This document shows, one piece after another, positions 1-64,000 of a stretch of DNA of 64,000 nucleotides. Source of the stretch: Neglectibacter timonensis (GTDB taxonomy: Bacteria > Bacillota > Clostridia > Oscillospirales > Acutalibacteraceae); the NCBI RefSeq assembly GCF_900048895.1, contig NZ_LT160637.1:129385-193384 (forward strand). The letters are read 5' to 3'. Each line of letters opens with the position of its first letter. The first letter of the stretch is position 1. The position numbers and the translations under genes were made by a program. A model generated the notes under the pieces. The model made no database searches. It was not told where the DNA came from and saw nothing but the letters and a program-made list of their open reading frames with translations.

Positions 1-455
1 GTGCCCCGGCTGTGGGGAGAAGCGCCAAAGCCGCCCGTGCAGAGCTTGAGTTGATGGGTTGCCCTGCGGTATTCCCGGCGCAGCACATCCGGCTTTACCA
101 CCACGATTTTTCCATGCAGATCATCCTCACCGGAAAGAGGGGTGCAGCTCTCCGCTGTGATAAGGCGGTCGTTTATGCCCTGTATGCGGGGCTTGTTCAG
201 TTCTATGCGGGTTTTCTGCGCTTGCTCGGCAACCCGCCGGCCGAACAGCTCTGCAATCTCTGGGAAATCATCACTTGCCATCACTTCGCTGTATTCTGCA
301 AACAAAGCATTTTGACGGCAAAAGGCGCACATATACTTCATGCCGGTTTCATCCCGTGGATTTTCCCCCAGAACAATCTCCCGGTCGCCTATATGCAGCC
401 CTTGGATGATCTCATAATCACCGGCCATGCGTTTTTCCTGTAAATCATCGTTCAT
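1..455 (-). CDS. Conserved mobile-element protein, 3' part cut by window edge
   Basis: About 151 residues are visible, from an ATG that overlaps the stop of the upstream gene (ATGA), so it is translationally coupled to it. The protein has a CAFC motif near residue 42 and a TGGFG stretch near the cut end. It is predicted soluble, with no signal peptide or membrane segment. I do not recognise a named domain with certainty; similar proteins are common accessory genes of Tn1549-like conjugative elements in Clostridia (family recollection, not checked). Its place in a run of tiny overlapping genes beside an element-borne adhesin and ParAB supports that. Function unknown; the C-terminus lies outside the window. 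Confidence 0.75.
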   Translation of the reverse strand, partial: MNDDLQEKRMAGDYEIIQGLHIGDREIVLGENPRDETGMKYMCAFCRQNALFAEYSEVMASDDFPEIAELFGRRVAEQAQKTRIELNKPRIQGINDRLITAESCTPLSGEDDLHGKIVVVKPDVLRREYRRATHQLKLCTGGFGASPHSRG

Positions 456-694
456 CTCTTTGCCTCCGTTTCGCTCAAAATAAACGCCTTGATTTCCTTT
501 ACACTGGCGAAATCCCGTTCATCCCCTGTGAGGTAGCGCACCGCCTCCTGCCATTGAGAGAACGGATAGGCATTTTCCTCCATCCGGCGTAGGTCGGACA
601 GCGCCATCCGGCGCAGGAACGGTGCAAGATTGAGGTCGGAAATGTAGCAGCCGCGCCGGGCCGCCAGGACGTCCAATATATGCAGCTCGCTCAT
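452..694 (-). CDS. Small mobile-element protein, 80 aa
   Basis: The start chosen is the ATG at 694, because it overlaps the stop codon of the preceding gene (ATGA) and because longer in-frame versions begin with low-complexity Gly/Arg sequence copied from the neighbour's frame. The product begins MSELHILDVLAARRG and is mostly helical and soluble, with an Arg/Asp-rich middle and no motif I can name. Its own stop overlaps the next start. The three genes here therefore form a tightly coupled unit typical of conjugative-element accessory regions. Function unknown. Confidence 0.7.
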   Translation of the reverse strand: MSELHILDVLAARRGCYISDLNLAPFLRRMALSDLRRMEENAYPFSQWQEAVRYLTGDERDFASVKEIKAFILSETEAKR

Positions 695-930
695 GGGCGC
701 ACCTCCATCCCTCCCGCCTCTTTCAGAAGCTCCTCCACCAGCCTGCCGCTGCGGATTTTGTTGCGGTCGGCCAGCACCTTGTTCTGGACGCACAGCACCG
801 CCCGGATGTTGGGGACGGTAATGCCGGGGATCTCCACCATCTCCTCCGGGGTGACGGTGAGAAGCTGCACCGGGGAATAGCCCGCCTGGGCGAAAATGCG
901 GAACAGCCGCTGTTCAAATGGTTCTTTCAT
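691..930 (-). CDS. Small mobile-element protein, 79 aa, helix-hairpin-helix-like
   Basis: The ATG at 930 lies 10 bases downstream of an AAAGGAGC ribosome binding site. The segment TPEEMVEIPGITVPNIRAVL (about residues 27 to 46) resembles a helix-hairpin-helix or RNA polymerase alpha-CTD-like DNA-contact fold (IPGIT turn), but that is only a visual resemblance. No membrane segment is present. It is the first gene of three that overlap by ATGA. Likely a DNA-associated accessory protein of the conjugative element; function otherwise unknown. Confidence 0.7.
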   Translation of the reverse strand: MKEPFEQRLFRIFAQAGYSPVQLLTVTPEEMVEIPGITVPNIRAVLCVQNKVLADRNKIRSGRLVEELLKEAGGMEVRP

Positions 931-972
931 CTGCCATCAAGCTCCTTTCCAGTTCTTTTTTGGGTATGTAAG

Positions 973-998
973 AGGGGCGGCCCCGTATGGCCGCCCCT
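973..998 (-). other. GC-rich stem-loop between small element genes
   Basis: A perfect 10-base stem (AGGGGCGGCC with GGCCGCCCCT) closes a six-base loop. Neither side carries a T-run, so it is a poor intrinsic terminator; it may pause transcription, protect the upstream mRNA end, or do nothing. Confidence 0.5.
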
Positions 999-1008
999 GT
1001 GGCTTCTG

Positions 1009-1098
1009 CTATTTCTTCCGGCTTCTGATTTTAAGGAAGATCAGCCCGCCGATGATGAAAAGAACAAGCCCGATGGCAATGATTGCTTTTAATTCCAT
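1009..1098 (-). CDS. Single-pass membrane peptide, 29 aa
   Basis: This short gene begins at an ATG seven bases after a clear AGGAGG site. The product is one hydrophobic helix (about residues 4 to 23, Ile/Leu/Gly-rich) followed by the basic tail KIRSRKK, so it should insert with the tail in the cytoplasm. It lies 33 bases after the stop of the large adhesin gene on the same strand and could be co-transcribed with it. No family is recognised. The strong binding site and clean membrane-helix composition argue that it is a real gene. Confidence 0.6.
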   Translation of the reverse strand: MELKAIIAIGLVLFIIGGLIFLKIRSRKK

Positions 1099-1131
1099 GA
1101 TGATTTCCTCCTGACACAAATTCAAACCGCC

Positions 1132-4100
1132 TTATTCAGCGGATTTGTTACCCTTTTTTCTCTTGTTCACATATCCCAGAATACCCAGCGTGGCAGCGCC
1201 CGCAGCGGACACGCCCATGAGGGCCATCCAAAGCCACGGCTTGCTGTCATCGCCGGTTTTCGGTGTGTCGCGCAGTTCATTGTGCATTTGCGCCACAGTG
1301 GTCTTATCCGCCAGGATTGTCACCGTCTTATCCGCAGGCAGCACATAGCTGGCGCTGGCCCCGTCCGACACCTCGGACACGGTGTAATCGCCTACGCGCA
1401 GGCCCTCGATGTGGATTTCACCGTTTTTATCGGTTTTGAAGGTCTGGTCGTAACCGTTCGCGCCCGTCACGCGGAAGGAGAAGCCCTCCACCTTGCCGTC
1501 GCTGGATGTCTTTTCAATCCGCAGGGAGCCGGTCTGGGCCGCGTTGACAAAGCCTTTTCCGGCCTCGTTCTCTACCTCGTAGATTTTGCCGTGTTCGGCG
1601 ATCTCCACATAGTAGGCGTTTTCATCCAGCAGGAAGCCCTCCGGCGCTTTGGTTTCCTTTACGAACACGCCGCCGTAGAGGATATGGGCCATCTCATAAA
1701 TGCCGGTGCTGGTTTCCTCCATCTTGCCCAGCAGTTCGTCGCCCTCGTCCAGCTCCTTATTTCCATTGGTATCGCGGTACACCTCGAACTCGGCCCCGGT
1801 GAGCTTGTTGTCCGGGTAGTCCTTATCCACTTTCGTGAGCCGCAGGTTGCCGTAAATGCGCTCGTTGGCAAGGGAGATTTCCACTACCTGCCCATCTTCC
1901 TCCACAGTGACGGGGATGACCTCATCAGAGAGAATGAAGCCTGCCGGGCTTTCCAGCTCTTTTAATACCCAATCCCCAAAAGGCACATCCGCGAAAGAGA
2001 AGCTGCCGTCCTCCGCAGAGGTGGCGGTGGCAAGGGCGTTTTCTGCGGTAAACTCGGTTTCATCGCTCTGAAAGAGGCCGATCACAGCCCTGGAAAGGCC
2101 CGTGCCATTCTCATCGGTTTTGAGGCCCCGGATTTCACCGCGGATCAGCTCATTGGAAACAGCCTCGCCATTGTTGGCGGCAATCTCCACCACGGCCAGG
2201 GAAGGCCCGCCGTATTCAAAGCTGAACGGGAAGGTTTCACCATTCAGCAGGTAATGGCTGTCGGTGGACAGCTCCTTCAGATAGAAGCTGCCAAAAGGCA
2301 GGTCGGTCTTGCACATGGCCTGGCCGTTCTCATCCACAGAAACGATTTCCAGAAGCCCGTCTGCCGGGATGATGGAGCCGTCCGCTGCGGTGATGTCCTC
2401 CTGGGCATAGAGGCCAAAGGTAACAGCGGTGATTTCGCCATTCATGCCAATACCAAAGGTTTCATCCTGCTCCAGTACCTTGTCAAGCGTCACAAGGGCT
2501 TTCTGGCGCTGGTTGTAGAAGCTGGCAGAAGTTTCGGTGATTTCGACTTCCTGGCCTGCATACACAAGCTCCACCTCGGTGATATTCTCGCCGGTGTCCG
2601 CCATGCCGTGGGGGAACTCGATTTCTTTCACCTGGAATTTGCCCAGGTAGAGAGGCTGGCTCTGGGCCGTCCCGTCCTCCCCGGTGGTGATGGTGTCCAC
2701 CACTTCGCCCGCAGAATAGCGCAGGGTGCCGTCCGGCGTGTAGACGTCCTCCAAAGCTGTGATCTCAAACACCGCGCCCGGCAGGCCGGTCACTTCGTAC
2801 ACCGGCTGATAAACGCCCTCGTTTTCCTGCACGGATGAGAATACTTCGCCGGTTTTGCTGACCTTGATAACGCCTTTCTGGGCCATGTTGGACTTGGTGA
2901 CTTCGATGACTGTCACGCCGCCCTCCTCGGTAGAATTGTCCTCGGTCACATCAAAATACACAGGGGTGCTGTCCAGCACATAGCCATAGGGGGCCTGCAC
3001 CTCCACCAGCGAATAGCCGGAGCCATACTCCAGCTTTTCCGGGGTGACAAGATAGCCCTCGGCATTGGTGTAAAAGGTATCAATCGTGGTGGGCGTCGGA
3101 TAGGTGAAGGTCATTTCCACCTTGCTGCCATCCGGGCGGTAAATCTGGAAGCCTGCGCCCGCATAGGGGATGGTGACGCCGGTTTCCGCGTCCACCTTGA
3201 CTACTTTTATATAGCTTTCAAAGGCTGCATTGTTGATGAGATAGCGGTAGGTCTGCCCGTCCTGGGAGATATACACCTCAAAATCATCCATCAGCTCCCG
3301 GCCCTCCCAGCCTTTGGTCTGATGGACGATATACGTTCCATAGGGCAGCTTTTTCGACTGCGCAAAGCCATTCTCATCACAAACAAGAACATCGCGCTCG
3401 GAGTCCTTTGCCGCGTCATAGCTGCCCGCAGCTTTCAGATAGATTTGGAACTCTGCGCCTTCCTCCGGGGTTTCAATTCCTGTTTCGCCATCGTCCGTGT
3501 GTTTGATGATGGCAATATCCCCCTTGATGATCTGCTCTGTCACATCATTGGCGGTATCATTCAGCTCAATGGTGTATAGCTCCGGCTCCGCGCCCACATG
3601 GTGGATGGTGGAATCCACAAGGTAGCCCTCGCTGGGATTGATTTCACGGATCGTCCAGTCGGAGTCGCAGACATAATAGCCGGTGGTGAACTGACCATTC
3701 TCGTCGGTCGTAAAGCTGTCGATGAGGGTATCGCCCTTATACAGCCCGTAGGTCGCTCCGGCAAGGGAGCCGTCGCCCTGGGGCGTTCCTGTTTCCACAT
3801 CGCTCTTGGTGACGGTGACACGGAACTTTTTGAGGATATTGTTCACGGTTTTATCCGTGACCTCATTCCATTCGATGGTAGCTGTCTGGGCCTCCGGCAC
3901 CACATAGCGGATGGGGGTATCCACCTCCTCCAGCACATAGCCCGTGCCGATCAGCACGTTTTCAAACCTTGCCACTCCTGTGGAATCCGTCACCGCGTAC
4001 TCATCCACCGGCAGGCCGGAGAGGGATGTGCCGGACAAGTGGAAGGTCATGCCCTCCGCCAAACCGTCCTCGCTGGTTTTGGTAACTTCCAAACTGCCAC

Positions 4101-5361
4101 GCTTGAGAACATTGTTAAAGGTCACGGTAGCCGTCTGGCCGCTGACGATGGTGACGCGCTGGGTGGCCTGGGGTTCATATTTGTCAATGGACTGCTCGGT
4201 TACGGTGTAAACGCCGGGATTGAGGTCGGTAATGTCGATTTCACCTGCGGCATTGGTGGTTTTGGTGGCGTTATATCCCTCGCCGGTGATGGTAAAGGAA
4301 ATCCCCTCCACCTTGCCGTCCTCGGAAGTTTTGATTAACTTCATATTGCCGGTTTTCACTTCCAGATTAAGGTAGCCTACCATCTGGTCGGAAACCGTCG
4401 TGCCGTAGGTGGCAAAGTCCTGGGTGCCGCCCCCGGTCACGCCGTCCGTCCAAACCACCACGCCGCTGCGCTGGGCGCTGATCTTTTCCGCTTTCACGGT
4501 TACAGAGCCTTTGAGGGCCTGGCTGGATGTGATGGTGAGCTGGCTGCCGTCTACGGAGAAATTCAGCCCTGCGGTGCTGCTGCTAAAGGTATAGTCCCCC
4601 AGTACACCGTTGGTATCTGTAAGTGTGGCAGAATACTTTTCTCCATCCCATTTCAGCTCATAGGCTCCCGCGTCGGCGGTGCTGCTGAAAAAGCTGGGCA
4701 GCATGGTATGGCGCTTCACCGCGCTTTCAATCGCGGAATACTGGCTGAAAATCTGGCTGCGCAGGGGATGTTCCGCGCTGATATATTCCGTTACATTGTT
4801 TTTCCCCTGGGCGTTGGCGTCCACATGGTTGAACTGGCTGTCACGCTCGCCCACGATGGTTTCCCAGACTAAAAGCTGGGTGGCGATATATCCGGCCATC
4901 TGGTTCGCATGATCGGGGTTGCTGCTCATCCATGAGGTGCTGGCGTTGCCCTGCCACCCATAGGTCATAATGCGCCCGATATACTCTTTGATGGTGTTGG
5001 GTGGAATCGTCGGATTGAGGCTTGAGGGGTAGTTATCCCAGAAATCCTCGCCGCGCCCCGTATATTGGTCGCCGGAATGGACGCCGATTCCAGGCTCGAT
5101 ACAGTAGATAGCGCGCCCGTTGTATGCGTCCTGGGTGTGGACGGAAAAGTGGGTGCCTGCGCTGGTTGACCATCCGCCCAGAAAGTTGAGGGCCGGATGG
5201 CCCCAGCCTGCTTTATTGGGGTCGTTTGCACGGGGAATATCCACCATATACGTCGTCATGGTTTCTCCTGCGGCAAACGCCGTAACACCTGTCCCCGCAA
5301 ACATACCCAGGCACATGAACAGCGCCATGAGCAGGGAGAGAGGCTTTTTCAGTGTTTTCAT
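1132..5361 (-). CDS. Wall-anchored thioester adhesin with about ten Cna_B-type modules
   Basis: A surface protein of 1,409 residues. Start chosen at 5361, six bases after an AAGGAGGT site. Residues 1 to 31 are a signal peptide (basic start, long hydrophobic core, AFAAG). A thioester (TQXA-like) domain follows, with its candidate Cys in YCIEPG at about residue 87. Next come about ten prealbumin-like Cna_B/SpaA modules, recognisable by repeated starts such as GNMKLIKTSEDG, GSLEVTKTSEDG and GNLRLTKVDKD and by E-x-x-P-G-Y-like ends. The C-terminus has TPKTGDD (about 1366), a hydrophobic span and a basic tail: a sortase signal with T in place of L. Such modules form intramolecular isopeptide bonds, and the thioester can bond covalently to host amines. 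It is probably carried by the conjugative element to promote contact with host tissue or partner cells. Confidence 0.93.
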   Translation of the reverse strand: MKTLKKPLSLLMALFMCLGMFAGTGVTAFAAGETMTTYMVDIPRANDPNKAGWGHPALNFLGGWSTSAGTHFSVHTQDAYNGRAIYCIEPGIGVHSGDQYTGRGEDFWDNYPSSLNPTIPPNTIKEYIGRIMTYGWQGNASTSWMSSNPDHANQMAGYIATQLLVWETIVGERDSQFNHVDANAQGKNNVTEYISAEHPLRSQIFSQYSAIESAVKRHTMLPSFFSSTADAGAYELKWDGEKYSATLTDTNGVLGDYTFSSSTAGLNFSVDGSQLTITSSQALKGSVTVKAEKISAQRSGVVVWTDGVTGGGTQDFATYGTTVSDQMVGYLNLEVKTGNMKLIKTSEDGKVEGISFTITGEGYNATKTTNAAGEIDITDLNPGVYTVTEQSIDKYEPQATQRVTIVSGQTATVTFNNVLKRGSLEVTKTSEDGLAEGMTFHLSGTSLSGLPVDEYAVTDSTGVARFENVLIGTGYVLEEVDTPIRYVVPEAQTATIEWNEVTDKTVNNILKKFRVTVTKSDVETGTPQGDGSLAGATYGLYKGDTLIDSFTTDENGQFTTGYYVCDSDWTIREINPSEGYLVDSTIHHVGAEPELYTIELNDTANDVTEQIIKGDIAIIKHTDDGETGIETPEEGAEFQIYLKAAGSYDAAKDSERDVLVCDENGFAQSKKLPYGTYIVHQTKGWEGRELMDDFEVYISQDGQTYRYLINNAAFESYIKVVKVDAETGVTIPYAGAGFQIYRPDGSKVEMTFTYPTPTTIDTFYTNAEGYLVTPEKLEYGSGYSLVEVQAPYGYVLDSTPVYFDVTEDNSTEEGGVTVIEVTKSNMAQKGVIKVSKTGEVFSSVQENEGVYQPVYEVTGLPGAVFEITALEDVYTPDGTLRYSAGEVVDTITTGEDGTAQSQPLYLGKFQVKEIEFPHGMADTGENITEVELVYAGQEVEITETSASFYNQRQKALVTLDKVLEQDETFGIGMNGEITAVTFGLYAQEDITAADGSIIPADGLLEIVSVDENGQAMCKTDLPFGSFYLKELSTDSHYLLNGETFPFSFEYGGPSLAVVEIAANNGEAVSNELIRGEIRGLKTDENGTGLSRAVIGLFQSDETEFTAENALATATSAEDGSFSFADVPFGDWVLKELESPAGFILSDEVIPVTVEEDGQVVEISLANERIYGNLRLTKVDKDYPDNKLTGAEFEVYRDTNGNKELDEGDELLGKMEETSTGIYEMAHILYGGVFVKETKAPEGFLLDENAYYVEIAEHGKIYEVENEAGKGFVNAAQTGSLRIEKTSSDGKVEGFSFRVTGANGYDQTFKTDKNGEIHIEGLRVGDYTVSEVSDGASASYVLPADKTVTILADKTTVAQMHNELRDTPKTGDDSKPWLWMALMGVSAAGAATLGILGYVNKRKKGNKSAE

Positions 5362-5385
5362 CTTGTTACCTCCTTGAAATGGCCG

Positions 5386-5414
5386 CAAAAAAAGCACATC
5401 GCTTTGGATGTGCT
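5386..5414 (-). terminator. Intrinsic terminator 2 in the adhesin leader
   Basis: Read on the minus strand, AGCACATC and GATGTGCT form an eight-base stem with a six-base loop, followed at once by seven T residues. It ends only about 25 bases before the adhesin ATG, leaving no room for a promoter downstream, so adhesin transcription must read through it. Confidence 0.75.
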
Positions 5415-5439
5415 GCTTACGGCTGGATTCGTTTACGTT

Positions 5440-5475
5440 CTAAAAAAGAGAGGCGCGCCCGAATCGCTGCCTCTT
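5440..5475 (-). terminator. Intrinsic terminator 1 in the adhesin leader
   Basis: On the minus strand AGAGGC-A-GCG pairs with CGC-GCCTCT (nine pairs, one bulge) around a seven-base loop and is followed by CTTTTTT. Together with the hairpin at 5386 it makes two stacked terminators in the 307-base gap between the ParB stop and the adhesin start. Nothing else recognisable was seen in that gap. Confidence 0.7.
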
Positions 5476-5668
5476 ATCCGCCCTTCCACACAACCCCACA
5501 CGTCTGTTGAAAAGAAGCCTGCCAGGGCTTTCTATCATCTAAGGCTCTGGATATATCTTCTTTTTTAGGCTGTTTAGGTTGTCTGGAAGGGGTGAGGTGT
5601 GGAGAGGGGAAACCTGCAAAGCCAGGCGTTTTCCTGCAAATGGGCGCACTTCTCCCTTGTGAGTAAGG

Positions 5669-6631
5669 TTATCGCTCTAAACTGCGTTGGCGTTTTCGAT
5701 ACAGCTCCAGCGCCTTGATGATGGTATCCTCAATCTTCTGCGCGGGCGTCCCCGGCGCAAAATATTTGTTGATCCGCTCCTTTGGGATTTTGAATTGTTC
5801 TTTCTGATTGGGCTTTTCCTCCTTCATAATGGAAACAAGCGCGTCCTTGGCTAATCGTTCCCCGCCTGTCTTGGCTTCGGACATCTGACGCATTTTGATG
5901 GCCTGGGCGTGGGACGGGGTACAGTCCAGTTCGTCCATGATTGCAAACAAGTCGGCCTGTTCCTCTTTTCGCAGGTAGGACAGCTCCACCGCAGGCCGCA
6001 GGGCGATTTGCAGCGTTTCCGGGTCTTTCAACACCGAATTGTCCACCAATTCCAGAATTTCCGGGATGAGATTGGTGAGGCGGATAAAACGAAACACTTG
6101 ATCTCTACTTTCACCACTTTGTCGTCCGAGTTGCGCCGCTGTATCTAACTTTGTCGCCACTGGCGATAAAGTTAAATCCGTCCTCTGTCCCTGCCTTTTC
6201 ATCGCGTCCAGCTTCATTTTGTAGGCGAACGCCTTTTCTGAGGGCAGGATTTGTTCCCTTTGCAGGTTGGAATCCACCATAATGATCGTGGCTTCATCGT
6301 CGGTGAGCTGCCGCACGATACAGGGGATTTCTGTGAGGTTTGCCAGCTCCGCCGCCTTTTTCCTGCGGTGTCCGGCCACCATCTCATAACCGCCGTCCGG
6401 TTTGGGCCGCACTAAAGCTGGCACCAAAACGCCGTACTGCTTCACGCTCTCCGTCATTTCCTGCATGGCAGCGTCCATCCGCACCTTAAATGGATGATTA
6501 GGAAAATCGCTGATTTCCGAGGGATTGAGGTTGATGACTTTTTCCAGGCGCGCCTCCGCCCGGCTTTCTTCGGTGCTGAACAGGTCATCGGCTGAGGGAA
6601 GATTGAAGTTTAGCGCGTTGTTTTTCGCCAT
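5669..6631 (-). CDS. ParB/Spo0J-family partition protein of the mobile element
   Basis: 320 residues, starting at an ATG preceded by AGGAGGTGCTGGCAG. The N-terminal half carries the ParB/Srx nuclease-like fold: HPFKVR near residue 48, then GHRRKKAAEL near 95, matching the CTP-binding box GxRR of ParB. A helix-turn-helix region follows (about 150 to 200, containing TAAQLGRQSGESRDQVFRFIRLT), and a charged C-terminus. Its start lies inside the end of the ParA gene (47-base overlap), so the pair is co-translated. On conjugative elements such pairs stabilise the excised circular form. Whether it has a parS site here could not be established. Confidence 0.93.
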   Translation of the reverse strand: MAKNNALNFNLPSADDLFSTEESRAEARLEKVINLNPSEISDFPNHPFKVRMDAAMQEMTESVKQYGVLVPALVRPKPDGGYEMVAGHRRKKAAELANLTEIPCIVRQLTDDEATIIMVDSNLQREQILPSEKAFAYKMKLDAMKRQGQRTDLTLSPVATKLDTAAQLGRQSGESRDQVFRFIRLTNLIPEILELVDNSVLKDPETLQIALRPAVELSYLRKEEQADLFAIMDELDCTPSHAQAIKMRQMSEAKTGGERLAKDALVSIMKEEKPNQKEQFKIPKERINKYFAPGTPAQKIEDTIIKALELYRKRQRSLER

Positions 6632-7433
6632 CTGCCAGCACCTCCTTTGAAAACTCTGCGTAAGCCTGGGCCACCTTGCTGCCTTTGTCATAGGCGTAAA
6701 TACTCTTGCCTGCGGCGCTGATTTCTGCGGCTTTGATTGCCACGGGGATTTCGGAACGATAGATTTTCAGAACGCTCCCGTAGCTCTGCCGCAGGGTATC
6801 CGCCGTCTGGCGGGCCAGATTGGTGCGTCCGTCCACCAGGGTGAGCAGCACTCCGTCCACCTTTAAGGCCGGGTTGATCTGACGCTTCACCTTGCCTATG
6901 GTTTTGATAAGCTGGGTCATGCCCTTTGCGGGGAGATAGTGGGCCTGGACGGGGATAATCACGCTGTCCGCTGCTGCCAGAGCGTTAATGGTAATCATAC
7001 CCAGGGACGGCATACAGTCGATCAACACCACATCGTAGTTTTTCTTTGCCTCATTGACATAGGTGCGCAAAGTGACCTCCCGGCTCATGGCGTTTACCAG
7101 ACTGACTTCCAGCTCCGACAATTCGATGTTGGCAGGCATAAGGTCTACGCCCTCGCTGTGGTGCAAAATGCCCTCATCCGTGGTGAATGGCTCATCACGG
7201 ATGATTTTTCCCATGACGGTGGCAAGGGTGGTCTGCAAGCTGTCCTGATCTTGCCAGCCCAGGCAGGTGGTGAGGTCGCCCTGTGGGTCTGCGTCGATGA
7301 GCAGCACCTTTTTCCCCAGACGTGCAAGTCCAATGCCCAGGTTGACCGTCGTGGTCGTTTTGCCTGTGCCGCCTTTCTGATTGGCTAATGCGATCACACG
7401 GCCATTCTTCGGGCGGCTTCTTTGTTCCGGCAT
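6585..7433 (-). CDS. ParA/Soj-family partition ATPase of the mobile element
   Basis: 282 residues. A deviant Walker A box, KGGTGKTTT, is at about residues 20 to 28, a Walker A' region LLIDADPQGDLT follows, and Walker B-like VVLIDCMPSLG comes later, the full signature of a ParA/MinD P-loop ATPase. The ATG at 7433 is eight bases after AAGGAGG; an ATG six bases upstream is only two bases from that site and less likely. Its end overlaps the ParB start. Expected role: ATP-dependent positioning of the element, working with ParB. A terminator-like hairpin and an imperfect stem (about 7455 to 7485) lie in its short leader. Confidence 0.94.
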   Translation of the reverse strand: MPEQRSRPKNGRVIALANQKGGTGKTTTTVNLGIGLARLGKKVLLIDADPQGDLTTCLGWQDQDSLQTTLATVMGKIIRDEPFTTDEGILHHSEGVDLMPANIELSELEVSLVNAMSREVTLRTYVNEAKKNYDVVLIDCMPSLGMITINALAAADSVIIPVQAHYLPAKGMTQLIKTIGKVKRQINPALKVDGVLLTLVDGRTNLARQTADTLRQSYGSVLKIYRSEIPVAIKAAEISAAGKSIYAYDKGSKVAQAYAEFSKEVLADGEKQRAKLQSSLSR

Positions 7434-7518
7434 TTTCATGTCCTCCTTTTCCATAGATTTAGCCGCCCGTTGGCAAGACGGACGGCTATGTACGCGGGAA
7501 ATCTGAAAGACGGGCATG

Positions 7519-7556
7519 AAAAAAGGCCGTCTTATCTAACAGCAGATAAAACGGCC
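7519..7556 (-). terminator. Intrinsic terminator between the 54-aa gene and parA
   Basis: On the minus strand GGCCGTTTTATCT pairs with AGATAAGACGGCC (one mismatch) around a short loop and is followed by six T residues. It should stop transcripts from the upstream 54-residue gene unless read-through is regulated. Confidence 0.75.
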
Positions 7557-7581
7557 CTTTTCGGACGGGGATATGTAGTTT

Positions 7582-7746
7582 TTATACTTTCTTCACCGGG
7601 GCGCACATTACCTTGAGCAAAAGTTCGTCGATACAGCCGGTGTCCCGGTTTTCTTTCAGCATGGCGTTGCGCAGGTTGTTAAGGCTCTGGATCACAATGC
7701 GGTTCTCTGTGGGGGTAAGATATATTTTAAGTTTCCGCTTTTTCAT
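7582..7746 (-). CDS. Small basic protein, 54 aa, upstream of ParA
   Basis: Start chosen at 7746, eight bases after AAAGGAGG; longer in-frame versions would lack a binding site. The product starts MKKRKLKIYLTPTENRI and has a beta-strand-then-two-helices look reminiscent of ribbon-helix-helix DNA-binding proteins, ending in PVKKV. A sigma-A promoter lies 25 bases upstream and a terminator directly downstream, so it forms its own short transcript at the head of the partition genes. A role as a small regulator of the element is an inference. Confidence 0.7.
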   Translation of the reverse strand: MKKRKLKIYLTPTENRIVIQSLNNLRNAMLKENRDTGCIDELLLKVMCAPVKKV

Positions 7747-7770
7747 TTGACACGCCTCCTTTGTGCCTCC

Positions 7771-7799
7771 ATTGTATAGAAAGGGGAGCATTTTTACAA
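7771..7799 (-). promoter_or_regulatory. Promoter for the 54-aa gene
   Basis: Minus strand: TTGTAA, 17-base spacer, TACAAT, ending about 25 bases before the start codon. Confidence 0.65.
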
Positions 7800-8122
7800 A
7801 TGTGCGAATACTTTGCAACTTGAATCATAGAAAAAATCTTATGTAAAAGACAGAATAAACTGTATTCGGTTTAGTCAAACCTTGACAAACCCGGCCAAAC
7901 CTTCCAAAAGAAAATCCAGGAATAACAGACCGTAAAAGCTGGCTGTCACAGGGGAGAAAATCCCTCTCAAAAACGGCCCGATTTCGGCTCCCAGTTGCCC
8001 CATTTTTTAATCATAACGGGGTCAAAAATGCCTGTTGCCCCATTTTTAATCAAGAAAAATGAGGTCAAAACCGTTCAAATCCGAACAAAATTAGAGAAAC
8101 AAAATCAGCGTTTCGAGAATAG
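7800..8122. other. AT-rich gene-free terminal segment of the mobile element
   Basis: About 320 bases without a credible gene, clearly richer in A and T than the flanks. It holds two copies of a roughly 40-base imperfect repeat (listed separately) and several scattered poly-A/T blocks. Its position between the outermost element gene and the rpsI terminator makes it the likely end of the conjugative element, where recombinase, partition or transfer sites would be expected. Confidence 0.5.
7994..8072. repeat. Two tandem imperfect 40-base repeats
   Basis: GTTGCCCCATTTTTTAATCA at 7994 recurs at 8034 with one T missing, and each copy is followed after a short divergent gap by GGGGTCAAAA or GAGGTCAAAA. 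The repeat period is 40 bases. Such iterons at an element end could be binding sites for a recombinase accessory factor or for ParB. Confidence 0.7.
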
Positions 8123-8158
8123 AAAAAGCCCGGAAAACCGCATGGTTCCGGGCTTTTT
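8123..8158 (-). terminator. Intrinsic terminator of rplM-rpsI
   Basis: A perfect 13-base stem (AAAAAGCCCGGAA with TTCCGGGCTTTTT) around a 10-base loop, with T-runs on both strands, 30 bases after the rpsI stop. It can also block transcription arriving from the element side. Confidence 0.9.
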
Positions 8159-8188
8159 GAACATTTTTGAATTGGTTTGTCGGGCCTG

Positions 8189-8590
8189 TTATCTCTTAGA
8201 GAACTGAGGCGCGCGACGAGCTGCCTTGAGACCGTACTTCTTTCTCTCCTTCATTCTCGGGTCGCGGGTCAGGAAGCCCGCCTTCTTCAGGGTAGAACGG
8301 AGGTTCTCCGAATCATATTGGAGAAGGGCTCTTGCCACGCCGTGACGGATAGCGCCGGCCTGGCCGGTCACACCGCCGCCGGACACGCGGCAGACAATAT
8401 CAAACTTCTCGTCCGTGCCTGTCAGGGTCAGAGGCTGACGGACGATATACTTCAGGGTATCCAGGCCGAAATAATCGTCAATATCACGGTCGTTGATGGT
8501 GACCTTGCCGGTGCCCTGGTAGATTCTGACTCTGGCGACAGAACTCTTTCTTCTGCCCGTTCCGTAGAAATAGGGTGCAGTCTCGTACAT
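8189..8590 (-). CDS. rpsI: 30S ribosomal protein S9
   Basis: 133 residues, the normal length for uS9. Conserved features are [14 protein letters not shown] at the start, the glycine-rich [19 protein letters not shown] core, and the basic tail ending in QFSKR, which in ribosomes reaches the P-site tRNA. It lies 16 bases behind rplM in the usual L13-S9 operon and ends at a strong terminator. Its 3' end is the nearest chromosomal landmark to the conjugative element, which may have used it as its integration target. Confidence 0.98.
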
Positions 8591-8606
8591 AGTTTACGTC
8601 CTCCTC

Positions 8607-9035
8607 TTACATATTCCACTCAGCGGGTTTCTGGGCGGCGTGCATGTGCTCGCTTCCGGCATAGGCCCGAAGTCTGCCCATGGCGTCGCGGCCGATAGAG
8701 TTCGAGGGGATCATGCCCTTAACGGCAAGCTCCATGGCGAGCTCCGGCTTCGTCTTCATCAGGGTGTCATAGCGCACGGCCTTCAGGTGGCCGATGTAGC
8801 CGGTATGACGGTAATAGTACTTTTTCTGCTCCTTGCCGCCGGTGAGGACGGCATCCTTGCAGTTGATGATGATGACATGGTCACCGCAGTCAACATGGGG
8901 AGCAAAGGTGGGCTTATGCTTGCCGCGAAGCAGTACCGCGGCCTGCGCCGCCACACGGCCCAAGGGCTTGCCGGCAGCGTCGATTACATACCATTTGCGG
9001 TCAACCTGACCGGCCTTCGGCATCGTAGTGGACAT
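8607..9035 (-). CDS. rplM: 50S ribosomal protein L13
   Basis: 142 residues, the standard uL13 length. Diagnostic stretches are KWYVIDAAGKPLGRVAA near the start, the central VDCGDHVIIINC, the tract KYYYRHTGYIGHLK, and AVKGMIPSN before the C-terminus. It starts at an ATG eight bases after GGAGGT, with a strong promoter about 105 bases upstream, and is followed by rpsI. The leader between promoter and start is GC-rich near 9105 (inverted GCGC runs) and may hold a ribosomal-protein leader structure, but I could not fold one confidently. Confidence 0.98.
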   Translation of the reverse strand: MSTTMPKAGQVDRKWYVIDAAGKPLGRVAAQAAVLLRGKHKPTFAPHVDCGDHVIIINCKDAVLTGGKEQKKYYYRHTGYIGHLKAVRYDTLMKTKPELAMELAVKGMIPSNSIGRDAMGRLRAYAGSEHMHAAQKPAEWNM

Positions 9036-9139
9036 AGCTTTTTACCTCCAACATCTTTCCTTCATTTATTGCCATTTTATAACCAACAAAAAGTATAAAT
9101 GCGCGCAAAGCGCCTGCGCCCCTTTTTGAGCGCTACATG

Positions 9140-9168
9140 ATAATAGCACAGGTTTTCCGCGGTGTCAA
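9140..9168 (-). promoter_or_regulatory. Strong promoter of rplM-rpsI
   Basis: Minus strand: TTGACA, exactly 17 bases, TATTAT. Close to consensus, as expected for a ribosomal protein operon. The 9036 to 9348 gap holds this promoter and the rplM leader; nothing else was recognised. Confidence 0.88.
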
Positions 9169-9348
9169 CAACTTTTTGCCTGTTTTTTAATTCGCTTTTC
9201 GATTGCTCCTGATTTCTCTGATTTTCCTGCTATTATCTCTTGTTTTCTCACTCATCATTTTTACTTTTTGCTGCAGACGGGACGGCTTTACAGCGGACAA
9301 AAAAGGAGAAGCACCAGAAAAAGCAAGGAGCGAGAGGGGAGACAGCCT

Positions 9349-10443
9349 TCACTCTTCCAGCAGGCGCAGCAGCAGTGCGTTGGAAACCAGGAACCCCTCC
9401 GGCGTAAACGCAATCCGCTTCCCATCCAGCTTTACAAGGCCTGCAGGGCACAGCGCCGCCCGCTCCTCCATCTTTTCAAATGCGGCCCGGCCCGCAGCGC
9501 CGAACCGTTTCTCACAGTCGCTTTTTCGAAGGCCTTCTGTCAGCCGCAGGTTCAGCATGGCAAATTCCTCCAATCCGCCCCCTTCTCCATCCGGCAGGGG
9601 CTGCTCCCCTTTCAAAAAAGCTGCCAGGGACCGGGGATAATAAAAACGCTTTCCCCGGTAAAAGGAATGGGCTCCCGGCCCAAAACCCAGATATTCTTCC
9701 CCGTGCCAATAAACCAAATTATGACGGCTCTCTCTTCCGGGCTTTGCAAAATTGCTGATTTCATACTGCAGATACCCGTGTTTTTCCAATTCCTCCACGC
9801 AGAACAAATACTGATCAGCCGCCTCGTCCTCCTCCAGCGCCTGAATCCCTCCGGCAGCAAAAGGGGTCCCTTCCTCCACCTTCAGGAGATAAGAGGAAAT
9901 ATGCTCTACGTCCAGGGCTGCGGCAAACTCGATGGAGCGCCTCAGCTTATCCTCCGAGCCGCCGGGCAGGCCCAGCATCAGGTCCAGGGAAATATTGCGG
10001 AACCCTGCCGCCCGGGCCGCTTCTACGGCCTCTGCCGCATCCTGTGGGGTATGCCTCCTGCCCAGCAGCCTGAGCTCCTCTTCGTTGGCTGACTGCAGGC
10101 CCATGGACAGCCGGTTGAAGCCGGCCTTCGCCAAGGCTTCAAAAAAGGCCCTGTCCACATGGGTAGGGTTTGCTTCCGCCGTAATTTCCGCACCGGGCTG
10201 AACAGAAAAGGCTCGCGACGCCTGGTTTAGCAGGGCCGCAAGCCTATCAGCTCCCAACAGGTTTGGAGTTCCGCCGCCGAAGTAAACCGTTCCCACCGGT
10301 TCCCCGGTTCCTGAGTCCGAAAGCAGTTCTTCCATTCTTCGCAGGTAGCGGTCCATCTGCTCTTCTTCAGCCCGCAGGGAATAGAAATCGCAATAAGGAC
10401 ATTTCCCGTCGCAGAACGGAACATGAAAATAGAGTCCCATCAT
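9349..10443 (-). CDS. hemW: HemW, radical SAM heme chaperone-like protein
   Basis: 364 residues. The radical SAM cluster motif CxxxCxxC is present as CDGKCPYC (Cys 11, 15, 18), followed by YFGGGTPN and the HemN/HemW core. HNLVYW near residue 240 matches the HNxxYW heme-binding motif that separates HemW from true coproporphyrinogen dehydrogenases, which carry a longer N-terminus absent here. HemW inserts heme into respiratory enzymes; in organisms with little heme its client is unclear. The start at 10443 is seven bases after GGAGG; the next ATG is equally possible. Upstream are a dispersed repeat and lepA on the same strand, an order common in Bacillota. Confidence 0.93.
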   Translation of the reverse strand: MMGLYFHVPFCDGKCPYCDFYSLRAEEEQMDRYLRRMEELLSDSGTGEPVGTVYFGGGTPNLLGADRLAALLNQASRAFSVQPGAEITAEANPTHVDRAFFEALAKAGFNRLSMGLQSANEEELRLLGRRHTPQDAAEAVEAARAAGFRNISLDLMLGLPGGSEDKLRRSIEFAAALDVEHISSYLLKVEEGTPFAAGGIQALEEDEAADQYLFCVEELEKHGYLQYEISNFAKPGRESRHNLVYWHGEEYLGFGPGAHSFYRGKRFYYPRSLAAFLKGEQPLPDGEGGGLEEFAMLNLRLTEGLRKSDCEKRFGAAGRAAFEKMEERAALCPAGLVKLDGKRIAFTPEGFLVSNALLLRLLEE

Positions 10444-10530
10444 AAGCATTCCTCCCATACCTTTCTGAAGAAAGGTACACAGAATACTTCCCTGAGGAAA
10501 GCATTCCAGACTTTTTTTCCGCGGGGCAGC
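10444..10530 (-). repeat. Dispersed 5'-leader repeat, module A, before hemW
   Basis: Two hairpins face hemW: GAATGCTTTCC/GGGAAGTATTC and ACCTTTC-TTCA-GAAAGGT (10459 to 10476), preceded by GCGGAAAAAAAGTCTGG and followed by GGAGG and the ATG. Related copies precede the lipid kinase, trxB, DUF1667, xylB and trpY starts in this window. Confidence 0.85.
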
Positions 10531-10587
10531 CTGGTGTTTCCGGCCGCCCGCTCCCTGAAACCCGCACCTGCTTCCGGCCCATATTAA

Positions 10588-10890
10588 CCGGAAGCCTCTT
10601 TCGGAACGCGTGATCTGGGCCAGCCTCCTTCGCCCAACGCAGCGGCGGCACGCCGCAAGCCTCGTGATTTGGGTGCAGCGTCACGCTGCCGGAAGCCTCT
10701 TTCGGAACGCGTGATCCGGGCCAGCCTTTTTCACCCAACGCAGCGGCGGCACGCCGCAAGCCTCGTGACTTGGGTGCAGCGTCACGCTGCCGGAAGCCTC
10801 TTTCGGAACGCGTGATCCGGGCCAGCCTTTTTCGCCCAACGCGGCGGCGGCACGCCACAAGCCTCGTGACTTGGGTGCAGCGTCACGCTG
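10588..10890. repeat. Three tandem 101-base palindrome-rich units (module B)
   Basis: Units begin at 10588, 10689 and 10790, each opening CCGGAAGCCTCTTTCGGAAC and closing GTGCAGCGTCACGCTG, with only a few differences. Inside are GCGGCG/CGCCGC and GCAGCG/CGCTGC inverted repeats and an ACGCGT box. Single diverged copies occur at 41170 and 45060, and a fragment near 29475. The 466-base gap between lepA and hemW is almost entirely made of this array and module A. Confidence 0.95.
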
Positions 10891-10909
10891 CTCACGCTGC
10901 CCGCACTGG

Positions 10910-12712
10910 TTATTCGTCCAGCTTCAGCACGGACATAAACGCCTCCTGGGGAACTTCAACGGTGCCCAGCTGGCGCATCCTCTTTTTGCCTTCCTTCTGC
11001 TTTTCCAGCAGCTTTTTCTTCCGGGTGATGTCGCCGCCATAACATTTGGCCAGCACATCCTTGCGCATGGCCTTTACGGTCTCCCGGGCGATGATTTTTC
11101 CGCCGACGCAGGCCTGGATGGGAACCTCAAACAGCTGGCGCGGAATTTTCTCCTTCAGCTTCTCCGTCATTTTCCTGGCGCGGGGGTAGGCCTTTTCCGC
11201 ATGGAGAATAAAGGAAAGCGCGTCCACCACCTCTCCGTTGAGCATGATGTCCAGCTTCACCAACTCGCTCTTCCGGTATCCCATCAGCTCATAGTCGAAG
11301 GAGGCATAGCCGCGGGTGCGGGATTTCAACGCGTCAAAGAAATCATAGATGATCTCGTTGAGGGGCAGTTCATAGTGTATATCCACCCGGTCCGTGTCGA
11401 TATATTTCATATCCTTAAACACGCCGCGGCGCTCCTGGCACAGCTCCATAATATTTCCCACATATTCGGTAGGGGAATAGATATGGGCATTGGTGATGGG
11501 CTCCTCCGCCGAAGCGATGGTGGCGGGGTCCGGATAATTGGTGGGGTTGTCGATACTGATTTCCTCGCCATTGGTCTTTTTTATCTTGTACACCACGCTT
11601 GGAGCTGTGGTGATCAGATCCAGGTTATACTCCCGTTCCAGCCTTTCCTGGATGATCTCCATGTGCAGCAGGCCCAGAAAGCCGCAGCGGAAGCCAAAGC
11701 CCAGAGCCACAGAGGTTTCCGGCTCGAAGGTGAGGGAGGCGTCGTTGAGCTGCAGTTTTTCCAGGGCGTCCCTCAGGTCCGTATAGTGGGCGCCGTCCGC
11801 CGGATAGATGCCGCAGAACACCATAGGCTGCACCGCCCGGTATCCAGCCAGCGGCTCAGCTGCGGGACGGTCCGCCAGGGTAACGGTGTCGCCCACTCTG
11901 GCGTGGCGCACATCCTTGATAGAGGCGGCGATATAGCCTACCTCTCCGGCATACAGCGCCTCAGCGGGCTCCAATGAGGTGGCCCGGAGGAATCCGCACT
12001 CCACCACGGAAAACTCCCCGCCTGTGGCCATCATACGGATGGTATCGCCAGGCTTCACCGTACCGTCCTTGACGCGCACATAGACGATGACGCCGCGGTA
12101 GGCGTCGTAGTAGGAGTCAAAGACCAGCGCCCTCAGGGGATCCGTTTCATCCCCTCCGGGAGCCGGAATATCGGTGACAATGTGTTCCATAACTTCCCCG
12201 ATGTTTTCCCCTGTCTTGGCGGAAATGCGCGGCGCATCCATGGCAGGAATGCCGATGACGTCCTCGATCTCATGGCAGACCCGTTCAGGGTCTGCGCTGG
12301 GCAGGTCGATTTTATTGACAACGGGTACAATCTCCAGGCCCGCGTCCACCGCGAGATAGGTGTTGGCCAGGGTCTGCGCTTCAATGCCCTGGGAGGCATC
12401 CACCACAAGGACCGCGCCCTCGCAGGCGGCCAGGGAACGGGAAACCTCATAATTGAAATCCACATGGCCGGGGGTATCGATGAGGTTGAATACATAATCC
12501 TCTCCGTCACTGGCGGTATAGACCAGAGTGACGGCATGGGCCTTGATGGTGATGCCTCTTTCCCGCTCCAAATCCATGTTGTCCAGGAGCTGGTTCTCCA
12601 TCTCCCGCAGGGGTACGGCTTTGGTCTGCTCCAAAATGCGGTCCGCCAGAGTGCTCTTGCCGTGATCGATGTGGGCTACAATGCTGAAATTCCGAATTTT
12701 GCTTCTGTCCAT
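10910..12712 (-). CDS. lepA: Elongation factor 4 (LepA) GTPase
   Basis: 600 residues, the family's usual size when started at [20 protein letters not shown] (12712). GTPase boxes are visible: AHIDHGKST (G1), DTPGHVDF (G3), NKIDLP (G4) and SAKTG (G5). Domains II to V and the LepA-specific C-terminal domain ([27 protein letters not shown]) follow. It back-translocates or remodels stalled ribosomes and aids 30S assembly. In-frame sequence upstream lacks family similarity and crosses the promoter region, so it was left out. The binding site is weak (CGGAG, 12 bases away). Confidence 0.97.
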
Positions 12713-12907
12713 CTCTATTAACTCCGTTTGCAACCCGGTACAGCCGGGGAATATTTTTCCCAAAACCCGGAAGCATCCAAGTACTTTTCCAGGCAGCAGG
12801 ACAAATGCAGGCTGACGCCCGCGCTGTTTCCACTTATTATACACAAAACCACGGAAAAAGAAAAGTGTCCTTCTGCGGGGATTTTTCCGCAAACCAGCGG
12901 GAAAACG

Positions 12908-12936
12908 TTGCATTCTCCCTCGCAAGATGCTAGAAT
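12908..12936 (+). promoter_or_regulatory. Promoter of glyS
   Basis: TTGCAT, 17 bases, TAGAAT, about 46 bases before the glyS start. On the other strand a TATAAT box at 12837 to 12842, with a weak -35, may serve lepA. Confidence 0.75.
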
Positions 12937-12982
12937 TGTGAATACGAATTGAGAAAGAAATCAGAAAGGCGGTTCAGCTGTT

Positions 12983-14383
12983 ATGAAGGCAACCGAAAAG
13001 ACCATGGAGACCATCGTCAACCTCTGCAAGAGCCGGGGGTTTGTGTATCCCGGAAGCGAGATTTACGGAGGCCTGTCCAATTCCTGGGACTTCGGCCCTC
13101 TGGGCGTGGAGTTCAAGAACAACGTAAAAAAGGCCTGGTGGAAGAAATTCATCCAGGAAAGCCCCTATAATGTCGGTTTGGACGCCGCCATCCTGATGAA
13201 CCCCGAGGTCTGGGTGGCCACGGGCCATGTGGGCGGCTTCTCCGACCCGCTGATGGACTGCAAGGACTGCAAAACCCGCCACCGCGCCGACAAACTCATT
13301 GAGGATTTTACCGGAGAGTCGGCAGACGGCTGGGAAAACGAAAAGATGCTTTCCTTTATTCAGGAAAACCACATCAAGTGCCCCAACTGCGGCGGTGAGA
13401 ATTTTACGGATATCCGCCAGTTCAACCTGATGTACAAGACCTTCCAGGGTGTGACGGAAGATGCGAAAAATGAAATTTACCTGCGGCCGGAAACCGCCCA
13501 GGGCATCTTTGTAAATTTCAACAGTGTGCAGCGCACCACCCGGAAAAAGCTGCCCTTCGGCATCGGGCAGGTAGGCAAAAGCTTCCGCAACGAGATTACT
13601 CCCGGCAATTTTATCTTCCGCATCCGGGAATTTGAACAGATGGAACTGGAATTCTTCTGCAAGCCGGACACTGACCTGGAATGGTTTGCCTACTGGAAGG
13701 AATTCTGCAGAAATTGGCTGTTCAGCCTGGGTATGACTGAGGAAAACCTGCGCTTTCGCGATCATAGGCCTGAGGAGCTTTCTTTCTACTCCAAGGCCAC
13801 CACGGACGTGGAGTATCTGTTCCCCTTCGGCTGGGGTGAGTTGTGGGGCATTGCGGACCGCACTGACTACGACCTGAAGCGTCATCAGGAGCACTCCGGC
13901 AAAGACCTGACCTATTTTGACCAGGAGACCGGGGAGCATTACGTTCCCTATGTGGTAGAACCCTCTCTGGGCGCGGACCGTATGGCGCTGGCTTTCCTCT
14001 GCGACGCATACGACGAGGAAGTGGTGGACGCGGAAAAGAACGACACCCGCGTAGTCCTGCGCCTCCATCCCTTCCTGGCCCCCTTTAAGGCTGCCGTTCT
14101 GCCGCTTTCCAAGAAGCTGGGCGGAAAGGCGCAGGAGGTTCACCAGCTGCTTTCCAAATATTTCATGGTGGATTATGACGAATCCGGTTCCATCGGGAAG
14201 CGTTACCGCCGTCAGGACGAGATCGGCACCCCTCTGTGCATCACCGTGGATTTTGAAACCGTAGGCGACGGGGAAAAGTCCGCCGACAACTGCGTTACCG
14301 TCCGTGACCGGGACAGCATGGAGCAGGTCCGCATTCCCATTGACCAGCTGGTCTCCTATGTGGAGAAAAAAATGGAATTTTAA
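12983..14383 (+). CDS. glyS: Glycyl-tRNA synthetase, homodimeric type
   Basis: 466 residues. Class II signatures are clear: [12 protein letters not shown], the motif-2 region [20 protein letters not shown], and motif 3 [10 protein letters not shown]. The N-terminal [20 protein letters not shown] is diagnostic of the single-chain alpha2 enzyme rather than the GlyQ/GlyS tetramer. It charges tRNA-Gly with glycine. CxxC pairs (CKDCKTRH and CPNCGGENF) sit in the insertion that often binds zinc. An AAAGGCGG site precedes the ATG, with a good promoter upstream and a terminator immediately downstream, so it is monocistronic. Confidence 0.97.
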
Positions 14384-14392
14384 TGGAACTGG

Positions 14393-14427
14393 AAACAGGC
14401 CTCGGCAAAGCCGGGCCTGTTTTTTCC
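14393..14427 (+). terminator. Intrinsic terminator of glyS
   Basis: AACAGGCC-T-CGGC pairs with GCCG-G-GGCCTGTT-type sequence over an AAA loop and is followed by six T residues. Confidence 0.88.
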
Positions 14428-14468
14428 TCTTTCCCTGTTAAGGCATCCCATTGAAAAGGAGCTGCAGT

Positions 14469-15365
14469 ATGAAGCTGGACCGCCTGCTTGGCATACTCAT
14501 CACCCTGCTGCGCCAGGACAAGATAACCGCCCCTGTTCTCGCTGAAAAATTTGAAGTATCCCGGCGTACCATCAACCGTGATATTGAGGCCCTCTGTCTT
14601 GCCGGCATCCCTCTGGTGACAGAGCAGGGGCGGGGCGGCGGGATTTCCATCGCTCCAGGCTACAAGCTGGAAAAAGAGCTGCTCACCGAGGAGGAGCTTC
14701 AGGCCATCCTCATCGGCGTCCGAGGCGTAGACAGCATTCTGAAGCAGCCTAAGGGCCCCGTGTTGGCTGATAAACTCTCCCAACGTGAAACAGAGGAACA
14801 GGTGTTGATCGATTTGGCATCCTTTTATAAGGACAGCCTGACGGAAAAGATTTCCCTGCTGCGGGATGCCATTTCACGGCGGCTGGCCGTATCCTTCCGG
14901 TATTACTCCGAAAAAGGGGAGGAGCTGCGGCAGGCAGAGCCCTGCCGCATTGCCTACCAGTGGAACGCCTGGTATCTGATTGCCTGGTGCCGGACAAAAA
15001 AGGAGTTCCGCACCTTCAAGCTTGCCCGGCTTTGGGATCTCACCCTGTCGGAGGAGCATTTTGTTCCCAAACCCCTTCCTGCCGAAAAGGCGGATATGAA
15101 CTCTCTGTGGGAAGAAAATTATCGGCTGGTAGCCGTGTTTGATCCCAGCGTAAAGTACCGGCTGGTGGAGGAGTACGGGCCGGACAGCTTTACCCTGCGG
15201 GAGGACGGGCGCCTCTCTTTCACCCGGGATTTCACCTTCTATGGCGCCATGCTCTCCTGGATTTCTTCCTTCGGGGCGCAGGTACAGGTGCTCCAACCCG
15301 AATCGCTTCGGGAAGATCTCCTGCGGCAGGCAAAACTCCTCCTTTCCTATTATGAGGAAACATGA
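14469..15365 (+). CDS. WYL-domain transcriptional regulator (YafY/DeoR-like)
   Basis: 298 residues. The N-terminal winged helix-turn-helix (about 1 to 60) reads LAEKFEVSRRTINRDIEAL, typical of HTH_11. The WYL region begins near 130, with LAVSFRYYSEKGE, then AWYLIAWCRTKKEFRTFKLARL and a C-terminal WCX-like extension. WYL proteins sense small ligands or nucleic acids and often control stress or defence genes. The ATG at 14469 is eight bases after AAAGGAG. It sits between glyS and a flavin-barrel gene 107 bases downstream on the same strand, which is a plausible target. No operator was identified. Confidence 0.88.
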   Translation: MKLDRLLGILITLLRQDKITAPVLAEKFEVSRRTINRDIEALCLAGIPLVTEQGRGGGISIAPGYKLEKELLTEEELQAILIGVRGVDSILKQPKGPVLADKLSQRETEEQVLIDLASFYKDSLTEKISLLRDAISRRLAVSFRYYSEKGEELRQAEPCRIAYQWNAWYLIAWCRTKKEFRTFKLARLWDLTLSEEHFVPKPLPAEKADMNSLWEENYRLVAVFDPSVKYRLVEEYGPDSFTLREDGRLSFTRDFTFYGAMLSWISSFGAQVQVLQPESLREDLLRQAKLLLSYYEET

Positions 15366-15472
15366 CATAAAGCTGTCCTGTTCTATCTGCTATCCTGTTC
15401 TCAGCTCCTCCGGGAAACCGGAAGGATGCCGGATTCTAAAACACAATATGGTTGCGAACCGTAAGGGGAAGG

Positions 15473-16165
15473 ATGGGAAAAATGAAGGAAATAGAGAAGA
15501 AAGCCGCCGCTTTGCTGAAGCGCTGCGAAACAGTGATTTTGTCTTCCGTCACAGAGGAGGGTACGCCCAGGCCCTGTGTGGTCTCCAAGCTCAAGGCACA
15601 GGGATTCCGGACAATCTTCGCAGCCACGGGATTGAGCGGCCGCAAAACAGCCCAATTTCAGAAGAACCCGCTGGCTGGCGCCTGTTTTTTTCTGGACGGA
15701 GACAGCGTAACCATGACCGGTTCCGTCACCGTACACACCAGTGGAAAAACTCTTCGCGACTGCTGGCAGGATTGGATGCTGGAGCATTTTGAGCAGGGGG
15801 AAAGCGATCCGGATTACTGTGTCCTGCAGTTTACTGCCGAAGAGGCAACCTTCTGGATTGACGGGGAATTCTGTACAATCCGGTATCCCAAAGCGGAATC
15901 CCGCTGCGGCATCTGCTGTTCTGAAATGGACTGCAAAAACAAATTTGGATTCGACTGCCGCGGCTGCGTCCGGGAGCCTGACGCGCCCTGGGGTCACTGC
16001 GAAATCAAAGCCTGCTGTGAAGAGAAAGGCTGTCTCCACTGTGGGGAGTGCGAAGACTTCCCCTGTGGCGCTCTGCAGAAATTTGCCTTTGACCCGGAGC
16101 AGGGGGACCAGGGAAAACGGCTGGAAACCTGCCGCTGCTGGCAGAAAGGGGCTAAACTTTGCTGA
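15473..16165 (+). CDS. Flavin split-barrel protein fused to a Cys-rich DUF3795-like domain
   Basis: About 230 residues. Residues 5 to 130 look like the pyridoxamine 5'-phosphate oxidase-like FMN split barrel (TVILSSVTEEGTPRPCVVS, then GSVTV and the long helix WQDWMLEHFEQG). The tail from about 150 is rich in cysteines: CGICCSEMDC, CRGC, CEIKACCEEKGCLHCGEC and FPC, as in DUF3795 proteins. A metal- or Fe-S-assisted flavin reductase or sensor is a reasonable inference; the substrate is unknown. Starts at 15473 and 15482 both follow AAGGGGAAGG and cannot be told apart. It probably forms a unit with the next gene 24 bases on. Confidence 0.75.
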   Translation: MGKMKEIEKKAAALLKRCETVILSSVTEEGTPRPCVVSKLKAQGFRTIFAATGLSGRKTAQFQKNPLAGACFFLDGDSVTMTGSVTVHTSGKTLRDCWQDWMLEHFEQGESDPDYCVLQFTAEEATFWIDGEFCTIRYPKAESRCGICCSEMDCKNKFGFDCRGCVREPDAPWGHCEIKACCEEKGCLHCGECEDFPCGALQKFAFDPEQGDQGKRLETCRCWQKGAKLC

Positions 16166-16189
16166 GCTTACAGGAGGGTGTGAACTGAG

Positions 16190-16894
16190 ATGGAACGGGA
16201 GGACCGCGGCCGGCTGGCCTTTTCAGAGATTTCCAACTATGACGAATTTCTCTCCGCGCTGGAACTGGCGGGGATGACGCCCGGCGGCGTCAATGGGGAA
16301 GGCGTTTTTACGCTGTGCGGTTTTTTCGGTTCCGCCGTGCGCTGGCATACCGGCGACCCGGACACCGATCCCTGGGAATGGCGCATGCGGGTGCTTTCGG
16401 AGGGCAGAGGCATCGCCTATGGGAAATTTTACTATGGCAAAAGCGGCTATCTTACCCGTAAATGGTTTCCCTATCTTCTGGCTGTGCGCAGGGGAAAGAG
16501 CAGTTTTGAAGAGCTGTTCGCCGGCGATGAGGCGGCCCGGCGGATTTATACCCTGATCCGGGACAACGGCAGGCTATCCCTGCACATGCTGAAACTGCTG
16601 GGATTTTTCTCCCGGGAGGAAAAATCGGATTTCGAGCGGGCTCTTACCGCCCTGCAGTCCTCGCTCTTTTTGACCATGTGCGGCCAGGAGCGAAAGCTCT
16701 CGAAGGAAGGCAGGGAATATGGGTGGAATTCCACCGTATTCTGCCTCACGGAAGAATTTTTCGGAGAGGAGTCGTTCCATGAGGCCGCTGCGCTTTCCTC
16801 CCAGAACGCTTTCGAGACCCTGGACCGCCATCTGCTCCGGCTGAACCCCGAAGCAGACGCATCCCGCAGGAGGCGGTTTCTTTTGGGATGCTGA
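16190..16894 (+). CDS. AlkZ-related or uncharacterised protein, 234 aa
   Basis: Starts after AGGAGGGTG and ends just before a terminator. The middle has SEGRGIAYGKFYYGKSGYLTR and KWFPYLLAVRR, then two helical blocks (ARRIYTLIRDNGRLSLHMLKLLGF and FERALTALQSSLFLTMCGQ) that look like paired winged helices. This pattern resembles small AlkZ-related (YcaQ-like, HTH_42) proteins known from Bacillota, whose large relatives unhook DNA crosslinks. The catalytic QxQ/QxD motif of true AlkZ was not located, so glycosylase activity is not claimed. Soluble, no signal peptide. Confidence 0.55.
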   Translation: MEREDRGRLAFSEISNYDEFLSALELAGMTPGGVNGEGVFTLCGFFGSAVRWHTGDPDTDPWEWRMRVLSEGRGIAYGKFYYGKSGYLTRKWFPYLLAVRRGKSSFEELFAGDEAARRIYTLIRDNGRLSLHMLKLLGFFSREEKSDFERALTALQSSLFLTMCGQERKLSKEGREYGWNSTVFCLTEEFFGEESFHEAAALSSQNAFETLDRHLLRLNPEADASRRRRFLLGC

Positions 16895-16948
16895 AAAAAG
16901 CCTGCGGAAGGCAGTAAGAGCATTTTAGAGAAAAGATGTAAAAATACA

Positions 16949-16982
16949 GGGAGCAGTCCTGAAGGCGTTCAGGACTGCTCCC
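16949..16982. terminator. Bidirectional terminator between convergent genes
   Basis: GGGAGCAGTCCTGAA and TTCAGGACTGCTCCC form a perfect 15-base stem with a four-base loop. T-rich sequence follows on both strands. Confidence 0.88.
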
Positions 16983-17006
16983 TTACTTTCTCTTTTTCGC
17001 AGACGA

Positions 17007-17609
17007 TCAACGGATGCGGGTGCCGTCCGGCATGAATACAGGCCGGATGGGAGGAATTCTCAGCTCCACCGACGCACGGATGTCCTCTCCGGATCCGGAA
17101 ACACTGAGCACAATTTCGCTGCCGTCTTTTTTCCAAAGGGCGGCGTACCTTTCCTCTCCGCCCATGGACTTCAAGGCTTGTTCGTCCGCCTTACCGAAAG
17201 GCTGGGCTCCCGCTTCCTGCTCCTCATCGCCGTAGACCTTGCGCAGCGCTTCATAAAGCTTCACCGGATAGGCGTAATCCTCCTTCAGCAGGGCGGAATA
17301 TTCCACCAGTGAAGTCGGCCTTTGGTACAGCTCCTTTCCATTTCCCCTGCTGTCAGGCATAATCACCACATTCATTTGCTTTCCCAATACTTCTGCGCCG
17401 TTTTCCACCAGCAAGCAGTATTGCGGCTTTGCCGCCTCTTCCAGGCTCCCGGGCAGATCCAGAGCCTCAAACGCTTCACCCATGGGCCTGTCCAGCTGCT
17501 CCAGCGCCAGATTCATCTGATCTTCGATCCTTTTCTCCGGCTGAGCGCAGGCGGAAAGAGGGAACAGGCAACAGAGGATGCAGAGCCACAGAATAAGGAT
17601 TCTTTTCAT
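17007..17609 (-). CDS. Lipoprotein of tandem family, subtype A, copy 2
   Basis: 200 residues from an ATG after GGGAGCGGCTT. The N-terminus MKRILILWLCILCCLFPLSAC is a lipoprotein signal with lipobox LSAC, so it is tethered outside the membrane. The mature part starts QPEKRIEDQMNLALEQL and contains the family marks LDLPGSLEEAAK, LGKQMNVVI, YAYPVKLYEALRKVYG and the end PDGTRIR. No known domain was recognised. It is the last of four paralogues in a row; this A copy is paired with the B copy just upstream (56 bases). Confidence 0.85.
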   Translation of the reverse strand: MKRILILWLCILCCLFPLSACAQPEKRIEDQMNLALEQLDRPMGEAFEALDLPGSLEEAAKPQYCLLVENGAEVLGKQMNVVIMPDSRGNGKELYQRPTSLVEYSALLKEDYAYPVKLYEALRKVYGDEEQEAGAQPFGKADEQALKSMGGEERYAALWKKDGSEIVLSVSGSGEDIRASVELRIPPIRPVFMPDGTRIR

Positions 17610-17665
17610 AAGCCGCTCCCTTCTCCAAACGTCCCACGGGCACTGCCCTTTCTCCCGGTTCAGCG

Positions 17666-18286
17666 TCATCCGATAATTTTACCATCCGGGGAAATCGTGG
17701 GAAGACCCAGAAGCTCCACAGGCAGACTGATTTCAAGGGAGATACTGCTCCCACCGGCAGCAGAAGCTCCGACATTAAAGGAGATTACAATCACATAATC
17801 CTCCTTTTTCCACTGGTTTGCACACCTTTCGCTCTGTTTCATTGCCTCCAGAGAAACCTCCGTGGCCTGGCTGAAGGACTGGGCCCCTGTTACCGGCTCC
17901 GGCTCTCCATAGGCCTCCCGCAATGCCCTGTAAAGCTTAAGCGGATAGGCGTAGTCGCCGCCTAACAGAGCAAGATACTCGACGGAGTTCGTTTTCTCAT
18001 CGGTCAATTTCTTATCTTCCTCATCCTTACCTAAATGAACAATCGCTACATCCATCTGCTTTCCCAAAACCTTAACGCAGTCCTCCGCATGCAGATAAAA
18101 AACTTCTGCTGCATCTTCCGGATTGCCGGGCAGGCCCAGAGCCTGATACGCTTCCCCTAAGGGCTTTCCCAACTGCTCCTGTGCCATATTCACATGCTCC
18201 TCGACACTTTTTTCCGGTTGGGAACAGGCGGAAAGGGAGAACAGACAGCAGAGGATGCAAAGAAATAAATTAAAACTCTTTTTCAT
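17666..18286 (-). CDS. Lipoprotein of tandem family, subtype B, copy 2
   Basis: 206 residues. Start chosen at MKKSFNLFLCILCC (18286) after a GGAAAGGAAC-like site; longer in-frame sequence runs into the upstream gene. Lipobox LSAC, then SQPEKSVEEHVNMAQEQLGK. Shared family blocks are GEAYQALGLPGNPEDAAE, LGKQMDVAIVHLG and YAYPLKLYRALREAYGEPEP, with the end PTISPDGKIIG. It is most like the subtype B gene at 19001, from which it lies about 1.34 kb away. Function unknown; extracytoplasmic location inferred from the signal. Confidence 0.85.
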   Translation of the reverse strand: MKKSFNLFLCILCCLFSLSACSQPEKSVEEHVNMAQEQLGKPLGEAYQALGLPGNPEDAAEVFYLHAEDCVKVLGKQMDVAIVHLGKDEEDKKLTDEKTNSVEYLALLGGDYAYPLKLYRALREAYGEPEPVTGAQSFSQATEVSLEAMKQSERCANQWKKEDYVIVISFNVGASAAGGSSISLEISLPVELLGLPTISPDGKIIG

Positions 18287-18335
18287 TGGCAGTTCCTTTC
18301 CCCGCTCTTCGAGATACACCGCTTTTTCGGTCTGG

Positions 18336-18944
18336 CTACCTGATGCGGGTACCGTCCGGCGTGTAAATAGGCGAAAGGCCCAGCCGTTCCAGTGGAATTT
18401 TAATGTCAAGGGCAAGGGTACAGGCTTTTTCATCGACAGAATAGAGAAGTACGATCTCGTTGTCCTCCGTCCTCCACAGTCCCGCGCATTCTTCGTCCAG
18501 CACCATGGATTTCAGGGAGTCCTCAGTTGCCTCATTAAAGGGCAGACGGCTGCCCATTGGCTCCATCTCTCCATAAAGGTCTGACAATTCCTGATAAAGG
18601 GCAAGAGCATAGGCATAGTCGCCGTCTAAGTGAATAAAATATTCCACGATCGACGTCGACCTTTCCATCAATTCCCCTTCCTCCTCCCCGGCATGGTCGA
18701 GCACTACGCCGAGACGTTTTCCATGCAGTTCGACACTGTCCTCTGCCAGCAGAAAAGGAAATACGACTGCATCCTCCGGATTGCCGGGCAGGCCCAGGGC
18801 CTGATACGCTTCCCCCAGGGGCTTGCCTAACTGGGCAAGCCCCATCTCCACAAGGTCTTCCACGCTTTTTCCGGGCTGCGAACAGGCGGAAAGGGGGAAC
18901 ATACAGCAGAGGATGCAGAGCCACAGAATAAGGATTCTTTTCAT
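18336..18944 (-). CDS. Lipoprotein of tandem family, subtype A, copy 1
   Basis: 202 residues from MKRILILWLCILCCMFPLSAC, whose signal is nearly identical to the subtype A copy at 17007. The 60 bases before its ATG also match that copy almost base for base, showing a recent duplication of the leader too. The mature part has GLAQLGKPLGEAYQALGLPG (shared with subtype B copy 2, suggesting gene conversion) and ends YTPDGTRIR. The middle is more diverged than the ends. No catalytic motif is visible. Confidence 0.85.
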   Translation of the reverse strand: MKRILILWLCILCCMFPLSACSQPGKSVEDLVEMGLAQLGKPLGEAYQALGLPGNPEDAVVFPFLLAEDSVELHGKRLGVVLDHAGEEEGELMERSTSIVEYFIHLDGDYAYALALYQELSDLYGEMEPMGSRLPFNEATEDSLKSMVLDEECAGLWRTEDNEIVLLYSVDEKACTLALDIKIPLERLGLSPIYTPDGTRIR

Positions 18945-19000
18945 AAGCCGCTCCCTTCTCCAAGCGTCGCACGGGCACTGCCCTTTCTCCCGGTTCAGCG

Positions 19001-19630
19001 TCATCCGATAATTTCACCATCCGGGGAAATCGTGGGAAGATCCAGAAGTTCATCTGGTATTCTGATATCAAGCGAGATGCTGTCAAGCCTCTCACCGGCA
19101 GCGGAAGTTCCTACATAAAAGGAGATTTCGATCACATAATCCTCCTTTTCCCAACGGCCCACACACCTTTCGCTCTGTTTCATTGCTTCCAGAGAAGCCT
19201 CCGTGGCTTCGCCAAAGGACTGAGCCCCTGTTACCGGCTCCGCCTCACCATAGGCCTTAAGCAGCGCCTGATAAAGTTTGAGCGGATAGGCATAGTCCCC
19301 GTCCAGAAAGGCGCTGTACGCTACGGATTCCGTTTTTTGCTCTGTCAATTCCTGGCCTTCCTCATGCCGCCCCAGATGAAGAAGCGCCACGTTACTCTGT
19401 TTTCCGAGAACATTGACAGCGTTCTCCACCAGCAAGCAGTATTGGGGTTTTGCAGCCTCCTCCAGGCTTCCCGGTAGCTTCATGCCTTCGAACGCTTCAC
19501 CCAAGGGCTTACCAAACTGTTCCAGCGCCAGGTTAACATGATCCTCAATGCTCTTTTCCGGCTGGGAACAGGCGGAAAGAGGGAACAGGCAACAGAGGAT
19601 GCAGAGAAATAAGCTAACACTCTTTTTCAT
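19001..19630 (-). CDS. Lipoprotein of tandem family, subtype B, copy 1
   Basis: 209 residues from MKKSVSLFLCILCC with lipobox LSAC. Blocks shared with its paralogues are KLPGSLEEAAKPQYCLLVEN (also in subtype A copy 2), YAYPLKLYQALLKAYGEAEP, VTGAQSFGEATEASLEAMKQ and PTISPDGEIIG. It is the most upstream member of the set of four and follows the possibly frameshifted secreted-protein gene by 65 bases, which may supply the promoter for the whole run. Function unknown. Confidence 0.85.
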   Translation of the reverse strand: MKKSVSLFLCILCCLFPLSACSQPEKSIEDHVNLALEQFGKPLGEAFEGMKLPGSLEEAAKPQYCLLVENAVNVLGKQSNVALLHLGRHEEGQELTEQKTESVAYSAFLDGDYAYPLKLYQALLKAYGEAEPVTGAQSFGEATEASLEAMKQSERCVGRWEKEDYVIEISFYVGTSAAGERLDSISLDIRIPDELLDLPTISPDGEIIG

Positions 19631-19695
19631 CGGCAGTTCCTTTCTCCCCGATTCACTACAGGCATCGCTGGTTAAGATAGAACAAAACCGAGTTC

Positions 19696-20316
19696 CTACC
19701 AATTGACATCATTTGAAACCAGATATCTGGTCATAATAAACTCAGTTTTTGTAACGGAACCACTATTATAATGGAGCATATTACGCAGATAGAAAACGCC
19801 GTTCTCCGTTAACCATTCCGAGGTACAACGGTTCAAAGTGTAGGCCCCCGTTCCGGGATTCGAATATTGGCTGGAGGTTGTGATCAAATCCCGTTCAGGG
19901 CGTTGTTTAAAGCCATTTGTCATAACCAGACGGGCAGCACCACCAGAAGTAATCATCGCTGTAGTCTTTACCAACTGCGCCCCATAATTCTCATCATAAT
20001 TGACGTACATGTTCGATACCAATTCTCCGGAAGTTCGCGTTTCATGGTAAGAATAGGAAGCCTGTACAACCTTTACTACATAGGTATCAATTTTTCTTCC
20101 GTCCACCAGCTCCCAGCGCAGCAGCTGGGAGGTCACATAGGTTACCTCGGGCTGCGGGGCGGAGGGGGCCAGGGAAAATGTGGATGCCGCGGGAGCCGTA
20201 TCAGAGGAGGAGACAGAGAGTTCATACCCTGTATTCTCCTTCAGTTCATCGACCCCGGCCAACGACCTCTGAATCAAAGCATCGACGTCCGTAATTTCAG
20301 CGGCGCTGTACAGCAC
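19696..20316 (-). CDS. Secreted protein of unknown function, start region disrupted
   Basis: The frame is open from 20406 to 19696. The first usual start codon (GTG, 20316) lies after a signal-peptide-like stretch, PYICLFLISGGIAASAE, which is encoded in the same frame but has no ATG, GTG or TTG before it. A GTG at 20402 opens the neighbouring frame and encodes MKGPLILIFVCS before stopping, so one base change would restore a normal secretion signal. The mature part (LLRWELVDGRKIDTYVVKVV, Tyr/Thr/Ser-rich) has a beta-strand character and no named domain. Either a pseudogene in the making or a frameshift or sequencing artefact. Confidence 0.6.
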   Translation of the reverse strand: MLYSAAEITDVDALIQRSLAGVDELKENTGYELSVSSSDTAPAASTFSLAPSAPQPEVTYVTSQLLRWELVDGRKIDTYVVKVVQASYSYHETRTSGELVSNMYVNYDENYGAQLVKTTAMITSGGAARLVMTNGFKQRPERDLITTSSQYSNPGTGAYTLNRCTSEWLTENGVFYLRNMLHYNSGSVTKTEFIMTRYLVSNDVNW

Positions 20317-20406
20317 CGTATTTTCGCCGGTTATTTCCGCGCTGGCGGCAATACCGCCGGAAATCAGGAACAGACAAATATAAGGATAAGAGGGCCTTTC
20401 ACTTTT

Positions 20407-20687
20407 TCAGCCTATTTACTGTTGCGGTGCAGTTTTTTTCTCTCTGGTACTAGTCTGCTCTGCACGGGCATCAACCCCTTCCTTGCCGCGCCACCGGGCG
20501 CTGACTGCATTAACCTAGCTTTCCTTTGATTTTTATTATACTCTATTTGTTTATATTTTTCAATAATTTTTTATATTCTTAAAAACCATTAGTAAATTAT
20601 CTCATTAAAAATGTTCAATCTATACGTCAACAAATTACTAAAGATCCTGACGACACTGAGAAAAGGAACGCCGCCCTGTGGCGGCAG
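20407..20687. other. AT-rich gene-free stretch
   Basis: A stretch of about 280 bases without a credible gene between divergent genes. The centre (20530 to 20650) is very A/T-rich. A hairpin at 20661 to 20697 (GCCGCC/GGCGGC core, AAAAG/CTTTT flanks) looks like an orphan terminator and overlaps the -35 of the next promoter. Confidence 0.5.
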
Positions 20688-20716
20688 TTGCTTTTCCCTT
20701 GTCTTTATGCTAAAAT
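20688..20716 (+). promoter_or_regulatory. Promoter of the Ser/Pro/Glu-rich membrane protein
   Basis: TTGCTT, 17 bases, TAAAAT, about 62 bases before the ATG. Confidence 0.65.
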
Positions 20717-20778
20717 AAAGAAATCTTCAAAATGATTGAAATGGATTACTTCTCGCACTTTCAGCAGGAGGAACTGCT

Positions 20779-21825
20779 ATGTACCTTAAAAAACGTTTGC
20801 TGGCGCTGGCGGCGGCCCTTTGCTTCGCCGTTTCCGTGCCGCTTCTGGCGCTTGCCACAGAATCCGACTTCTCCCCGGAAACGGATGATCCTGTTTCCGA
20901 TCCGCCGCTTTCTTCAGAATTCAGCTCCGAACCGGAGCCGCCCTCCTCTTCCGAATTTGAGCCGGAGCCTTCTTCCGATCCCAATTCCTCCGAACCGGAG
21001 CCTTCCTACACAGAAGAACCCTCTGTCAGCGAGACGGAGACACCGCCTCCCTACAGCGAAGAAGAGCCTTCGGAATCGACGAGCTCCGAGGAATATACCT
21101 ACGGCGCGGAAGAGGGGGGGAACACAGGCACCACGCCTATTCCCACCCCTACAGCCAGAGCCAGTTATAAGCCTGTGGCTACGCCGAAGCCAAACTATAC
21201 GCGGCCCAAAGAAACCATAAATGCCAGCGGCAGTGTGGGGGAATCTTCCGCAAGCAGCAGCAATTATGTGACTTTTGCCCGCCTGAACGTTAAAAATAAT
21301 TCCATGGCCATCACCCTGTTTTACAGTGGCGTCGGCTGCATTGCAGCCGGTGTCGCCGGGTTAATTGCCCTTTTGATCCTGTTCTTCCGGGGCAGGCGGT
21401 ATGTTAGGGATGAAAAGGAAGGCATTTTCGAAGAGATTGAGGAGGCGGAAAACCGCAACCGCAGGTCCATCTCCGCTCCAATGCCTGACCCCTCTCACGG
21501 TCCGGAACCCCTTTCCCAGAACAGGCAGCAGGCGGAAATGCCCGCCCGTGCCTCTCAGCCCGAAAAGCCTCAAACTCCTCCAAAACGGGGAACTGTTCCC
21601 ATTGTCCCGGTAGAAGCCTCTCTCTATACGGAAGAGTTTTCTCTCCCGGAGCAGCAGGTTCCCACGCCGTCTAAACAGCCTGAGCCACCGGCACAGGCCC
21701 CTGCCGTTCCGCCGGCGTCTCCCGAAGCAAAGCCCCGGCAGCCCGAACAAAAGCAGCCCAGCTTTGACACAGACGAAATTCTCCGGGAGATTCTCCATTC
21801 CGGGGAGGACGGCAAGAAGGACTGA
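20779..21825 (+). CDS. Ser/Pro/Glu-rich single-pass membrane protein
   Basis: 348 residues after AGGAGGAACTGCT. Residues 1 to 26 are a signal peptide (LLALAAALCFAVSVPLLALA). Residues 30 to 140 are a low-complexity, acidic S/P/E-rich stalk expected to be unstructured and outside the cell. A folded-looking strip (YVTFARLNVKNNSMAITLFY) precedes one membrane helix (about 182 to 205), a basic stop-transfer RGRRYVRDEK and a Pro-rich cytoplasmic tail ending SFDTDEILREILHSGEDGKKD. No enzyme motif is present. A scaffold or wall-spanning linker is an inference. Confidence 0.85.
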   Translation: MYLKKRLLALAAALCFAVSVPLLALATESDFSPETDDPVSDPPLSSEFSSEPEPPSSSEFEPEPSSDPNSSEPEPSYTEEPSVSETETPPPYSEEEPSESTSSEEYTYGAEEGGNTGTTPIPTPTARASYKPVATPKPNYTRPKETINASGSVGESSASSSNYVTFARLNVKNNSMAITLFYSGVGCIAAGVAGLIALLILFFRGRRYVRDEKEGIFEEIEEAENRNRRSISAPMPDPSHGPEPLSQNRQQAEMPARASQPEKPQTPPKRGTVPIVPVEASLYTEEFSLPEQQVPTPSKQPEPPAQAPAVPPASPEAKPRQPEQKQPSFDTDEILREILHSGEDGKKD

Positions 21826-21854
21826 CGGCGTCCGCCAAAAAAGTTTTCCCACAT

Positions 21855-21897
21855 AAAAATGGACCGCCCTTTCGAAAAAGGGCCGGTCCATTTTTTA
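21855..21897. terminator. Bidirectional terminator
   Basis: AAAATGGACCG-C-CCTTT pairs with AGGGCCGGTCCATTTT over a short loop, with T-runs on both strands; it ends the convergent membrane-protein and YbaK genes. Confidence 0.88.
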
Positions 21898-22377
21898 TAC
21901 TGTCACATCTTTCCAGACGCCCCCACAGGCAGCCAGAAAATCCTCCGGCTTTAACTGAATCTGCAGGCCCAGCCTGCCCCCGCTGACAAATATGGTATCC
22001 TGCTCCATGGCGGATACATGCAGCACCGTCGGAAACTGCTTTTTCATGCCGATGGCCGTACAGCCGCCCCGGACATACCCGGTGAGGGGAAACAGCTCTT
22101 TAACCGGCAGCAGCTCCAACGACTTTTCTCCTACGGCTGCTGCGGCCTTCTTCCGGTCCAGTTCCTCTGCCACCGGGATCACAAACACCGTATAACCGCC
22201 GCTTTTTCCCACTGTCACCAGGGTTTTGAACACCTGCTCCCTGGGCTCTCCCAGCAGGTCCGCCACCGCCGTTCCGTCTGTAAACTCCCCGCAGCAGTAC
22301 GAGTGCAGGGAAAAGGGCAGCTTCTTCTGCTCCAGAATACGCACAGCGTTCGTCTTCTCCATTTTTTCTCTGGCCAT
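21895..22377 (-). CDS. YbaK/EbsC-family aminoacyl-tRNA deacylase
   Basis: 160 residues. The YbaK fold is shown by FTDGTAVADLLGEPREQVFKTLV, then FVIPVAEELDRKKAAAAVG and KELFPLTGYVRGGCTAIGMKK; these correspond to the catalytic lysine and glycine loops of Cys-tRNA(Pro) deacylases. It hydrolyses mischarged Cys-tRNA(Pro). The chosen start (22377) is four bases after the HtrA stop, so expression is coupled to that operon; an internal start at 22362 is possible. Last gene of a run that begins with the response regulator at 26650. Confidence 0.92.
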   Translation of the reverse strand: MAREKMEKTNAVRILEQKKLPFSLHSYCCGEFTDGTAVADLLGEPREQVFKTLVTVGKSGGYTVFVIPVAEELDRKKAAAAVGEKSLELLPVKELFPLTGYVRGGCTAIGMKKQFPTVLHVSAMEQDTIFVSGGRLGLQIQLKPEDFLAACGGVWKDVTV

Positions 22378-22378
22378 C

Positions 22379-24250
22379 TCAGTTCTGCGTTTCCCCCTTG
22401 TCCTCCAACAGGGTAATCTCCACATCGAAGGTTTCCCCCTCCGCCATGGAATTTGAGGGCATCCGGTATAGGGTAATTTTCACTTTGTCCCCGGGAGCAT
22501 ACCGCAGCAACAGATTGGAGATATCACTGAGCCCGGTAACCTCCTCGCCGTCCAGCGCGGTGATAATGTCGCCATCCTCTGCCGCAGTGCCGGAAAACGC
22601 GCTTTCGCTGTCGATACTCATGATGACAAAGCCCTGTGGTGCGCCGTACATCATCTGCATGGCGCTCACATCCTTACCCTGAATGCCCAGGCGCGTTCTG
22701 CCCTTCACATATCCTCCGGACAGCAGTTCATTGATAATCGCCTGCGCTTTGCTGACAGGAATGGCAAAACCCATACCCTCATAGCCGTCGGTGATAATTT
22801 TGGAGGAATTGATTCCCACCACCTGGCCGTACATGTTTACCAGAGGCCCGCCGGAATTTCCGGGATTGATGGCCGCGTCCGTCTGAATATAGGTCATCCC
22901 GTTCTCGCTGTACTGTCCCACCGTCCGGTTGAGGTTGGAGATTACGCCTCGGGTCAGGGAACCGGAGAACCGAACGCCCCCGGGATTTCCGATGGCCACC
23001 ACCCATTCGCCGATGCTCAGTTCCTCCGCTTCTCCGAATTCCGCGGGGGTGAAATTGTGGTCGTTGGTCTTGAGGATCGCCAGGTCGGTAGTCCGGTCAA
23101 CGCCCACCACCACAGCGTCGTATTCCTGCTCGTCAAAGGTGGTAATCTTCACAGTGGTGCTCTTGGAGTTAATCACCACATGGGAATTGGTAATGATATA
23201 CCCGTCGGACGTGGCAATAATACCGGTTCCCGTACTGGAAGCCTCCTGCCCGTTCTTGGTCAGCGAGGCCACTACCGTGACCGTAGAGGGCGCTACCTTG
23301 TTGTAAACGCCCTTGGCGTCCAGTTCCGCCCCTTCCGGCTTCTTCTGAATGGTAATCCCCTCGTGGTTGGGGGTGATGTCCACATCAGGCTTGTTGGAAT
23401 CGTCCTCCTCATCCTCAGGCGGCTCCATGCCGAAATCGGGCGTCTTTTCTCCGTCATCCGGCGTATCCTCGCCAGGCTCCGGGAGGGTGTAGTGGGGTCC
23501 GTAGCTGTTGGTGACCGAACTATATACCAAAAAACCCGTAAATCCCAGAATGGTGCCAGCCGCCAGTACAGAGGCAATCCACAAAAACACCTTGAGTCCC
23601 AGCCCCATTTTCTTCCGGGGAGGTTTGGGCGGCGGGGCCCCATAGCCCGGATAAGGGACCCCATAATAGGCCTGCGGCGCGCCGTAATATGCGGCGCCGT
23701 AGGGTGGGGCGCCATAGCCGCCCTGGATGCCGGAATACGTGCCCTGGGGAGGCCCGGGCCACACCGGAACCGCCGGACCGTAGGCCCCTGCCGGAGGTAC
23801 CTGTGCTGCCTGCGGCGGCACGCTTTGCGCCGGGTTCTGATAAAAGGCAGGCGCAGCGGGGGGCGGAGGCGCCCCTTCTCCGGACTGTTCCGGAACGGAA
23901 GGCTGTGCCGGCGGCTCCGGTGGAAACCCCAGATCAGGCACAGGCGTCTCTGCGGCCTCTGCCGCTGCACATGACGGGGTTACGGAAAAGGCGTCCGGAG
24001 CTTCTGGGGCAGGGGCCGCATCCTGCTGCACACCCTCCCCGGCAGGTTCCTGCCATGCCGGACCGCCGCCGGACGCCGGACCTTCCGCCGCTGAGGGATT
24101 GTCCTGTGGCTCTGCTGAGAGACCCATGTCCTGCTTTTCCTCTGCAGCATCCGCCTGTCCTGCTGCTGCATAAGGCGCGCCCGTTTCCTCAGGCCGGTGT
24201 AAATCCGCAGATTCCGCACTGGGATTTATCCTCTTGTTTTCATTCTCCAT
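22379..24250 (-). CDS. HtrA/DegP-type membrane serine protease with long Pro-rich N-terminus
   Basis: 623 residues. The first 215 are Pro/Ala/Gly/Gln-rich with repeated YGAP motifs and are predicted cytoplasmic and disordered. One membrane helix follows (about 218 to 244). The trypsin-like domain has the triad His357 (TNSHVV), Asp389 (RTTDLAIL) and Ser466 (GNSGGPL). A single PDZ domain occupies about 515 to 610 (GFVIMSIDSESAFSG, ITALDGEEVTGLSD). HtrA proteases degrade misfolded envelope proteins. The start overlaps the end of the histidine kinase gene, so the protease and the two-component system are coupled, as in CssRS/HtrA systems. Confidence 0.95.
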   Translation of the reverse strand: MENENKRINPSAESADLHRPEETGAPYAAAGQADAAEEKQDMGLSAEPQDNPSAAEGPASGGGPAWQEPAGEGVQQDAAPAPEAPDAFSVTPSCAAAEAAETPVPDLGFPPEPPAQPSVPEQSGEGAPPPPAAPAFYQNPAQSVPPQAAQVPPAGAYGPAVPVWPGPPQGTYSGIQGGYGAPPYGAAYYGAPQAYYGVPYPGYGAPPPKPPRKKMGLGLKVFLWIASVLAAGTILGFTGFLVYSSVTNSYGPHYTLPEPGEDTPDDGEKTPDFGMEPPEDEEDDSNKPDVDITPNHEGITIQKKPEGAELDAKGVYNKVAPSTVTVVASLTKNGQEASSTGTGIIATSDGYIITNSHVVINSKSTTVKITTFDEQEYDAVVVGVDRTTDLAILKTNDHNFTPAEFGEAEELSIGEWVVAIGNPGGVRFSGSLTRGVISNLNRTVGQYSENGMTYIQTDAAINPGNSGGPLVNMYGQVVGINSSKIITDGYEGMGFAIPVSKAQAIINELLSGGYVKGRTRLGIQGKDVSAMQMMYGAPQGFVIMSIDSESAFSGTAAEDGDIITALDGEEVTGLSDISNLLLRYAPGDKVKITLYRMPSNSMAEGETFDVEITLLEDKGETQN

Positions 24251-25832
24251 CTTGTTCTTTCCCCTTTTCTTCCTGATCCGGCGTCTGCGGCTCCCTGGAT
24301 TTTTTCTGTACTTTGGCCTTTTCTTTTCCCCGGCTGCGGGCTGGCGCCTCTTTCAGCTTCAGAGGAGGGTTTTCTTTGAGCTTCGGGGTCTCCTGCGGCT
24401 TTGGAATATAGAACTCAAACCGGCAGTACTCGTCCATCACAGAGCTGACGGTAATATCCCCTCCATGCAGCTTGATGATTGTGCGTACAATATATAATCC
24501 CAATCCCATACCGTTTTTATCCCGGCTGCGGGATTTGTCGGTCTTGTAGAAACGGTCGAATATCATGGGCAGTTCTTCGGGAGAAATACCCGGGCCGCTG
24601 TTTTCAATCACCACGCTGGTACGGTCGATCCCGTCAGAAATCTGCAGCTTGATGTAGCCGCCCTGATTCGTAAACTTCACCGCATTTTCCACCAAATTAT
24701 AAATCACCTGATGCAGCAGGTCCTGGTCTCCGTACACATTCTGAGGCCCCGCATTCTCCAGGCCTTTGACCTCCAGCTGCTTTTCCTCAATACTCTGCTC
24801 AAAGGTAAACAGGGTGGTAAACAGCGTTGCCGTCAGATCAAAATTGGTGGGGTGGATTTTCATCTCCCCGCTGTCGATGCGGGAGAGGTCCAGCATGGAT
24901 TTCACCAGCCGGGACAGCCTCTTCACCTCAGAAGATACTATATTCAGATATTTTTCCTGCTGTTCCCGGGGAATCGTCCCGTCCAGAATGCCGTCGATAA
25001 ACCCGGCGATGGTGGTCATCGGCGTTTTCAGCTCGTGAGACACATTGGCGATGAAGCTGCGCCTCATTCCCTCGCCACTTGCAAGGGAATTCGCCATATT
25101 GTTGAAAGACATGGCCAGCTGGCCCAGCTCGTCGTTGCTGGTAACGGGAACCCGTACAGAAAAATCTCCGGCGCCGAAGCTGTGGGCCGCAGCGGACATC
25201 TGCCGCAGAGGTTTGACCAGCCGGTAGGCAAAGGCCCCCACTACACAGAACGTGACCGCCAGCGCAGCAGCCGCGGCGCCCAAGAAGATTTTAAAGGCCT
25301 CTCCCTGGTAAGCCGTCACTGTAGCGGAACTGGTAGCCGCGAACACAGCGCCTACACAGACCCCGTTTTCCGCATGCATGGGCACCCCGATGGCCAGGTA
25401 ATTGCTCTTGTACATGCCGCCCAGTGTCCCCCGGGTCTCGTACAGGCCCTTGGCCGCCTGAGTAACCGGCTGAATGGCGACTTTTCCTGGATTTTTCAGC
25501 TTGCTGTTGGGGTAATTCCCAAGCAGGATTTCGCCCTGAAGGTCTGTAATGAACAGGTCGGCGTCAATACTCTGGGAAAACGTATTGAGAAACGAACGCA
25601 GTATTTCTGTCTCCAGCACATAGCTTTCCTCGCCGCTCTCTGTCAGGAAACGGCTTGCCATATCAGAGATGGAGCTGGCATTCTGCAGCAGCAATTCCCG
25701 CTTCTCCTGACGCCAATACCGTCCAAAAAAGATCATCATCACGCTTCCAAGCATAACAAAGCTTAAAATGACGATGACCATTGTGATGCTCAGATACCGT
25801 TTAAAAATGCTTTTCTGCATTCCTGTGACCAT
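24240..25832 (-). CDS. Sensor histidine kinase
   Basis: 530 residues. Two membrane helices (about 13 to 37 and 183 to 205) flank an extracytoplasmic sensor of about 145 residues with a Cache-like look (DLFITDLQGEILLG, YLAIGVPMH). HAMP follows, then the dimerisation box FIANVSHELKTPMTTIAGF with phospho-accepting His266, and the ATPase boxes N (NLVENAVKF), G1 (GPGISPEEL), F (DRFYKTDKSRS) and G2 (GMGLGLYIV). A 50-residue Lys/Pro-rich tail is unusual. Starts at 25832 and 25820 are both possible. It lies 122 bases after its response regulator and overlaps HtrA. Confidence 0.96.
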   Translation of the reverse strand: MVTGMQKSIFKRYLSITMVIVILSFVMLGSVMMIFFGRYWRQEKRELLLQNASSISDMASRFLTESGEESYVLETEILRSFLNTFSQSIDADLFITDLQGEILLGNYPNSKLKNPGKVAIQPVTQAAKGLYETRGTLGGMYKSNYLAIGVPMHAENGVCVGAVFAATSSATVTAYQGEAFKIFLGAAAAALAVTFCVVGAFAYRLVKPLRQMSAAAHSFGAGDFSVRVPVTSNDELGQLAMSFNNMANSLASGEGMRRSFIANVSHELKTPMTTIAGFIDGILDGTIPREQQEKYLNIVSSEVKRLSRLVKSMLDLSRIDSGEMKIHPTNFDLTATLFTTLFTFEQSIEEKQLEVKGLENAGPQNVYGDQDLLHQVIYNLVENAVKFTNQGGYIKLQISDGIDRTSVVIENSGPGISPEELPMIFDRFYKTDKSRSRDKNGMGLGLYIVRTIIKLHGGDITVSSVMDEYCRFEFYIPKPQETPKLKENPPLKLKEAPARSRGKEKAKVQKKSREPQTPDQEEKGKEQDGE

Positions 25833-25954
25833 CTTCCTTTCAGCAGGCGCGTCTCTGTCCGTAAAACGAAGGCTTTCCCCGCGCCGCTATCCATCTCCCT
25901 GCACACAGAGCCTCAGGCGAAAGCGTCTGAAGCAGAGAGCCTGCCGCTGGGGAC

Positions 25955-26650
25955 TCAGTCCTTTACTTCAAATTTATAGCCGACGCCCCAAACAGTTTTG
26001 AGCGCCCATTTGTCGGAAACACCCTCTAGTTTTTCCCGCAGGCGCTTCACGTGTACATCCACCGTACGGCTGTCGCCGTAATAATCGAAGCCCCACACCT
26101 CGTCCAGCAGCTGATCCCGGGTAAATACCCGATTGGGGTTGGACGCCAGATGATAGATGAGCTCCATCTCCTTGGGCGGGGTATCCACTGGAACCCCCTT
26201 TACCTTCAGCTCATAATTCGTCAGGTTGATGGAGAGGTTTTCATAGGTGACCACCTTGTTTTCCAGGTCCTCTTCGCTCTTCTTGCCGCTGCGGCGCAGC
26301 ACCGCATTGATGCGGGCAATCACTTCCTTGGTTTCAAAGGGCTTTACTACATAGTCGTCCGCTCCCAGCTCCAAGCCCAGAACCTTATCAAAAACCTCGC
26401 CCTTGGCCGTCAGCATGATGATGGGCCGCGACGATTTTTTCCGAATTTCCCGGCAGACCTGCCAGCCGTCCAGGCCGGGCAGCATGATGTCCAGCAGAAT
26501 CAAATCCGGATTCACCGTATCAAACATTTTCAACGCCGTTTCACCGTCGTTGGCAATCGAAGCCTCAAAGCCCTCTTTTTCAATATACAGTCTCAGCAAT
26601 TCACAAATATTGGTATCGTCATCCACAATCAGTATTTTTCCGGAAGCCAT
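25955..26650 (-). CDS. OmpR/PhoB-family response regulator
   Basis: 231 residues. The receiver domain has the acidic pocket VDDD (10 to 12), phospho-acceptor Asp54 in LILLDIMLPG, the Thr of MLTAKGE and the Lys of VVKPF. The winged-helix output domain (about 130 to 231) shows PPKEMELIYHLASNP, RDQLLDEVWGFDYYGDSRTVDVHV and the closing KTVWGVGYKFE. It should bind DNA as a dimer after phosphorylation by the kinase encoded next to it. It heads the operon regulator-kinase-HtrA-YbaK, with a sigma-A promoter 78 bases upstream. Confidence 0.96.
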   Translation of the reverse strand: MASGKILIVDDDTNICELLRLYIEKEGFEASIANDGETALKMFDTVNPDLILLDIMLPGLDGWQVCREIRKKSSRPIIMLTAKGEVFDKVLGLELGADDYVVKPFETKEVIARINAVLRRSGKKSEEDLENKVVTYENLSINLTNYELKVKGVPVDTPPKEMELIYHLASNPNRVFTRDQLLDEVWGFDYYGDSRTVDVHVKRLREKLEGVSDKWALKTVWGVGYKFEVKD

Positions 26651-26727
26651 TCAGGATATCCCCCTCTTCCAAATTTTAAGCATTCCTGTTTTTTTTAAGA
26701 ATGGGCACGTTTTTCCAATTTAGATTT

Positions 26728-26756
26728 ATTGTATCCGTTTTCTATGGCGAAAGCAA
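26728..26756 (-). promoter_or_regulatory. Promoter of the two-component/HtrA operon
   Basis: Minus strand: TTGCTT, 17 bases, TACAAT. It is back to back with the symporter promoter 33 bases away. Confidence 0.7.
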
Positions 26757-26788
26757 GAAAAACCGGTGAACAAAGTGTGAAAACAGGC

Positions 26789-26817
26789 TTGCTTTCCGTG
26801 GAGATTTGTGGTAGAAT
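26789..26817 (+). promoter_or_regulatory. Promoter of the sodium:solute symporter
   Basis: TTGCTT, 17 bases, TAGAAT, placing the transcript start near 26824, the first base of a perfect inverted repeat. Confidence 0.75.
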
Positions 26818-26823
26818 TTCAGG

Positions 26824-26849
26824 GATTTAAAGCAAATCTGCTTTAAATC
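26824..26849. promoter_or_regulatory. Perfect 11-base inverted repeat at the predicted transcription start
   Basis: GATTTAAAGCA, four bases, TGCTTTAAATC. Exact two-fold symmetry and placement at +1 to +26 fit a repressor operator; it could also fold as a 5'-end mRNA hairpin. Confidence 0.65.
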
Positions 26850-26866
26850 GATAAAGTAATCAGGGA

Positions 26867-28381
26867 ATGGGGTATTTTACATTGATGGACAGACAGCTGA
26901 CGATTTGGATTGTCATCGGCGTTTATGCCGTTTTCATGCTGGCGGTGGGCATTCTTTCCTCCCGCCGGGGAGAAGGCATGGCCAGCTTTACGGTGGGAGG
27001 CCGGAACGCTGGCGCCTGGATCTCCGCGCTCTCCTACGGCACGGCCTATTTTTCAGCCGTGATGTTTGTCGGTTATTCCGGCGGTTCCGGCTGGAGCTAC
27101 GGCCTTTGGAGCATTCTTGTGGGAATCGGCAACGCGGTGTTCGGTTCCCTCCTGGCCTGGCTGGTATTGGCCAACCGGACCCGGGAACTGACGCGGCAGC
27201 ACCACATCAAGTCCATGCCCCAGCTCTTTGAAAAGCGGTTTCAGAGCCCGGCCATGCGGCTGTTTTCCTGCATCATCATCTTCATTTTCCTCATTCCCTA
27301 TTCGGCCTCCGTCTACAAAGGGCTTACCAGCGTATGCTCGGTGATATTGGGAATCGACGAGCAGGTGTGCATGATCGTCATTGCCATCGCCTCCGCATTA
27401 TTGCTGGTGCTGGGCGGCTATATGGCCACACTGAAGGCCGATTTTGTCCAGGGCTTTGTGATGATGTTCGGCGTCGCCGCTCTCATCGTGCTCCTGGTGC
27501 TCTCTCCCCAGGTAGGAGGCCTGCAGAACGGCCTGTCCAACATGCTGGATTACATGAAGTCCCACGAAATGGCGCCCTTGTCCGGAAAATCCGCCGTGGC
27601 CCTTATCTCTACTATTTTGATGACCAGCTTCGGCACCTGGGGATTGCCCCAGATGGTTCACAAATACTATGGTATCCGGGATAAGAAAGAGGTAAAACGC
27701 GGCGTGGTGATCTCCACTTTCTTCGCCCTGCTGGTGGCGGGGGGCGGCTACTTCATCGGCTCCTTCTCCCATCTCTTTTTCGGGGAAACCATGCCGGAAG
27801 GCGGAAAGGATTTCCTGGTTCCCCTCATGCTGGACCAGGCCGGGCTCCCCAATCTGCTCATCGGCGTCATTCTGGTGCTTCTGATCTCCGCTTCCGTCTC
27901 TACCCTGTCCAGCATCACGCTTACCGCCTGCTCCACAGTCTCCATGGACCTGGTAAAATCCGGTCTCCGGAAGACCATGGCGGACAAAAATGTAGCGGCC
28001 CTCACCAGGATTTTATGCCTGGCTTTTGTGGTGCTCAGCTACCTGATCGCCAACTATCCCACGCCTATCCTGGAGATGATGTCCTATTCCTGGGGGATTC
28101 TGTCCGGTTCCTTCCTGGCGCCCTACCTGCTTTGCCTGTACTGGAAGGGGATCAACAGGGCCGGCGCCTGGGCCGGCATGCTGGGCGGCTTCCTGACTGC
28201 TTTCCTGCCCGCCGCTTTTTCCGGCTTCACCACTCCGGACGGACCGCTTTATGCCTGCATCGCCATGGCGGTTTCCTTCCTGCTGTGTTTTGCCGTCAGC
28301 AAGCTTGCCACAATTATGAAATGGCGTTCTTCCCAACGGAACGACGCTTTTTACCGGATTAGGGAAGAGAGCGGTTCCTGA
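26867..28381 (+). CDS. Sodium:solute symporter (SSS family)
   Basis: 504 residues with about 13 hydrophobic helices. Family marks are the N-terminal helix followed by FTVGGRNAGAWISALSYGTA, the Ser/Thr-rich LISASVSTLSSITLTACSTV (sodium-site region), and SWGILSGSFLAPYLLCLYWK. SSS carriers take up sugars, amino acids, pantothenate or organic acids with sodium; the substrate cannot be set from sequence alone. Starts at 26867 and 26885 both lack a good binding site. It is transcribed alone from its own promoter with a symmetric operator-like repeat and ends at a terminator. Confidence 0.93.
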   Translation: MGYFTLMDRQLTIWIVIGVYAVFMLAVGILSSRRGEGMASFTVGGRNAGAWISALSYGTAYFSAVMFVGYSGGSGWSYGLWSILVGIGNAVFGSLLAWLVLANRTRELTRQHHIKSMPQLFEKRFQSPAMRLFSCIIIFIFLIPYSASVYKGLTSVCSVILGIDEQVCMIVIAIASALLLVLGGYMATLKADFVQGFVMMFGVAALIVLLVLSPQVGGLQNGLSNMLDYMKSHEMAPLSGKSAVALISTILMTSFGTWGLPQMVHKYYGIRDKKEVKRGVVISTFFALLVAGGGYFIGSFSHLFFGETMPEGGKDFLVPLMLDQAGLPNLLIGVILVLLISASVSTLSSITLTACSTVSMDLVKSGLRKTMADKNVAALTRILCLAFVVLSYLIANYPTPILEMMSYSWGILSGSFLAPYLLCLYWKGINRAGAWAGMLGGFLTAFLPAAFSGFTTPDGPLYACIAMAVSFLLCFAVSKLATIMKWRSSQRNDAFYRIREESGS

Positions 28382-28420
28382 TATAGGATCCCCGTTTCGG
28401 CTTCTTTCAGAAACAAAACG

Positions 28421-28465
28421 AATCCCCGGCAGCGCGGCTTTTCAGCCGCCTTCCGGGGATTTTAT
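28421..28465. terminator. Bidirectional terminator
   Basis: AATCCCCGG/CCGGGGATT outer stem and GCGGCT/AGCCGC inner stem with a TTTC loop, then a T-rich tail; lies between the convergent symporter and lipid kinase genes. Confidence 0.85.
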
Positions 28466-28482
28466 TCAGCCGCAGGCCGCAG

Positions 28483-29361
28483 TTAATAATAAAGACGGAC
28501 CGCCTGTTTCACAGCTTCGATCTCCACCCGTTCTCCGCCCGCCGCGTATTCGCCGTCCAAAGACCAGGGCATGGGCTCTGAACAGGTAAACAGTGCCTGC
28601 CGGGCGTGGAGGAAGGTGATAACCTCCTCGTCATATTTTCCACTCATCAGGGAAAACAGGATTTTATGAAGCTCGATCAAATTTTTCGGCATCTTGACCA
28701 GCATGATTTCAAACAGGCCGTCCGCCGGAGCCACTTCCTTCGGATCCATCTTGATGATCCCCCCAAAGGAGGTGGAATTGCTCACCGACCCGAACACATA
28801 GTCTCCCTCCACAGTGCCGTGTTCTGTTTCCAGGCCCACATGATAGGACTTGATCTGGGGAAGTTCCTTGATCCCCTCGATTACGTAGGCCAGATGGCCC
28901 AGGGAATTTTTCAGGCTTTGCGTGGTGGAGTAGGAGGATTGGGTAAAGGCGCCGAAGGATGCCACATAAATAAAATATTTATACCCGAAGCGTCCCACGT
29001 CAATGGGTTTTGCCTCTCCGGATACGATGCGCTGCGCCGCTTTTACCGGCTCCTTGGGGATGCCCAAAAACGTGGCAAAATCATTGGTGGAACCAGAGGG
29101 GATATACCCCAGCGGAGTGGTCTTCCCCGCATTGAGCAGGGTGTTTACCGTTTCGCTGAGGGTTCCGTCCCCGCCGCAGCAGACAAGCACATCCGGCTTT
29201 TCCGCACTGTCCTCCAGCAGCCTTTTGGCCTGTTCCCTGGTCTCGGTCTGCACCGTCGCAACCTCGCAGCCGCCGTCCCGGAACACCTTTTCCACAGCGC
29301 TGATTTCCCGCAGGATATTCTGTTTCCCCGCATGGGGATTCACCACAATCGTCACATTCAT
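28483..29361 (-). CDS. Diacylglycerol kinase-family lipid kinase (YegS/BmrU-like)
   Basis: 292 residues. The catalytic domain carries VVNPHAG near the start, the nucleotide loop CCGGDGTLSE (about 61 to 70) and PSGSTNDFA, followed by the beta-sandwich lipid-binding half with GGIIKMDP and AADGLFEI-like sequence (PADGLFEIML). It phosphorylates diacylglycerol or a related lipid at the membrane face. The start codon is preceded by a copy of the dispersed leader repeat rather than a classic strong binding site. It is downstream of the cytidylate-kinase-like gene on the same strand. Confidence 0.93.
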   Translation of the reverse strand: MNVTIVVNPHAGKQNILREISAVEKVFRDGGCEVATVQTETREQAKRLLEDSAEKPDVLVCCGGDGTLSETVNTLLNAGKTTPLGYIPSGSTNDFATFLGIPKEPVKAAQRIVSGEAKPIDVGRFGYKYFIYVASFGAFTQSSYSTTQSLKNSLGHLAYVIEGIKELPQIKSYHVGLETEHGTVEGDYVFGSVSNSTSFGGIIKMDPKEVAPADGLFEIMLVKMPKNLIELHKILFSLMSGKYDEEVITFLHARQALFTCSEPMPWSLDGEYAAGGERVEIEAVKQAVRLYY

Positions 29362-29375
29362 CGTTTTTCCTCATT

Positions 29376-29513
29376 TATTTCTGTACTTTTCTGAAGAAAG
29401 GTACCCAGAATGGCTTTCCTGCGGAAAGCATTCCAGGCTTTTATTCCGCGGGGTTCTACGCACCGGGGAACAGCACCCACGCGTCATGGGCGCTGCGTCA
29501 CGCTGCTCTGCTC
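29376..29513 (-). repeat. Dispersed leader repeat before the lipid kinase
   Basis: Module A at 29384 to 29450: GCGGAATAAAAGCCTGG, hairpin GAATGCTTTCC/GGAAAGCCATTC, then ACCTTTCTTCAGAAAAGT, ending about 25 bases before the ATG. A truncated module B end (GCAGCGTGACGCAGCG and ACGCGTGGGTG) lies at 29475 to 29513 and overlaps the end of the upstream gene. Confidence 0.8.
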
Positions 29514-30124
29514 CGCTCCACGAGATGGGCGATCAGGTCTGCGCAGGCGCCGATCCCCAGCTTACCGCTGTCCAATACCATATGATACCCATCTTTTTCC
29601 TTCCAAGCAAGGTTTGTATTTGCATGGTAAAAATTGGCTCTTCTCCGGTCGAATTGACGCAGGGTGGCTGCCGCCTGGCCTTCAGGGACTCCATAGACCT
29701 CTACCGCCCTTTTGATCCGAGTCTCCTCATCCGCGTGGATAAACACATTGAGCACATCCCTCCGATCCCGGAGAATCCAGCCTGCACAGCGGCCCACAAT
29801 CACACACCTACCCCGGCGGGCCATCTCCTCGATAATCCGCGCCTCCAGCAGGTTCAGCGCGTCGTTCCCGGAAATCTGGGCCGGCTGCCCCACGGCTGTC
29901 TTGGCCATCATCAGCAGGGAATAGAGCAGGCTGTTGGTATCCGTCTCTTCCAGATGCTCGATATACTCCGGGGTGGTGTTCCCGCGTTTTGCCGCCATTT
30001 CCAATATTTCATGTCCGTATACCGGAATTCCCAGACGCTGGGAAACCCGTTTGCCTATTTCGCTGCCGCCGCTGGCATATTCCCGTTCTATCGTTATAAT
30101 TGCTATTTTTTCCATTCCGTCCAT
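29498..30124 (-). CDS. Cytidylate kinase-like protein
   Basis: 208 residues from MDGMEKIAIITIEREYASGG (10 bases after AAAGGA). The pattern ITIEREYASGGSEIGKRVSQRLG, CVIVGRCAGWIL, VFIHADEETRIKRAV and DRRRANFY is that of the cytidylate kinase-like family (AAA_33 type), in which the P-loop is replaced by SGGSEIGK. These proteins are predicted nucleoside monophosphate kinases, but many are not the housekeeping Cmk. The C-terminal codons run into a module B repeat fragment, so the last residues (VERSRAA) may have been altered by repeat insertion. Confidence 0.85.
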   Translation of the reverse strand: MDGMEKIAIITIEREYASGGSEIGKRVSQRLGIPVYGHEILEMAAKRGNTTPEYIEHLEETDTNSLLYSLLMMAKTAVGQPAQISGNDALNLLEARIIEEMARRGRCVIVGRCAGWILRDRRDVLNVFIHADEETRIKRAVEVYGVPEGQAAATLRQFDRRRANFYHANTNLAWKEKDGYHMVLDSGKLGIGACADLIAHLVERSRAA

Positions 30125-30221
30125 AAGGCCATCTTCCTTTCTCCGGGAACCGGGCCGATCCTGCCGGAAGCGGCAGAGATCAGAACCCGGTTTCCCCGCA
30201 CTGAGAGCTTGCTGCCAGCCC

Positions 30222-32111
30222 TCAGCCGGCTTCTTCCTCTCCTGTCTCAAACTGGCTGTTATACAGGTTGGCATAGAAGCCGCCCTTCGCCATCAGTTCC
30301 TCATGCGTGCCCTGCTCCACAATATCCCCGTCTTTCATGCAAAGAATCAAATCCGCATTGCGGATGGTGGAAAGCCGGTGTGCAATGATGAAACTGGTAC
30401 GTCCCTGCATCAGGTTATCCATAGCCTTTTGAATGAGAACCTCCGTACGGGTGTCCACGGAGCTGGTGGCCTCATCCAGAATCATAATCCGGGAATCTGC
30501 CAGAATGGCCCGGGCAATGGTCAGCAGCTGCTTTTGTCCCTGAGAAACATTGGTGCCCTCTTCGTTGAGTTCCATCTGGTAACTTCCCGGCAGGGTGCGG
30601 ATAAAGTGATCCGCCTGGGCGGCTTTTGCCGCCGCCACAACCTCCTCATCCGTAGCGGACAGCTTGCCGTAACGGATATTTTCCAAAATAGTGCCGTTAT
30701 AGAGCCAGGCATCCTGCAGCACCATGCCGAACTCCGTACGCAGATCTCCGCGGGTAAAATCGGTGATCGGATGCCCATCCACAAAGATTTGGCCGCCTTT
30801 TAGATCGTGGAACCGCATCAGCAGCTTCACCATTGTGGTTTTACCCGCGCCCGTGGGACCCACAATGGCAATTTTCTGGCCCGCCTTCACATCGGCGGAA
30901 AAGTCATGGATCACCAGGTCCTCGCTGTCCTCATAGCCGAACTTCACATGGTCAAAACGGATATCGCCACGGATCTCCAAATCCTTCATGGAAAGCTTTG
31001 GTTCCCCGGCGGGTTCCTCCTCTTCATCGAGGAATTCAAAAATACGTTCCGCCGCCGCCACCGTCATCTGCAGCTGGTTCGAAATGTTTGCCAGCTGTGT
31101 GATCGGCATGGTAAAGCTGCGTACATATTGGATAAACGCCTGGATTCCGCCGATGGTCATAGTGCCGCCCGCCGCCATGGACGCGCCCACCATGCAGATG
31201 ACCACATAACCCAAATTTCCCACAAACCCCATGACGGGCTGCATCAGCCCCGACAGGAACTGTGCCTTCCAACCGGCATTGTAGAGTTTTTCATTTTCCC
31301 GGTCAAAGGTTTCCACCGTCTCTTTTTCCCGGCCGAACGCCTTGACGATCACATGGCCGCCGTACATCTCTTCCACCTGGCCGTTGACGGTGCCCAGATA
31401 TTCCTGCTGTCCCTTAAAGTGCTTCTGGGACAGCTTGACGATCACGGTAACGAAAACCAGAGAAACCGGAATAATGCACAGGGCAACCAGCGTCATCTGC
31501 CAGCTGATGGAGAGCATCATGATGAGCACGCCGATGATGGTGCACACTGACGTAATCAGCTGGGTAATGCTCTGGTTCAGGGAGTTGGAAAGAGTGTCCA
31601 CATCATTGGTGATGCGGGAGAGTACGTCTCCCTGGCTGTTTCTGTGAAAATAGGCCAGAGGCAGCTTATTGATCTTCTTTTCAATGGCATTCCTCAGATC
31701 ATAAGAGACATCTGTTGAAATTCCCGCCATAATATAGCCCTGCAGGTAGGAAAACAACGAGCTTAAAAGATAAATTCCCACCATAATCAGCAGGATCATG
31801 CTGATATAGCCGAAGTCTATCCCTCCTTCGGCCCCGGTCACAATTTTCATGATGCCGCTGGCCAGCTCGTCGGTGGCTTTGGCCAACACCTTCGGTCCGG
31901 CGATATTAAATACAGTGGACAGGGCTGCAAAGCCCATTACGAAGATCATAGGCCATTTAAACGGTTTGAGATAGGAAAGGAGCTTCTTGGAGCTGCCTTT
32001 GAAATTTTTAGCCTTGACCCCGCCCGCCATCATCCGGCCTCCACCCATCGGGCCATGGCCGCCCATCGGGCCCCTGCGCACAGGGGGACGGGAAGTATTG
32101 TTCTGGCTCAT
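30222..32111 (-). CDS. ABC exporter half-transporter, canonical ATPase site
   Basis: 629 residues. A Gly/Met/Pro-rich start (MGGHGPMGGGRMM) precedes six membrane helices (about 55 to 350) and a nucleotide-binding domain with Walker A GPTGAGKTT, signature NVSQGQKQL, Walker B IMILDEATSSVDT and the switch His in IAHRLST. Its ATG overlaps the stop of the partner gene at 32108, so the two are translated together and should form a heterodimeric multidrug-type exporter (YfiB/YfiC, BmrCD group). Under MarR control in the operon beginning at 35099. Substrate unknown. Confidence 0.95.
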   Translation of the reverse strand: MSQNNTSRPPVRRGPMGGHGPMGGGRMMAGGVKAKNFKGSSKKLLSYLKPFKWPMIFVMGFAALSTVFNIAGPKVLAKATDELASGIMKIVTGAEGGIDFGYISMILLIMVGIYLLSSLFSYLQGYIMAGISTDVSYDLRNAIEKKINKLPLAYFHRNSQGDVLSRITNDVDTLSNSLNQSITQLITSVCTIIGVLIMMLSISWQMTLVALCIIPVSLVFVTVIVKLSQKHFKGQQEYLGTVNGQVEEMYGGHVIVKAFGREKETVETFDRENEKLYNAGWKAQFLSGLMQPVMGFVGNLGYVVICMVGASMAAGGTMTIGGIQAFIQYVRSFTMPITQLANISNQLQMTVAAAERIFEFLDEEEEPAGEPKLSMKDLEIRGDIRFDHVKFGYEDSEDLVIHDFSADVKAGQKIAIVGPTGAGKTTMVKLLMRFHDLKGGQIFVDGHPITDFTRGDLRTEFGMVLQDAWLYNGTILENIRYGKLSATDEEVVAAAKAAQADHFIRTLPGSYQMELNEEGTNVSQGQKQLLTIARAILADSRIMILDEATSSVDTRTEVLIQKAMDNLMQGRTSFIIAHRLSTIRNADLILCMKDGDIVEQGTHEELMAKGGFYANLYNSQFETGEEEAG

Positions 32112-34570
32112 GCGAGTTCCTCCTTCTGCAGCTGGCTTTCCGCGATTTCACGGTATTCGGGGCAGCTTTCCAGCAGTTCTTTATGTGTGCCCTTTCCCAC
32201 CATTTTTCCGCCGTCCAGTACGATAATCTGTTCTGCGTGCATGATGGTGCTGACACGCTGGGCCACAATCAGCACCGTGGCCTCCGACGTATCCCGCTTC
32301 AACGCCCGCCTCAGCGCCGCGTCCGTCTTGAAATCCAGCGCCGAAAAGCTGTCGTCAAAGATATATACAGGCGCCTTGCGCACCAGCGCCCTGGCGATGG
32401 AAAGCCTCTGCCGCTGGCCGCCCGACACATTGGTTCCGCCCTGAGCGATGGGCCCCTCCATGCCTTCCTCCAGCTCTCCCACGAAGTCGGATGCCTGGGC
32501 CACTTCAATGGCCTTCTGCAGCTCCGCCTCACCAGCCTCCTCCTTGCCGTACCGCAGGTTGGAGGCAATGGTTCCGGAGAACAAAATCCCCTTCTGGGGC
32601 ACATAGCCGATGCTGTCCCGCAGCTGCTTTTGGGACAGCTTGCGGATGTCCGTTCCGTCCAGAAGAATCTCTCCCTCTGTCACGTCATAGAACCGGGGGA
32701 TCAGATTGATCAGGGTGGACTTTCCCGAACCTGTGGCGCCAATAAACGCCGTGGTCTCACCAGGTTTTGCCGTGAAGCTGATATGCTCCAGAACGTCGCT
32801 CTCCGCTCCGCCATACCGGAAGGAAACGTCCCGGAATTCCACCTCACCCTTTACCTGCTTCAGCACTTCCGGCTTTGGCTCATCCCGGATTTCCAGCTCT
32901 GTTTGGAGCACTTCCTGAATACGGACTGCGGATACGCTGGCCCGGGGCACCATCACAAACATCATGGCGATCATCAGGAAGGAGGAGATAATCTGCATGG
33001 CATACTGGATAAAGGCCATCATGTCGCCGATCTGCAGCGTGGATTCCGCAATGGCATGGCCGCCTACCCACATAATCACTACAGATACCACGTTCATGAT
33101 GAACATCATCGAGGGCATCATGGCCGACATGACCCGCTGTACAAAGCGGTTGGTATCCGCCAGATTTTTGTTGGAGGCCTCAAAACGCTTCTCCTCATAT
33201 TCCTCATTGCCGAAGGCACGCACCACCATCATTCCGCTGAGATTCTCCCGGCTCACCAGGTTCAGCCGGTCAATGAGCTTCTGCAGGGATTTAAATTTGG
33301 GCATGGCAACGGACAGCGCCACAATGATCAGCCCGATCATTACAACGACGGCCACGGCGATGATCCAGCTCATGGACACGCTTTTGCCTACCGCAAATAT
33401 GATGCCGCCAATGCCCATGATGGGCGCATAGCACACCATTCGAATTCCCATGGTAACCAGCATCTGCACCTGCTGCACATCGTTGGTGGTACGGGTGATC
33501 AGGGAAGCTGTGGAGAACTTGTCAAACTCCGCATTGGAAAAACTCTCCACCTTGGAAAACAGGTCATGGCGTAGGCGCTTCCCGATTTTTGAGGCGACAC
33601 GGGCGGCAAAGAAGCCTACCAGCACAGTGGCCAAAACACCCAGGAGCGTCACGCCCAGCATTTTGAGACCGACCTTCCAAATATAGTCTGACTGGATTTG
33701 ATTGACGTCCATCCCCAGCTCCTGATAAAACAGCTTCTTGAAGGTAACCCCAACCTGACCGCCCATCATGGACTGATTCTGTGCCGCATTCTCCCGGGCA
33801 GCCTGAAGGCTTTCCTCCGGCACCAGCTGAAGCAGGGGGATGAGCTGATAGACCTTACTCATATCCATTTCATCAAAGCCGTTTTCCATATCAAAGGACA
33901 TCCCGTTCATAGAGCCTGCAGAGGATTCTTCCTGTTCCCCAGCCTCCTGTCCGCCAGCAGGAGAACCTTCGTTGTCAGGGGAGGAACTCTCCGTACCGAA
34001 GGCCTGCTCTTCTCCGGGAATGCTTTCCATGCCGGAAGGCAGCTCCTGGGGAATTTCCCCTGCAGGTGCTTCCGTCAGCTTTGGTCCCTGGCCCTGCTGT
34101 TGCGCCATCATAGCGGCTTTTTTGGCCGCCTCTTCCAGCTCTCCATTCTTCCCAGCCTGCTGCATATACAGCAGGAACGCATAGGAGGCCTTTCCATAGG
34201 CAGCATCCACAGCCTCCAGTTCCTCTTCACTGAGGCCGGTTTTCAGCACACAGATTCCTTCCTCATGGGCCAGGGGATAGGCTTCGGAAAACCTCTCTGC
34301 TTCGCTGCTCTGCGGATCCACAGAGACGTAGGAATCCTCCATCAGCTTCTGGTCGGTTTCATCCATCATCAGCTTCAAAAGGGTCATCCCCTTTTGGCTC
34401 ACAGCCTCCGGCGCACCCTCTTCGATACCGCTCTGCTGGATACCCACATTCACGATATCGCTCATCAGGTTGGGCAGGCTCAAATCGCACATAGCCTGAC
34501 CGAACAGCAGTATCAGGCACAGCAGTACCACCAATGCGAAGGGCTTCAGGTACTTCGCAATCAATTTCAT
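32108..34570 (-). CDS. ABC exporter half-transporter with large extracellular insertion
   Basis: 820 residues, started at MKLIAKYLKPF (34570). The first helix (about 10 to 28) is separated from the second (about 299 to 322) by some 250 residues predicted outside the cell, rich in Glu, Gln, Ser, Gly and Met, where ordinary exporters have a loop of about 20. The ATPase domain has Walker A GATGSGKST, signature NVSGGQRQRLSIARAL and VYIFDDSFSALD, where the catalytic Glu is replaced by Asp, as in the degenerate site of heterodimeric exporters. It pairs with the next gene. The insertion could bind or present substrate. Confidence 0.95.
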   Translation of the reverse strand: MKLIAKYLKPFALVVLLCLILLFGQAMCDLSLPNLMSDIVNVGIQQSGIEEGAPEAVSQKGMTLLKLMMDETDQKLMEDSYVSVDPQSSEAERFSEAYPLAHEEGICVLKTGLSEEELEAVDAAYGKASYAFLLYMQQAGKNGELEEAAKKAAMMAQQQGQGPKLTEAPAGEIPQELPSGMESIPGEEQAFGTESSSPDNEGSPAGGQEAGEQEESSAGSMNGMSFDMENGFDEMDMSKVYQLIPLLQLVPEESLQAARENAAQNQSMMGGQVGVTFKKLFYQELGMDVNQIQSDYIWKVGLKMLGVTLLGVLATVLVGFFAARVASKIGKRLRHDLFSKVESFSNAEFDKFSTASLITRTTNDVQQVQMLVTMGIRMVCYAPIMGIGGIIFAVGKSVSMSWIIAVAVVVMIGLIIVALSVAMPKFKSLQKLIDRLNLVSRENLSGMMVVRAFGNEEYEEKRFEASNKNLADTNRFVQRVMSAMMPSMMFIMNVVSVVIMWVGGHAIAESTLQIGDMMAFIQYAMQIISSFLMIAMMFVMVPRASVSAVRIQEVLQTELEIRDEPKPEVLKQVKGEVEFRDVSFRYGGAESDVLEHISFTAKPGETTAFIGATGSGKSTLINLIPRFYDVTEGEILLDGTDIRKLSQKQLRDSIGYVPQKGILFSGTIASNLRYGKEEAGEAELQKAIEVAQASDFVGELEEGMEGPIAQGGTNVSGGQRQRLSIARALVRKAPVYIFDDSFSALDFKTDAALRRALKRDTSEATVLIVAQRVSTIMHAEQIIVLDGGKMVGKGTHKELLESCPEYREIAESQLQKEELA

Positions 34571-34643
34571 CTCGTTCTTTCCTTCCTTTCCCACAGTATG
34601 GGCAGTTTCCTGTATTACTTAAGCCGTCCTTCTTCGCAGCCTG

Positions 34644-35099
34644 TCAATCGGGAATATTCTTCTGGACATTACCGGCCATTTTCCGCACTATGACCATAAA
34701 GGCGTCCGCCTCTTCCCGTGTAATGCCCTCGCACAGCTTGCTCATAAACTCCCGGCGGATTATGTTCAGCTTTTCTATGGTTTTTTCTGCCTTGGGCAGC
34801 AGGAGCAGATGGATTACCCTTCTGTCCTTCTCATCCTGCTTTGCTTCAAGGTATCCTTTTTTCATAAGAAGATCCACGGATTTGCTCACCAGCGACCGTG
34901 ATATTCCTCGGAATTGGGTAATTTCACGCGCTGTGTCGCATTTTTTATGCGCCAGAAACAGCAGAACTTCAATTTCATTTTGAGACAGCCCCTCCTCACG
35001 GGCCGCATCCCGCATGGCGGCGCGCACGCTTTTCCGGATGTGCATCATCACCATGGCCAGGCCTTCATCGATCCCGGCAAGTTCCCCCAGCAGGTCCAC
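34644..35099 (-). CDS. MarR-family transcriptional regulator
   Basis: 151 residues, GTG start seven bases after AAAGGAGT. The winged helix region is complete: LSQNEIEVLLFLAHKKCDTAREITQF, the recognition helix SRSLVSKSVDLLMKKGYLEAK, then the wing QDEKDRRVIHLLLLPKAE. Dimerisation helices flank it. It is the first gene of an operon with the two exporter halves 73 bases downstream, the standard layout for a ligand-relieved repressor of a drug exporter. A palindrome overlapping its own promoter is the probable operator. Confidence 0.93.
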   Translation of the reverse strand: MDLLGELAGIDEGLAMVMMHIRKSVRAAMRDAAREEGLSQNEIEVLLFLAHKKCDTAREITQFRGISRSLVSKSVDLLMKKGYLEAKQDEKDRRVIHLLLLPKAEKTIEKLNIIRREFMSKLCEGITREEADAFMVIVRKMAGNVQKNIPD

Positions 35100-35156
35100 A
35101 GCTTTACTCCTTTCCCATCTGATAATTTGTTCATTTTTGTAATTGTTAAATCAAGG

Positions 35157-35176
35157 ATAGTTCAATAATGAACTAT
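35157..35176. promoter_or_regulatory. Probable MarR operator
   Basis: ATAGTTCA, ATAA, TGAACTAT: a perfect eight-base inverted repeat that overlaps the -10 box and start point of the marR promoter, the usual position for autorepression. Confidence 0.8.
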
Positions 35177-35203
35177 TATACTCACGGCTCCAATTTCCGT
35201 CAA
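35175..35203 (-). promoter_or_regulatory. Promoter of the marR-exporter operon
   Basis: Minus strand: TTGACG, 17 bases, TATAAT. Confidence 0.88.
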
Positions 35204-35284
35204 CAAGGATTTACCAAAGTTCATGTTTTTTTAACAACTGAACCTTTCCCCATGGGCTTCCGCGCTTCACTTTTATCCTAACGG

Positions 35285-35331
35285 GAAAAGGGAGAGCCGT
35301 GGAATATTGTTTCCACGGCTCTCCCTTTTTT
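35285..35331. terminator. Terminator of the trx run
   Basis: AAAAGGGAGAGCCGTGGA pairs with CCACGGCTCTCCCTTTT over about 10 bases, with T residues on both sides; it ends trxB on the minus strand. Confidence 0.88.
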
Positions 35332-35369
35332 GGGGGGTTGAATTATATAGGATTGTAACAGGCGTACTC

Positions 35370-36293
35370 TTAGGAAATAGAAAGATATTCTTCAATAAAA
35401 TGAGCGGCCACCGCGCCTTCTGCAGCTGCAGTAACCACCTGCCGCAGCGGTTTTCTGCGCAGGTCTCCCACTGCATACACCCCCGGCAGGCTGTTTCTAG
35501 TCGTCTCACCCGCCAGCACATATCCGGCTTCATCTGTTCCGCCCTGGCTTCGAAAAAGCCCTGTGTTAGGCAGATCCCCTACCGCCACAAACAAGCCGTC
35601 ACAGGAAAACTCTGTTTTCTCTCCGGATTTTTTATTCCGTACCAGGACGCCCTGAATCTTGCCGTCCTGCAGGATCTCCTGCACCTCGCTATCCCAGACA
35701 AATTCCACATTTTCTGCTTTCTGCAGCGGATCCAGATAAACCTTGGACGCCCTCAGGGTATCCCTTCTGTGAACCAGATATACCTTTTTACACAGCTTGG
35801 AGAGATAGAGCACATCCGCCGCAGCTGTATTTCCTCCGCCTACCACCACCACTGTCTTGCCGCGGTAAAACATACCGTCGCATGTGGCGCAATAGGAAAC
35901 GCCTCTGCCCCGAAGTTCCCGCTCCCCGGCAAGGCCCAATTCTCTCGGATGAGCTCCGGAAGCCAGCACCACAGTTTTCGCCTGATAAGTGCCGTCAGCA
36001 GTGCGTATCTGTTTGACTGCGCCCTTCAAATCCACGCTGAGCACTTCGGAAAGCTTCGTCTCCACGCCGAACCGCTCCGCACCCTGCTTCATCTGCATAG
36101 CCAGCTCAAAGCCGTTGATGCCTTCCGGGAAACCCGGATAATTATCGATTACATCTGTGGTGCCCATCTGGCCGCCGGGCGTCAGCTTTTCCAACAGCAG
36201 CACCGTCAAGTTGGCACGCGCCGCATACAGCGCCGCCGTATAACCGCCAGGGCCGCCTCCGATGATTACCACATCATAGATATTTTGTTCCAT
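35370..36293 (-). CDS. trxB: Thioredoxin reductase
   Basis: 307 residues. FAD-binding GGGPGGYTAALYAAR, the redox disulfide SYCATCDG, NAD(P)H-binding GGGNTAAADVLYLS, and the second FAD motif YAVGDLR are in the canonical order. It reduces thioredoxin using NADPH (or a ferredoxin system in some Clostridia). The start at 36293 is eight bases after AAGGAGG; a leader hairpin related to the dispersed repeat sits just before that site. It lies 95 bases downstream of trxA. Confidence 0.96.
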   Translation of the reverse strand: MEQNIYDVVIIGGGPGGYTAALYAARANLTVLLLEKLTPGGQMGTTDVIDNYPGFPEGINGFELAMQMKQGAERFGVETKLSEVLSVDLKGAVKQIRTADGTYQAKTVVLASGAHPRELGLAGERELRGRGVSYCATCDGMFYRGKTVVVVGGGNTAAADVLYLSKLCKKVYLVHRRDTLRASKVYLDPLQKAENVEFVWDSEVQEILQDGKIQGVLVRNKKSGEKTEFSCDGLFVAVGDLPNTGLFRSQGGTDEAGYVLAGETTRNSLPGVYAVGDLRRKPLRQVVTAAAEGAVAAHFIEEYLSIS

Positions 36294-36300
36294 GGCTGAA

Positions 36301-36345
36301 CCTCCTTCCAACTTTCTTACAAAAAGTTGGACACAGACTTTTCTT
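36301..36345 (-). repeat. Diverged leader repeat, module A, before trxB
   Basis: Minus strand: AAAAGTCTGTGT, then CCAACTTT-TTGTAAG-AAAGTTGG, then AAGGAGG. Same order as the other copies (A-rich box, hairpin, binding site) but with a different stem sequence. Confidence 0.6.
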
Positions 36346-36388
36346 TCGGCTTTGCACTGCTTCCTGCAGAAAACTGTTCAGGAAACCA

Positions 36389-36700
36389 TTACCGGACCAT
36401 TTCCTCCAGCTTTGCCTTGGGCTGAACGCCCACCATACTCTGCACGGCCTGACCGTTCTTAAAGAGGATGGCCGTGGGGATGCTCATCACGCCGAAGCGG
36501 GAGGCCAGGTCGGGCTCGTCGTCGATATTGACTTTTCCCACCTTTACCTTGCCCTCGTTTTCTTCGGCAAACTCATCTACAATGGGGGAAAACATTTTGC
36601 AGGGGCCGCACCAGGATGCCCAAAAATCAATGACGACAGGCTGTGCCGCCTTCAGAACCTCCTGCTCGAAATTTTCGCTTGTAATCTTCAAAACTGCCAT
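36389..36700 (-). CDS. trxA: Thioredoxin
   Basis: 103 residues, the standard size. The active site WCGPCKM follows VIDFWAS, and the cis-proline loop MSIPTAILF is intact. The family N-terminus (ITSENFEQEVLKA) shows it is complete. It starts at an ATG after AAAGGAAGG and forms a two-gene unit with trxB for general disulfide reduction. A possible -10 (TATCAT) lies near 36755, but no convincing -35 was found. Confidence 0.97.
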   Translation of the reverse strand: MAVLKITSENFEQEVLKAAQPVVIDFWASWCGPCKMFSPIVDEFAEENEGKVKVGKVNIDDEPDLASRFGVMSIPTAILFKNGQAVQSMVGVQPKAKLEEMVR

Positions 36701-36860
36701 AGTGAACCTTCCTTTCGCATGAGAATTGTTTCTCTTCTTTGACTTTATGATACCCCAAAAGATTGAACATTTCTTGTTGCAAAAGCTACAGTTCTAAAAA
36801 AATTTTTTGAATTTTCTGCAAACATCGAAAAGCCGCGCCCATCCGGTGTATGGGGAAGGG

Positions 36861-37586
36861 TCAGTTCACTTCCATCATCGTAAGAAACTCTGCAAACGTG
36901 CCCGTGGATATCCCTGTCAGATCCCTGCCGGATTTGTTGATCAGACAGTCTGTAGTGAGAAACACATCGATTTCCCTTTCCAGCGCCGCCAGGTCCTCAT
37001 CTGCGTCGTTTCCCACCATCAGGCATTCCTCAGGCTGTTTTCCCGTTTTCTCCAGGATTTCTCCAAAATAATCCGGGTTCGGCTTACAATAGGAAGAATT
37101 CTCATAGGTGGTAACATAAGAAAAATCGGATAGGGAAAGCCCCACCCAGGACAGCCTGGTATTCACACCCACTGCCGGAAATAGGGAATTTGTGGCCAGC
37201 ATCAGTTCAAAACCTCTTTTTTTGAGGCCGTCCACCGCCTTTTTAGCCAATGGATTTTCCCAGGTTGCCGTTTTTGCGCCGTGGAATTCTTTGGCATAGA
37301 ACTCGTCGAAGGGTTCCCTCAGTTTCAGCGATTCTCTTCCCATCTCCTGGGAAAAAACTTCCCAGAACCGGCTGCAGTTGAGCTCGCTGCCGTCATTTTT
37401 CACCATGGCCTTGGTACCCTTCCAAACAGCAGCCACCAGAGGCTTGGGCTCGTACCCAAACGGGGCGGCCTTTTTTGCCAGCAGAGCAAAATAGGTATTT
37501 GTAAATTCTTCCAGCTCCATGGGAAGCAGCGTGCCGTCCAAATCAAACAGAACCGTGGTTTTTTCCTTCAAATTCAGGCTGTTCAA
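36861..37586 (-). CDS. HAD-superfamily hydrolase
   Basis: 241 residues. Motif I DLDGTLLP supplies the nucleophile and acid Asp, motif II is LATNS, motif III is the Lys of CKPNPDYF, and motif IV is GNDADEDL. A helical cap lies between motifs I and II, as in phosphoglycolate-phosphatase-like (subclass I) enzymes. The substrate is unknown. It starts 23 bases after the DUF1667 gene stop on the same strand, so it may be the last member of that oxidoreductase operon. Confidence 0.9.
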   Translation of the reverse strand: MNSLNLKEKTTVLFDLDGTLLPMELEEFTNTYFALLAKKAAPFGYEPKPLVAAVWKGTKAMVKNDGSELNCSRFWEVFSQEMGRESLKLREPFDEFYAKEFHGAKTATWENPLAKKAVDGLKKRGFELMLATNSLFPAVGVNTRLSWVGLSLSDFSYVTTYENSSYCKPNPDYFGEILEKTGKQPEECLMVGNDADEDLAALEREIDVFLTTDCLINKSGRDLTGISTGTFAEFLTMMEVN

Positions 37587-37608
37587 ACGATTTCCTCCTG
37601 TTTATTCT

Positions 37609-37986
37609 CTATTCTTCAGCGATCCTCTCCGCATTGGCTGTGGCCACCACGCTCACGCCGGTACCCGCCACATTTTCCAAAATCACGTCGCCAATCCTGA
37701 CAGGCGCTTCTGCAGCAGCCTTGCGGATTTCCTCCATACACTGAAAAATTTTCTCCTTGGGGATGTCCGTCTGGGTGCGGACGGATACCACCGGCGCCGT
37801 GCCGCCAAGCAAACGCACGGTGGAGGTAACAGTCCGCGTGGGATTGGTCACTTCCTTCTTACCATATTCCTCCCCGCGCTTGCAGGTATTTCCGGTAACC
37901 TTCAGCACCTTGCCCGAGCTGTCTGTCTCCACCTTCAGCGGACAGCCCAGAGGGCAGCTGATACAGGTCAATTCTACAACTGGCAT
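37609..37986 (-). CDS. DUF1667 protein, putative redox partner of GlpA-like dehydrogenase
   Basis: 125 residues. Starts MPVVELTCISCPLGC with a second cysteine site in NTCKRGEEYG; together these four cysteines are typical of DUF1667 (COG3862), thought to bind a metal or Fe-S centre. DUF1667 genes are regularly found beside the two flavoprotein genes encoded upstream here, forming a predicted anaerobic glycerol-3-phosphate or related dehydrogenase. It is separated from them by a dispersed repeat (287-base gap), which places a hairpin immediately before its binding site. Confidence 0.88.
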   Translation of the reverse strand: MPVVELTCISCPLGCPLKVETDSSGKVLKVTGNTCKRGEEYGKKEVTNPTRTVTSTVRLLGGTAPVVSVRTQTDIPKEKIFQCMEEIRKAAAEAPVRIGDVILENVAGTGVSVVATANAERIAEE

Positions 37987-37997
37987 ATAGTTCTCCT

Positions 37998-38273
37998 TCC
38001 CATACCTTTCTGAAGAAAGATATCCAAAATGCTTCCCTGAGGAAAGCACTCCAAACTTTTATTCCAATTTCCAGTTTTCGGTCCGCTTCACGATGCCCCC
38101 TTTCTGCTTCCAGTTCCTATTGGAGGAAGCAGAGATCAGCCGCGTGATCCGGACGCATATCTTTCACAAAACGCAGCGGCAGCAGGCAGCAATTCTCCGC
38201 TTCGGGTCTTGATCCCCACTGGGGATCGGTCAGCGTTCCGCTCCGACCGGTGCTGCCGACACACCGCCGGTTT
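37998..38273 (-). repeat. Dispersed repeat between flavoprotein and DUF1667 genes
   Basis: Module A at 38004 to 38065: GGAATAAAAGTTTGG, hairpin GTGCTTTCC/GGGAAGCAT-type, then ATCTTTC-TTCA-GAAAGGT. The rest of the gap to 38273 holds a strongly diverged module B (CGTGATCCGG, AACGCAGCGGCAG) and a GGGGATC/GATCCCC inverted repeat. Confidence 0.75.
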
Positions 38274-39533
38274 TTACTCCTCCGTGCACACCAGAAGCTG
38301 CTTTACTCCCAGCAGATCCTTCTGCTTGAGAAGTACCTGCTCCATTTCTCCGGGAGCCATCACCGGACGTTTGCGGCGTAAAATTTCTCTGCCGTCCGCA
38401 TAGACGCAGACACTGGCATTGCGCATGTTTTTGCTCACGCGGAACCGCACCACCTGGCTGCCCTCCACTCTTTGGGCGCAGATGCGGCAGGGTACCGTAT
38501 AGCGCACTGCGCCGCCGGTTTCCACAGGGATTTCCTCTCCCTGGTCTTCATTCCTTCCGGCCGCATACAGGGCCGCGTTCCTGCCTGCCTGCGCCGCCTC
38601 CTCGGAAACATAGTCCACCAGGTCGTGAACGTGGAGTACATTGCCGCAGGCAAAGACGCCGGGAACATTAGTTTCCAGACTTTCATTGACTTTGGGCCCG
38701 CTGGTGACAGGGGAAAGCTCCACACCGATCTCCTTGGACAGTTCATTTTCCGGAATCAGCCCCACAGAAAGCAGCAGGGTGTCACAGGAGAACTGCTCTT
38801 CCGTTCCTGGAATAGGCTTCAGGTGTTCGTCCACCTCAGCGATAGTGACGCCTTCTACCCTTTCCTTCCCCTGAATGTCCACCACCGTATGGCTGAGCTT
38901 CAGCGGAATGCCGTAATCGTTCAGGCACTGTACAATATTTCTCTTCAAGCCCCCGGAATAGGGCTGAATTTCCGCCACACATTTTACCTTGGCGCCTTCC
39001 AGCGTCATTCGCCGGGCCATAATCAGCCCGATGTCGCCGCTTCCCAGGATAACCACCTCGCGTCCCGGGAGATAGCCTTCCAGGTTCACGAGCCGCTGGG
39101 CCGTACCTGCGGAAAATACGCCGGCCGGGCGGGTTCCAGGGATGTTTAGCGCTCCTCTTGGCCTTTCCCGGCAGCCCATGGCAAGCACCGCCGCTTTGGC
39201 CTCCACCTCAACCAGCCCGTTTTCCCGGCTTACCGCTGTGACCTTTACACCGCCGGAGGCGGGGGAGGAGAGGTCGATTACCGTGGTGCTCAGCAGATAT
39301 GGAATCTGCAGCTCCTGAATTTGCGCGATGAATCTGGCGGCATATTCGGGGCCTGTCAGCTCCTCATGAAAAGTATGCAGGCCAAACCCATTGTGAATGC
39401 ACTGGTTCAAGATCCCGCCCAGCTCCTTCTCGCGCTCCAGGATCAAAATATCCCGTGCGCCGGCCTCACGGGCGGCGGCAGCGGCGGCAAGGCCCGCCGG
39501 GCCTCCGCCGATAATGACAATATCATGTTTCAT
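38274..39533 (-). CDS. FAD/NAD(P)-dependent oxidoreductase, second flavoprotein of the GlpA-like set
   Basis: 419 residues from MKHDIVIIGGGPAG. Two dinucleotide folds are visible: FAD site GGGPAGLAAAAAAREAG and NAD(P) site ILGSGDIGLIMARRM, with the second FAD motif GVFACGNVLHVHDLVDYV. A C-terminal extension holds CRICAQR and a beta-rich tail. It resembles COG0446 oxidoreductases that pair with GlpA-like subunits and DUF1667. Probable role: passing electrons between the substrate-oxidising flavoprotein and NAD(P) or another carrier. Lies 70 bases after its partner. Confidence 0.9.
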   Translation of the reverse strand: MKHDIVIIGGGPAGLAAAAAAREAGARDILILEREKELGGILNQCIHNGFGLHTFHEELTGPEYAARFIAQIQELQIPYLLSTTVIDLSSPASGGVKVTAVSRENGLVEVEAKAAVLAMGCRERPRGALNIPGTRPAGVFSAGTAQRLVNLEGYLPGREVVILGSGDIGLIMARRMTLEGAKVKCVAEIQPYSGGLKRNIVQCLNDYGIPLKLSHTVVDIQGKERVEGVTIAEVDEHLKPIPGTEEQFSCDTLLLSVGLIPENELSKEIGVELSPVTSGPKVNESLETNVPGVFACGNVLHVHDLVDYVSEEAAQAGRNAALYAAGRNEDQGEEIPVETGGAVRYTVPCRICAQRVEGSQVVRFRVSKNMRNASVCVYADGREILRRKRPVMAPGEMEQVLLKQKDLLGVKQLLVCTEE

Positions 39534-39603
39534 TTTGATCTGTTCCTTTCTCCGGGCTGCGGCGGCCTGTGCCGCCCGCTTCCCTCCCGCGCCGAAAACG
39601 CGG

Positions 39604-41034
39604 TCAGCCCCTTGTCTTTTCCAATACAATCTCCGAACCCTTTTCATTCTTGCGGATTTCCCTTAAATCCAAGGACAGTTCCCTGGCCAAAAGCTCCATC
39701 ACCCTGGGAGAACAGAACCCGCTCTGGCAGCGGCCCATTCCCGCTCTCGTACGGCGCTTGACCCCATCCAGCGTTTTTGCTCCCAGGACTCCGTGAATGG
39801 CATCCAGGATTTCCCCTTCGGAAACCTGTTCACAACGGCAGATGATGTTGCCGTAGGCAGGATTTTTCTCTATGTACGCCTTTCGCTGCTCCGCAGGCAT
39901 ATCGTGCAGTCTGGGCACGCCTCTGCGGATCGGCTGGAAGTTTTCCTTCCGCGCCAGCTGCAGCTTCTCAGCAATCAGCGCCGCCAAATACTCCCCAATG
40001 GCTGATGCACTGGAAAGGCCCGGGGATTCGATACCCGCCGCGTCAAAAAAGCCCTCTGCGGTTTCTCCCAGCACAAAGTCATCCCCTGCCTCATGGGCCC
40101 GCAGGCCGGTAAAGGAAGTGATCACCTGGCGGATTGGGATGTTCCTGACGCCCAGAGCGGACTTCTCCAGCACTTCTCCGAGTCCTTCCGCCGTGGTTTT
40201 GGTTTCCTCCCTGTCCTCTATATCAGCGGCAGTGGGACCCAGCAGCAAATTTCCATGAACCGTAGGGCTCACCAACACGCCCTTTCCGTATTTCCCGGGC
40301 AATTGAAATATGGTATGGGAGACATGCTGTCCCGCGGTCTTATCCAGCAGGCAGTATTCTCCTTTTCTGGAGGCGACGTGCAGTTTGTTTTCGCATACCA
40401 GGTTGTGCAGCTCATCGGAATGGACTCCGGCGGCGTTGACCACCGCTTTTGTCAGAAAGTCTTCCCCGGAGGTCTTCACCAGCCAGCCGTCCTCCCGGCG
40501 CTCCAGGCCGGTTATCTGCGTCTCAAAATAAAACTGCGCGCCGTTCATTGCGGCATTTTCCGCCAGGCCCAGGGTCAGCTCAAAGGGGCATACAATGCCT
40601 GAAGTCTCCGCCAGCAGCGCGCCGCATACCGCATCGGAGAGGTTGGGCTCCAGGGCAAGCGCCTCCTCCCGGTTCAGCAGCTTCAGGCCGGGTACGCCGT
40701 TAGCAAGCCCCCGCTCATAAAGCTCCTTCAGCTTCGGCAGCTCCTCCTCATGCAGGCACACCACAAAGGCCCCGCAGCGCTGAAAGGGAATGTCCAGCTC
40801 TTCAGCGAGCTTGTCCATTTTCTCATTGCCTCTGACATTCATTTTCGCTTTCCAGGTCCCGGGCTCCGCGTCGAAGCCTGCGTGGATAATCGCGGAATTG
40901 GCCTTGCTGGTGCCTTCGCACACATCCGCATTCTTTTCCAAAACCGCAATGCTCCCCTCAAACCGGGACAATTCTCTTGCCACTGCCGAGCCGATCACTC
41001 CCGCACCGGCAATCACGATATCACATTGTATCAT
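39604..41034 (-). CDS. GlpA/LhgO-like FAD dehydrogenase with BFD-type [2Fe-2S] domain
   Basis: 476 residues. The DAO fold begins AGAGVIGSAVARELSRFEG and includes SAIIHAGFD and the FAD-closing GIESPGLSSASAIGEYLA. The C-terminal part has CRC near residue 408 and GRCQSGFC near 443, the four-cysteine pattern of a bacterioferritin-associated-ferredoxin-like [2Fe-2S] domain as in anaerobic GlpA. Substrate is probably glycerol-3-phosphate or a 2-hydroxy acid. The ATG at 41034 follows GGAGGAAGG. It is first gene of the operon and diverges from the xylulokinase gene, with 362 bases between them. Confidence 0.92.
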   Translation of the reverse strand: MIQCDIVIAGAGVIGSAVARELSRFEGSIAVLEKNADVCEGTSKANSAIIHAGFDAEPGTWKAKMNVRGNEKMDKLAEELDIPFQRCGAFVVCLHEEELPKLKELYERGLANGVPGLKLLNREEALALEPNLSDAVCGALLAETSGIVCPFELTLGLAENAAMNGAQFYFETQITGLERREDGWLVKTSGEDFLTKAVVNAAGVHSDELHNLVCENKLHVASRKGEYCLLDKTAGQHVSHTIFQLPGKYGKGVLVSPTVHGNLLLGPTAADIEDREETKTTAEGLGEVLEKSALGVRNIPIRQVITSFTGLRAHEAGDDFVLGETAEGFFDAAGIESPGLSSASAIGEYLAALIAEKLQLARKENFQPIRRGVPRLHDMPAEQRKAYIEKNPAYGNIICRCEQVSEGEILDAIHGVLGAKTLDGVKRRTRAGMGRCQSGFCSPRVMELLARELSLDLREIRKNEKGSEIVLEKTRG

Positions 41035-41068
41035 TTCAATACCTTCCTCCGTATTTTCATACGTTAAT

Positions 41069-41097
41069 AGATTATCATATAGCGGCTTTTCCCGCAA
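41069..41097 (-). promoter_or_regulatory. Promoter of the GlpA-like operon
   Basis: Minus strand: TTGCGG, 17 bases, TAATCT. On the plus strand a TTGACA at 41130 with weak GAAAAT near 41153 may start the xylB transcript. Confidence 0.55.
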
Positions 41098-41164
41098 GTA
41101 AAACAACTGCAAAAAACCTGAAATTTTCCTTGACAGAATTGAACAAATAGCTGAAAATAAGGGA

Positions 41165-41390
41165 AAGAGGCAGCGTGACGCTGCACCCATGACGCGTGGA
41201 TTGCGGCGTACCGCCGCTGCGTTGGGCGAAAGAGACTGGCCCGGATCACGCGTCCCGGAAGAGACTTCCGGTTTATATTGGGCGGAAGCAGGTTCGGGCT
41301 TCGGGAAGCAAGTGACCGGTCGCGCCGCACTGCCCCGCGGAATAAAAGTCTTTGGGGATACCTTCCTTTTAATAAGGTATGGAAAGGAGT
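41165..41390 (+). repeat. Dispersed repeat (modules B and A) before xylB
   Basis: Module B runs from GCAGCGTGACGCTGC (41170) through GCGGCGTACCGCCGC and CCGGAAGAGACTTCCGG to about 41290. A linker ends in GCGGAATAAAAGTCTTTGGG, and module A closes with hairpin ATACCTT/AAGGTAT, 14 bases before the xylB start and overlapping its binding site region. This is the only copy in a divergent promoter region. Confidence 0.88.
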
Positions 41391-41396
41391 CAAAAA

Positions 41397-42923
41397 ATGG
41401 AATATTTAATTGGAATCGATTTGGGTACCAGCGGCACAAAGACTGTGCTGTTCGACAAAACGGGAAAAGTGATTTCCAGCGCCAGCCTGGAATATCCCAT
41501 GTTTCAGGAAAAGAACGGCTGGGCGGAGCAGGAGCCTGCAGACTGGTGGCACGCGGCTGCGGATACCATCCGCACGGTGATTGAGAAAAGCGGGATAGAC
41601 GCCGGGGAGGTCAAAGGCGTGGGGATCTCCGGCCAGATGCATGGGCTGGTGATGCTGGACCGCGACGGGAAAGTGCTGCGGCGCTCCATCATCTGGTGCG
41701 ACCAGCGCACAGCCGCTGAGTGTGAAGAAATCACGGAGAAGGTGGGGGCAAAGCGTCTCATAGAGATCACGGCGAACCCTGCGTTGACGGGCTTCACGGC
41801 CTCCAAAATCCTGTGGGTCAGGAATCATGAACCGGAAACCTATGCAAAATGCGCCCATATCCTGCTGCCCAAGGACTATGTCCGCTACATGCTCACAGGC
41901 GATTTTGCCACGGAAGTATCAGATGCTTCCGGCATGCAGCTTCTGGATGTACCGAACCGCTGCTGGAGCAAGGAGGTCCTGGAAAAGCTGGACATTGAGG
42001 AAAGTCTGCTGGCGAAGGTCTACGAGTCCCCGGAGGTGACGGGCTCCATCACGGAAGAGGCTGCGAAACTGACGGGTCTGAAGGCCGGAACCCCTGTGGT
42101 GGGCGGCGCGGGGGACAACGCCGCAGCAGCCGTAGGTACCGGAGTGGTACGGGACGGCAAGGCCTTTACTACCATTGGTACCTCTGGCGTGGTTTTCGCC
42201 CATACAGATCATATTTCTATCGATCCCAAGGGCAGAGTGCATACCTTCTGCTGCGCGGTGCCCGGCGCCTGGCATGTGATGGGCGTCACCCAGGGCGCGG
42301 GACTCTCCCTGAAGTGGTTCCGGGACAACTTCTGTGCAGAGGAAAAGCGTACGGCGGAGGGCATGGGGGTGGATCCCTATTTCCTGATGGACCGGGAAGC
42401 GGAGCGTTCCCCCATTGGCTGCAATAAGCTGCTGTACCTTCCTTACCTCATGGGAGAACGCACGCCCCATCTGGATCCGGACTGCCGCGGCGTTTTCTTC
42501 GGTCTCTCCGCCATCCATACCAAATACGATATGCTGCGGGCTGTGATGGAGGGCGTGACTTACTCTCAGCGGGACAGCGTGGAAATTCTCCGCGGCATGG
42601 GCGTGGAACTCCAGGAAATGCTGGCCTGCGGCGGCGGCGGAAGCTCTCCATTGTGGCGGCAGATGCTGGCAGACGTGTACGACTGCCCGGTAAAAACCGT
42701 AAAATCCAAGGAAGGCCCCGCACTGGGCGCAGCCATTCTGGCAGGCGTGGGCGCGGGACTGTATCCCTCCGTGCAGGAGGCCTGCGACGCTATGATTCAA
42801 ACCAATGAACCCCAGGAACCCATCTCGGAAAACGTGCCTCGGTACGATGCCTTCTATCAGGTTTACCGCTCTCTGTACCCGGCGCTGAAGGAAAACTTTA
42901 AACAGCTGGCTGCAGCAGAATAA
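41397..42923 (+). CDS. xylB: Xylulokinase (FGGY-family sugar kinase)
   Basis: 508 residues, started at MEYLIGIDLGTSGTK (seven bases after AAGGAG). The phosphate-1 motif GIDLGTSGTKT, the xylulokinase-type GQMHGLV, catalytic-region GDNAAAAVGTG and the late FGGY motif (EGVTYSQRDSVEIL, CGGGGSSPLW) are present. It phosphorylates D-xylulose to the 5-phosphate for the pentose phosphate pathway; other ketoses are possible. No xylose isomerase or transporter is adjacent. It is expressed alone and ends at a strong terminator. The leader contains the dispersed repeat, giving a long 5' untranslated region. Confidence 0.92.
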   Translation: MEYLIGIDLGTSGTKTVLFDKTGKVISSASLEYPMFQEKNGWAEQEPADWWHAAADTIRTVIEKSGIDAGEVKGVGISGQMHGLVMLDRDGKVLRRSIIWCDQRTAAECEEITEKVGAKRLIEITANPALTGFTASKILWVRNHEPETYAKCAHILLPKDYVRYMLTGDFATEVSDASGMQLLDVPNRCWSKEVLEKLDIEESLLAKVYESPEVTGSITEEAAKLTGLKAGTPVVGGAGDNAAAAVGTGVVRDGKAFTTIGTSGVVFAHTDHISIDPKGRVHTFCCAVPGAWHVMGVTQGAGLSLKWFRDNFCAEEKRTAEGMGVDPYFLMDREAERSPIGCNKLLYLPYLMGERTPHLDPDCRGVFFGLSAIHTKYDMLRAVMEGVTYSQRDSVEILRGMGVELQEMLACGGGGSSPLWRQMLADVYDCPVKTVKSKEGPALGAAILAGVGAGLYPSVQEACDAMIQTNEPQEPISENVPRYDAFYQVYRSLYPALKENFKQLAAAE

Positions 42924-43072
42924 GCTTTCATCCAATCACACCCCCGGCGCAGGGCTCCTGCACCGGGGATATTTCTGCTGCTTCCTTCCCCACGGTGATG
43001 CGAAAGCAGAATTGGGTATTTAATTCCTGCAAATGTTCCGGGCAGCAGGCCTGTCCGAATTGAAAAAGAGAG

Positions 43073-43128
43073 AAAAGGGGCACAGGCCCGCCGGAAAAAT
43101 TGCTTCGGCGGGCCTGTGCCCCTTTTTT
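43073..43128. terminator. Bidirectional terminator between xylB and trpZ
   Basis: AAAAGGGGCACAGGCCCGCCG pairs almost perfectly across a seven-base loop, one of the longest stems in the window, with T-runs on both strands. Confidence 0.93.
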
Positions 43129-43133
43129 CAGGT

Positions 43134-43928
43134 TCAGGAAAGCAGCATTCTGTCGTTGTCCAGCTGTTCACCGCTTTTTTGGCGGAACAACTCCAGCAGC
43201 TTTTCCACTGTCATACGTTCCCGTTCTTTCCCGGAAAGGTCCAGGATGATCTTTCCCTGCTGCATCATCAGGGTACGGTCCCCGCAGTCCAGCGCAGATT
43301 GGATATTGTGGGTAATCATCAGCGTGGTGATCGTATTTTCCCGCACGATCTTCCGGGTCAGCGCCAGCACCTTATCCGCCGTCGCGGGGTCCAGAGCCGC
43401 GGTATGCTCATCCAACAGCAGCAGCTTCGGGGTGGATATGGTGGCCATGAGCAGGGTAATGGCCTGTCTCTGACCGCCTGAGAGGAGGCCTACCCGGGTT
43501 TTCAGCCGGTCCTCCAGCCCCAGATCCAGCTCCCGGAGCTTTTCCCGGAAAAAGGCTGCATTTTTCCGGCTGGTGGCAGGCGCCAGGCTCCGGTGCGTCC
43601 CCCTCAGGTAGGCCAGAGACAGGTTTTCCTCTATGGTCATACTGGGCGCTGTGCCCATCAGGGGGTCCTGAAACAGATGCCCAATGTTTCTGGCCCGCTT
43701 ATGCTCGGGCAGATAGGTCACGTCCTTCCCACTCAGCGTCACGCTGCCGGAGTCGGGAAGATACGACCCGGAAATCAGCTTCAGCAAGGTGGATTTTCCC
43801 GCTCCGTTCCCTCCGATCAGGGTGATGAATTCCCCTTCCGGCACAGTGAGGTTGACATGGTCGATGGCTTTTCGTTCATTGACCGTTCCCGCGTAAAAGG
43901 TCTTGCAGAGCTCCCGCAGTTCCAACAT
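43134..43928 (-). CDS. trpZ: ABC transporter ATPase of the T-box-controlled tryptophan system
   Basis: 264 residues from MLELRELCKTF, eight bases after AAGGAG. Walker A GGNGAGKST, Q-loop HLFQDPL, signature LLSGGQRQAI and Walker B LLLLDEHTAALDP are complete. The class (COG1101) is the partner of COG4120 permeases and COG2984 binding proteins. Its start shares one base with the permease stop (TGATG), so the two are coupled. Energises import at the cytoplasmic membrane. Confidence 0.9.
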   Translation of the reverse strand: MLELRELCKTFYAGTVNERKAIDHVNLTVPEGEFITLIGGNGAGKSTLLKLISGSYLPDSGSVTLSGKDVTYLPEHKRARNIGHLFQDPLMGTAPSMTIEENLSLAYLRGTHRSLAPATSRKNAAFFREKLRELDLGLEDRLKTRVGLLSGGQRQAITLLMATISTPKLLLLDEHTAALDPATADKVLALTRKIVRENTITTLMITHNIQSALDCGDRTLMMQQGKIILDLSGKERERMTVEKLLELFRQKSGEQLDNDRMLLS

Positions 43929-44893
43929 CAGCCATTCTCCTTTCCGCCGTCTGTCTGCTTCAGCTTCCGTTTTTGTCCCCGCAGCTTCACTGCATCCCGC
44001 GCCACGGGATAGGAGATTGCAATCACGACTATGACGGAGGAGAGGAGCTTCATATCCGACGTGGTGATATTGAGGAATTTCAAAGCGGGCAGGGTATTGT
44101 ACTGAAGTACCAGTCCGATGATGATACGGTAAAGGATGGAGCCGCACACAGCTGAAATCACTCCCGTGAGCATGGTGCGGCGCTTACACAGAAAATAGAG
44201 CAGATTCCCGAAAATCACCTCTCCGATGATCAGGGAGGCGAGCCCGATCACCACCACGCCGATGCCCATTCCAGCGTCTGCAGACTGCTGGTATTGGGCC
44301 AGCACGCCGCCGGAAAGACCCACCATGGCATTGGCCACCACCAGTCCCAGCGTTTTCGTAAAGTTTCCATTGATGGAAGAGGAACGGACCATATTTTCAT
44401 TGTCACCTGTTGCACGTACGGAAAGGCCAAGCTGCGTATTCAAAAACAGGACCAGGGCCGCCAGCACTACCGCCAGAAAGATCCCGATCAGCAGCAGTTT
44501 TCCAAAGTCCCCGAAGGTATCCTTGAAAAAACTGAAAACCGTGGTAAGGTTGATGGCGTTTACGCTGGCTTTTCCTCCCATCACCCGCAGGTTGATGGAA
44601 TAAAGGGCCGTCATCGTGAGAATTCCTGCTAGTATGGATTGGATTTTCAGCTTTGTCTGCAGGAAGGCCGTTACAAAACCAGCAGCCGCACCGGTCAGCA
44701 CCGCCGCCAAAATTCCCAGCCAGGGCATCCCCGCCGCCGTCAGCATGATAGAGGAGGCCGCTCCCAGGGTGAAGCTTCCGTCCACCGTCAAATCCGCCAG
44801 GTTCAGAATGCGGTAGCTGAGAAACAGCCCCACCGCTACCAGCCCATAGACCAATCCCAATTCTACTGCGCCCCGCAGCGCCACATCACTCAT
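43928..44893 (-). CDS. trpY: ABC transporter permease of the tryptophan system
   Basis: 321 residues with eight or more hydrophobic helices. LADLTVDGSFTLGAA near residue 32 and SVRATGDNENMVRS in the cytoplasmic loop are marks of COG4120 permeases. The ATG at 44893 follows GGGGGAAAATA. A 293-base gap separates it from the binding-protein gene, unusually long for such an operon, and it is filled by dispersed repeat modules; two module A hairpins lie before its binding site. Confidence 0.9.
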   Translation of the reverse strand: MSDVALRGAVELGLVYGLVAVGLFLSYRILNLADLTVDGSFTLGAASSIMLTAAGMPWLGILAAVLTGAAAGFVTAFLQTKLKIQSILAGILTMTALYSINLRVMGGKASVNAINLTTVFSFFKDTFGDFGKLLLIGIFLAVVLAALVLFLNTQLGLSVRATGDNENMVRSSSINGNFTKTLGLVVANAMVGLSGGVLAQYQQSADAGMGIGVVVIGLASLIIGEVIFGNLLYFLCKRRTMLTGVISAVCGSILYRIIIGLVLQYNTLPALKFLNITTSDMKLLSSVIVVIAISYPVARDAVKLRGQKRKLKQTDGGKENG

Positions 44894-44897
44894 TATT

Positions 44898-45195
44898 TTC
44901 CCCCATTTCCGCCTTTCTGAAAAAAGGCGGGCAAAGACTTTTTCTTCCGCAGGGCAGCCTTTCGCTCCCCGATGCCATTCCCTTTCTGAAGAAAGGTAAC
45001 CCAAAGACTTTTACTCCGCAGGGCAGCGCGGCGCTACCGGCCACTTGCTCCCCGATGCCCGAACCTGCCTCCGTCCAACATAAACCGGAAGTCTCTTCCG
45101 GGACGCGTGATCCCGGGCAGTCTCTTTCGTCCAACGCAGCGGCGGTACGCCGCAATCTACGCGTCATGGGTGCAGCGTCACGCTGCTCACGTTGC
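44898..45195 (-). repeat. Dispersed repeat with two module A copies and one module B
   Basis: Minus strand, in order: module B (45060 to 45190, with GCAGCGTGACGCTGC, GCGGCGTACCGCCGC and CCGGAAGAGACTTCCGG), then CTGCCCTGCGGAGTAAAAGTC with hairpin ACCTTTC-TTCA-GAAAGG, then a second CTGCCCTGCGGAAGAAAAAG with hairpin CGCCTTTTTTCAGAAAGGCG, then the trpY start. Confidence 0.9.
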
Positions 45196-46227
45196 CGGCT
45201 GGTCTGTAAAGACATTGGCGGTTTTGAGGATATCCTCGGGGAAGGTGATGCCCAGAGCGTCCAAGGTGTTTTGGTTCAGGTAGGTTTGGTAGGTTTCAAA
45301 GAAGAATACCGGCACCTCGCTGACAGGTTTGCCCTCGATCAGCTCTACCGCCATGTCTGCATTCTTTGCGCCCAGCTCCGTGTAATCGATGCCAATGGCT
45401 GCCAGCGCGCCGTCCTGTACCATGGAATCTGCGCCCACATACCACGGCACCTTAGCCGTACGGGTAGCGTCCACCACTACGCCGATGGAGGTGGCGATGC
45501 TGTTGTCCGTGGTGGTAAAGATGGCGTCCACTTTACCGCACAGCGTGGTGGCTACCTGCTGGATTTCGCTGCTGTTGGACACTGTGCCGTCCACCACCTC
45601 GATGCCTTTTTCCTCACAGTACTTTTTAGCCTCCGCCGCAGCGTTGACAGAATTGGATTCTCCGGAATTGTAGAGCATCCCGAATGTTTTCAGATCCGGA
45701 TCGACTTTCAATGCCAGATCAATAGCAGAAGTGACGGGGATCCTGTCGGAGGTGCCTGTCACATTGCCCTCCGGTTTGTCGGGCGTTTTGATGCCCAGAT
45801 CCTGCTGCGGATCGTTGACCGCGGCAAACAGCACCTTGATGTCCGTACCCTCTGTGGAGGATACCGCCACCTGGGCGGCAGGTGTAGCAATCGCCACGAT
45901 CATGTCCACCTTATCCCCTACGAATTTCTGGCAGATGGTGTTGACATTGGCGTTTTCGCCGCCTGCATTCTGGTAATCGATCACGACCTTGGTCTCGTCA
46001 TAACCCCACTCTTCCAGCCGGCTCATAAATGCCTCTCGGATCGTATCCAGGGAAGGATGCTCCATATATTGGATCAGGCCGATCTTATAGGGCTGGGCTT
46101 CCGTCTTTCCCGGTTCTGTCCCGGAAGGTAAATGGGAGACGACGGAAGAGGTGACGCCGTTGGAACAGCCTGCCAGAAGGCAGACGGCAAGCGCCAGGGA
46201 GAGAATTGTCAATACTGTTTTTTTCAT
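45187..46227 (-). CDS. trpX: ABC substrate-binding lipoprotein, predicted tryptophan-specific
   Basis: 346 residues from MKKTVLTILSLALAVCLLAGC, a lipoprotein signal with lipobox LAGC. The mature part has the COG2984 pattern: YKIGLIQYMEHPSLD near the start, VDMIVAIATPAAQVA, LFAAVNDPQQDLG and GMLYNSGESNS. Specificity for tryptophan is inferred from the UGG-specifier T-box in its leader and from the known TrpXYZ systems with the same three-gene order. It tethers to the outer face of the membrane and delivers substrate to TrpY. Confidence 0.92.
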   Translation of the reverse strand: MKKTVLTILSLALAVCLLAGCSNGVTSSVVSHLPSGTEPGKTEAQPYKIGLIQYMEHPSLDTIREAFMSRLEEWGYDETKVVIDYQNAGGENANVNTICQKFVGDKVDMIVAIATPAAQVAVSSTEGTDIKVLFAAVNDPQQDLGIKTPDKPEGNVTGTSDRIPVTSAIDLALKVDPDLKTFGMLYNSGESNSVNAAAEAKKYCEEKGIEVVDGTVSNSSEIQQVATTLCGKVDAIFTTTDNSIATSIGVVVDATRTAKVPWYVGADSMVQDGALAAIGIDYTELGAKNADMAVELIEGKPVSEVPVFFFETYQTYLNQNTLDALGITFPEDILKTANVFTDQPAT

Positions 46228-46261
46228 CGCGGTTCGTCCTTTCTGTTGAAAACCAGAGCGC

Positions 46262-46548
46262 CGCAAAAAGAAAATGTCCCTGCGGATCTTATCTCAAAAG
46301 ATCCGCAAGGACAGAAAATTTTTTCTGCGGTGCCACCTTGCCTGCCGGGCTTTCCCGGCCTCTCTGCCGGATGCTGACACATCCGCGCCCCATAACGCGG
46401 GCAAAACGTCCCGGAATACTGAGCAGCTCCCGCTGCCGTTCCTCGAGCCCTCAGAGGACCATTTACCGCACCGTTTCCACGCCGGATTTCCACCACCGCC
46501 GGCTCTCTGTGAGGTCGTATTGCGATTTTATTTCCTCTTCATCGGTTT
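46262..46548 (-). ncRNA. T-box riboswitch leader, tryptophan type
   Basis: Minus strand leader of trpXYZ. Stem I base GAGGA (46533 to 46537) pairs with TCCTC (46454 to 46458); the specifier codon TGG (46459 to 46461) lies directly before it in the loop. The stem I mark AGAGAGCC is present. The T-box core AAGGTGGCACCGC is at 46327 to 46339. An antiterminator (GCAAGG with CCTTGC) competes with a terminator whose stem TGTCC-TGCGGATCTT pairs with its complement at 46275 to 46313, followed by TTTTCTTTTT. Uncharged tRNA-Trp should allow read-through into trpX. Confidence 0.95.
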
Positions 46549-46553
46549 CATTT

Positions 46554-46582
46554 ATTAAAGCACAGGGCATCTCATTTGTCAA
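46554..46582 (-). promoter_or_regulatory. Promoter of the trpXYZ T-box operon
   Basis: Minus strand: TTGACA, 17 bases, TTTAAT, about six bases before the leader begins. Confidence 0.85.
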
Positions 46583-46628
46583 GACAGTTTTTCGGCTCCC
46601 GTCGGGAAAATTTCTCCAAACGCTTTTC

Positions 46629-48155
46629 TTAAGAAGAAATGGCCTCGTTGCTGCCGAGTTTATCCAGAAGAGCGGTCACATTGTCTACGGAAGCCTTGCG
46701 TACCACCCCGGAATAGACGCCGTCCAGCATAGCTACATAACGGTCCTGGCCTTCCACCGCATAGAATTCCACAACACTGTCGGCATTTCCATTGAAGTAA
46801 CTGTACTCCACCTTGAACACAGGTTCGCCGCTGTACTCCACTTCCTCGGTATTCAGTACGGCGATGGCGATCAGCTGCTTGTAGAAGGGCTGATAGGTAT
46901 CGTCATAGCTGATTTCCTTGCCTGCGCCGGACTGGATGGTCAGGTCATAGGTGATATTGGACTCCGTTGATTTTTCCTCGTTCTTGGTACGGGTAATGTC
47001 GTACTCGCTGGCGGTTCCGTTCAGGGTGAGCTTCAGCCTGCTCACTTCCATGATGTTGGGCAGACAGATATAGCTCATCCGCAGGTCCATCAGCTTGGCT
47101 TCCGCCCAGTCAGCCACTTTACTGGCGGCGATCAGGTATACCACATCCGAGTTGTCCGCCATGAGGTACCGGTTGCCGTCCGCGTCCGTTTCGCTGACCT
47201 TCAGCGTGTGCTTCTCCCCGTTGAGATCAAAATCAATCTGCGCAAAGGGTTCGGCAAGCCCGTAATCTCCCAATTTTTCCTCTGTGACGCCCACAGCCGC
47301 CACACTGTCAGCGGACAGCGTCTTCAGAGTGGTCACCAAAGTACTGAAACTGTCCGTACCCGCCTCTGCTTTTACCGGCGAAGTCACCATATAACCGCTC
47401 ATTTTTGAGGAGTCATGGATAATTTCAATCGGCTTCTCAAAATTGGTTCCGGAAAGCTTCATGCTGTAGAGGATATCCGCAGCTTTCGTCTGAGAGCTGG
47501 AACCCTCGCTGTCCGTGGTCTCCTGCATCAGGTCGGCCACCGTGTACAGGTCGGTTTTCAGGAAGGCCAGTTCCCCGCCCAAAAGCTTTTCATTGAGGCC
47601 GGATACCACATAGACAACGCCGTCCTTAAGCACATATTTGCCAACAGAGCTTCCTGCGTCGCTGCCGATTACCAGGGTATCGGAGCCGCCGGCTTTATAT
47701 TCGATCGTGATTTTGGCCGCGCCGTTCCCGGAAAGGCCGAAATCCTCCAGATTGGTTACCTCTCCCAAATTCTTGGAAGCGTTGACATCCAGCACAGAGC
47801 GTGCGGCGGAAGAGGAGTCCACCGTATTCACATCATAGTCTTCCAGACCCTTTACCGTGAAGGCCACGTCCTTTTCGCTTTCCGAGGAGGACGAATCCGT
47901 CTCAGAAGAGGCGGAGGTTTCTGTCTCCGGTTCCTCAATGGGCGTCAGCTGGTAGGAGCCCCCGGCATTTTCCACCTTGATGACGGAAACGTCCCGGGTG
48001 GATTTCTCCATCACCTTTTCCGTTACGGAGGAGGATGCGGACGAAGAGGATTCCTCCTGCTCCTCGGGCTGTGTGAGCAGCAGGGCCGCAGCCGCGCCGC
48101 CCAGTACCACAAGGACCGCAAGCATGATCAGGATATTTCTTGTGGTCTTCTTCAT
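46629..48155 (-). CDS. DUF4340 membrane-anchored protein
   Basis: 508 residues. An N-terminal membrane helix (about 7 to 27) is followed by a Ser/Glu-rich linker and repeated beta-rich DUF4340 units (GLEDYDVNTVD, KYVLKDGVVYVVSGLNEKLLG, RYLMADNSDVVYLIAASKVADW). Most of the chain is outside the cell. DUF4340 proteins regularly follow GldG-type genes in ABC clusters, as here (four bases after that gene). Its role is unknown; a companion of the transporter on the outer face is an inference. Confidence 0.9.
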   Translation of the reverse strand: MKKTTRNILIMLAVLVVLGGAAAALLLTQPEEQEESSSSASSSVTEKVMEKSTRDVSVIKVENAGGSYQLTPIEEPETETSASSETDSSSSESEKDVAFTVKGLEDYDVNTVDSSSAARSVLDVNASKNLGEVTNLEDFGLSGNGAAKITIEYKAGGSDTLVIGSDAGSSVGKYVLKDGVVYVVSGLNEKLLGGELAFLKTDLYTVADLMQETTDSEGSSSQTKAADILYSMKLSGTNFEKPIEIIHDSSKMSGYMVTSPVKAEAGTDSFSTLVTTLKTLSADSVAAVGVTEEKLGDYGLAEPFAQIDFDLNGEKHTLKVSETDADGNRYLMADNSDVVYLIAASKVADWAEAKLMDLRMSYICLPNIMEVSRLKLTLNGTASEYDITRTKNEEKSTESNITYDLTIQSGAGKEISYDDTYQPFYKQLIAIAVLNTEEVEYSGEPVFKVEYSYFNGNADSVVEFYAVEGQDRYVAMLDGVYSGVVRKASVDNVTALLDKLGSNEAISS

Positions 48156-48159
48156 AGGC

Positions 48160-49689
48160 TTACAGATGCCTCCTCTTCAGGAATACCACCAGGCCAGCAA
48201 TCAGGATAATCAACGGCAGGCCGATGGTGAATACGCCCAGGCCCAGGAACGAGAGCGTTCCGCTGGAGGCTGCAATGTCCAATTTATTGGTCTGAACCTT
48301 ATCCGTAACCACAGTGACGGCGCTGTCGTCCGTACCGGTCACATAGTGGAACAGGTCGGTGAGATAGGTGCGGTCGCTGAAGGTGCTGGTGCTCAGGAAG
48401 GTGTCCGTAAAGGTGACGGAGGAACCAAAAACAACCACATTTTTGGTATAGATGTCGTTGCCGTCCTGCACCATGCGGCTGGACAGCGTGGCCAGCACCT
48501 GTTCCGAGGTTTCGGGATTTTCCGTGTCCCCGTCTTCCTTGGCCGCATAGGCGCTGTCAGAAGAGACCCAGAGTTTCTGCACGCCGATATCATCGTTGGC
48601 GTTAAACAGAATGGTCAGCGGAGCGGTGGTGGGGGACACCAAAAGATTATAGGTATTGTCCTTCAGCACCTCCTCTGCGGAATCGGCAAAGATGTAACTG
48701 GCATTCGTAGAGAACACGCGGGAGGTATCGGTTTCCGCCACAACGCCCTCTTCCACCTTCACGCCCCATTCTTCTAGGAAGCCGGCAAACTTGGGCAGCT
48801 CTCCCTGGGTGGGGTGGCAGGTGACAAACAGGGTGCGGTCCACCATGGGGCCGTCCTTGGAGAGGAAATCCCTCATCTTCTGAAGCTCTTCCTCCGTGTA
48901 GTCAGTGGTGGGGGTGGGCAGCATAAGCACCTGGGTATCTTCAGGAATCTCGTCCGTCAGGAGATTTACCTCCTGCACATCGAAGTTTTCCTCCTCCAGG
49001 AGGCTGTCCAGAGCCGTACGGCTGCTGGAATTCAGCAGTTCGTTGTGCCCTGTTGCCACTGCCACAATCGGAACCTTGTCCAGGTTCACTGACTCGATAG
49101 CGGCGGCCAGGGCGCTGTCCACCATGGAATAACTGTCATACCCGGAGCTCGTCTGGCTCTGGGTCATGCTGAACATGTCGTTGACCGTCAGCACCCGGTG
49201 GCGCTTTTCCGTTTTCACCAGCACCTTGCCGGTGGTCAGGTTGTCGGAAGCGTACTCACTGATAAAGGTCGGGTTTTTATCGGGATCCACAAACTGCACC
49301 TTGATCCTGGAATTGGCCTCCTGCAGCTTGTCCGCCAGGTTTGCCACCTGGCTGTACTTCAAATTATAGCTAGTGAAGACGCGGTCCTTCCGGATGGCCT
49401 CTTCATCGCCGATCAAATAGATATCCGTGTCGTTCTGCACGCCCTTGGCAATTTCCAGGGCCTGGTCGGAAAGGGAGTTGAGCTTTTCCGCCGTCAGGTC
49501 CACATTCATGGAGGGGAAACGGTTGGAAAGGGCGGATACCAGGACGTTCACCACCACCACAATGGCAATGAACACCACGCTCATCAGGGTGGCCATGCCG
49601 CCCCTCTTAAATTTATTGCTCCTGAAGAAGTTCCCAACGGAACCCTTCTTTTTTGCCTTATTTTCTTGATTCATTTTCTCAATTTCCAT
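48160..49689 (-). CDS. GldG-like auxiliary protein of ABC transporter
   Basis: 509 residues. A cytoplasmic basic start, a membrane helix (about 33 to 53), a large extracytoplasmic part with the ABC_transp_aux pattern (RIKVQFVDPDKNP, VPIVAVATGHNELLN, DTQVLMLPTPTTDYTEEEL), and a C-terminal helix ending FLKRRHL. In gliding Bacteroidota GldG belongs with GldA and GldF; in Clostridia the same set has no known gliding role. Starts at 49689 and 49674 are both poorly placed relative to AAAGG. Gene order ATPase-permease-GldG-DUF4340 is conserved here in one operon. Confidence 0.92.
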   Translation of the reverse strand: MEIEKMNQENKAKKKGSVGNFFRSNKFKRGGMATLMSVVFIAIVVVVNVLVSALSNRFPSMNVDLTAEKLNSLSDQALEIAKGVQNDTDIYLIGDEEAIRKDRVFTSYNLKYSQVANLADKLQEANSRIKVQFVDPDKNPTFISEYASDNLTTGKVLVKTEKRHRVLTVNDMFSMTQSQTSSGYDSYSMVDSALAAAIESVNLDKVPIVAVATGHNELLNSSSRTALDSLLEEENFDVQEVNLLTDEIPEDTQVLMLPTPTTDYTEEELQKMRDFLSKDGPMVDRTLFVTCHPTQGELPKFAGFLEEWGVKVEEGVVAETDTSRVFSTNASYIFADSAEEVLKDNTYNLLVSPTTAPLTILFNANDDIGVQKLWVSSDSAYAAKEDGDTENPETSEQVLATLSSRMVQDGNDIYTKNVVVFGSSVTFTDTFLSTSTFSDRTYLTDLFHYVTGTDDSAVTVVTDKVQTNKLDIAASSGTLSFLGLGVFTIGLPLIILIAGLVVFLKRRHL

Positions 49690-49701
49690 CCTTTCTCTCG
49701 C

Positions 49702-50406
49702 TCAGCTCCAGCGGCGGCTTTCCACCTTACGTGCGGTGAGAAAGACGAAAACGGCCATAACGCTCAGGAAGAAGATTGCGCTTGAGACGTTGAACAGGCC
49801 CTGGGTGAAGGGCGTATAGCGGGTGTTGAAGGAAATCCAGCCCACAACCGCACTCACCCAGCTGCTGGAAAGGCCGGAGGCCAGGGAATCGATGAACATC
49901 AGGAACACTGCCACCGCAAAGGTGCCGATGGCCGCGATGATCTGGCTCACTGTCAGGCTGGAGATGAACACGCCGATGGCCACCATCGCGCCGCCGTAAA
50001 GCAGGGTGCCCACATAGTTGCCCAGCACCACGCCCCAGGGAGGGGTGGAGAAGAAGGACAGCGCCACCGCCGGCAGCAGGCCCAGGGTAGAGGCGATAAA
50101 ATAGACGAAGAAAGACGAGAGGAACTTGCCGATCACAATCGAAAGCGTTCCCACCGGCGCGGTCAAAAGCGCCTGGTCCGTCTTGTTTTTCCGGTCGTCC
50201 GTCATGCTGCGCATGGTGATGATGGGGATAATCATCATGCAGAAGGTAAACATGGCGTTGTAAGCGGAAGTAATGTAGCTGGTGGAACCCATCATCATCA
50301 CCTGGAAATAATAAAACCCATAGAGCGCCAGCAGGGCCGCTACGCACACATATCCTATGGGAGAGGCAAAATAGGAGCGGAGCTCCCGCTTAAACACTGC
50401 TTTCAT
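49702..50406 (-). CDS. ABC-2 type permease (GldF-like)
   Basis: 234 residues with six hydrophobic helices. The cytoplasmic start VFKRELRSYFASPIGYV and the loop PIITMRSMTDDRKNKTDQAL are typical of GldF/NosY-like ABC-2 permeases. Its start overlaps the ATPase gene stop by four bases, so both are translated together. It forms the membrane channel for an unidentified substrate. Confidence 0.93.
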   Translation of the reverse strand: MKAVFKRELRSYFASPIGYVCVAALLALYGFYYFQVMMMGSTSYITSAYNAMFTFCMMIIPIITMRSMTDDRKNKTDQALLTAPVGTLSIVIGKFLSSFFVYFIASTLGLLPAVALSFFSTPPWGVVLGNYVGTLLYGGAMVAIGVFISSLTVSQIIAAIGTFAVAVFLMFIDSLASGLSSSWVSAVVGWISFNTRYTPFTQGLFNVSSAIFFLSVMAVFVFLTARKVESRRWS

Positions 50407-51464
50407 TCTTCCTCTCCTCCTTTCTCTGTTTCTGCATTGCCGTCCGCCGCATTCCCGTCGGGCGCGGACTCGGGCTCATATGCAATGTCAACCTTGGGAC
50501 GGGCTTCCTTGTCTTCGTTCTGGCTGTAGGCCGTGTCGGAGCTGGTCAGCTGGAGGAACAGGTCTTCCAGGGTCAGGTCGGTATTCTTCAGGGCCAGCAT
50601 GGGCCAGCCTTTCCTGGCCAGCAGGGCGAACAAAGGCCTTCTGACGTCCGCGTTGGGCTCGGACTCCACACTGAGCTCGTATACGCCCTTCTCCTTTTCT
50701 CCCATGGAATAGACATCCACCACATTCTCCAGCTCCCGGATGGCATGCACCGCCTCGCGCTCGGGGGCCTCTACCCGGAGAATCAGCCTGTGATCCTTGG
50801 AGAGGTCATGGGCCAGGGTGTCTGTGGCGCCGTCCGCCACAATCCGGCCGTTGTTGATGACGATGATGCGTTCGCATACCGCCTGTACCTCAGAGAGAAT
50901 GTGAGAACTGAGAATCACCGTGTGGTTGCGCCCCAGGTTGGTGATGAGATTGCGGATCTCGATGATCTGCTTGGGGTCCAGGCCCACGGTGGGCTCGTCC
51001 AGAATGAGCACCGGCGGGTTCCCCAGCAGGGCCTGGGCAATGCCGACGCGCTGCCGGTAACCTTTGGAGAGGTTTCCTATCAGTCTGTCGTACACATTGT
51101 CAATTTTGGTGAGCTGGCAGATTTCCTTGATGTGCTTTTCCCTGGGAAGCTTCACCTTTTTCAGTTCATACATAAAGTTCAGATACTCTTTTACCGTCAT
51201 ATCCAGATACAGCGGCGGCTGTTCGGGGAGATAGCCAATGAGCTTTTTCACTTCATTGGGCTCATCCAGAGTATTTTTTCCCGAAACGGTCACCTCTCCG
51301 GAAGTAGCCGAGAGGTAGCCCGTGACGATGTTCATCGTCGTGGACTTACCGGCGCCGTTCGGCCCCAGGAAACCGACGATTGTGCCTTCCTCCACTTTAA
51401 AGCTCACGTTATTCAGCGCCATATTGACTCCATAGCGCTTTGTGAGGTTTTTGACCTCTACCAT
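50403..51464 (-). CDS. ABC transporter ATPase (GldA-like)
   Basis: 353 residues, longer than usual because of a charged, Glu-rich C-terminal tail of about 45 residues. Walker A GPNGAGKST, signature NLSKGYRQRVGIAQAL, Walker B VLILDEPTVGLDP and the switch His in ILSSHILSE are complete. A domain after the ATPase core (about 220 to 300) resembles the regulatory part of NatA/CcmA-type ATPases. First gene of the operon with permease, GldG-like and DUF4340 proteins. Confidence 0.93.
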   Translation of the reverse strand: MVEVKNLTKRYGVNMALNNVSFKVEEGTIVGFLGPNGAGKSTTMNIVTGYLSATSGEVTVSGKNTLDEPNEVKKLIGYLPEQPPLYLDMTVKEYLNFMYELKKVKLPREKHIKEICQLTKIDNVYDRLIGNLSKGYRQRVGIAQALLGNPPVLILDEPTVGLDPKQIIEIRNLITNLGRNHTVILSSHILSEVQAVCERIIVINNGRIVADGATDTLAHDLSKDHRLILRVEAPEREAVHAIRELENVVDVYSMGEKEKGVYELSVESEPNADVRRPLFALLARKGWPMLALKNTDLTLEDLFLQLTSSDTAYSQNEDKEARPKVDIAYEPESAPDGNAADGNAETEKGGEEE

Positions 51465-51512
51465 TTCCGTGATTCCTCCTGTTTTGTTTGTCTTCTTTTC
51501 TCTAACTGGTTA

Positions 51513-51541
51513 ATACTACCGCAAAGAGGGTCTTTTTGCAA
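51513..51541 (-). promoter_or_regulatory. Promoter of the gldA-like operon
   Basis: Minus strand: TTGCAA, 17 bases, TAGTAT, about 50 bases before the ATPase start. Confidence 0.65.
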
Positions 51542-51731
51542 TACTTTTCGCCTTCCGCGGCATGATTTTCCATCATTTTATCTCCCTTTTGTGAATTTTT
51601 TGTGAAAGCGGGGTGATGATGTCGTGCCGTATGCCGCACCCGGTTCAAAATTTTTTGAAAAGACGGGCTTTCACTCTGGAAAACCCGCTTTTTCACCGGC
51701 CAAACCCGGGTTGCAGCCTGCCGCGTCCGGG

Positions 51732-51760
51732 TTGACGGAAAAGCTGGAACACGGTACAAT
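51732..51760 (+). promoter_or_regulatory. Promoter of the DUF1015 gene
   Basis: TTGACG, 17 bases, TACAAT, 38 bases before the start codon. The 51465 to 51797 gap holds this and the opposite promoter at 51513; nothing else was recognised. Confidence 0.82.
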
Positions 51761-51797
51761 AAGAGCGTCTAAAATCTATCAGAAAGAGGTGAGGGCT

Positions 51798-53084
51798 TTG
51801 GCGCAAATCAAGCCGTTCCGTGCCCTGCGGTACCAACTGGAAAAAGCCGGAAGGATCGAGGAGCTGACCTGCCCGCCCTACGATATCATCAGCGAAACAC
51901 AGCGGCAGGCCTATTTGGAACGCAACCCTTACAATGTGATCCGCCTGGAGCTGCCCCGCGGGGACTCTCCCTATGAGGAAGCGGGAAAAACTTTGGAGGA
52001 ATGGCTTCAGGAAGGCATTCTGAAGCAGGATATGGAGGAGGGCCTGTACCTCTATGAACAGGAATTCCTTTCCCAGGCCGACCATGGGGATAAAAAGAGC
52101 CTAAAGGGCCTGATCTGCCGGGTGCGGGTGGAGGATTTCGCCGCAGGCGTGGTGCTGCCCCACGAAGAGACTCTCAGCAAGGCAAAAACCGACCGTTTCA
52201 ACCTGATGAAGGCCACGAACTGCAACTTCAGCCAAATCTATTCCCTCTATCAGGACGAAGGCCATATCACCCGGTCCAGAATCGAAAACCTGACAAAAAC
52301 CTGCGCCCCCAGGTATGAGTTTTCTGACGGCCTGGTGACCCACCGGCTCTGGGTGGTAAACGACCCTGTGGCCGTTTCTGCCCTCTGTGAAGACTTTGCG
52401 GGCCGCAAGCTTTATATTGCCGACGGGCACCACCGCTACGAAACCGCCATCAACTACCGGAACTGGTGCAGGGAAAACGACTTTTACAACCCTGGCAGCG
52501 AATATGTGATGATGATGCTGGCGGACATGGCGGATGAGGGCCTGGTGGTATTCCCCACCCACCGGCTGGTCCGGGACCTGCCCGGATTCCATGGTCCGGA
52601 GCTGCTGAAGGCCTGCGAGGCTGAATTTGACGTTCTTCCCTGCGGGGACCTTCCGGAGGCACAGAGCCGGCTTTCCCCCCTCTACGAAGAGGGAAGACAC
52701 GCTTTTGCCCTCTGCGGCGGCAGCGCCGGGAACCTGCGGGCGCTGCGAGCCCCCGCCGTTATGGACAGTGTGCTGCCGGAAAAGAGCCGGGCTTCCAGGC
52801 TGCTGGATGTCTCGGTCCTCCACAGCCTGATTCTGGAGCGCTGCCTGGGCATTGACAAGGAAAACATGGCGAACCAGAGAAATCTTACCTATACCCGTTC
52901 GGCAGCAGAAGCCGTTGCCTCCGTGGACAGCGGCGAGAGCAACTGCTGCTTCCTGCTGAACCCCACCCGCGTCAGTGAGATCGGCGCCGTGGCGGCAAAC
53001 GGGGAAAAGATGCCCCAGAAATCCACGTATTTTTATCCGAAGCTCATCACGGGCCTTGTCATGAACCTGCTGACGGAACAATAA
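51798..53084 (+). CDS. DUF1015 (SpoOE-like HPr/hydrolase-type) family protein
   Basis: 428 residues. TTG start chosen because it lies eight bases after AAAGAGG and gives the family N-terminus AQIKPFRALRY; the frame continues upstream, but across the promoter. DUF1015 marks are CPPYDIISETQRQAYLERNPYNVIRLELP, YLYEQEF, GVVLPHEETLSKAKTDR and KLYIADGHHRYETA. Members are soluble and widespread in anaerobes, often beside serine or amino-acid metabolism genes; biochemistry is unknown. Followed after 39 bases by a Nudix hydrolase, with which it probably shares a transcript. Confidence 0.93.
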   Translation: MAQIKPFRALRYQLEKAGRIEELTCPPYDIISETQRQAYLERNPYNVIRLELPRGDSPYEEAGKTLEEWLQEGILKQDMEEGLYLYEQEFLSQADHGDKKSLKGLICRVRVEDFAAGVVLPHEETLSKAKTDRFNLMKATNCNFSQIYSLYQDEGHITRSRIENLTKTCAPRYEFSDGLVTHRLWVVNDPVAVSALCEDFAGRKLYIADGHHRYETAINYRNWCRENDFYNPGSEYVMMMLADMADEGLVVFPTHRLVRDLPGFHGPELLKACEAEFDVLPCGDLPEAQSRLSPLYEEGRHAFALCGGSAGNLRALRAPAVMDSVLPEKSRASRLLDVSVLHSLILERCLGIDKENMANQRNLTYTRSAAEAVASVDSGESNCCFLLNPTRVSEIGAVAANGEKMPQKSTYFYPKLITGLVMNLLTEQ

Positions 53085-53123
53085 GCCGCAGGCCCTTCCA
53101 AAAAGAAAGGAAAAGGAAACTGG

Positions 53124-53681
53124 ATGGACACCATGAAATTATTTGAAAAGACAGTGAAAGAACAGGAGATTTACAGCGGACGCATCATCCGCGTCCATCT
53201 GGACGACGTGGTTCTGGAAAACGGAAGCGAGACAAAGCGGGAGGTGGTGGACCACCCCGGCGGGGTCAGCGTGGCCGTGCTTACGGAAAACAACGAGCTC
53301 ATCCTGGTGCGCCAATTCCGCTATCCCTACAAGCAGGTGCTTCTGGAGCTGCCCGCCGGGAAGCTGGAGCAGGGGGAAGACCCCTTTGAGGCGGTGAAGC
53401 GGGAGCAGAGGGAGGAGACCGGAACAGTGGGCGAGCACTATATTTCCCTGGGAAATGTCTACCCCACCCCCGGTTACTGCGGGGAGATCATCCGCCTGTG
53501 GGCATGCCGCGCCAGCGGCAGCACAGGCGAGCTTCAGCTGGACGAGGACGAGTTTCTGGCCACGGAGCGCCTTCCGCTTGACAAAGCTGTGGAAATGGTG
53601 TTAAATAACGAAATCCCGGACGCGAAAACACAGATCGGGATTCTGAAGACAGCCAGATTGGTGGAACAAGGAAAGCTCTGA
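53124..53681 (+). CDS. Nudix hydrolase, ADP-ribose pyrophosphatase type
   Basis: 185 residues. The Nudix box is complete: GKLEQGEDPFEAVKREQREE followed by TG, giving G-x5-E-x7-RE-x2-EE-x-G. Upstream VVDHPGGVSVAVLTENNELILVRQFRYP and the proline 15 residues after the box region (NVYPTPGYCGE) match the NudF/ADP-ribose pyrophosphatase group. It hydrolyses ADP-ribose to AMP and ribose 5-phosphate. AAAGGAAAAGGAAAC precedes the ATG. Second gene of the cluster. Confidence 0.94.
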   Translation: MDTMKLFEKTVKEQEIYSGRIIRVHLDDVVLENGSETKREVVDHPGGVSVAVLTENNELILVRQFRYPYKQVLLELPAGKLEQGEDPFEAVKREQREETGTVGEHYISLGNVYPTPGYCGEIIRLWACRASGSTGELQLDEDEFLATERLPLDKAVEMVLNNEIPDAKTQIGILKTARLVEQGKL

Positions 53682-53713
53682 TCCGGCCTTTGGGCCGGGG
53701 AAAGGAAAAGCCT

Positions 53714-54430
53714 ATGAACGCAACAAAACGAATTGCCGCCCTGCTGCTGTGCGGAGCGCTGCTTCTCAGCGCCTCCGCCTGTTCCCAGCAGGCTTTGAAA
53801 ACTGCCGGACCGGAAAGCAGCTCCAGCGCTTCTTCCGTCTCTTCCAGGGAGGAATCCTCCGCTGTTTCCTCCGAGAATTCTAAGCCGGAATCCTCTTCTC
53901 AGGCTTCCAGCGAAGCTCCCTCCTCTTCAGAGGCGGCTCCCAGCACGCCGCAAAAGCCCACCGTCACCGACGACGACAGCAGCGCCGGAACGGAATACCT
54001 TCCCTCCATTGAGACGGGCAGCGAGAATTTTCAGAAGGCCTTCGCGGGAAACGCCATTGACAGCCAGTTTGAGCTGGAATATTCCCGCTCCACCTCCGCC
54101 ACCCTGATGGTGCAGGCCTGCAACGACGCGGCGCAGAGATGGAAGAACATGATAGACGTGGCGTACCAGTCCGTGCTGGATCTCTCCGACGACGGCCAGC
54201 GGGAATCTGTGAAGGAAACCCAGGACCAGTGGGCCGCCGTTCTGGACCAGAAGCTTCAGGAAATCCGGGATGACGCGGGGGACGGCGCTGACGCCCCTCT
54301 GGAAATCGCCCGGGGCGCCATGCTGCTCTACCGGGAGCGGGCCGCCGAGCTTTGCAGCATCCAGTATGCGATCGACGGCACCCTGCCCAGCTTTGAAGTG
54401 GTTTCCGGCGACGAAGAGGTCAAGGGATAA
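53714..54430 (+). CDS. Ser-rich lipoprotein, possibly LprI/DUF1311-like
   Basis: 238 residues from MNATKRIAALLLCGALLLSA with lipobox SASAC. Residues 30 to 100 are a Ser/Glu/Pro-rich linker. The folded part (about 115 to 230) is helical, with WKNMIDVAYQSVLDLSDDGQ, TQDQWAAVLDQKLQEIRD and RERAAELCSIQYAIDGT; paired cysteines and a Trp before a Lys/Leu-rich helix recall the lysozyme-inhibitor LprI (DUF1311) fold, but this match is tentative. It sits 32 bases after the Nudix gene, and its stop overlaps the next start. Confidence 0.8.
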   Translation: MNATKRIAALLLCGALLLSASACSQQALKTAGPESSSSASSVSSREESSAVSSENSKPESSSQASSEAPSSSEAAPSTPQKPTVTDDDSSAGTEYLPSIETGSENFQKAFAGNAIDSQFELEYSRSTSATLMVQACNDAAQRWKNMIDVAYQSVLDLSDDGQRESVKETQDQWAAVLDQKLQEIRDDAGDGADAPLEIARGAMLLYRERAAELCSIQYAIDGTLPSFEVVSGDEEVKG

Positions 54431-55071
54431 TGGAGCCTGACATCGCCGGAAAAGATCTGTTTATGGTATGCCACTCCCCCCGGAAAGCGGCATACCGTTC
54501 CCTGCCGGAAGGTTATTTTTTCCGGCGCTGCCGCAGGGACGAGCTGGAACTCTGGAAGAAATTCCATTTCGACGATTTGGAAACAGCCCGCCGGATGCTG
54601 CCCTACATGGACGGCTATTTCCAGGAGGTTTATGGCGGGGAGGATGGCGGTTTTTTTGACCGCTGCCTGTTTGCCTGTACAGAAGAGGACCTGCCCGTGG
54701 GGACCTGCTTTCTCTGGAAAGCCTACGGAAAACTGGACACCCTGCATTGGCTCAAGGTGAGGCCTGAATATGAGGGAAAGGGGATTGGCCGGGCGCTGAT
54801 CGCCCGGGTGCTGCAGGAAAAAATGGATTGGGATACTCCCGTTTTCCTGCATACCCATCCCGGCTGCCTCCAGGCAGTCAAGCTCTATCTGGATTTTGGA
54901 TTCCAGTTTCTCAGCGACCCTCTGGTGGGAGACCGGAAAAACGCCTTGCCGGAAGCCATGCCATACTTCCGGGAACGGCTGCCCGCCCCGTCCTTTGAAA
55001 AAATTGCGGCGCAGGCCGCGCCGCAGGAATTTCTGGCCGCGGTAAACGCGGGGAAGAGAGCCGAATTCTAG
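54430..55071 (+). CDS. GNAT-family N-acetyltransferase
   Basis: 213 residues. The acetyl-CoA loop is WLKVRPEYEGKGIGRALIARV, and VFLHTHPGCLQAVKLYLDFGFQFLSDP gives the C-terminal alpha-beta mark of GNAT enzymes. The N-terminal 40 residues (CHSPRKAAYRSLPEGYFFRRC) form an extra region. The start overlaps the lipoprotein stop (TAATG). Acetyl acceptor unknown. Last gene before a terminator. Confidence 0.92.
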   Translation: MEPDIAGKDLFMVCHSPRKAAYRSLPEGYFFRRCRRDELELWKKFHFDDLETARRMLPYMDGYFQEVYGGEDGGFFDRCLFACTEEDLPVGTCFLWKAYGKLDTLHWLKVRPEYEGKGIGRALIARVLQEKMDWDTPVFLHTHPGCLQAVKLYLDFGFQFLSDPLVGDRKNALPEAMPYFRERLPAPSFEKIAAQAAPQEFLAAVNAGKRAEF

Positions 55072-55180
55072 ACAGCCGTCCGAACATACCGCGCCATCCT
55101 GTGCGGCCGGCTTTTCGGCGGTCCAATGCCTTTGATATGCTGAAATACGGCGGTATTCCACCGGTTTTTTCAGCCTTTAA

Positions 55181-55213
55181 AAAGGGGCGGAGCCATTTGG
55201 CTTCGCCCCTTTC
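55181..55213 (+). terminator. Terminator of the DUF1015-GNAT cluster
   Basis: AAAGGGGCGGAGCC, four bases, GGCTTCGCCCCTTT, followed by CCTTTTTT. Confidence 0.87.
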
Positions 55214-55289
55214 CTTTTTTCCCATGCTTTTCTTTTCTTTCCAAATCAGGTATAATAAAGAAAAATTTTATTTGGGAGGAAAAATTTTT

Positions 55290-56111
55290 ATGGCCTATTT
55301 ACAGCTCAATTTTGAAAGCCAGTGTCTGCAGGGGAATACCGCAATCTCCGTGATTCTGCCGGACAAGACCCGGGGCCTCACTCCCCGGGAATTTTACAGC
55401 CAGGAAAAAAAGTACAAGGTCCTCTGGCTGCTGCACGGCACCTTCGGCGACCATTCCGACTGGATTCGCAAAAGCAACATAGAGCTTTACGCCTGCGAAC
55501 GGGATCTCATTGTGGTGATGCCCAGCGCCTTGAATTCCAATTACGCCAACTGGCCGGAATTCTCCATCGGCTACAACATGTACGACTTTCTCACCGAAGA
55601 GCTGATGCCGCTGATTTCCGGCTGGTTCCCGGCCTCCGACAAGCGGGAAGACAATTTCATCGCCGGGTTATCCATGGGCGGCCGGGGCACCTGCGTTTAC
55701 GCTTTCAGCCACCCGGAAAAATTTGCGGCCGCAGCCGTGCTCTCCGCCTGCCCCAGGAATATCGAACTGCTCCCCGAAATGGAGCCGGGCATGTGGGAGC
55801 GCACCCAGGGCAGCATCAAAAACGCCGGAGGCCTTGAGGCTTACCTTGCCTCCTATGAAAACACCTGGCGCATCGCTGGGGAAAAGGCAAAAACAGGGGA
55901 ACTGCCCCGCCTGTACTTTGCCACAGGGAAAAACGACATGTTCTACGGGGCTTTCCTGGAATTCCAGAAATATGCGGAGAAAATCGGCCTGGACGCCGAA
56001 TTTGAAGCCATTGACGGCTACGCCCACGAATGGCGCTTCTGGGACCTGACCATCCAGCACGCCCTGGCCTTCTTCGGCCTGGACGACGCGGGGGCCGGGA
56101 ACCCGTTCTGA
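55290..56111 (+). CDS. Alpha/beta-hydrolase esterase (tributyrin esterase/esterase D type)
   Basis: 273 residues from MAYLQLNFESQCLQGNTAIS, after GGGAGG. KVLWLLHGTFGDHSDW gives the oxyanion loop, the nucleophile elbow is GLSMGGRGT, and the late His is in YAHEWRFWD. This is the esterase D/EstA pattern of small acyl-ester hydrolases acting in the cytoplasm. A TATAAT box lies at 55251 to 55256, with no clear -35. It is flanked by terminators, so it is its own unit. Confidence 0.93.
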   Translation: MAYLQLNFESQCLQGNTAISVILPDKTRGLTPREFYSQEKKYKVLWLLHGTFGDHSDWIRKSNIELYACERDLIVVMPSALNSNYANWPEFSIGYNMYDFLTEELMPLISGWFPASDKREDNFIAGLSMGGRGTCVYAFSHPEKFAAAAVLSACPRNIELLPEMEPGMWERTQGSIKNAGGLEAYLASYENTWRIAGEKAKTGELPRLYFATGKNDMFYGAFLEFQKYAEKIGLDAEFEAIDGYAHEWRFWDLTIQHALAFFGLDDAGAGNPF

Positions 56112-56123
56112 CCTTTCCTGCTG

Positions 56124-56190
56124 AAAAGGGCGCCGCAGCGACAGCAAGGGCATCTGCATTTCCTGCTCCTGCCCATGCTGTCTGCGGCGC
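56124..56190. terminator. Bidirectional terminator
   Basis: AAAAGGGCGCCGCAG and CTGCGGCGCCCTTTT outer stem, with GACAGCA/TGCTGTC and GGGCA/TGCCC-type inner pairing, then six T residues; separates the convergent esterase and helix-turn-helix genes. Confidence 0.9.
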
Positions 56191-56196
56191 CCTTTT

Positions 56197-56631
56197 TTAA
56201 TTTTCCACCTTGAGCCGCTCTTCCTCCACGCCGAAAACTGCGGCCATCTCCTTCCGCTCCTCCAGATTCGGCACTGCCTCGCCCGATTCATACTTGCGGT
56301 ACCGGTAAAGGCTTATCCCAAGTTTCTGCGCGGCTTCCTTCATGGAAAGCTGTTTTTCTTTTCTCAGGATGTACAGGCGGCTGCGGAACGAAAGGCTGTC
56401 AAACGGGAATTTCTTAAGGCTCTGGTATCGGGGTTCCAGCTTCCAGGCAGGCGTTTTTGGCAGGGGAGTAAACAGTTTCTCCGCTTCTCTCAGCTTCGAT
56501 TCAAAAAAATGGATGGCATATTCCAGCTGCATTTGAGAAATGTCATCCATCCGGTATTTCTGCAGGATCCATATCCCTTCATTGAGGGCTGAACGCATAA
56601 ACTCATTCTCTGCTCTGTAGTCTCGTCTCAT
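56197..56631 (-). CDS. XRE-type helix-turn-helix protein with N-terminal helical domain
   Basis: 144 residues from an ATG after GGGAAG. The C-terminal 60 residues are a classical XRE domain: LYILRKEKQLSMKEAAQKLG, then RYRKYESGEAVPNLEERKEM. The N-terminal 80 residues are helical and charged, with paired aromatic residues, and may act in dimerisation or ligand sensing; they match nothing I know. It diverges from a small ribbon-helix-helix gene 150 bases away, suggesting a regulatory pair, but this is only inferred. Confidence 0.85.
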   Translation of the reverse strand: MRRDYRAENEFMRSALNEGIWILQKYRMDDISQMQLEYAIHFFESKLREAEKLFTPLPKTPAWKLEPRYQSLKKFPFDSLSFRSRLYILRKEKQLSMKEAAQKLGISLYRYRKYESGEAVPNLEERKEMAAVFGVEEERLKVEN

Positions 56632-56782
56632 GCTTTTCACTTCCCTTTTTGAAAGTAATTTTATCTCACTTTATTGAAGACAGCTAGAACCATAAATGAT
56701 ACTATTGATGGGTATATCAGTAAAAGCAAATTCTTCTTCTTATAATAAAAGTATAAATATGGTTATTATTGGAAGATGATCT

Positions 56783-56977
56783 ATGTTTTTGGTGAATAAT
56801 GAATTCAAAAACACGAATGTATCCAGGACAATACGCTTTACTGATTCTTTATTTGACCGTTTAAACCAAGTCGCGGGCGAAAATAATATCTCTTTTAACT
56901 TGCTGGTACTGCAGTGCTGCAAATACGCCCTGGACCACATGGAAGAACCGGAAGAAGACAAGCCTTCTGCAAAATAA
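56783..56977 (+). CDS. Small ribbon-helix-helix DNA-binding protein
   Basis: 64 residues. VSRTIRFTDSLFDRLNQVAG gives the beta strand and first helix, and ISFNLLVLQCCKYALDHMEE the second helix of the Arc/MetJ fold. No clear binding site precedes the ATG; a TATAAT box is at 56741 to 56746. The final residues and stop lie inside the first arm of the terminator. Probably a dimeric repressor; no partner toxin gene follows. Confidence 0.75.
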   Translation: MFLVNNEFKNTNVSRTIRFTDSLFDRLNQVAGENNISFNLLVLQCCKYALDHMEEPEEDKPSAK

Positions 56978-57000
56978 ACCGCAGAAGGCTTGTTTTTTTA
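56958..57000 (+). terminator. Terminator of the ribbon-helix-helix gene
   Basis: ACAAGCCTTCTGC pairs with GCAGAAGGCTTGT over 10 bases and is followed by six or more T residues; its first arm is within the coding sequence. Confidence 0.9.
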
Positions 57001-57085
57001 TCGCGAAGCCTGAGGAAGCTTTCACAAGACCCGGCGAACCAATGGAAAAATAAGAAAACCTGCCCGGGCCTTTCTTCCTAAACAG

Positions 57086-57115
57086 AGCAGCCCTTCCGAT
57101 TTCGGAAGGGCTGCT
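57086..57115 (-). terminator. Stem-loop after gyrA, possible weak terminator
   Basis: AGCAGCCCTTCCGA and TCGGAAGGGCTGCT form a perfect 14-base stem with a very tight loop, five bases after the gyrA stop. The following minus-strand sequence is only moderately T-rich. Confidence 0.65.
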
Positions 57116-57120
57116 TTGCT

Positions 57121-59685
57121 TTATTCTTCGTCCGTTGTGGTATCTTCCTGGGCTTCCTGTTCCAGCTCTTCCGGGCTGGCGGCTCCCTCGTCCGCAGTGC
57201 CGTCGTCCTCAATTTCCACTGCGTCCACCTCATCTTCTTCATGGGGGGCACGGGCCAAAGTGACCACCTTATCTCCCTCCTGCAGCTTCATCACGCGCAC
57301 ACCCTTGCTGGGCCTGGCGCAAACGCGGATGGAGGAGGCCAGAATGCGGATGATGATGCCTTCCTCAGAGATGAGTATAATGTCATCCTCCAGATCCACC
57401 ACCTTGATGGCTGCCACATCGCCGTATTTTTCGGTGTGGTAGTTGGTAAGGCCCTTGCCGCCCCTGTGCTGCAGGCGGTAATTGTCCGGCGCGGAAAGCC
57501 TGCCGTAACCGGTTTCCGTCACGGTGAGCACCAGGCCGCCCTCACGCAGAACCGACATTCCCACAATACAGTCGTCTTCGGCCAGGCGCATAACCCGCAC
57601 GCCTCTGGCCGTACGGCTCAGCTCACGGATCTGGGTTTCCTCAAACCGGATGGCCATACCCTTCTTCGTGGCCACAAGCAGCTCGTCGCTGCCGTTTGTC
57701 TCCCGCACCCAGGAAAGCACGTCGCCCTCGTCCAGGTCGATGGCGATCAGGCCGCCCTTTCTGGCCGTATCATAAGCGGAAAGCTTTGTGCGTTTGATTA
57801 CACCGTTATTCGTCACCATCACCAGGTATTTATCCTCGTCAAACTGGGTTACCCGAATCATGGAGGTCACCTTCTCCTCCGGCTGAAGGGGGAGAAGATT
57901 CTTGATGTTCATTCCACGGCTGGTACGGGAACCCTCGGGAATCTCGTAGCACTTCAGCCGGTAGACACGGCCCAGACTGGAGAAAAACAGGATATAGTCG
58001 TGGCTTCCGGTGACAAAGAGTTCCGTGGCCACATCCTCATCCCGGCGGGTCATGCCGGTGACGCCCCGTCCGCCCCGTCTCTGCAGCCGGTAGGTGTCCA
58101 TTTTCTGGCGTTTCACATAACCGAAATTCGTCAGCGTGAGCACGCATTCCTCTACGGGAATCAAGTCCTCGATATCCACTTCACCGCTGATGGCCGCGAT
58201 CTCTGTGCGGCGTTCGTCGCCGAACTTCTTCTTCATGGCCTGGGCTTCGTCCTTCACAATGGCAAGGCGTCTGCCCTCGCTTGCAAGAATATCCAGGAAA
58301 TCGGCAATTTTCTCTTTCAGGCCTGCCAGCTCTTCCTCGATTTTTTCGCGCTCCAGGCCGGTGAGCTGCCCCAGGCGCATCTGTACAATGGCCTGGGCCT
58401 GCACGTCGTCCAAGCCGAAACGTTCCATCAGCGCTGTTTTGCCTTCCGGTATGGATTTGGCGGCCCGCAGAATGGCGATCACCTCGTCGATGAAGTCCAG
58501 GGCAATCATCAAGCCTTCCAGAATATGGGCCCGCTCCTGGGCCTTTTTCAGGTCGAACCTGGTGCGCCGGGTGATGACATCCATCTGGAACTTGACGTAT
58601 TCCTCCAGAATCTGCCGCAGGTTCAGCATCTTCGGCTCCCCGTCCACAATAGCCAGCATGATGACGCCGAAGGTGGTCTGCAGCTGGGTAAAGGAGAAGA
58701 GGTGGTTCAGCACGATCTGGGGAGAAGCGTCCCGTTTCACATCTATCACAATATGCATGCCGTTGCGGTCGGAATGGTCGTCGATATTGGAGATGCCCTC
58801 AATGCGCTTTTCCTTCACCAGGTCGGCGATATTCTCAATCAGCCTTGCCTTGTTCACCTGATAGGGCAATTCAGTGACAATGATCTTGGAACGGCCCGTC
58901 TTTTCATTTTCCTCAATTTCCGCCCGGGCGCGCACCGTAATCTTGCCGCGGCCCGTGGCATAGGCGGCCCGAATGCCGCTCCGGCCCATCACAATGCCCC
59001 CGGTAGGGAAGTCCGGACCCTTGATGTGCTCCATCAGCTCTTCCAGAGTTGCCTCCGGATTGTCGATGAGGCAGCACATGCCGTCGATCACCTCATTCAT
59101 GTTATGAGGCGGGATATTGGTGGCCATGCCCACGGCGATGCCGGTAGAACCGTTGACCAGCAGGTTGGGGAAATGGCTGGGCAGCACTGTGGGTTCTTTC
59201 AGACGGTCGTCGTAGTTGGGATTGAAATCTACCGTGTCCTTGTCGATATCCTGCAGCATCTCCACGGAGAGCTTGTTCATCTTGGCCTCGGTGTATCGAT
59301 AGGCCGCGGGAGGGTCTCCGTCTATGGAACCGAAGTTTCCGTGGCCGTCCACCAGCATGTAGCGCATGGAAAAATCCTGGGCAAGGCGGACCATGGCGTC
59401 GTAGACAGATGTGTCCCCATGAGGATGGTAACGCCCCAGCACGGAGCCCACCGTATCGGCGCACTTGCGGTAAGGTTTTTCCGGCCACAGGGTATTTTCA
59501 TACATGGTATAGAGGATACGCCTGTGCACAGGCTTCAGGCCGTCCCGTACATCCGGCAGGGCCCTCTGCACGATGACGGACATGGAGTAATCCAAAAAGG
59601 ATTTTCGCATCTCCTTCGTGACGTCCACATGTATGACGCGGCCTCCGGATTCCTCCGCCATATTTTCCGTATTTTCAAAATCCAT
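57121..59685 (-). CDS. gyrA: DNA gyrase subunit A
   Basis: 854 residues. The breakage-reunion domain has [13 protein letters not shown], the quinolone-pocket segment [14 protein letters not shown] (Thr92 and Asp96 at the positions of E. coli Ser83 and Asp87) and the active-site Tyr131 in YRYTEAKM. The C-terminal beta-pinwheel contains the GyrA box QRRGGRGV and six repeat units, ending in a Glu/Asp-rich tail. Thr at the Ser83 position is common in Clostridia and not itself a resistance change. It introduces negative supercoils with GyrB. The gene follows a small membrane-protein gene by 53 bases. Confidence 0.98.
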
Positions 59686-59738
59686 GGATCATTCGCCTTT
59701 CCGGTTCCGTTCTTTCGAAAACCATTTCTTTTACTGAA

Positions 59739-60224
59739 TCAATTGTTCTGCAGCAGAAGGCTCAAGGCCCGTCCGCGCACATCCTTTGGAATTGCCCGTA
59801 CGGGAATGAGCAGAAGCCCTCCGTCCTCCGGCAGCACCGCCGTCAGCTGGGTCTTCTTTCCCACAGTTTTCACCTTCGCTCCCTGAAGGGAAATCTTTCT
59901 GCTGCCCTGTGCGGTATCGGCATAGAGTTCCTTTTCGTAAAGACGTACCTTCACCGTATTCTGGCCCTGTTTGGCCTGTTTCCGCATGTCTAGCCGCGGC
60001 ACCAGCGTTACCCCCAGCACCACGCCCAGAGTGATCAGCCCCATCACAAGGTTGAAAAATTCTTTGTTATAGAGAAAGGAGATCAGGAAAAACAGAAAGA
60101 GCGCGGCGAGCACAGAGGTTTCAATCACCGCCCGTTTTCCCGAGGTTTTATAGATTCCCGAATACTTCAGCCCTTCGAAGACCTCTTCTTCTGTCAGCGT
60201 ATAAGAAAATTCAATATGAGACAT
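59739..60224 (-). CDS. YcxB-like membrane protein between gyrB and gyrA
   Basis: 161 residues from MSHIEFSYTLTEEEVFEGLK. Two hydrophobic helices (about 35 to 75) are followed by a beta-rich domain (VKVRLYEKELYADTAQGSRKI, GGLLLIPVRAIPKD), the layout of YcxB-like proteins. Its function is unknown. It lies between gyrB and gyrA, which are directly adjacent in many other Bacillota, so it is a lineage-specific insertion or local rearrangement. A poor GGAAAC binding site suggests low expression. Confidence 0.75.
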   Translation of the reverse strand: MSHIEFSYTLTEEEVFEGLKYSGIYKTSGKRAVIETSVLAALFLFFLISFLYNKEFFNLVMGLITLGVVLGVTLVPRLDMRKQAKQGQNTVKVRLYEKELYADTAQGSRKISLQGAKVKTVGKKTQLTAVLPEDGGLLLIPVRAIPKDVRGRALSLLLQNN

Positions 60225-60291
60225 AATTGTTTCCAATTCCCGCCTTTTTCAGGAGTTTCCCCTCTTGTGTTTTCACCGACGTCAGAATGGC

Positions 60292-62310
<2,019 letters not shown>

Positions 62311-62333
62311 TTAACGAGGTTATATTATATATT

Positions 62334-62362
62334 AGTATAACAGATTTTGCTTCTTTTGTAAA
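62334..62362 (-). promoter_or_regulatory. Promoter of gyrB
   Basis: Minus strand: TTTACA, 17 bases, TATACT, about 95 bases before the ATG. A very A/T-rich run at 62319 to 62340 surrounds the -10, as often seen in supercoiling-sensitive gyrase promoters. Confidence 0.75.
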
Positions 62363-62458
62363 CCTAAAAAAGCGGGAAATCCTATGGCAAAAAACTCAGG
62401 TTTTCTGGGAGTTTCCAAGGATTTACCGTCGTTTTTCCAATCGTTTTTCCCACGATAA

Positions 62459-62500
62459 GAAAAAAACCAGGCTGAGCAAACAGTCTGGCTTTTTTTCTCG
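62459..62500 (-). terminator. Terminator of the zinc-ribbon gene
   Basis: Minus strand: AAAAAAAGCCAGACTG pairs, with single mismatches, with CAGCCTGGTTTTTTT around a short loop. The 62239 to 62578 gap holds this and the gyrB promoter; nothing else was recognised. Confidence 0.8.
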
Positions 62501-62578
62501 TATTTTTTATTGAAAAACAAGATGCTGCGTTCTCAATTTTCAAGTTTTAAACATCATGTTGATAACTTTGTTGAAAAC

Positions 62579-63556
62579 TCAGTTTTTCTTTTCCTTCAGC
62601 TCCCGAAGACGCTGTTCCACATAGGCGGGGTCCTCATATTTCGCAAAAAAGTCATCGCTGACGCTGGGGATTTCCACACTGCTGACCACCCGTGCGGAAG
62701 GGACGGGCTCAGCCGGCCTGACTGCTCCGGAACCTGCTTCCGGCCGCCTGACAGAAGATTCTGCACGGCGCTGCACAGGGACATCATGGCGAATATCCGG
62801 CGCTGTATCCCCTCTCCGCGGCTGGGCAGGAGGCGTATTTCCCCGGGAAGCAGGAACGGAATCCCCTGTTCTTCTGGCTCTGTTGGCCGGCGCTTCCCGC
62901 TGCGGCGCAACCCTTCTGGGGGAAATTTCATCGGCAGCCAGGCGGACAGGAACCTCTTCTTCCGGCAAAGCCGCCTGCTCCGGAGAAAGCTTTACCACCG
63001 AGGTCCTGCTTAAATCCTCTTTGGACACCGGCTCCCGCCGGACTGCGCCCACATGGATTTTCACATCGTCCTCATCCGGCTGCTGAATCGGCCCTGTAAC
63101 ATAATCCATCCTGGGGTTGAACTCTCCATGGTCCGACAGGCGATAATCCGGTTTGACGTTTTTGGAATCCGTTACGGGCATGCGCCGGTTTTCCATTCCT
63201 CTGCGCGCACCTCTTTTTTTTGCTTCCAATTCCTCCCTGGATACCCGCTTGATTACCGGCTTTGCCAGATAAACTTGGAACAGGCTGAGCAGAAAAAAAA
63301 CGATAAATGGAATGATTACCTGAAGCACCGTGGAAAGGGAGACGTCATCCAAAATAAACTTGTGGAAAAAATAGATGGCGCCGCCTGCAAAAATAGCGAT
63401 TACGGCAAACACATAAATCAACGGAGACAGGTAAATATTGGAAATACCGCCGCAGCGCGGGCATTTGTATTCTCCCTGCCGTTTTAAGGACCATGTTCTG
63501 ATGAGGTTGACCCGCTTTTTGCAGTACGGGCAGATTGGTACTCCAAAATACTGCAT
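62579..63556 (-). CDS. Zinc-ribbon membrane protein with long disordered basic tail
   Basis: 325 residues. The N-terminus has CPYCKKR and CPRCGG spaced 23 residues apart, a treble-clef-like zinc ribbon of the cxxc_20_cxxc type. Two membrane helices follow (about 46 to 66 and 79 to 98). The remaining 220 residues are Arg/Pro/Glu-rich, poorly conserved-looking and predicted disordered, closing with a short helix FFAKYEDPAYVEQRLRELKEKKN. It lies 26 bases after remB in the origin-proximal gene row, a position that in B. subtilis is empty. Function unknown. Confidence 0.85.
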   Translation of the reverse strand: MQYFGVPICPYCKKRVNLIRTWSLKRQGEYKCPRCGGISNIYLSPLIYVFAVIAIFAGGAIYFFHKFILDDVSLSTVLQVIIPFIVFFLLSLFQVYLAKPVIKRVSREELEAKKRGARRGMENRRMPVTDSKNVKPDYRLSDHGEFNPRMDYVTGPIQQPDEDDVKIHVGAVRREPVSKEDLSRTSVVKLSPEQAALPEEEVPVRLAADEISPRRVAPQREAPANRARRTGDSVPASRGNTPPAQPRRGDTAPDIRHDVPVQRRAESSVRRPEAGSGAVRPAEPVPSARVVSSVEIPSVSDDFFAKYEDPAYVEQRLRELKEKKN

Positions 63557-63582
63557 CTTTTAACCAGCCTTTCCGATTTCTC

Positions 63583-63840
63583 TCACATATTCTGCAGGGA
63601 AGCCCTGCGCAGCAAAGTCGCCGTGGAAATCTGCGAGAGATACACGATCTCCCGGCCGCCTTCCCGGCAGACAATAAAGGATTTCGGCAGCTCCATTGAC
63701 ACATTGACCACACGGTGTTCCTTCTGCGCTCTGGTGAGATAATTTCTTGTATGTTTGGAAACCGTAGAATTGTCCATTTCGAACACGCCTACGATATCTT
63801 TCATATTGACAACGGTATTTTGCCCAAGATGCAGGTACAT
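63583..63840 (-). CDS. remB: RemA/RemB-family regulator (DUF370)
   Basis: 85 residues, starting after GGAGGTGCCGG. The family pattern MYLHLGQNTVVNMKDIVGVFEMD and SFIVCREGGREIVYLSQIS are clear. In B. subtilis RemB (YaaB) is encoded between recF and gyrB and the paralogue RemA controls biofilm matrix and osmoprotection genes; the position here is the same. It is a ring-forming DNA-binding protein. Its start lies 27 bases after the recF stop. Confidence 0.95.
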   Translation of the reverse strand: MYLHLGQNTVVNMKDIVGVFEMDNSTVSKHTRNYLTRAQKEHRVVNVSMELPKSFIVCREGGREIVYLSQISTATLLRRASLQNM

Positions 63841-63867
63841 CCGGCACCTCCGAATTTATTTTACACT

Positions 63868-64000
63868 TTATTCCATATTTTCGGGGAAAACTTTTCCGGC
63901 TTCCACCCGGAACCGCATTCCCGTTTTCAACAGCTCAACTGTTTCAGGGCTGCAGCAGGTGAGGAATACCTGCCTTCCATGCAGATGGTTCATCAAATAA
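63868..64000 (-). CDS. recF: RecF, C-terminal end only
   Basis: About 43 C-terminal residues are in the window; the rest lies beyond the edge. LHGRQVFLTCCSPETVELL followed by FRVEAGKVFPENME corresponds to the last strand of the RecF ATPase (QVFIT region) and its closing strand. Location directly before remB and gyrB supports the call. RecF loads RecA at gaps via RecOR. Confidence 0.88.
   Translation of the reverse strand, partial: YLMNHLHGRQVFLTCCSPETVELLKTGMRFRVEAGKVFPENME

What the first reader, a model, noticed from the sequence alone, without database searches (positions are those of the whole stretch)
10444..45195. A dispersed hairpin repeat docked onto ribosome binding sites of six unrelated genes
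Seven copies at six loci share the order GC-rich box, AAAAGTC-like stretch, hairpin (usually ACCTTTC-TTCA-GAAAGGT), binding site, ATG. Targets are hemW (10444), a lipid kinase (29376), trxB (36301), DUF1667 (37998), xylB (41341) and trpY (44898, two copies). The orientation is always toward the start codon, and five of six lie between co-directional genes. Consistent position and orientation are hard to explain by random insertion and suggest a shared 5'-leader device (translation control, mRNA processing or protection of the downstream cistron), or a mobile repeat that survives only when it supplies a leader. I know of no named family for it.
Basis: partly seen in the sequence, partly recalled or inferred. 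Interest (0 to 1): 0.72.

Follow-up and report, generated by a model that had tools for sequence, protein, structure and literature searches.

The report
Start-docked hairpin repeat in gut Clostridia
A short repeated hairpin sits just before the start of many unrelated genes in this gut bacterium, often in tandem rows; it belongs to a repeat family for which we found no name, carried by some members of its order, whose two halves stay matched in an unusual mirror-like way.

Summary
The window copies (9 pattern hits, 0.04 expected) belong to a genome-wide family: 64 model hits at E<=0.01, grouped by me into 32 loci, many of them tandem arrays. At 23 of 32 loci the last hairpin ends 12-38 nt before a sense start codon (8.6% of intergenic placements expected; P about 5e-18). 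The stem covaries (score 0.448 against 0.190 shuffled). In three related genomes leader-type copies are start-docked in 8 of 18 cases, a second type in 0 of 31; the second type follows stop codons (14 of 31 against 0 of 18). In the order, 26 of 394 genomes carry the core motif; one has several hundred copies, none start-docked in 100 kb. So the leader idea is partly supported: a REP/BOX-like repeat with a start-docked branch, probably an intercistronic mRNA hairpin (inferred). Unexpectedly, the upstream pyrimidine box mirrors the stem: of 36 asymmetric boxes 31 match the 3' arm in parallel, 0 antiparallel, 5 neither, though copies are related. No Rfam match; five paper searches found no description.

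The parts
10456..10478 (-). terminal hairpin before hemW (start codon 10441-10443)
10482..10507 (-). extra inner hairpin between box and terminal hairpin
   Evidence: by eye
10508..10520 (-). AAAAAAAGTC box, degenerate
   Evidence: by eye
10588..10891 (-). three tandem 101-bp GC-rich modules upstream of the hemW copy
   Evidence: (TRF)
29383..29404 (-). terminal hairpin before the diacylglycerol kinase gene, with an inner hairpin upstream to about 29436
36307..36351 (-). box and hairpin before trxB; changed but paired stem
38002..38069 (-). box, inner hairpin and terminal hairpin before the DUF1667 gene
41335..41380 (+). box and hairpin before the FGGY kinase gene (xylB); the only window copy in a divergent region
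44908..44951 (-). second (start-proximal) unit before the permease gene (BPD_transp_2)
44977..45021 (-). first unit of the two-unit array before the permease gene

Best explanation
It is a branch of a REP/BOX-like interspersed palindrome family of this bacterial order that occupies intercistronic junctions in the sense orientation. Shown: a unit of a GC-rich domain, an AU-rich box (GGAANAAAAGTCTTTGG) and a covarying hairpin; local tandem duplication; the last hairpin ending a few bases before the SD; co-directional neighbours at 21 of 23 docked loci; turnover between species with some sites shared. Inferred: the unit acts in the mRNA. In a polycistronic transcript the AU-rich single-stranded box followed by a stable hairpin would offer an RNase Y type cleavage site, and the hairpin would then cap the 5' end of the downstream cistron beside its own SD, separating genes that in relatives are tightly packed (the spacer before trxB is about 20 nt or less, or overlapping, in 11 of 15 relatives). 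The sense bias would follow because only this orientation puts the hairpin, and an SD, directly before the start.
For: Docking 23 of 32 loci against 8.6% expected, P about 5e-18. Covariation on one copy per locus (28 own loci and a MAG; 26 distinct rows): 90.6% of cells paired, 7 of 10 pairs with changes on both sides, score 0.448 against 0.190; no shuffle of 500 reaches the score or the percentage, no slid register exceeds 0.141. Internal control in G003/G011/G012 (49 of the 50 hits there): start-docked 8 of 18 leader-type against 0 of 31 second-type, P 1e-4; stop-proximal 0 of 18 against 14 of 31, P 6e-4. Same gene and site in other species with different stems: ricT-like gene in a Neglectibacter MAG, trxB in G011. 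Tight junctions without the element before trxB in 11 of 15 relatives, by my reading. Hairpin-to-start distance 12-38 nt, median 17, in 27 docked copies. Published passages seen: RNase Y favours a GA dinucleotide in AU-rich unstructured sequence with structure downstream (PMC11780869); intergenic stem-loops direct processing and stabilise ends in the cip-cel operon of Ruminiclostridium (PMC10311766, abstract and passages).
Against: No expression data; cleavage is not shown, and PMC11780869 itself reports that the hairpin downstream of the cggR site governs product stability more than cleavage, while in the cip-cel paper most cuts lie downstream of the stem-loop. Six window segments fold no better or only slightly better than shuffles (z -0.01 to -1.93; the -0.01 segment was cut short at the hairpin foot), and in 5 of 27 docked copies the local fold prefers other pairings. 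The number of pairs with double changes alone is reached by 11 of 500 shuffles and by 152 of 500. Docked genes have no common function, so no regulon. The ricT-like gene lacks a copy in the 15 other same-genus genomes read. 9 of 32 loci are not start-docked. The mirror rule is not explained by processing.
Confidence: 0.45

Rival explanations
1. A neutral or parasitic mobile repeat. It can survive only in the few bases between a stop codon and the next SD, so docking reflects tolerance, and arrays are ordinary minisatellite growth. Covariation is kept because a transposition system or DNA cruciform needs the palindrome.
For: Family-wide abundance without start docking (399 and 243 pattern matches in G289; 0 of 30 copies with a called downstream gene within 40 nt of a sense start in 100 kb). 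Presence/absence differences before trxB and the ricT-like gene. Within-array units are alike (85-97% match by TRF) although loci differ.
Against: No antisense-docked copy among the 64 hits, apart from one beside a 36-codon ORF call inside an array, although 8.6% of placements would qualify on that side too. Two types in the same genomes occupy different niches. No Y1/RAYT transposase (PF01797) in G000 or G244. Target-site duplications were not established.
Confidence: 0.33
2. A translational switch. The pyrimidine-rich 5' arm is complementary to the SD and sequesters it unless the hairpin forms; ribosomes or proteins on the upstream cistron decide.
For: Partition-function folding gives about 3 or more expected pairs between 5' arm and SD region in 12 of 27 docked copies, and the hairpin loses in 5 of 27.
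Against: The tested SD window overlaps the hairpin's own 3' arm in short-gap copies, so 12 of 27 is too high. Several copies have an accessible SD (up to 0.96 unpaired; median 0.52). Stem foot sequences vary freely.
Confidence: 0.12
3. The conserved object is a three-stranded structure: the upstream pyrimidine box lies parallel to the purine 3' arm of the hairpin (U.A-U and C+.G-C triples), in RNA or in single-stranded DNA during mobilisation.
For: 36 asymmetric boxes (distinct sequences): 31 parallel-complementary, 0 antiparallel, 5 neither. 90 of 105 distinct family-like sequences obey the rule, within-genome permutation mean 46.7, maximum 63 in 2000; leaving out loci chosen with a length-fixed pattern, 63 of 73, permutation maximum 39. 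G289: box/5' arm/3' arm lengths (6,7,6) x9, (5,6,5) x23, (4,5,4) x3 without exception. The mixed T5/A6 pattern has 0 matches in G289 and 1 in nine genomes.
Against: Copies are related by descent: the 35 G289 copies are only 6 distinct core sequences, one each for T6 and T4, so a few subfamilies spreading as units could give much of the association. Only 4-6 triples; C+.G-C is weak at neutral pH (recalled). Deviating copies exist (G244, G159, G011, G282).
Confidence: 0.08

Closest known systems
Pneumococcal BOX elements (boxA-boxB-boxC; PMC3049150, passages seen)
   Same: Firmicute intergenic repeat, predicted stem-loops, variable tandem copies of the middle module, tens of loci per genome, no clear functional class of neighbour gene
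   Different: BOX is over-represented between convergent genes and was argued there to be parasitic; this branch is docked to start codons in sense. Sequences were not compared.
REP / BIME palindromes of enterobacteria and pseudomonads (PMC2817692, abstract start in a search listing; the rest recalled)
   Same: More than 100 short extragenic palindromes per genome, composite mosaics; a conserved short box 5' of the hairpin (recalled)
   Different: No RAYT/Y1 transposase in this genome. Here one branch is start-docked. The GTAG box of REPs (recalled) is not the AAAAGTCTTTGG box.
Intercistronic processing stem-loops (cip-cel operon of Ruminiclostridium, PMC10311766; cggR operon of B. subtilis, PMC11780869; abstract and passages)
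   Same: Stem-loops between cistrons and protection of transcript ends; for RNase Y, AU-rich unstructured sequence with structure downstream
   Different: Those are operon-specific structures; here one repeated family stands before unrelated genes. Cleavage is not shown here.

Membership tests
Known Rfam families | match at gathering score | tested here: not met
   0 matches in the 64-kb window, both strands
REP/RAYT elements | short extragenic palindrome in high copy number | tested here: met
   64 hits at E<=0.01 in G000; 399 + 243 pattern matches in G289
REP/RAYT elements | Y1 REP-associated transposase in the genome | tested here: not met
   PF01797 absent in G000 and G244; present in 6 of 8 element-bearing genomes tested, so no consistent link
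BOX elements | tandemly repeated stem-loop module | tested here: met
   TRF arrays of 1.9-5.0 copies, period 81-122, at 13 own loci
BOX elements | boxA and boxC terminal modules | not tested
   no comparison with BOX sequences was run
Intrinsic terminator | GC stem followed by a U-run on the sense strand | tested here: not met
   the docked hairpins are followed mainly by purine-rich SD sequence (27 copies printed)
Intercistronic processing element | position between co-directional genes | tested here: met
   21 of 23 docked loci
Intercistronic processing element | endonucleolytic cleavage and altered stability | not testable with these tools
   no RNA data
MITE | terminal inverted repeats and target-site duplication | tested here: inconclusive
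   junctions before trxB without the element were read, but relatives are too distant to define the insertion point

The most novel reading that the evidence does not exclude
An intergenic element for which no name was found, present in at least six families of one bacterial order and reaching several hundred copies in a genome, is built as a register-locked mirror repeat: a 5' pyrimidine box that follows, base for base and in parallel, the purine strand of the next hairpin. Mirror (not palindromic) symmetry is what a triple helix needs and what dimeric proteins rarely read (recalled), so the element may fold as a triplex-capped hairpin. One branch would then serve as a portable intercistronic leader, another as a gene-end element.
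Probability: 0.14. Interest if true: 0.82.

Novelty: new variant of a known kind. Interest (0 to 1): 0.57.

Why it matters
If the leader reading holds, these bacteria have a portable intercistronic hairpin standing at more than twenty unrelated genes, a natural test of how packed operon junctions are converted into separately expressed cistrons. The two branches with different positional niches in the same genomes allow start-side and stop-side roles of one motif to be compared directly. The mirror rule is a specific, checkable structural signature that ordinary stem pairing does not predict.

Tried and rejected
RAYT/IS200 mobilisation: PF01797 is absent from the window's genome and from G244, and present in other carriers and in non-carriers; not supported. 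Intrinsic terminator: sense hairpins are followed mainly by purines, not a U-run. Known RNA family: no Rfam match in the window. Antiparallel pairing of the box with the 3' arm as the reason for box-stem matching: 0 of 36 asymmetric boxes. Regulon: Pfam on 22 docked genes (of 26 proteins given; the other four are window paralogues that are not docked; 2 of the 22 had no match at the cut-offs used) shows no shared function. Conserved leader of each gene: none of 15 (ricT-like) and 1 of 15 (trxB) other same-genus genomes carry it. In one search the trxB rows mostly failed ('nf', a regex fault) and were redone. At the ricT-like gene the judgement is by eye: G011 and G012 have GC-rich hairpins without this core before the SD, and the own copy's box is itself degenerate, so a box search is uninformative there.

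Limits of the counts: the first look of the genome search scored 150 of about 4000 candidates in G000, so copy numbers are lower bounds. The 32 loci and 23 docked loci are my grouping of the 64 hits with E<=0.01; for three (C8:24638, C13:395443, C13:543686) I took the start codon next to the hairpin where my gene caller had chosen another. C13:543686 and C14:1345740 are a duplicated gene with its leader and are not independent. Two window loci (29383, 38002) fall just outside E<=0.01 and are not in the 32; weaker hits were left out too. The gene caller is a home-made codon and SD model. The docking background was measured on the fetched regions, not on the whole genome. In one search one of 50 hits (G011:C64:17, at a contig end) was not fetched, and one copy (G011:C189:8325) that I read by eye as leader-type was classed as second type. 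The mirror survey used the window, L039-L065, L097-L137 and L187-L212 plus L217-L236, counts distinct sequences, and includes loci chosen by patterns or by a model that favour matched lengths; one search repeats it without the pattern-chosen loci.
Full report
Observation. The copies are present and are not chance (9 hits against 0.04 expected). Reading the loci shows a box and a hairpin directed at a start codon at hemW, a diacylglycerol kinase, trxB, a DUF1667 protein, an FGGY kinase and a BPD_transp_2 permease (Pfam; hemW and trxB named by domain and recall). Three copies have a second, inner hairpin. The window holds no Rfam family at gathering score and no tRNA.

Genome-wide. A covariance model from ten copies finds 83 hits at E<=1 and 64 at E<=0.01 in the window's genome G000 (3.67 Mb). 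I group the 64 into 32 loci. Many are tandem arrays: TRF reports period 81-122 and 1.9-5.0 copies at 13 own loci with 85-97% match (14 sources run). Reading the loci from upstream stop to downstream start shows arrays that largely fill the intergenic spacer, units alike within a locus and clearly different between loci, and a unit of a GC-rich domain (such as GGGCATCGGGGAGCGGGC...GTCCGAAGCCGG), the box AANAAAAGTCTTTGG and the hairpin. RNAalifold on 17 units proposes a stem in the GC-rich domain as well; its covariation was not tested.

Docking. At 23 of 32 loci the last hairpin ends close to a sense start codon; 21 of these 23 have a co-directional upstream gene. In 27 docked copies examined in detail (26 own, including weaker hits, and one from a Neglectibacter MAG) the distance is 12-38 nt, median 17, with the SD usually a few bases after the hairpin. 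Among all intergenic placements in the fetched regions 8.6% would lie within 40 nt of a sense start; the binomial P is about 5e-18. Of the other nine loci, four lie 0-12 nt from the 3' end of a convergent gene (expected 3.5%, P 0.025) and one overlaps such a gene. No hit lies within 40 nt of an antisense start except one beside a 36-codon ORF call inside an array. Docked genes are functionally unrelated: CinA, a biotinyl-domain protein, mannose-6-phosphate isomerase, alanine racemase, a phosphoribosyltransferase, an ABC transporter, an AMP-binding enzyme, a phage-like tail chaperone and others (22 docked genes). One docked pair (C13:543686 and C14:1345740) is a duplicated gene with its leader.

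Structure. On an alignment fitted to the model the stem scores 0.461 for covariation against 0.173 in shuffles. On a separate MAFFT alignment with one copy per locus (28 own loci and the MAG; 26 distinct rows; hairpin bounds taken from the model hits) it is 0.448 against 0.190, 90.6% of cells pair, 7 of 10 pairs have changes on both sides, and slid registers reach at most 0.141. The count of doubly changed pairs by itself is not decisive (reached by 11 of 500 shuffles and 152 of 500). Six single window segments fold only as well as or slightly better than shuffles (z -0.01 to -1.93), and in 5 of 27 docked copies the local ensemble prefers other pairings, partly between 5' arm and SD.

Relatives. 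At E<=0.01, 9 of 18 other same-genus genomes and 0 of 11 other genomes of the order have hits. In G003, G011 and G012 two types are visible: a leader type with box AAAAGTTCTTTG, and a second type with box AAAAGTTTTTG followed, by eye, by a second GC hairpin. By script, on 49 of the 50 hits there, the leader type is start-docked in 8 of 18 copies and stop-proximal in 0 of 18; the second type 0 of 31 and 14 of 31 (Fisher P 1e-4 and 6e-4). By eye several undocked leader-type copies end directly before promoter-like or terminator-like sequences (not tested). Two docked sites are shared between species with different stems: a ricT-like gene (PSP1 domain) in an uncultured Neglectibacter record and trxB in G011. 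But the ricT-like gene lacks a copy in the 15 other same-genus genomes read (by eye; G011 and G012 have other GC hairpins there), and trxB has it only in own and G011 among 16 read; in 11 of the other 15, by my reading, the preceding gene ends about 20 nt or less before, or overlaps, the trxB start. The element therefore turns over, and it stands in junctions that are tight elsewhere.

Wider family. The core pattern AAAGTYTTTG-N2-9-CTTTYTTCARAAAG occurs in 26 of 394 genomes of the order, in 22 of 168 genera and under six family labels; the reversed control pattern is 0 in the table. G289 holds 399 matches, and 243 of the one-longer pattern (8 of 300 genomes of the family). In 100 kb of G289, 32 copies show no start docking (0 of 30 with a called downstream gene within 40 nt of a sense start). 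So the start-docked branch looks like a lineage feature of a general intergenic repeat.

The mirror rule. An automatic survey of loci of 30 genomes that imposes nothing on the 3' arm finds 131 distinct instances of AAAG + pyrimidine tract + hairpin, in 22 genomes and including evident non-members; in 94 the 3' purine tract begins with the parallel complement of the box. Restricted to 105 family-like instances it is 90, against a within-genome permutation mean of 46.7 and maximum of 63 in 2000. Many of these loci had been chosen with a pattern of fixed lengths; without them it is 63 of 73, permutation mean 25.9, maximum 39. Where the box is asymmetric, so that parallel and antiparallel differ, 31 of 36 are parallel, 0 antiparallel, 5 neither, in G000, G003, G011, G012, G244 and the MAG. 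In G289 box and stem lengths go together in 35 of 35 copies (6/7/6, 5/6/5, 4/5/4), but these are only six distinct core sequences; three of them share the same stem foot and differ by one base each in box, 5' arm and 3' arm together. The mixed pattern box T5 with stem A6 has no match in the whole G289 genome (1 match in nine genomes, in G282). The reverse mixture could only be checked in the 100 kb. Exceptions exist (G244; G159 and G011). Stem pairing alone does not ask for this. Descent of a few subfamilies explains part or most of it; a pyrimidine-motif triple helix, which needs mirror symmetry, would explain the rest but is unproven.

Interpretation. I think the leader branch works in mRNA as an intercistronic hairpin beside the SD. 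The AU-rich box with GA in front and structure behind fits what has been reported for RNase Y in B. subtilis (passages of PMC11780869), and intergenic stem-loops direct processing and protect ends in a clostridial operon (abstract and passages of PMC10311766), although most cuts there lie downstream of the stem-loop. This step is inference. The nearest known repeat by anatomy is the pneumococcal BOX element with its tandem boxB modules (passages of PMC3049150), but BOX is over-represented between convergent genes, unlike the docking here. A survey of structured RNAs in human microbiomes (PMC8040213, passages) reports candidates directly upstream of genes and palindromic ones; its supplementary tables were not consulted, so overlap cannot be excluded.

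What is not in print, as far as searched: five paper searches aimed at such a family (listings only apart from PMC8040213) gave no description of it; subscription papers and preprints are not held. The organism name is not given by the tools; the nearest named record is Neglectibacter, Oscillospiraceae in the NCBI taxonomy.

Noticed in passing
window 10588-10891: Three tandem copies (96% match by TRF) of a 101-bp GC-rich module upstream of the hemW hairpin; related modules recur near 38141, 41200 and 45104 (and by eye).
   Followed up: partly
window 17007-19630 (-): Four adjacent genes of about 200 codons that look paralogous from their DNA repeats, with no Pfam match at 1e-5.
   Followed up: partly
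L148, L147, L146 (sequence before trxB): G001 and G010 carry other hairpin-bearing sequence just before trxB, and G007 has different upstream sequence, so this junction may be a repeated insertion site in the genus.
   Followed up: no
L048:13672-13715: The docked gene is a PSP1-domain protein, ricT-like by recall; RicT forms a complex with RNase Y in B. subtilis (a reference title seen).
   Followed up: no
L062 about 4190 and L043 about 4240: A ThuA-family gene and a near copy share the same leader, inner hairpin and SD, as if gene and leader were duplicated together; the reading frame from the docked start is 79 codons in L062 and 258 in L043.
   Followed up: partly
L046, L049, L052, L042: A subfamily with stem CCGTCTTTC-TTCA-GAAAGACGG (or close), three of these four beside the stop end of a convergent gene; three of the four (not L049) also carry another palindromic mosaic with CTTCCCC...GGGGAAG.
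   Followed up: partly
L054:3963-4292: An 88-bp tandem repeat of 3.7 copies without this core.
   Followed up: no
L100 (hit G011:C21:13122), L102, L105, L120: Copies whose hairpin is followed within a few bases by a sequence resembling a sigma-70 promoter (by eye).
   Followed up: no
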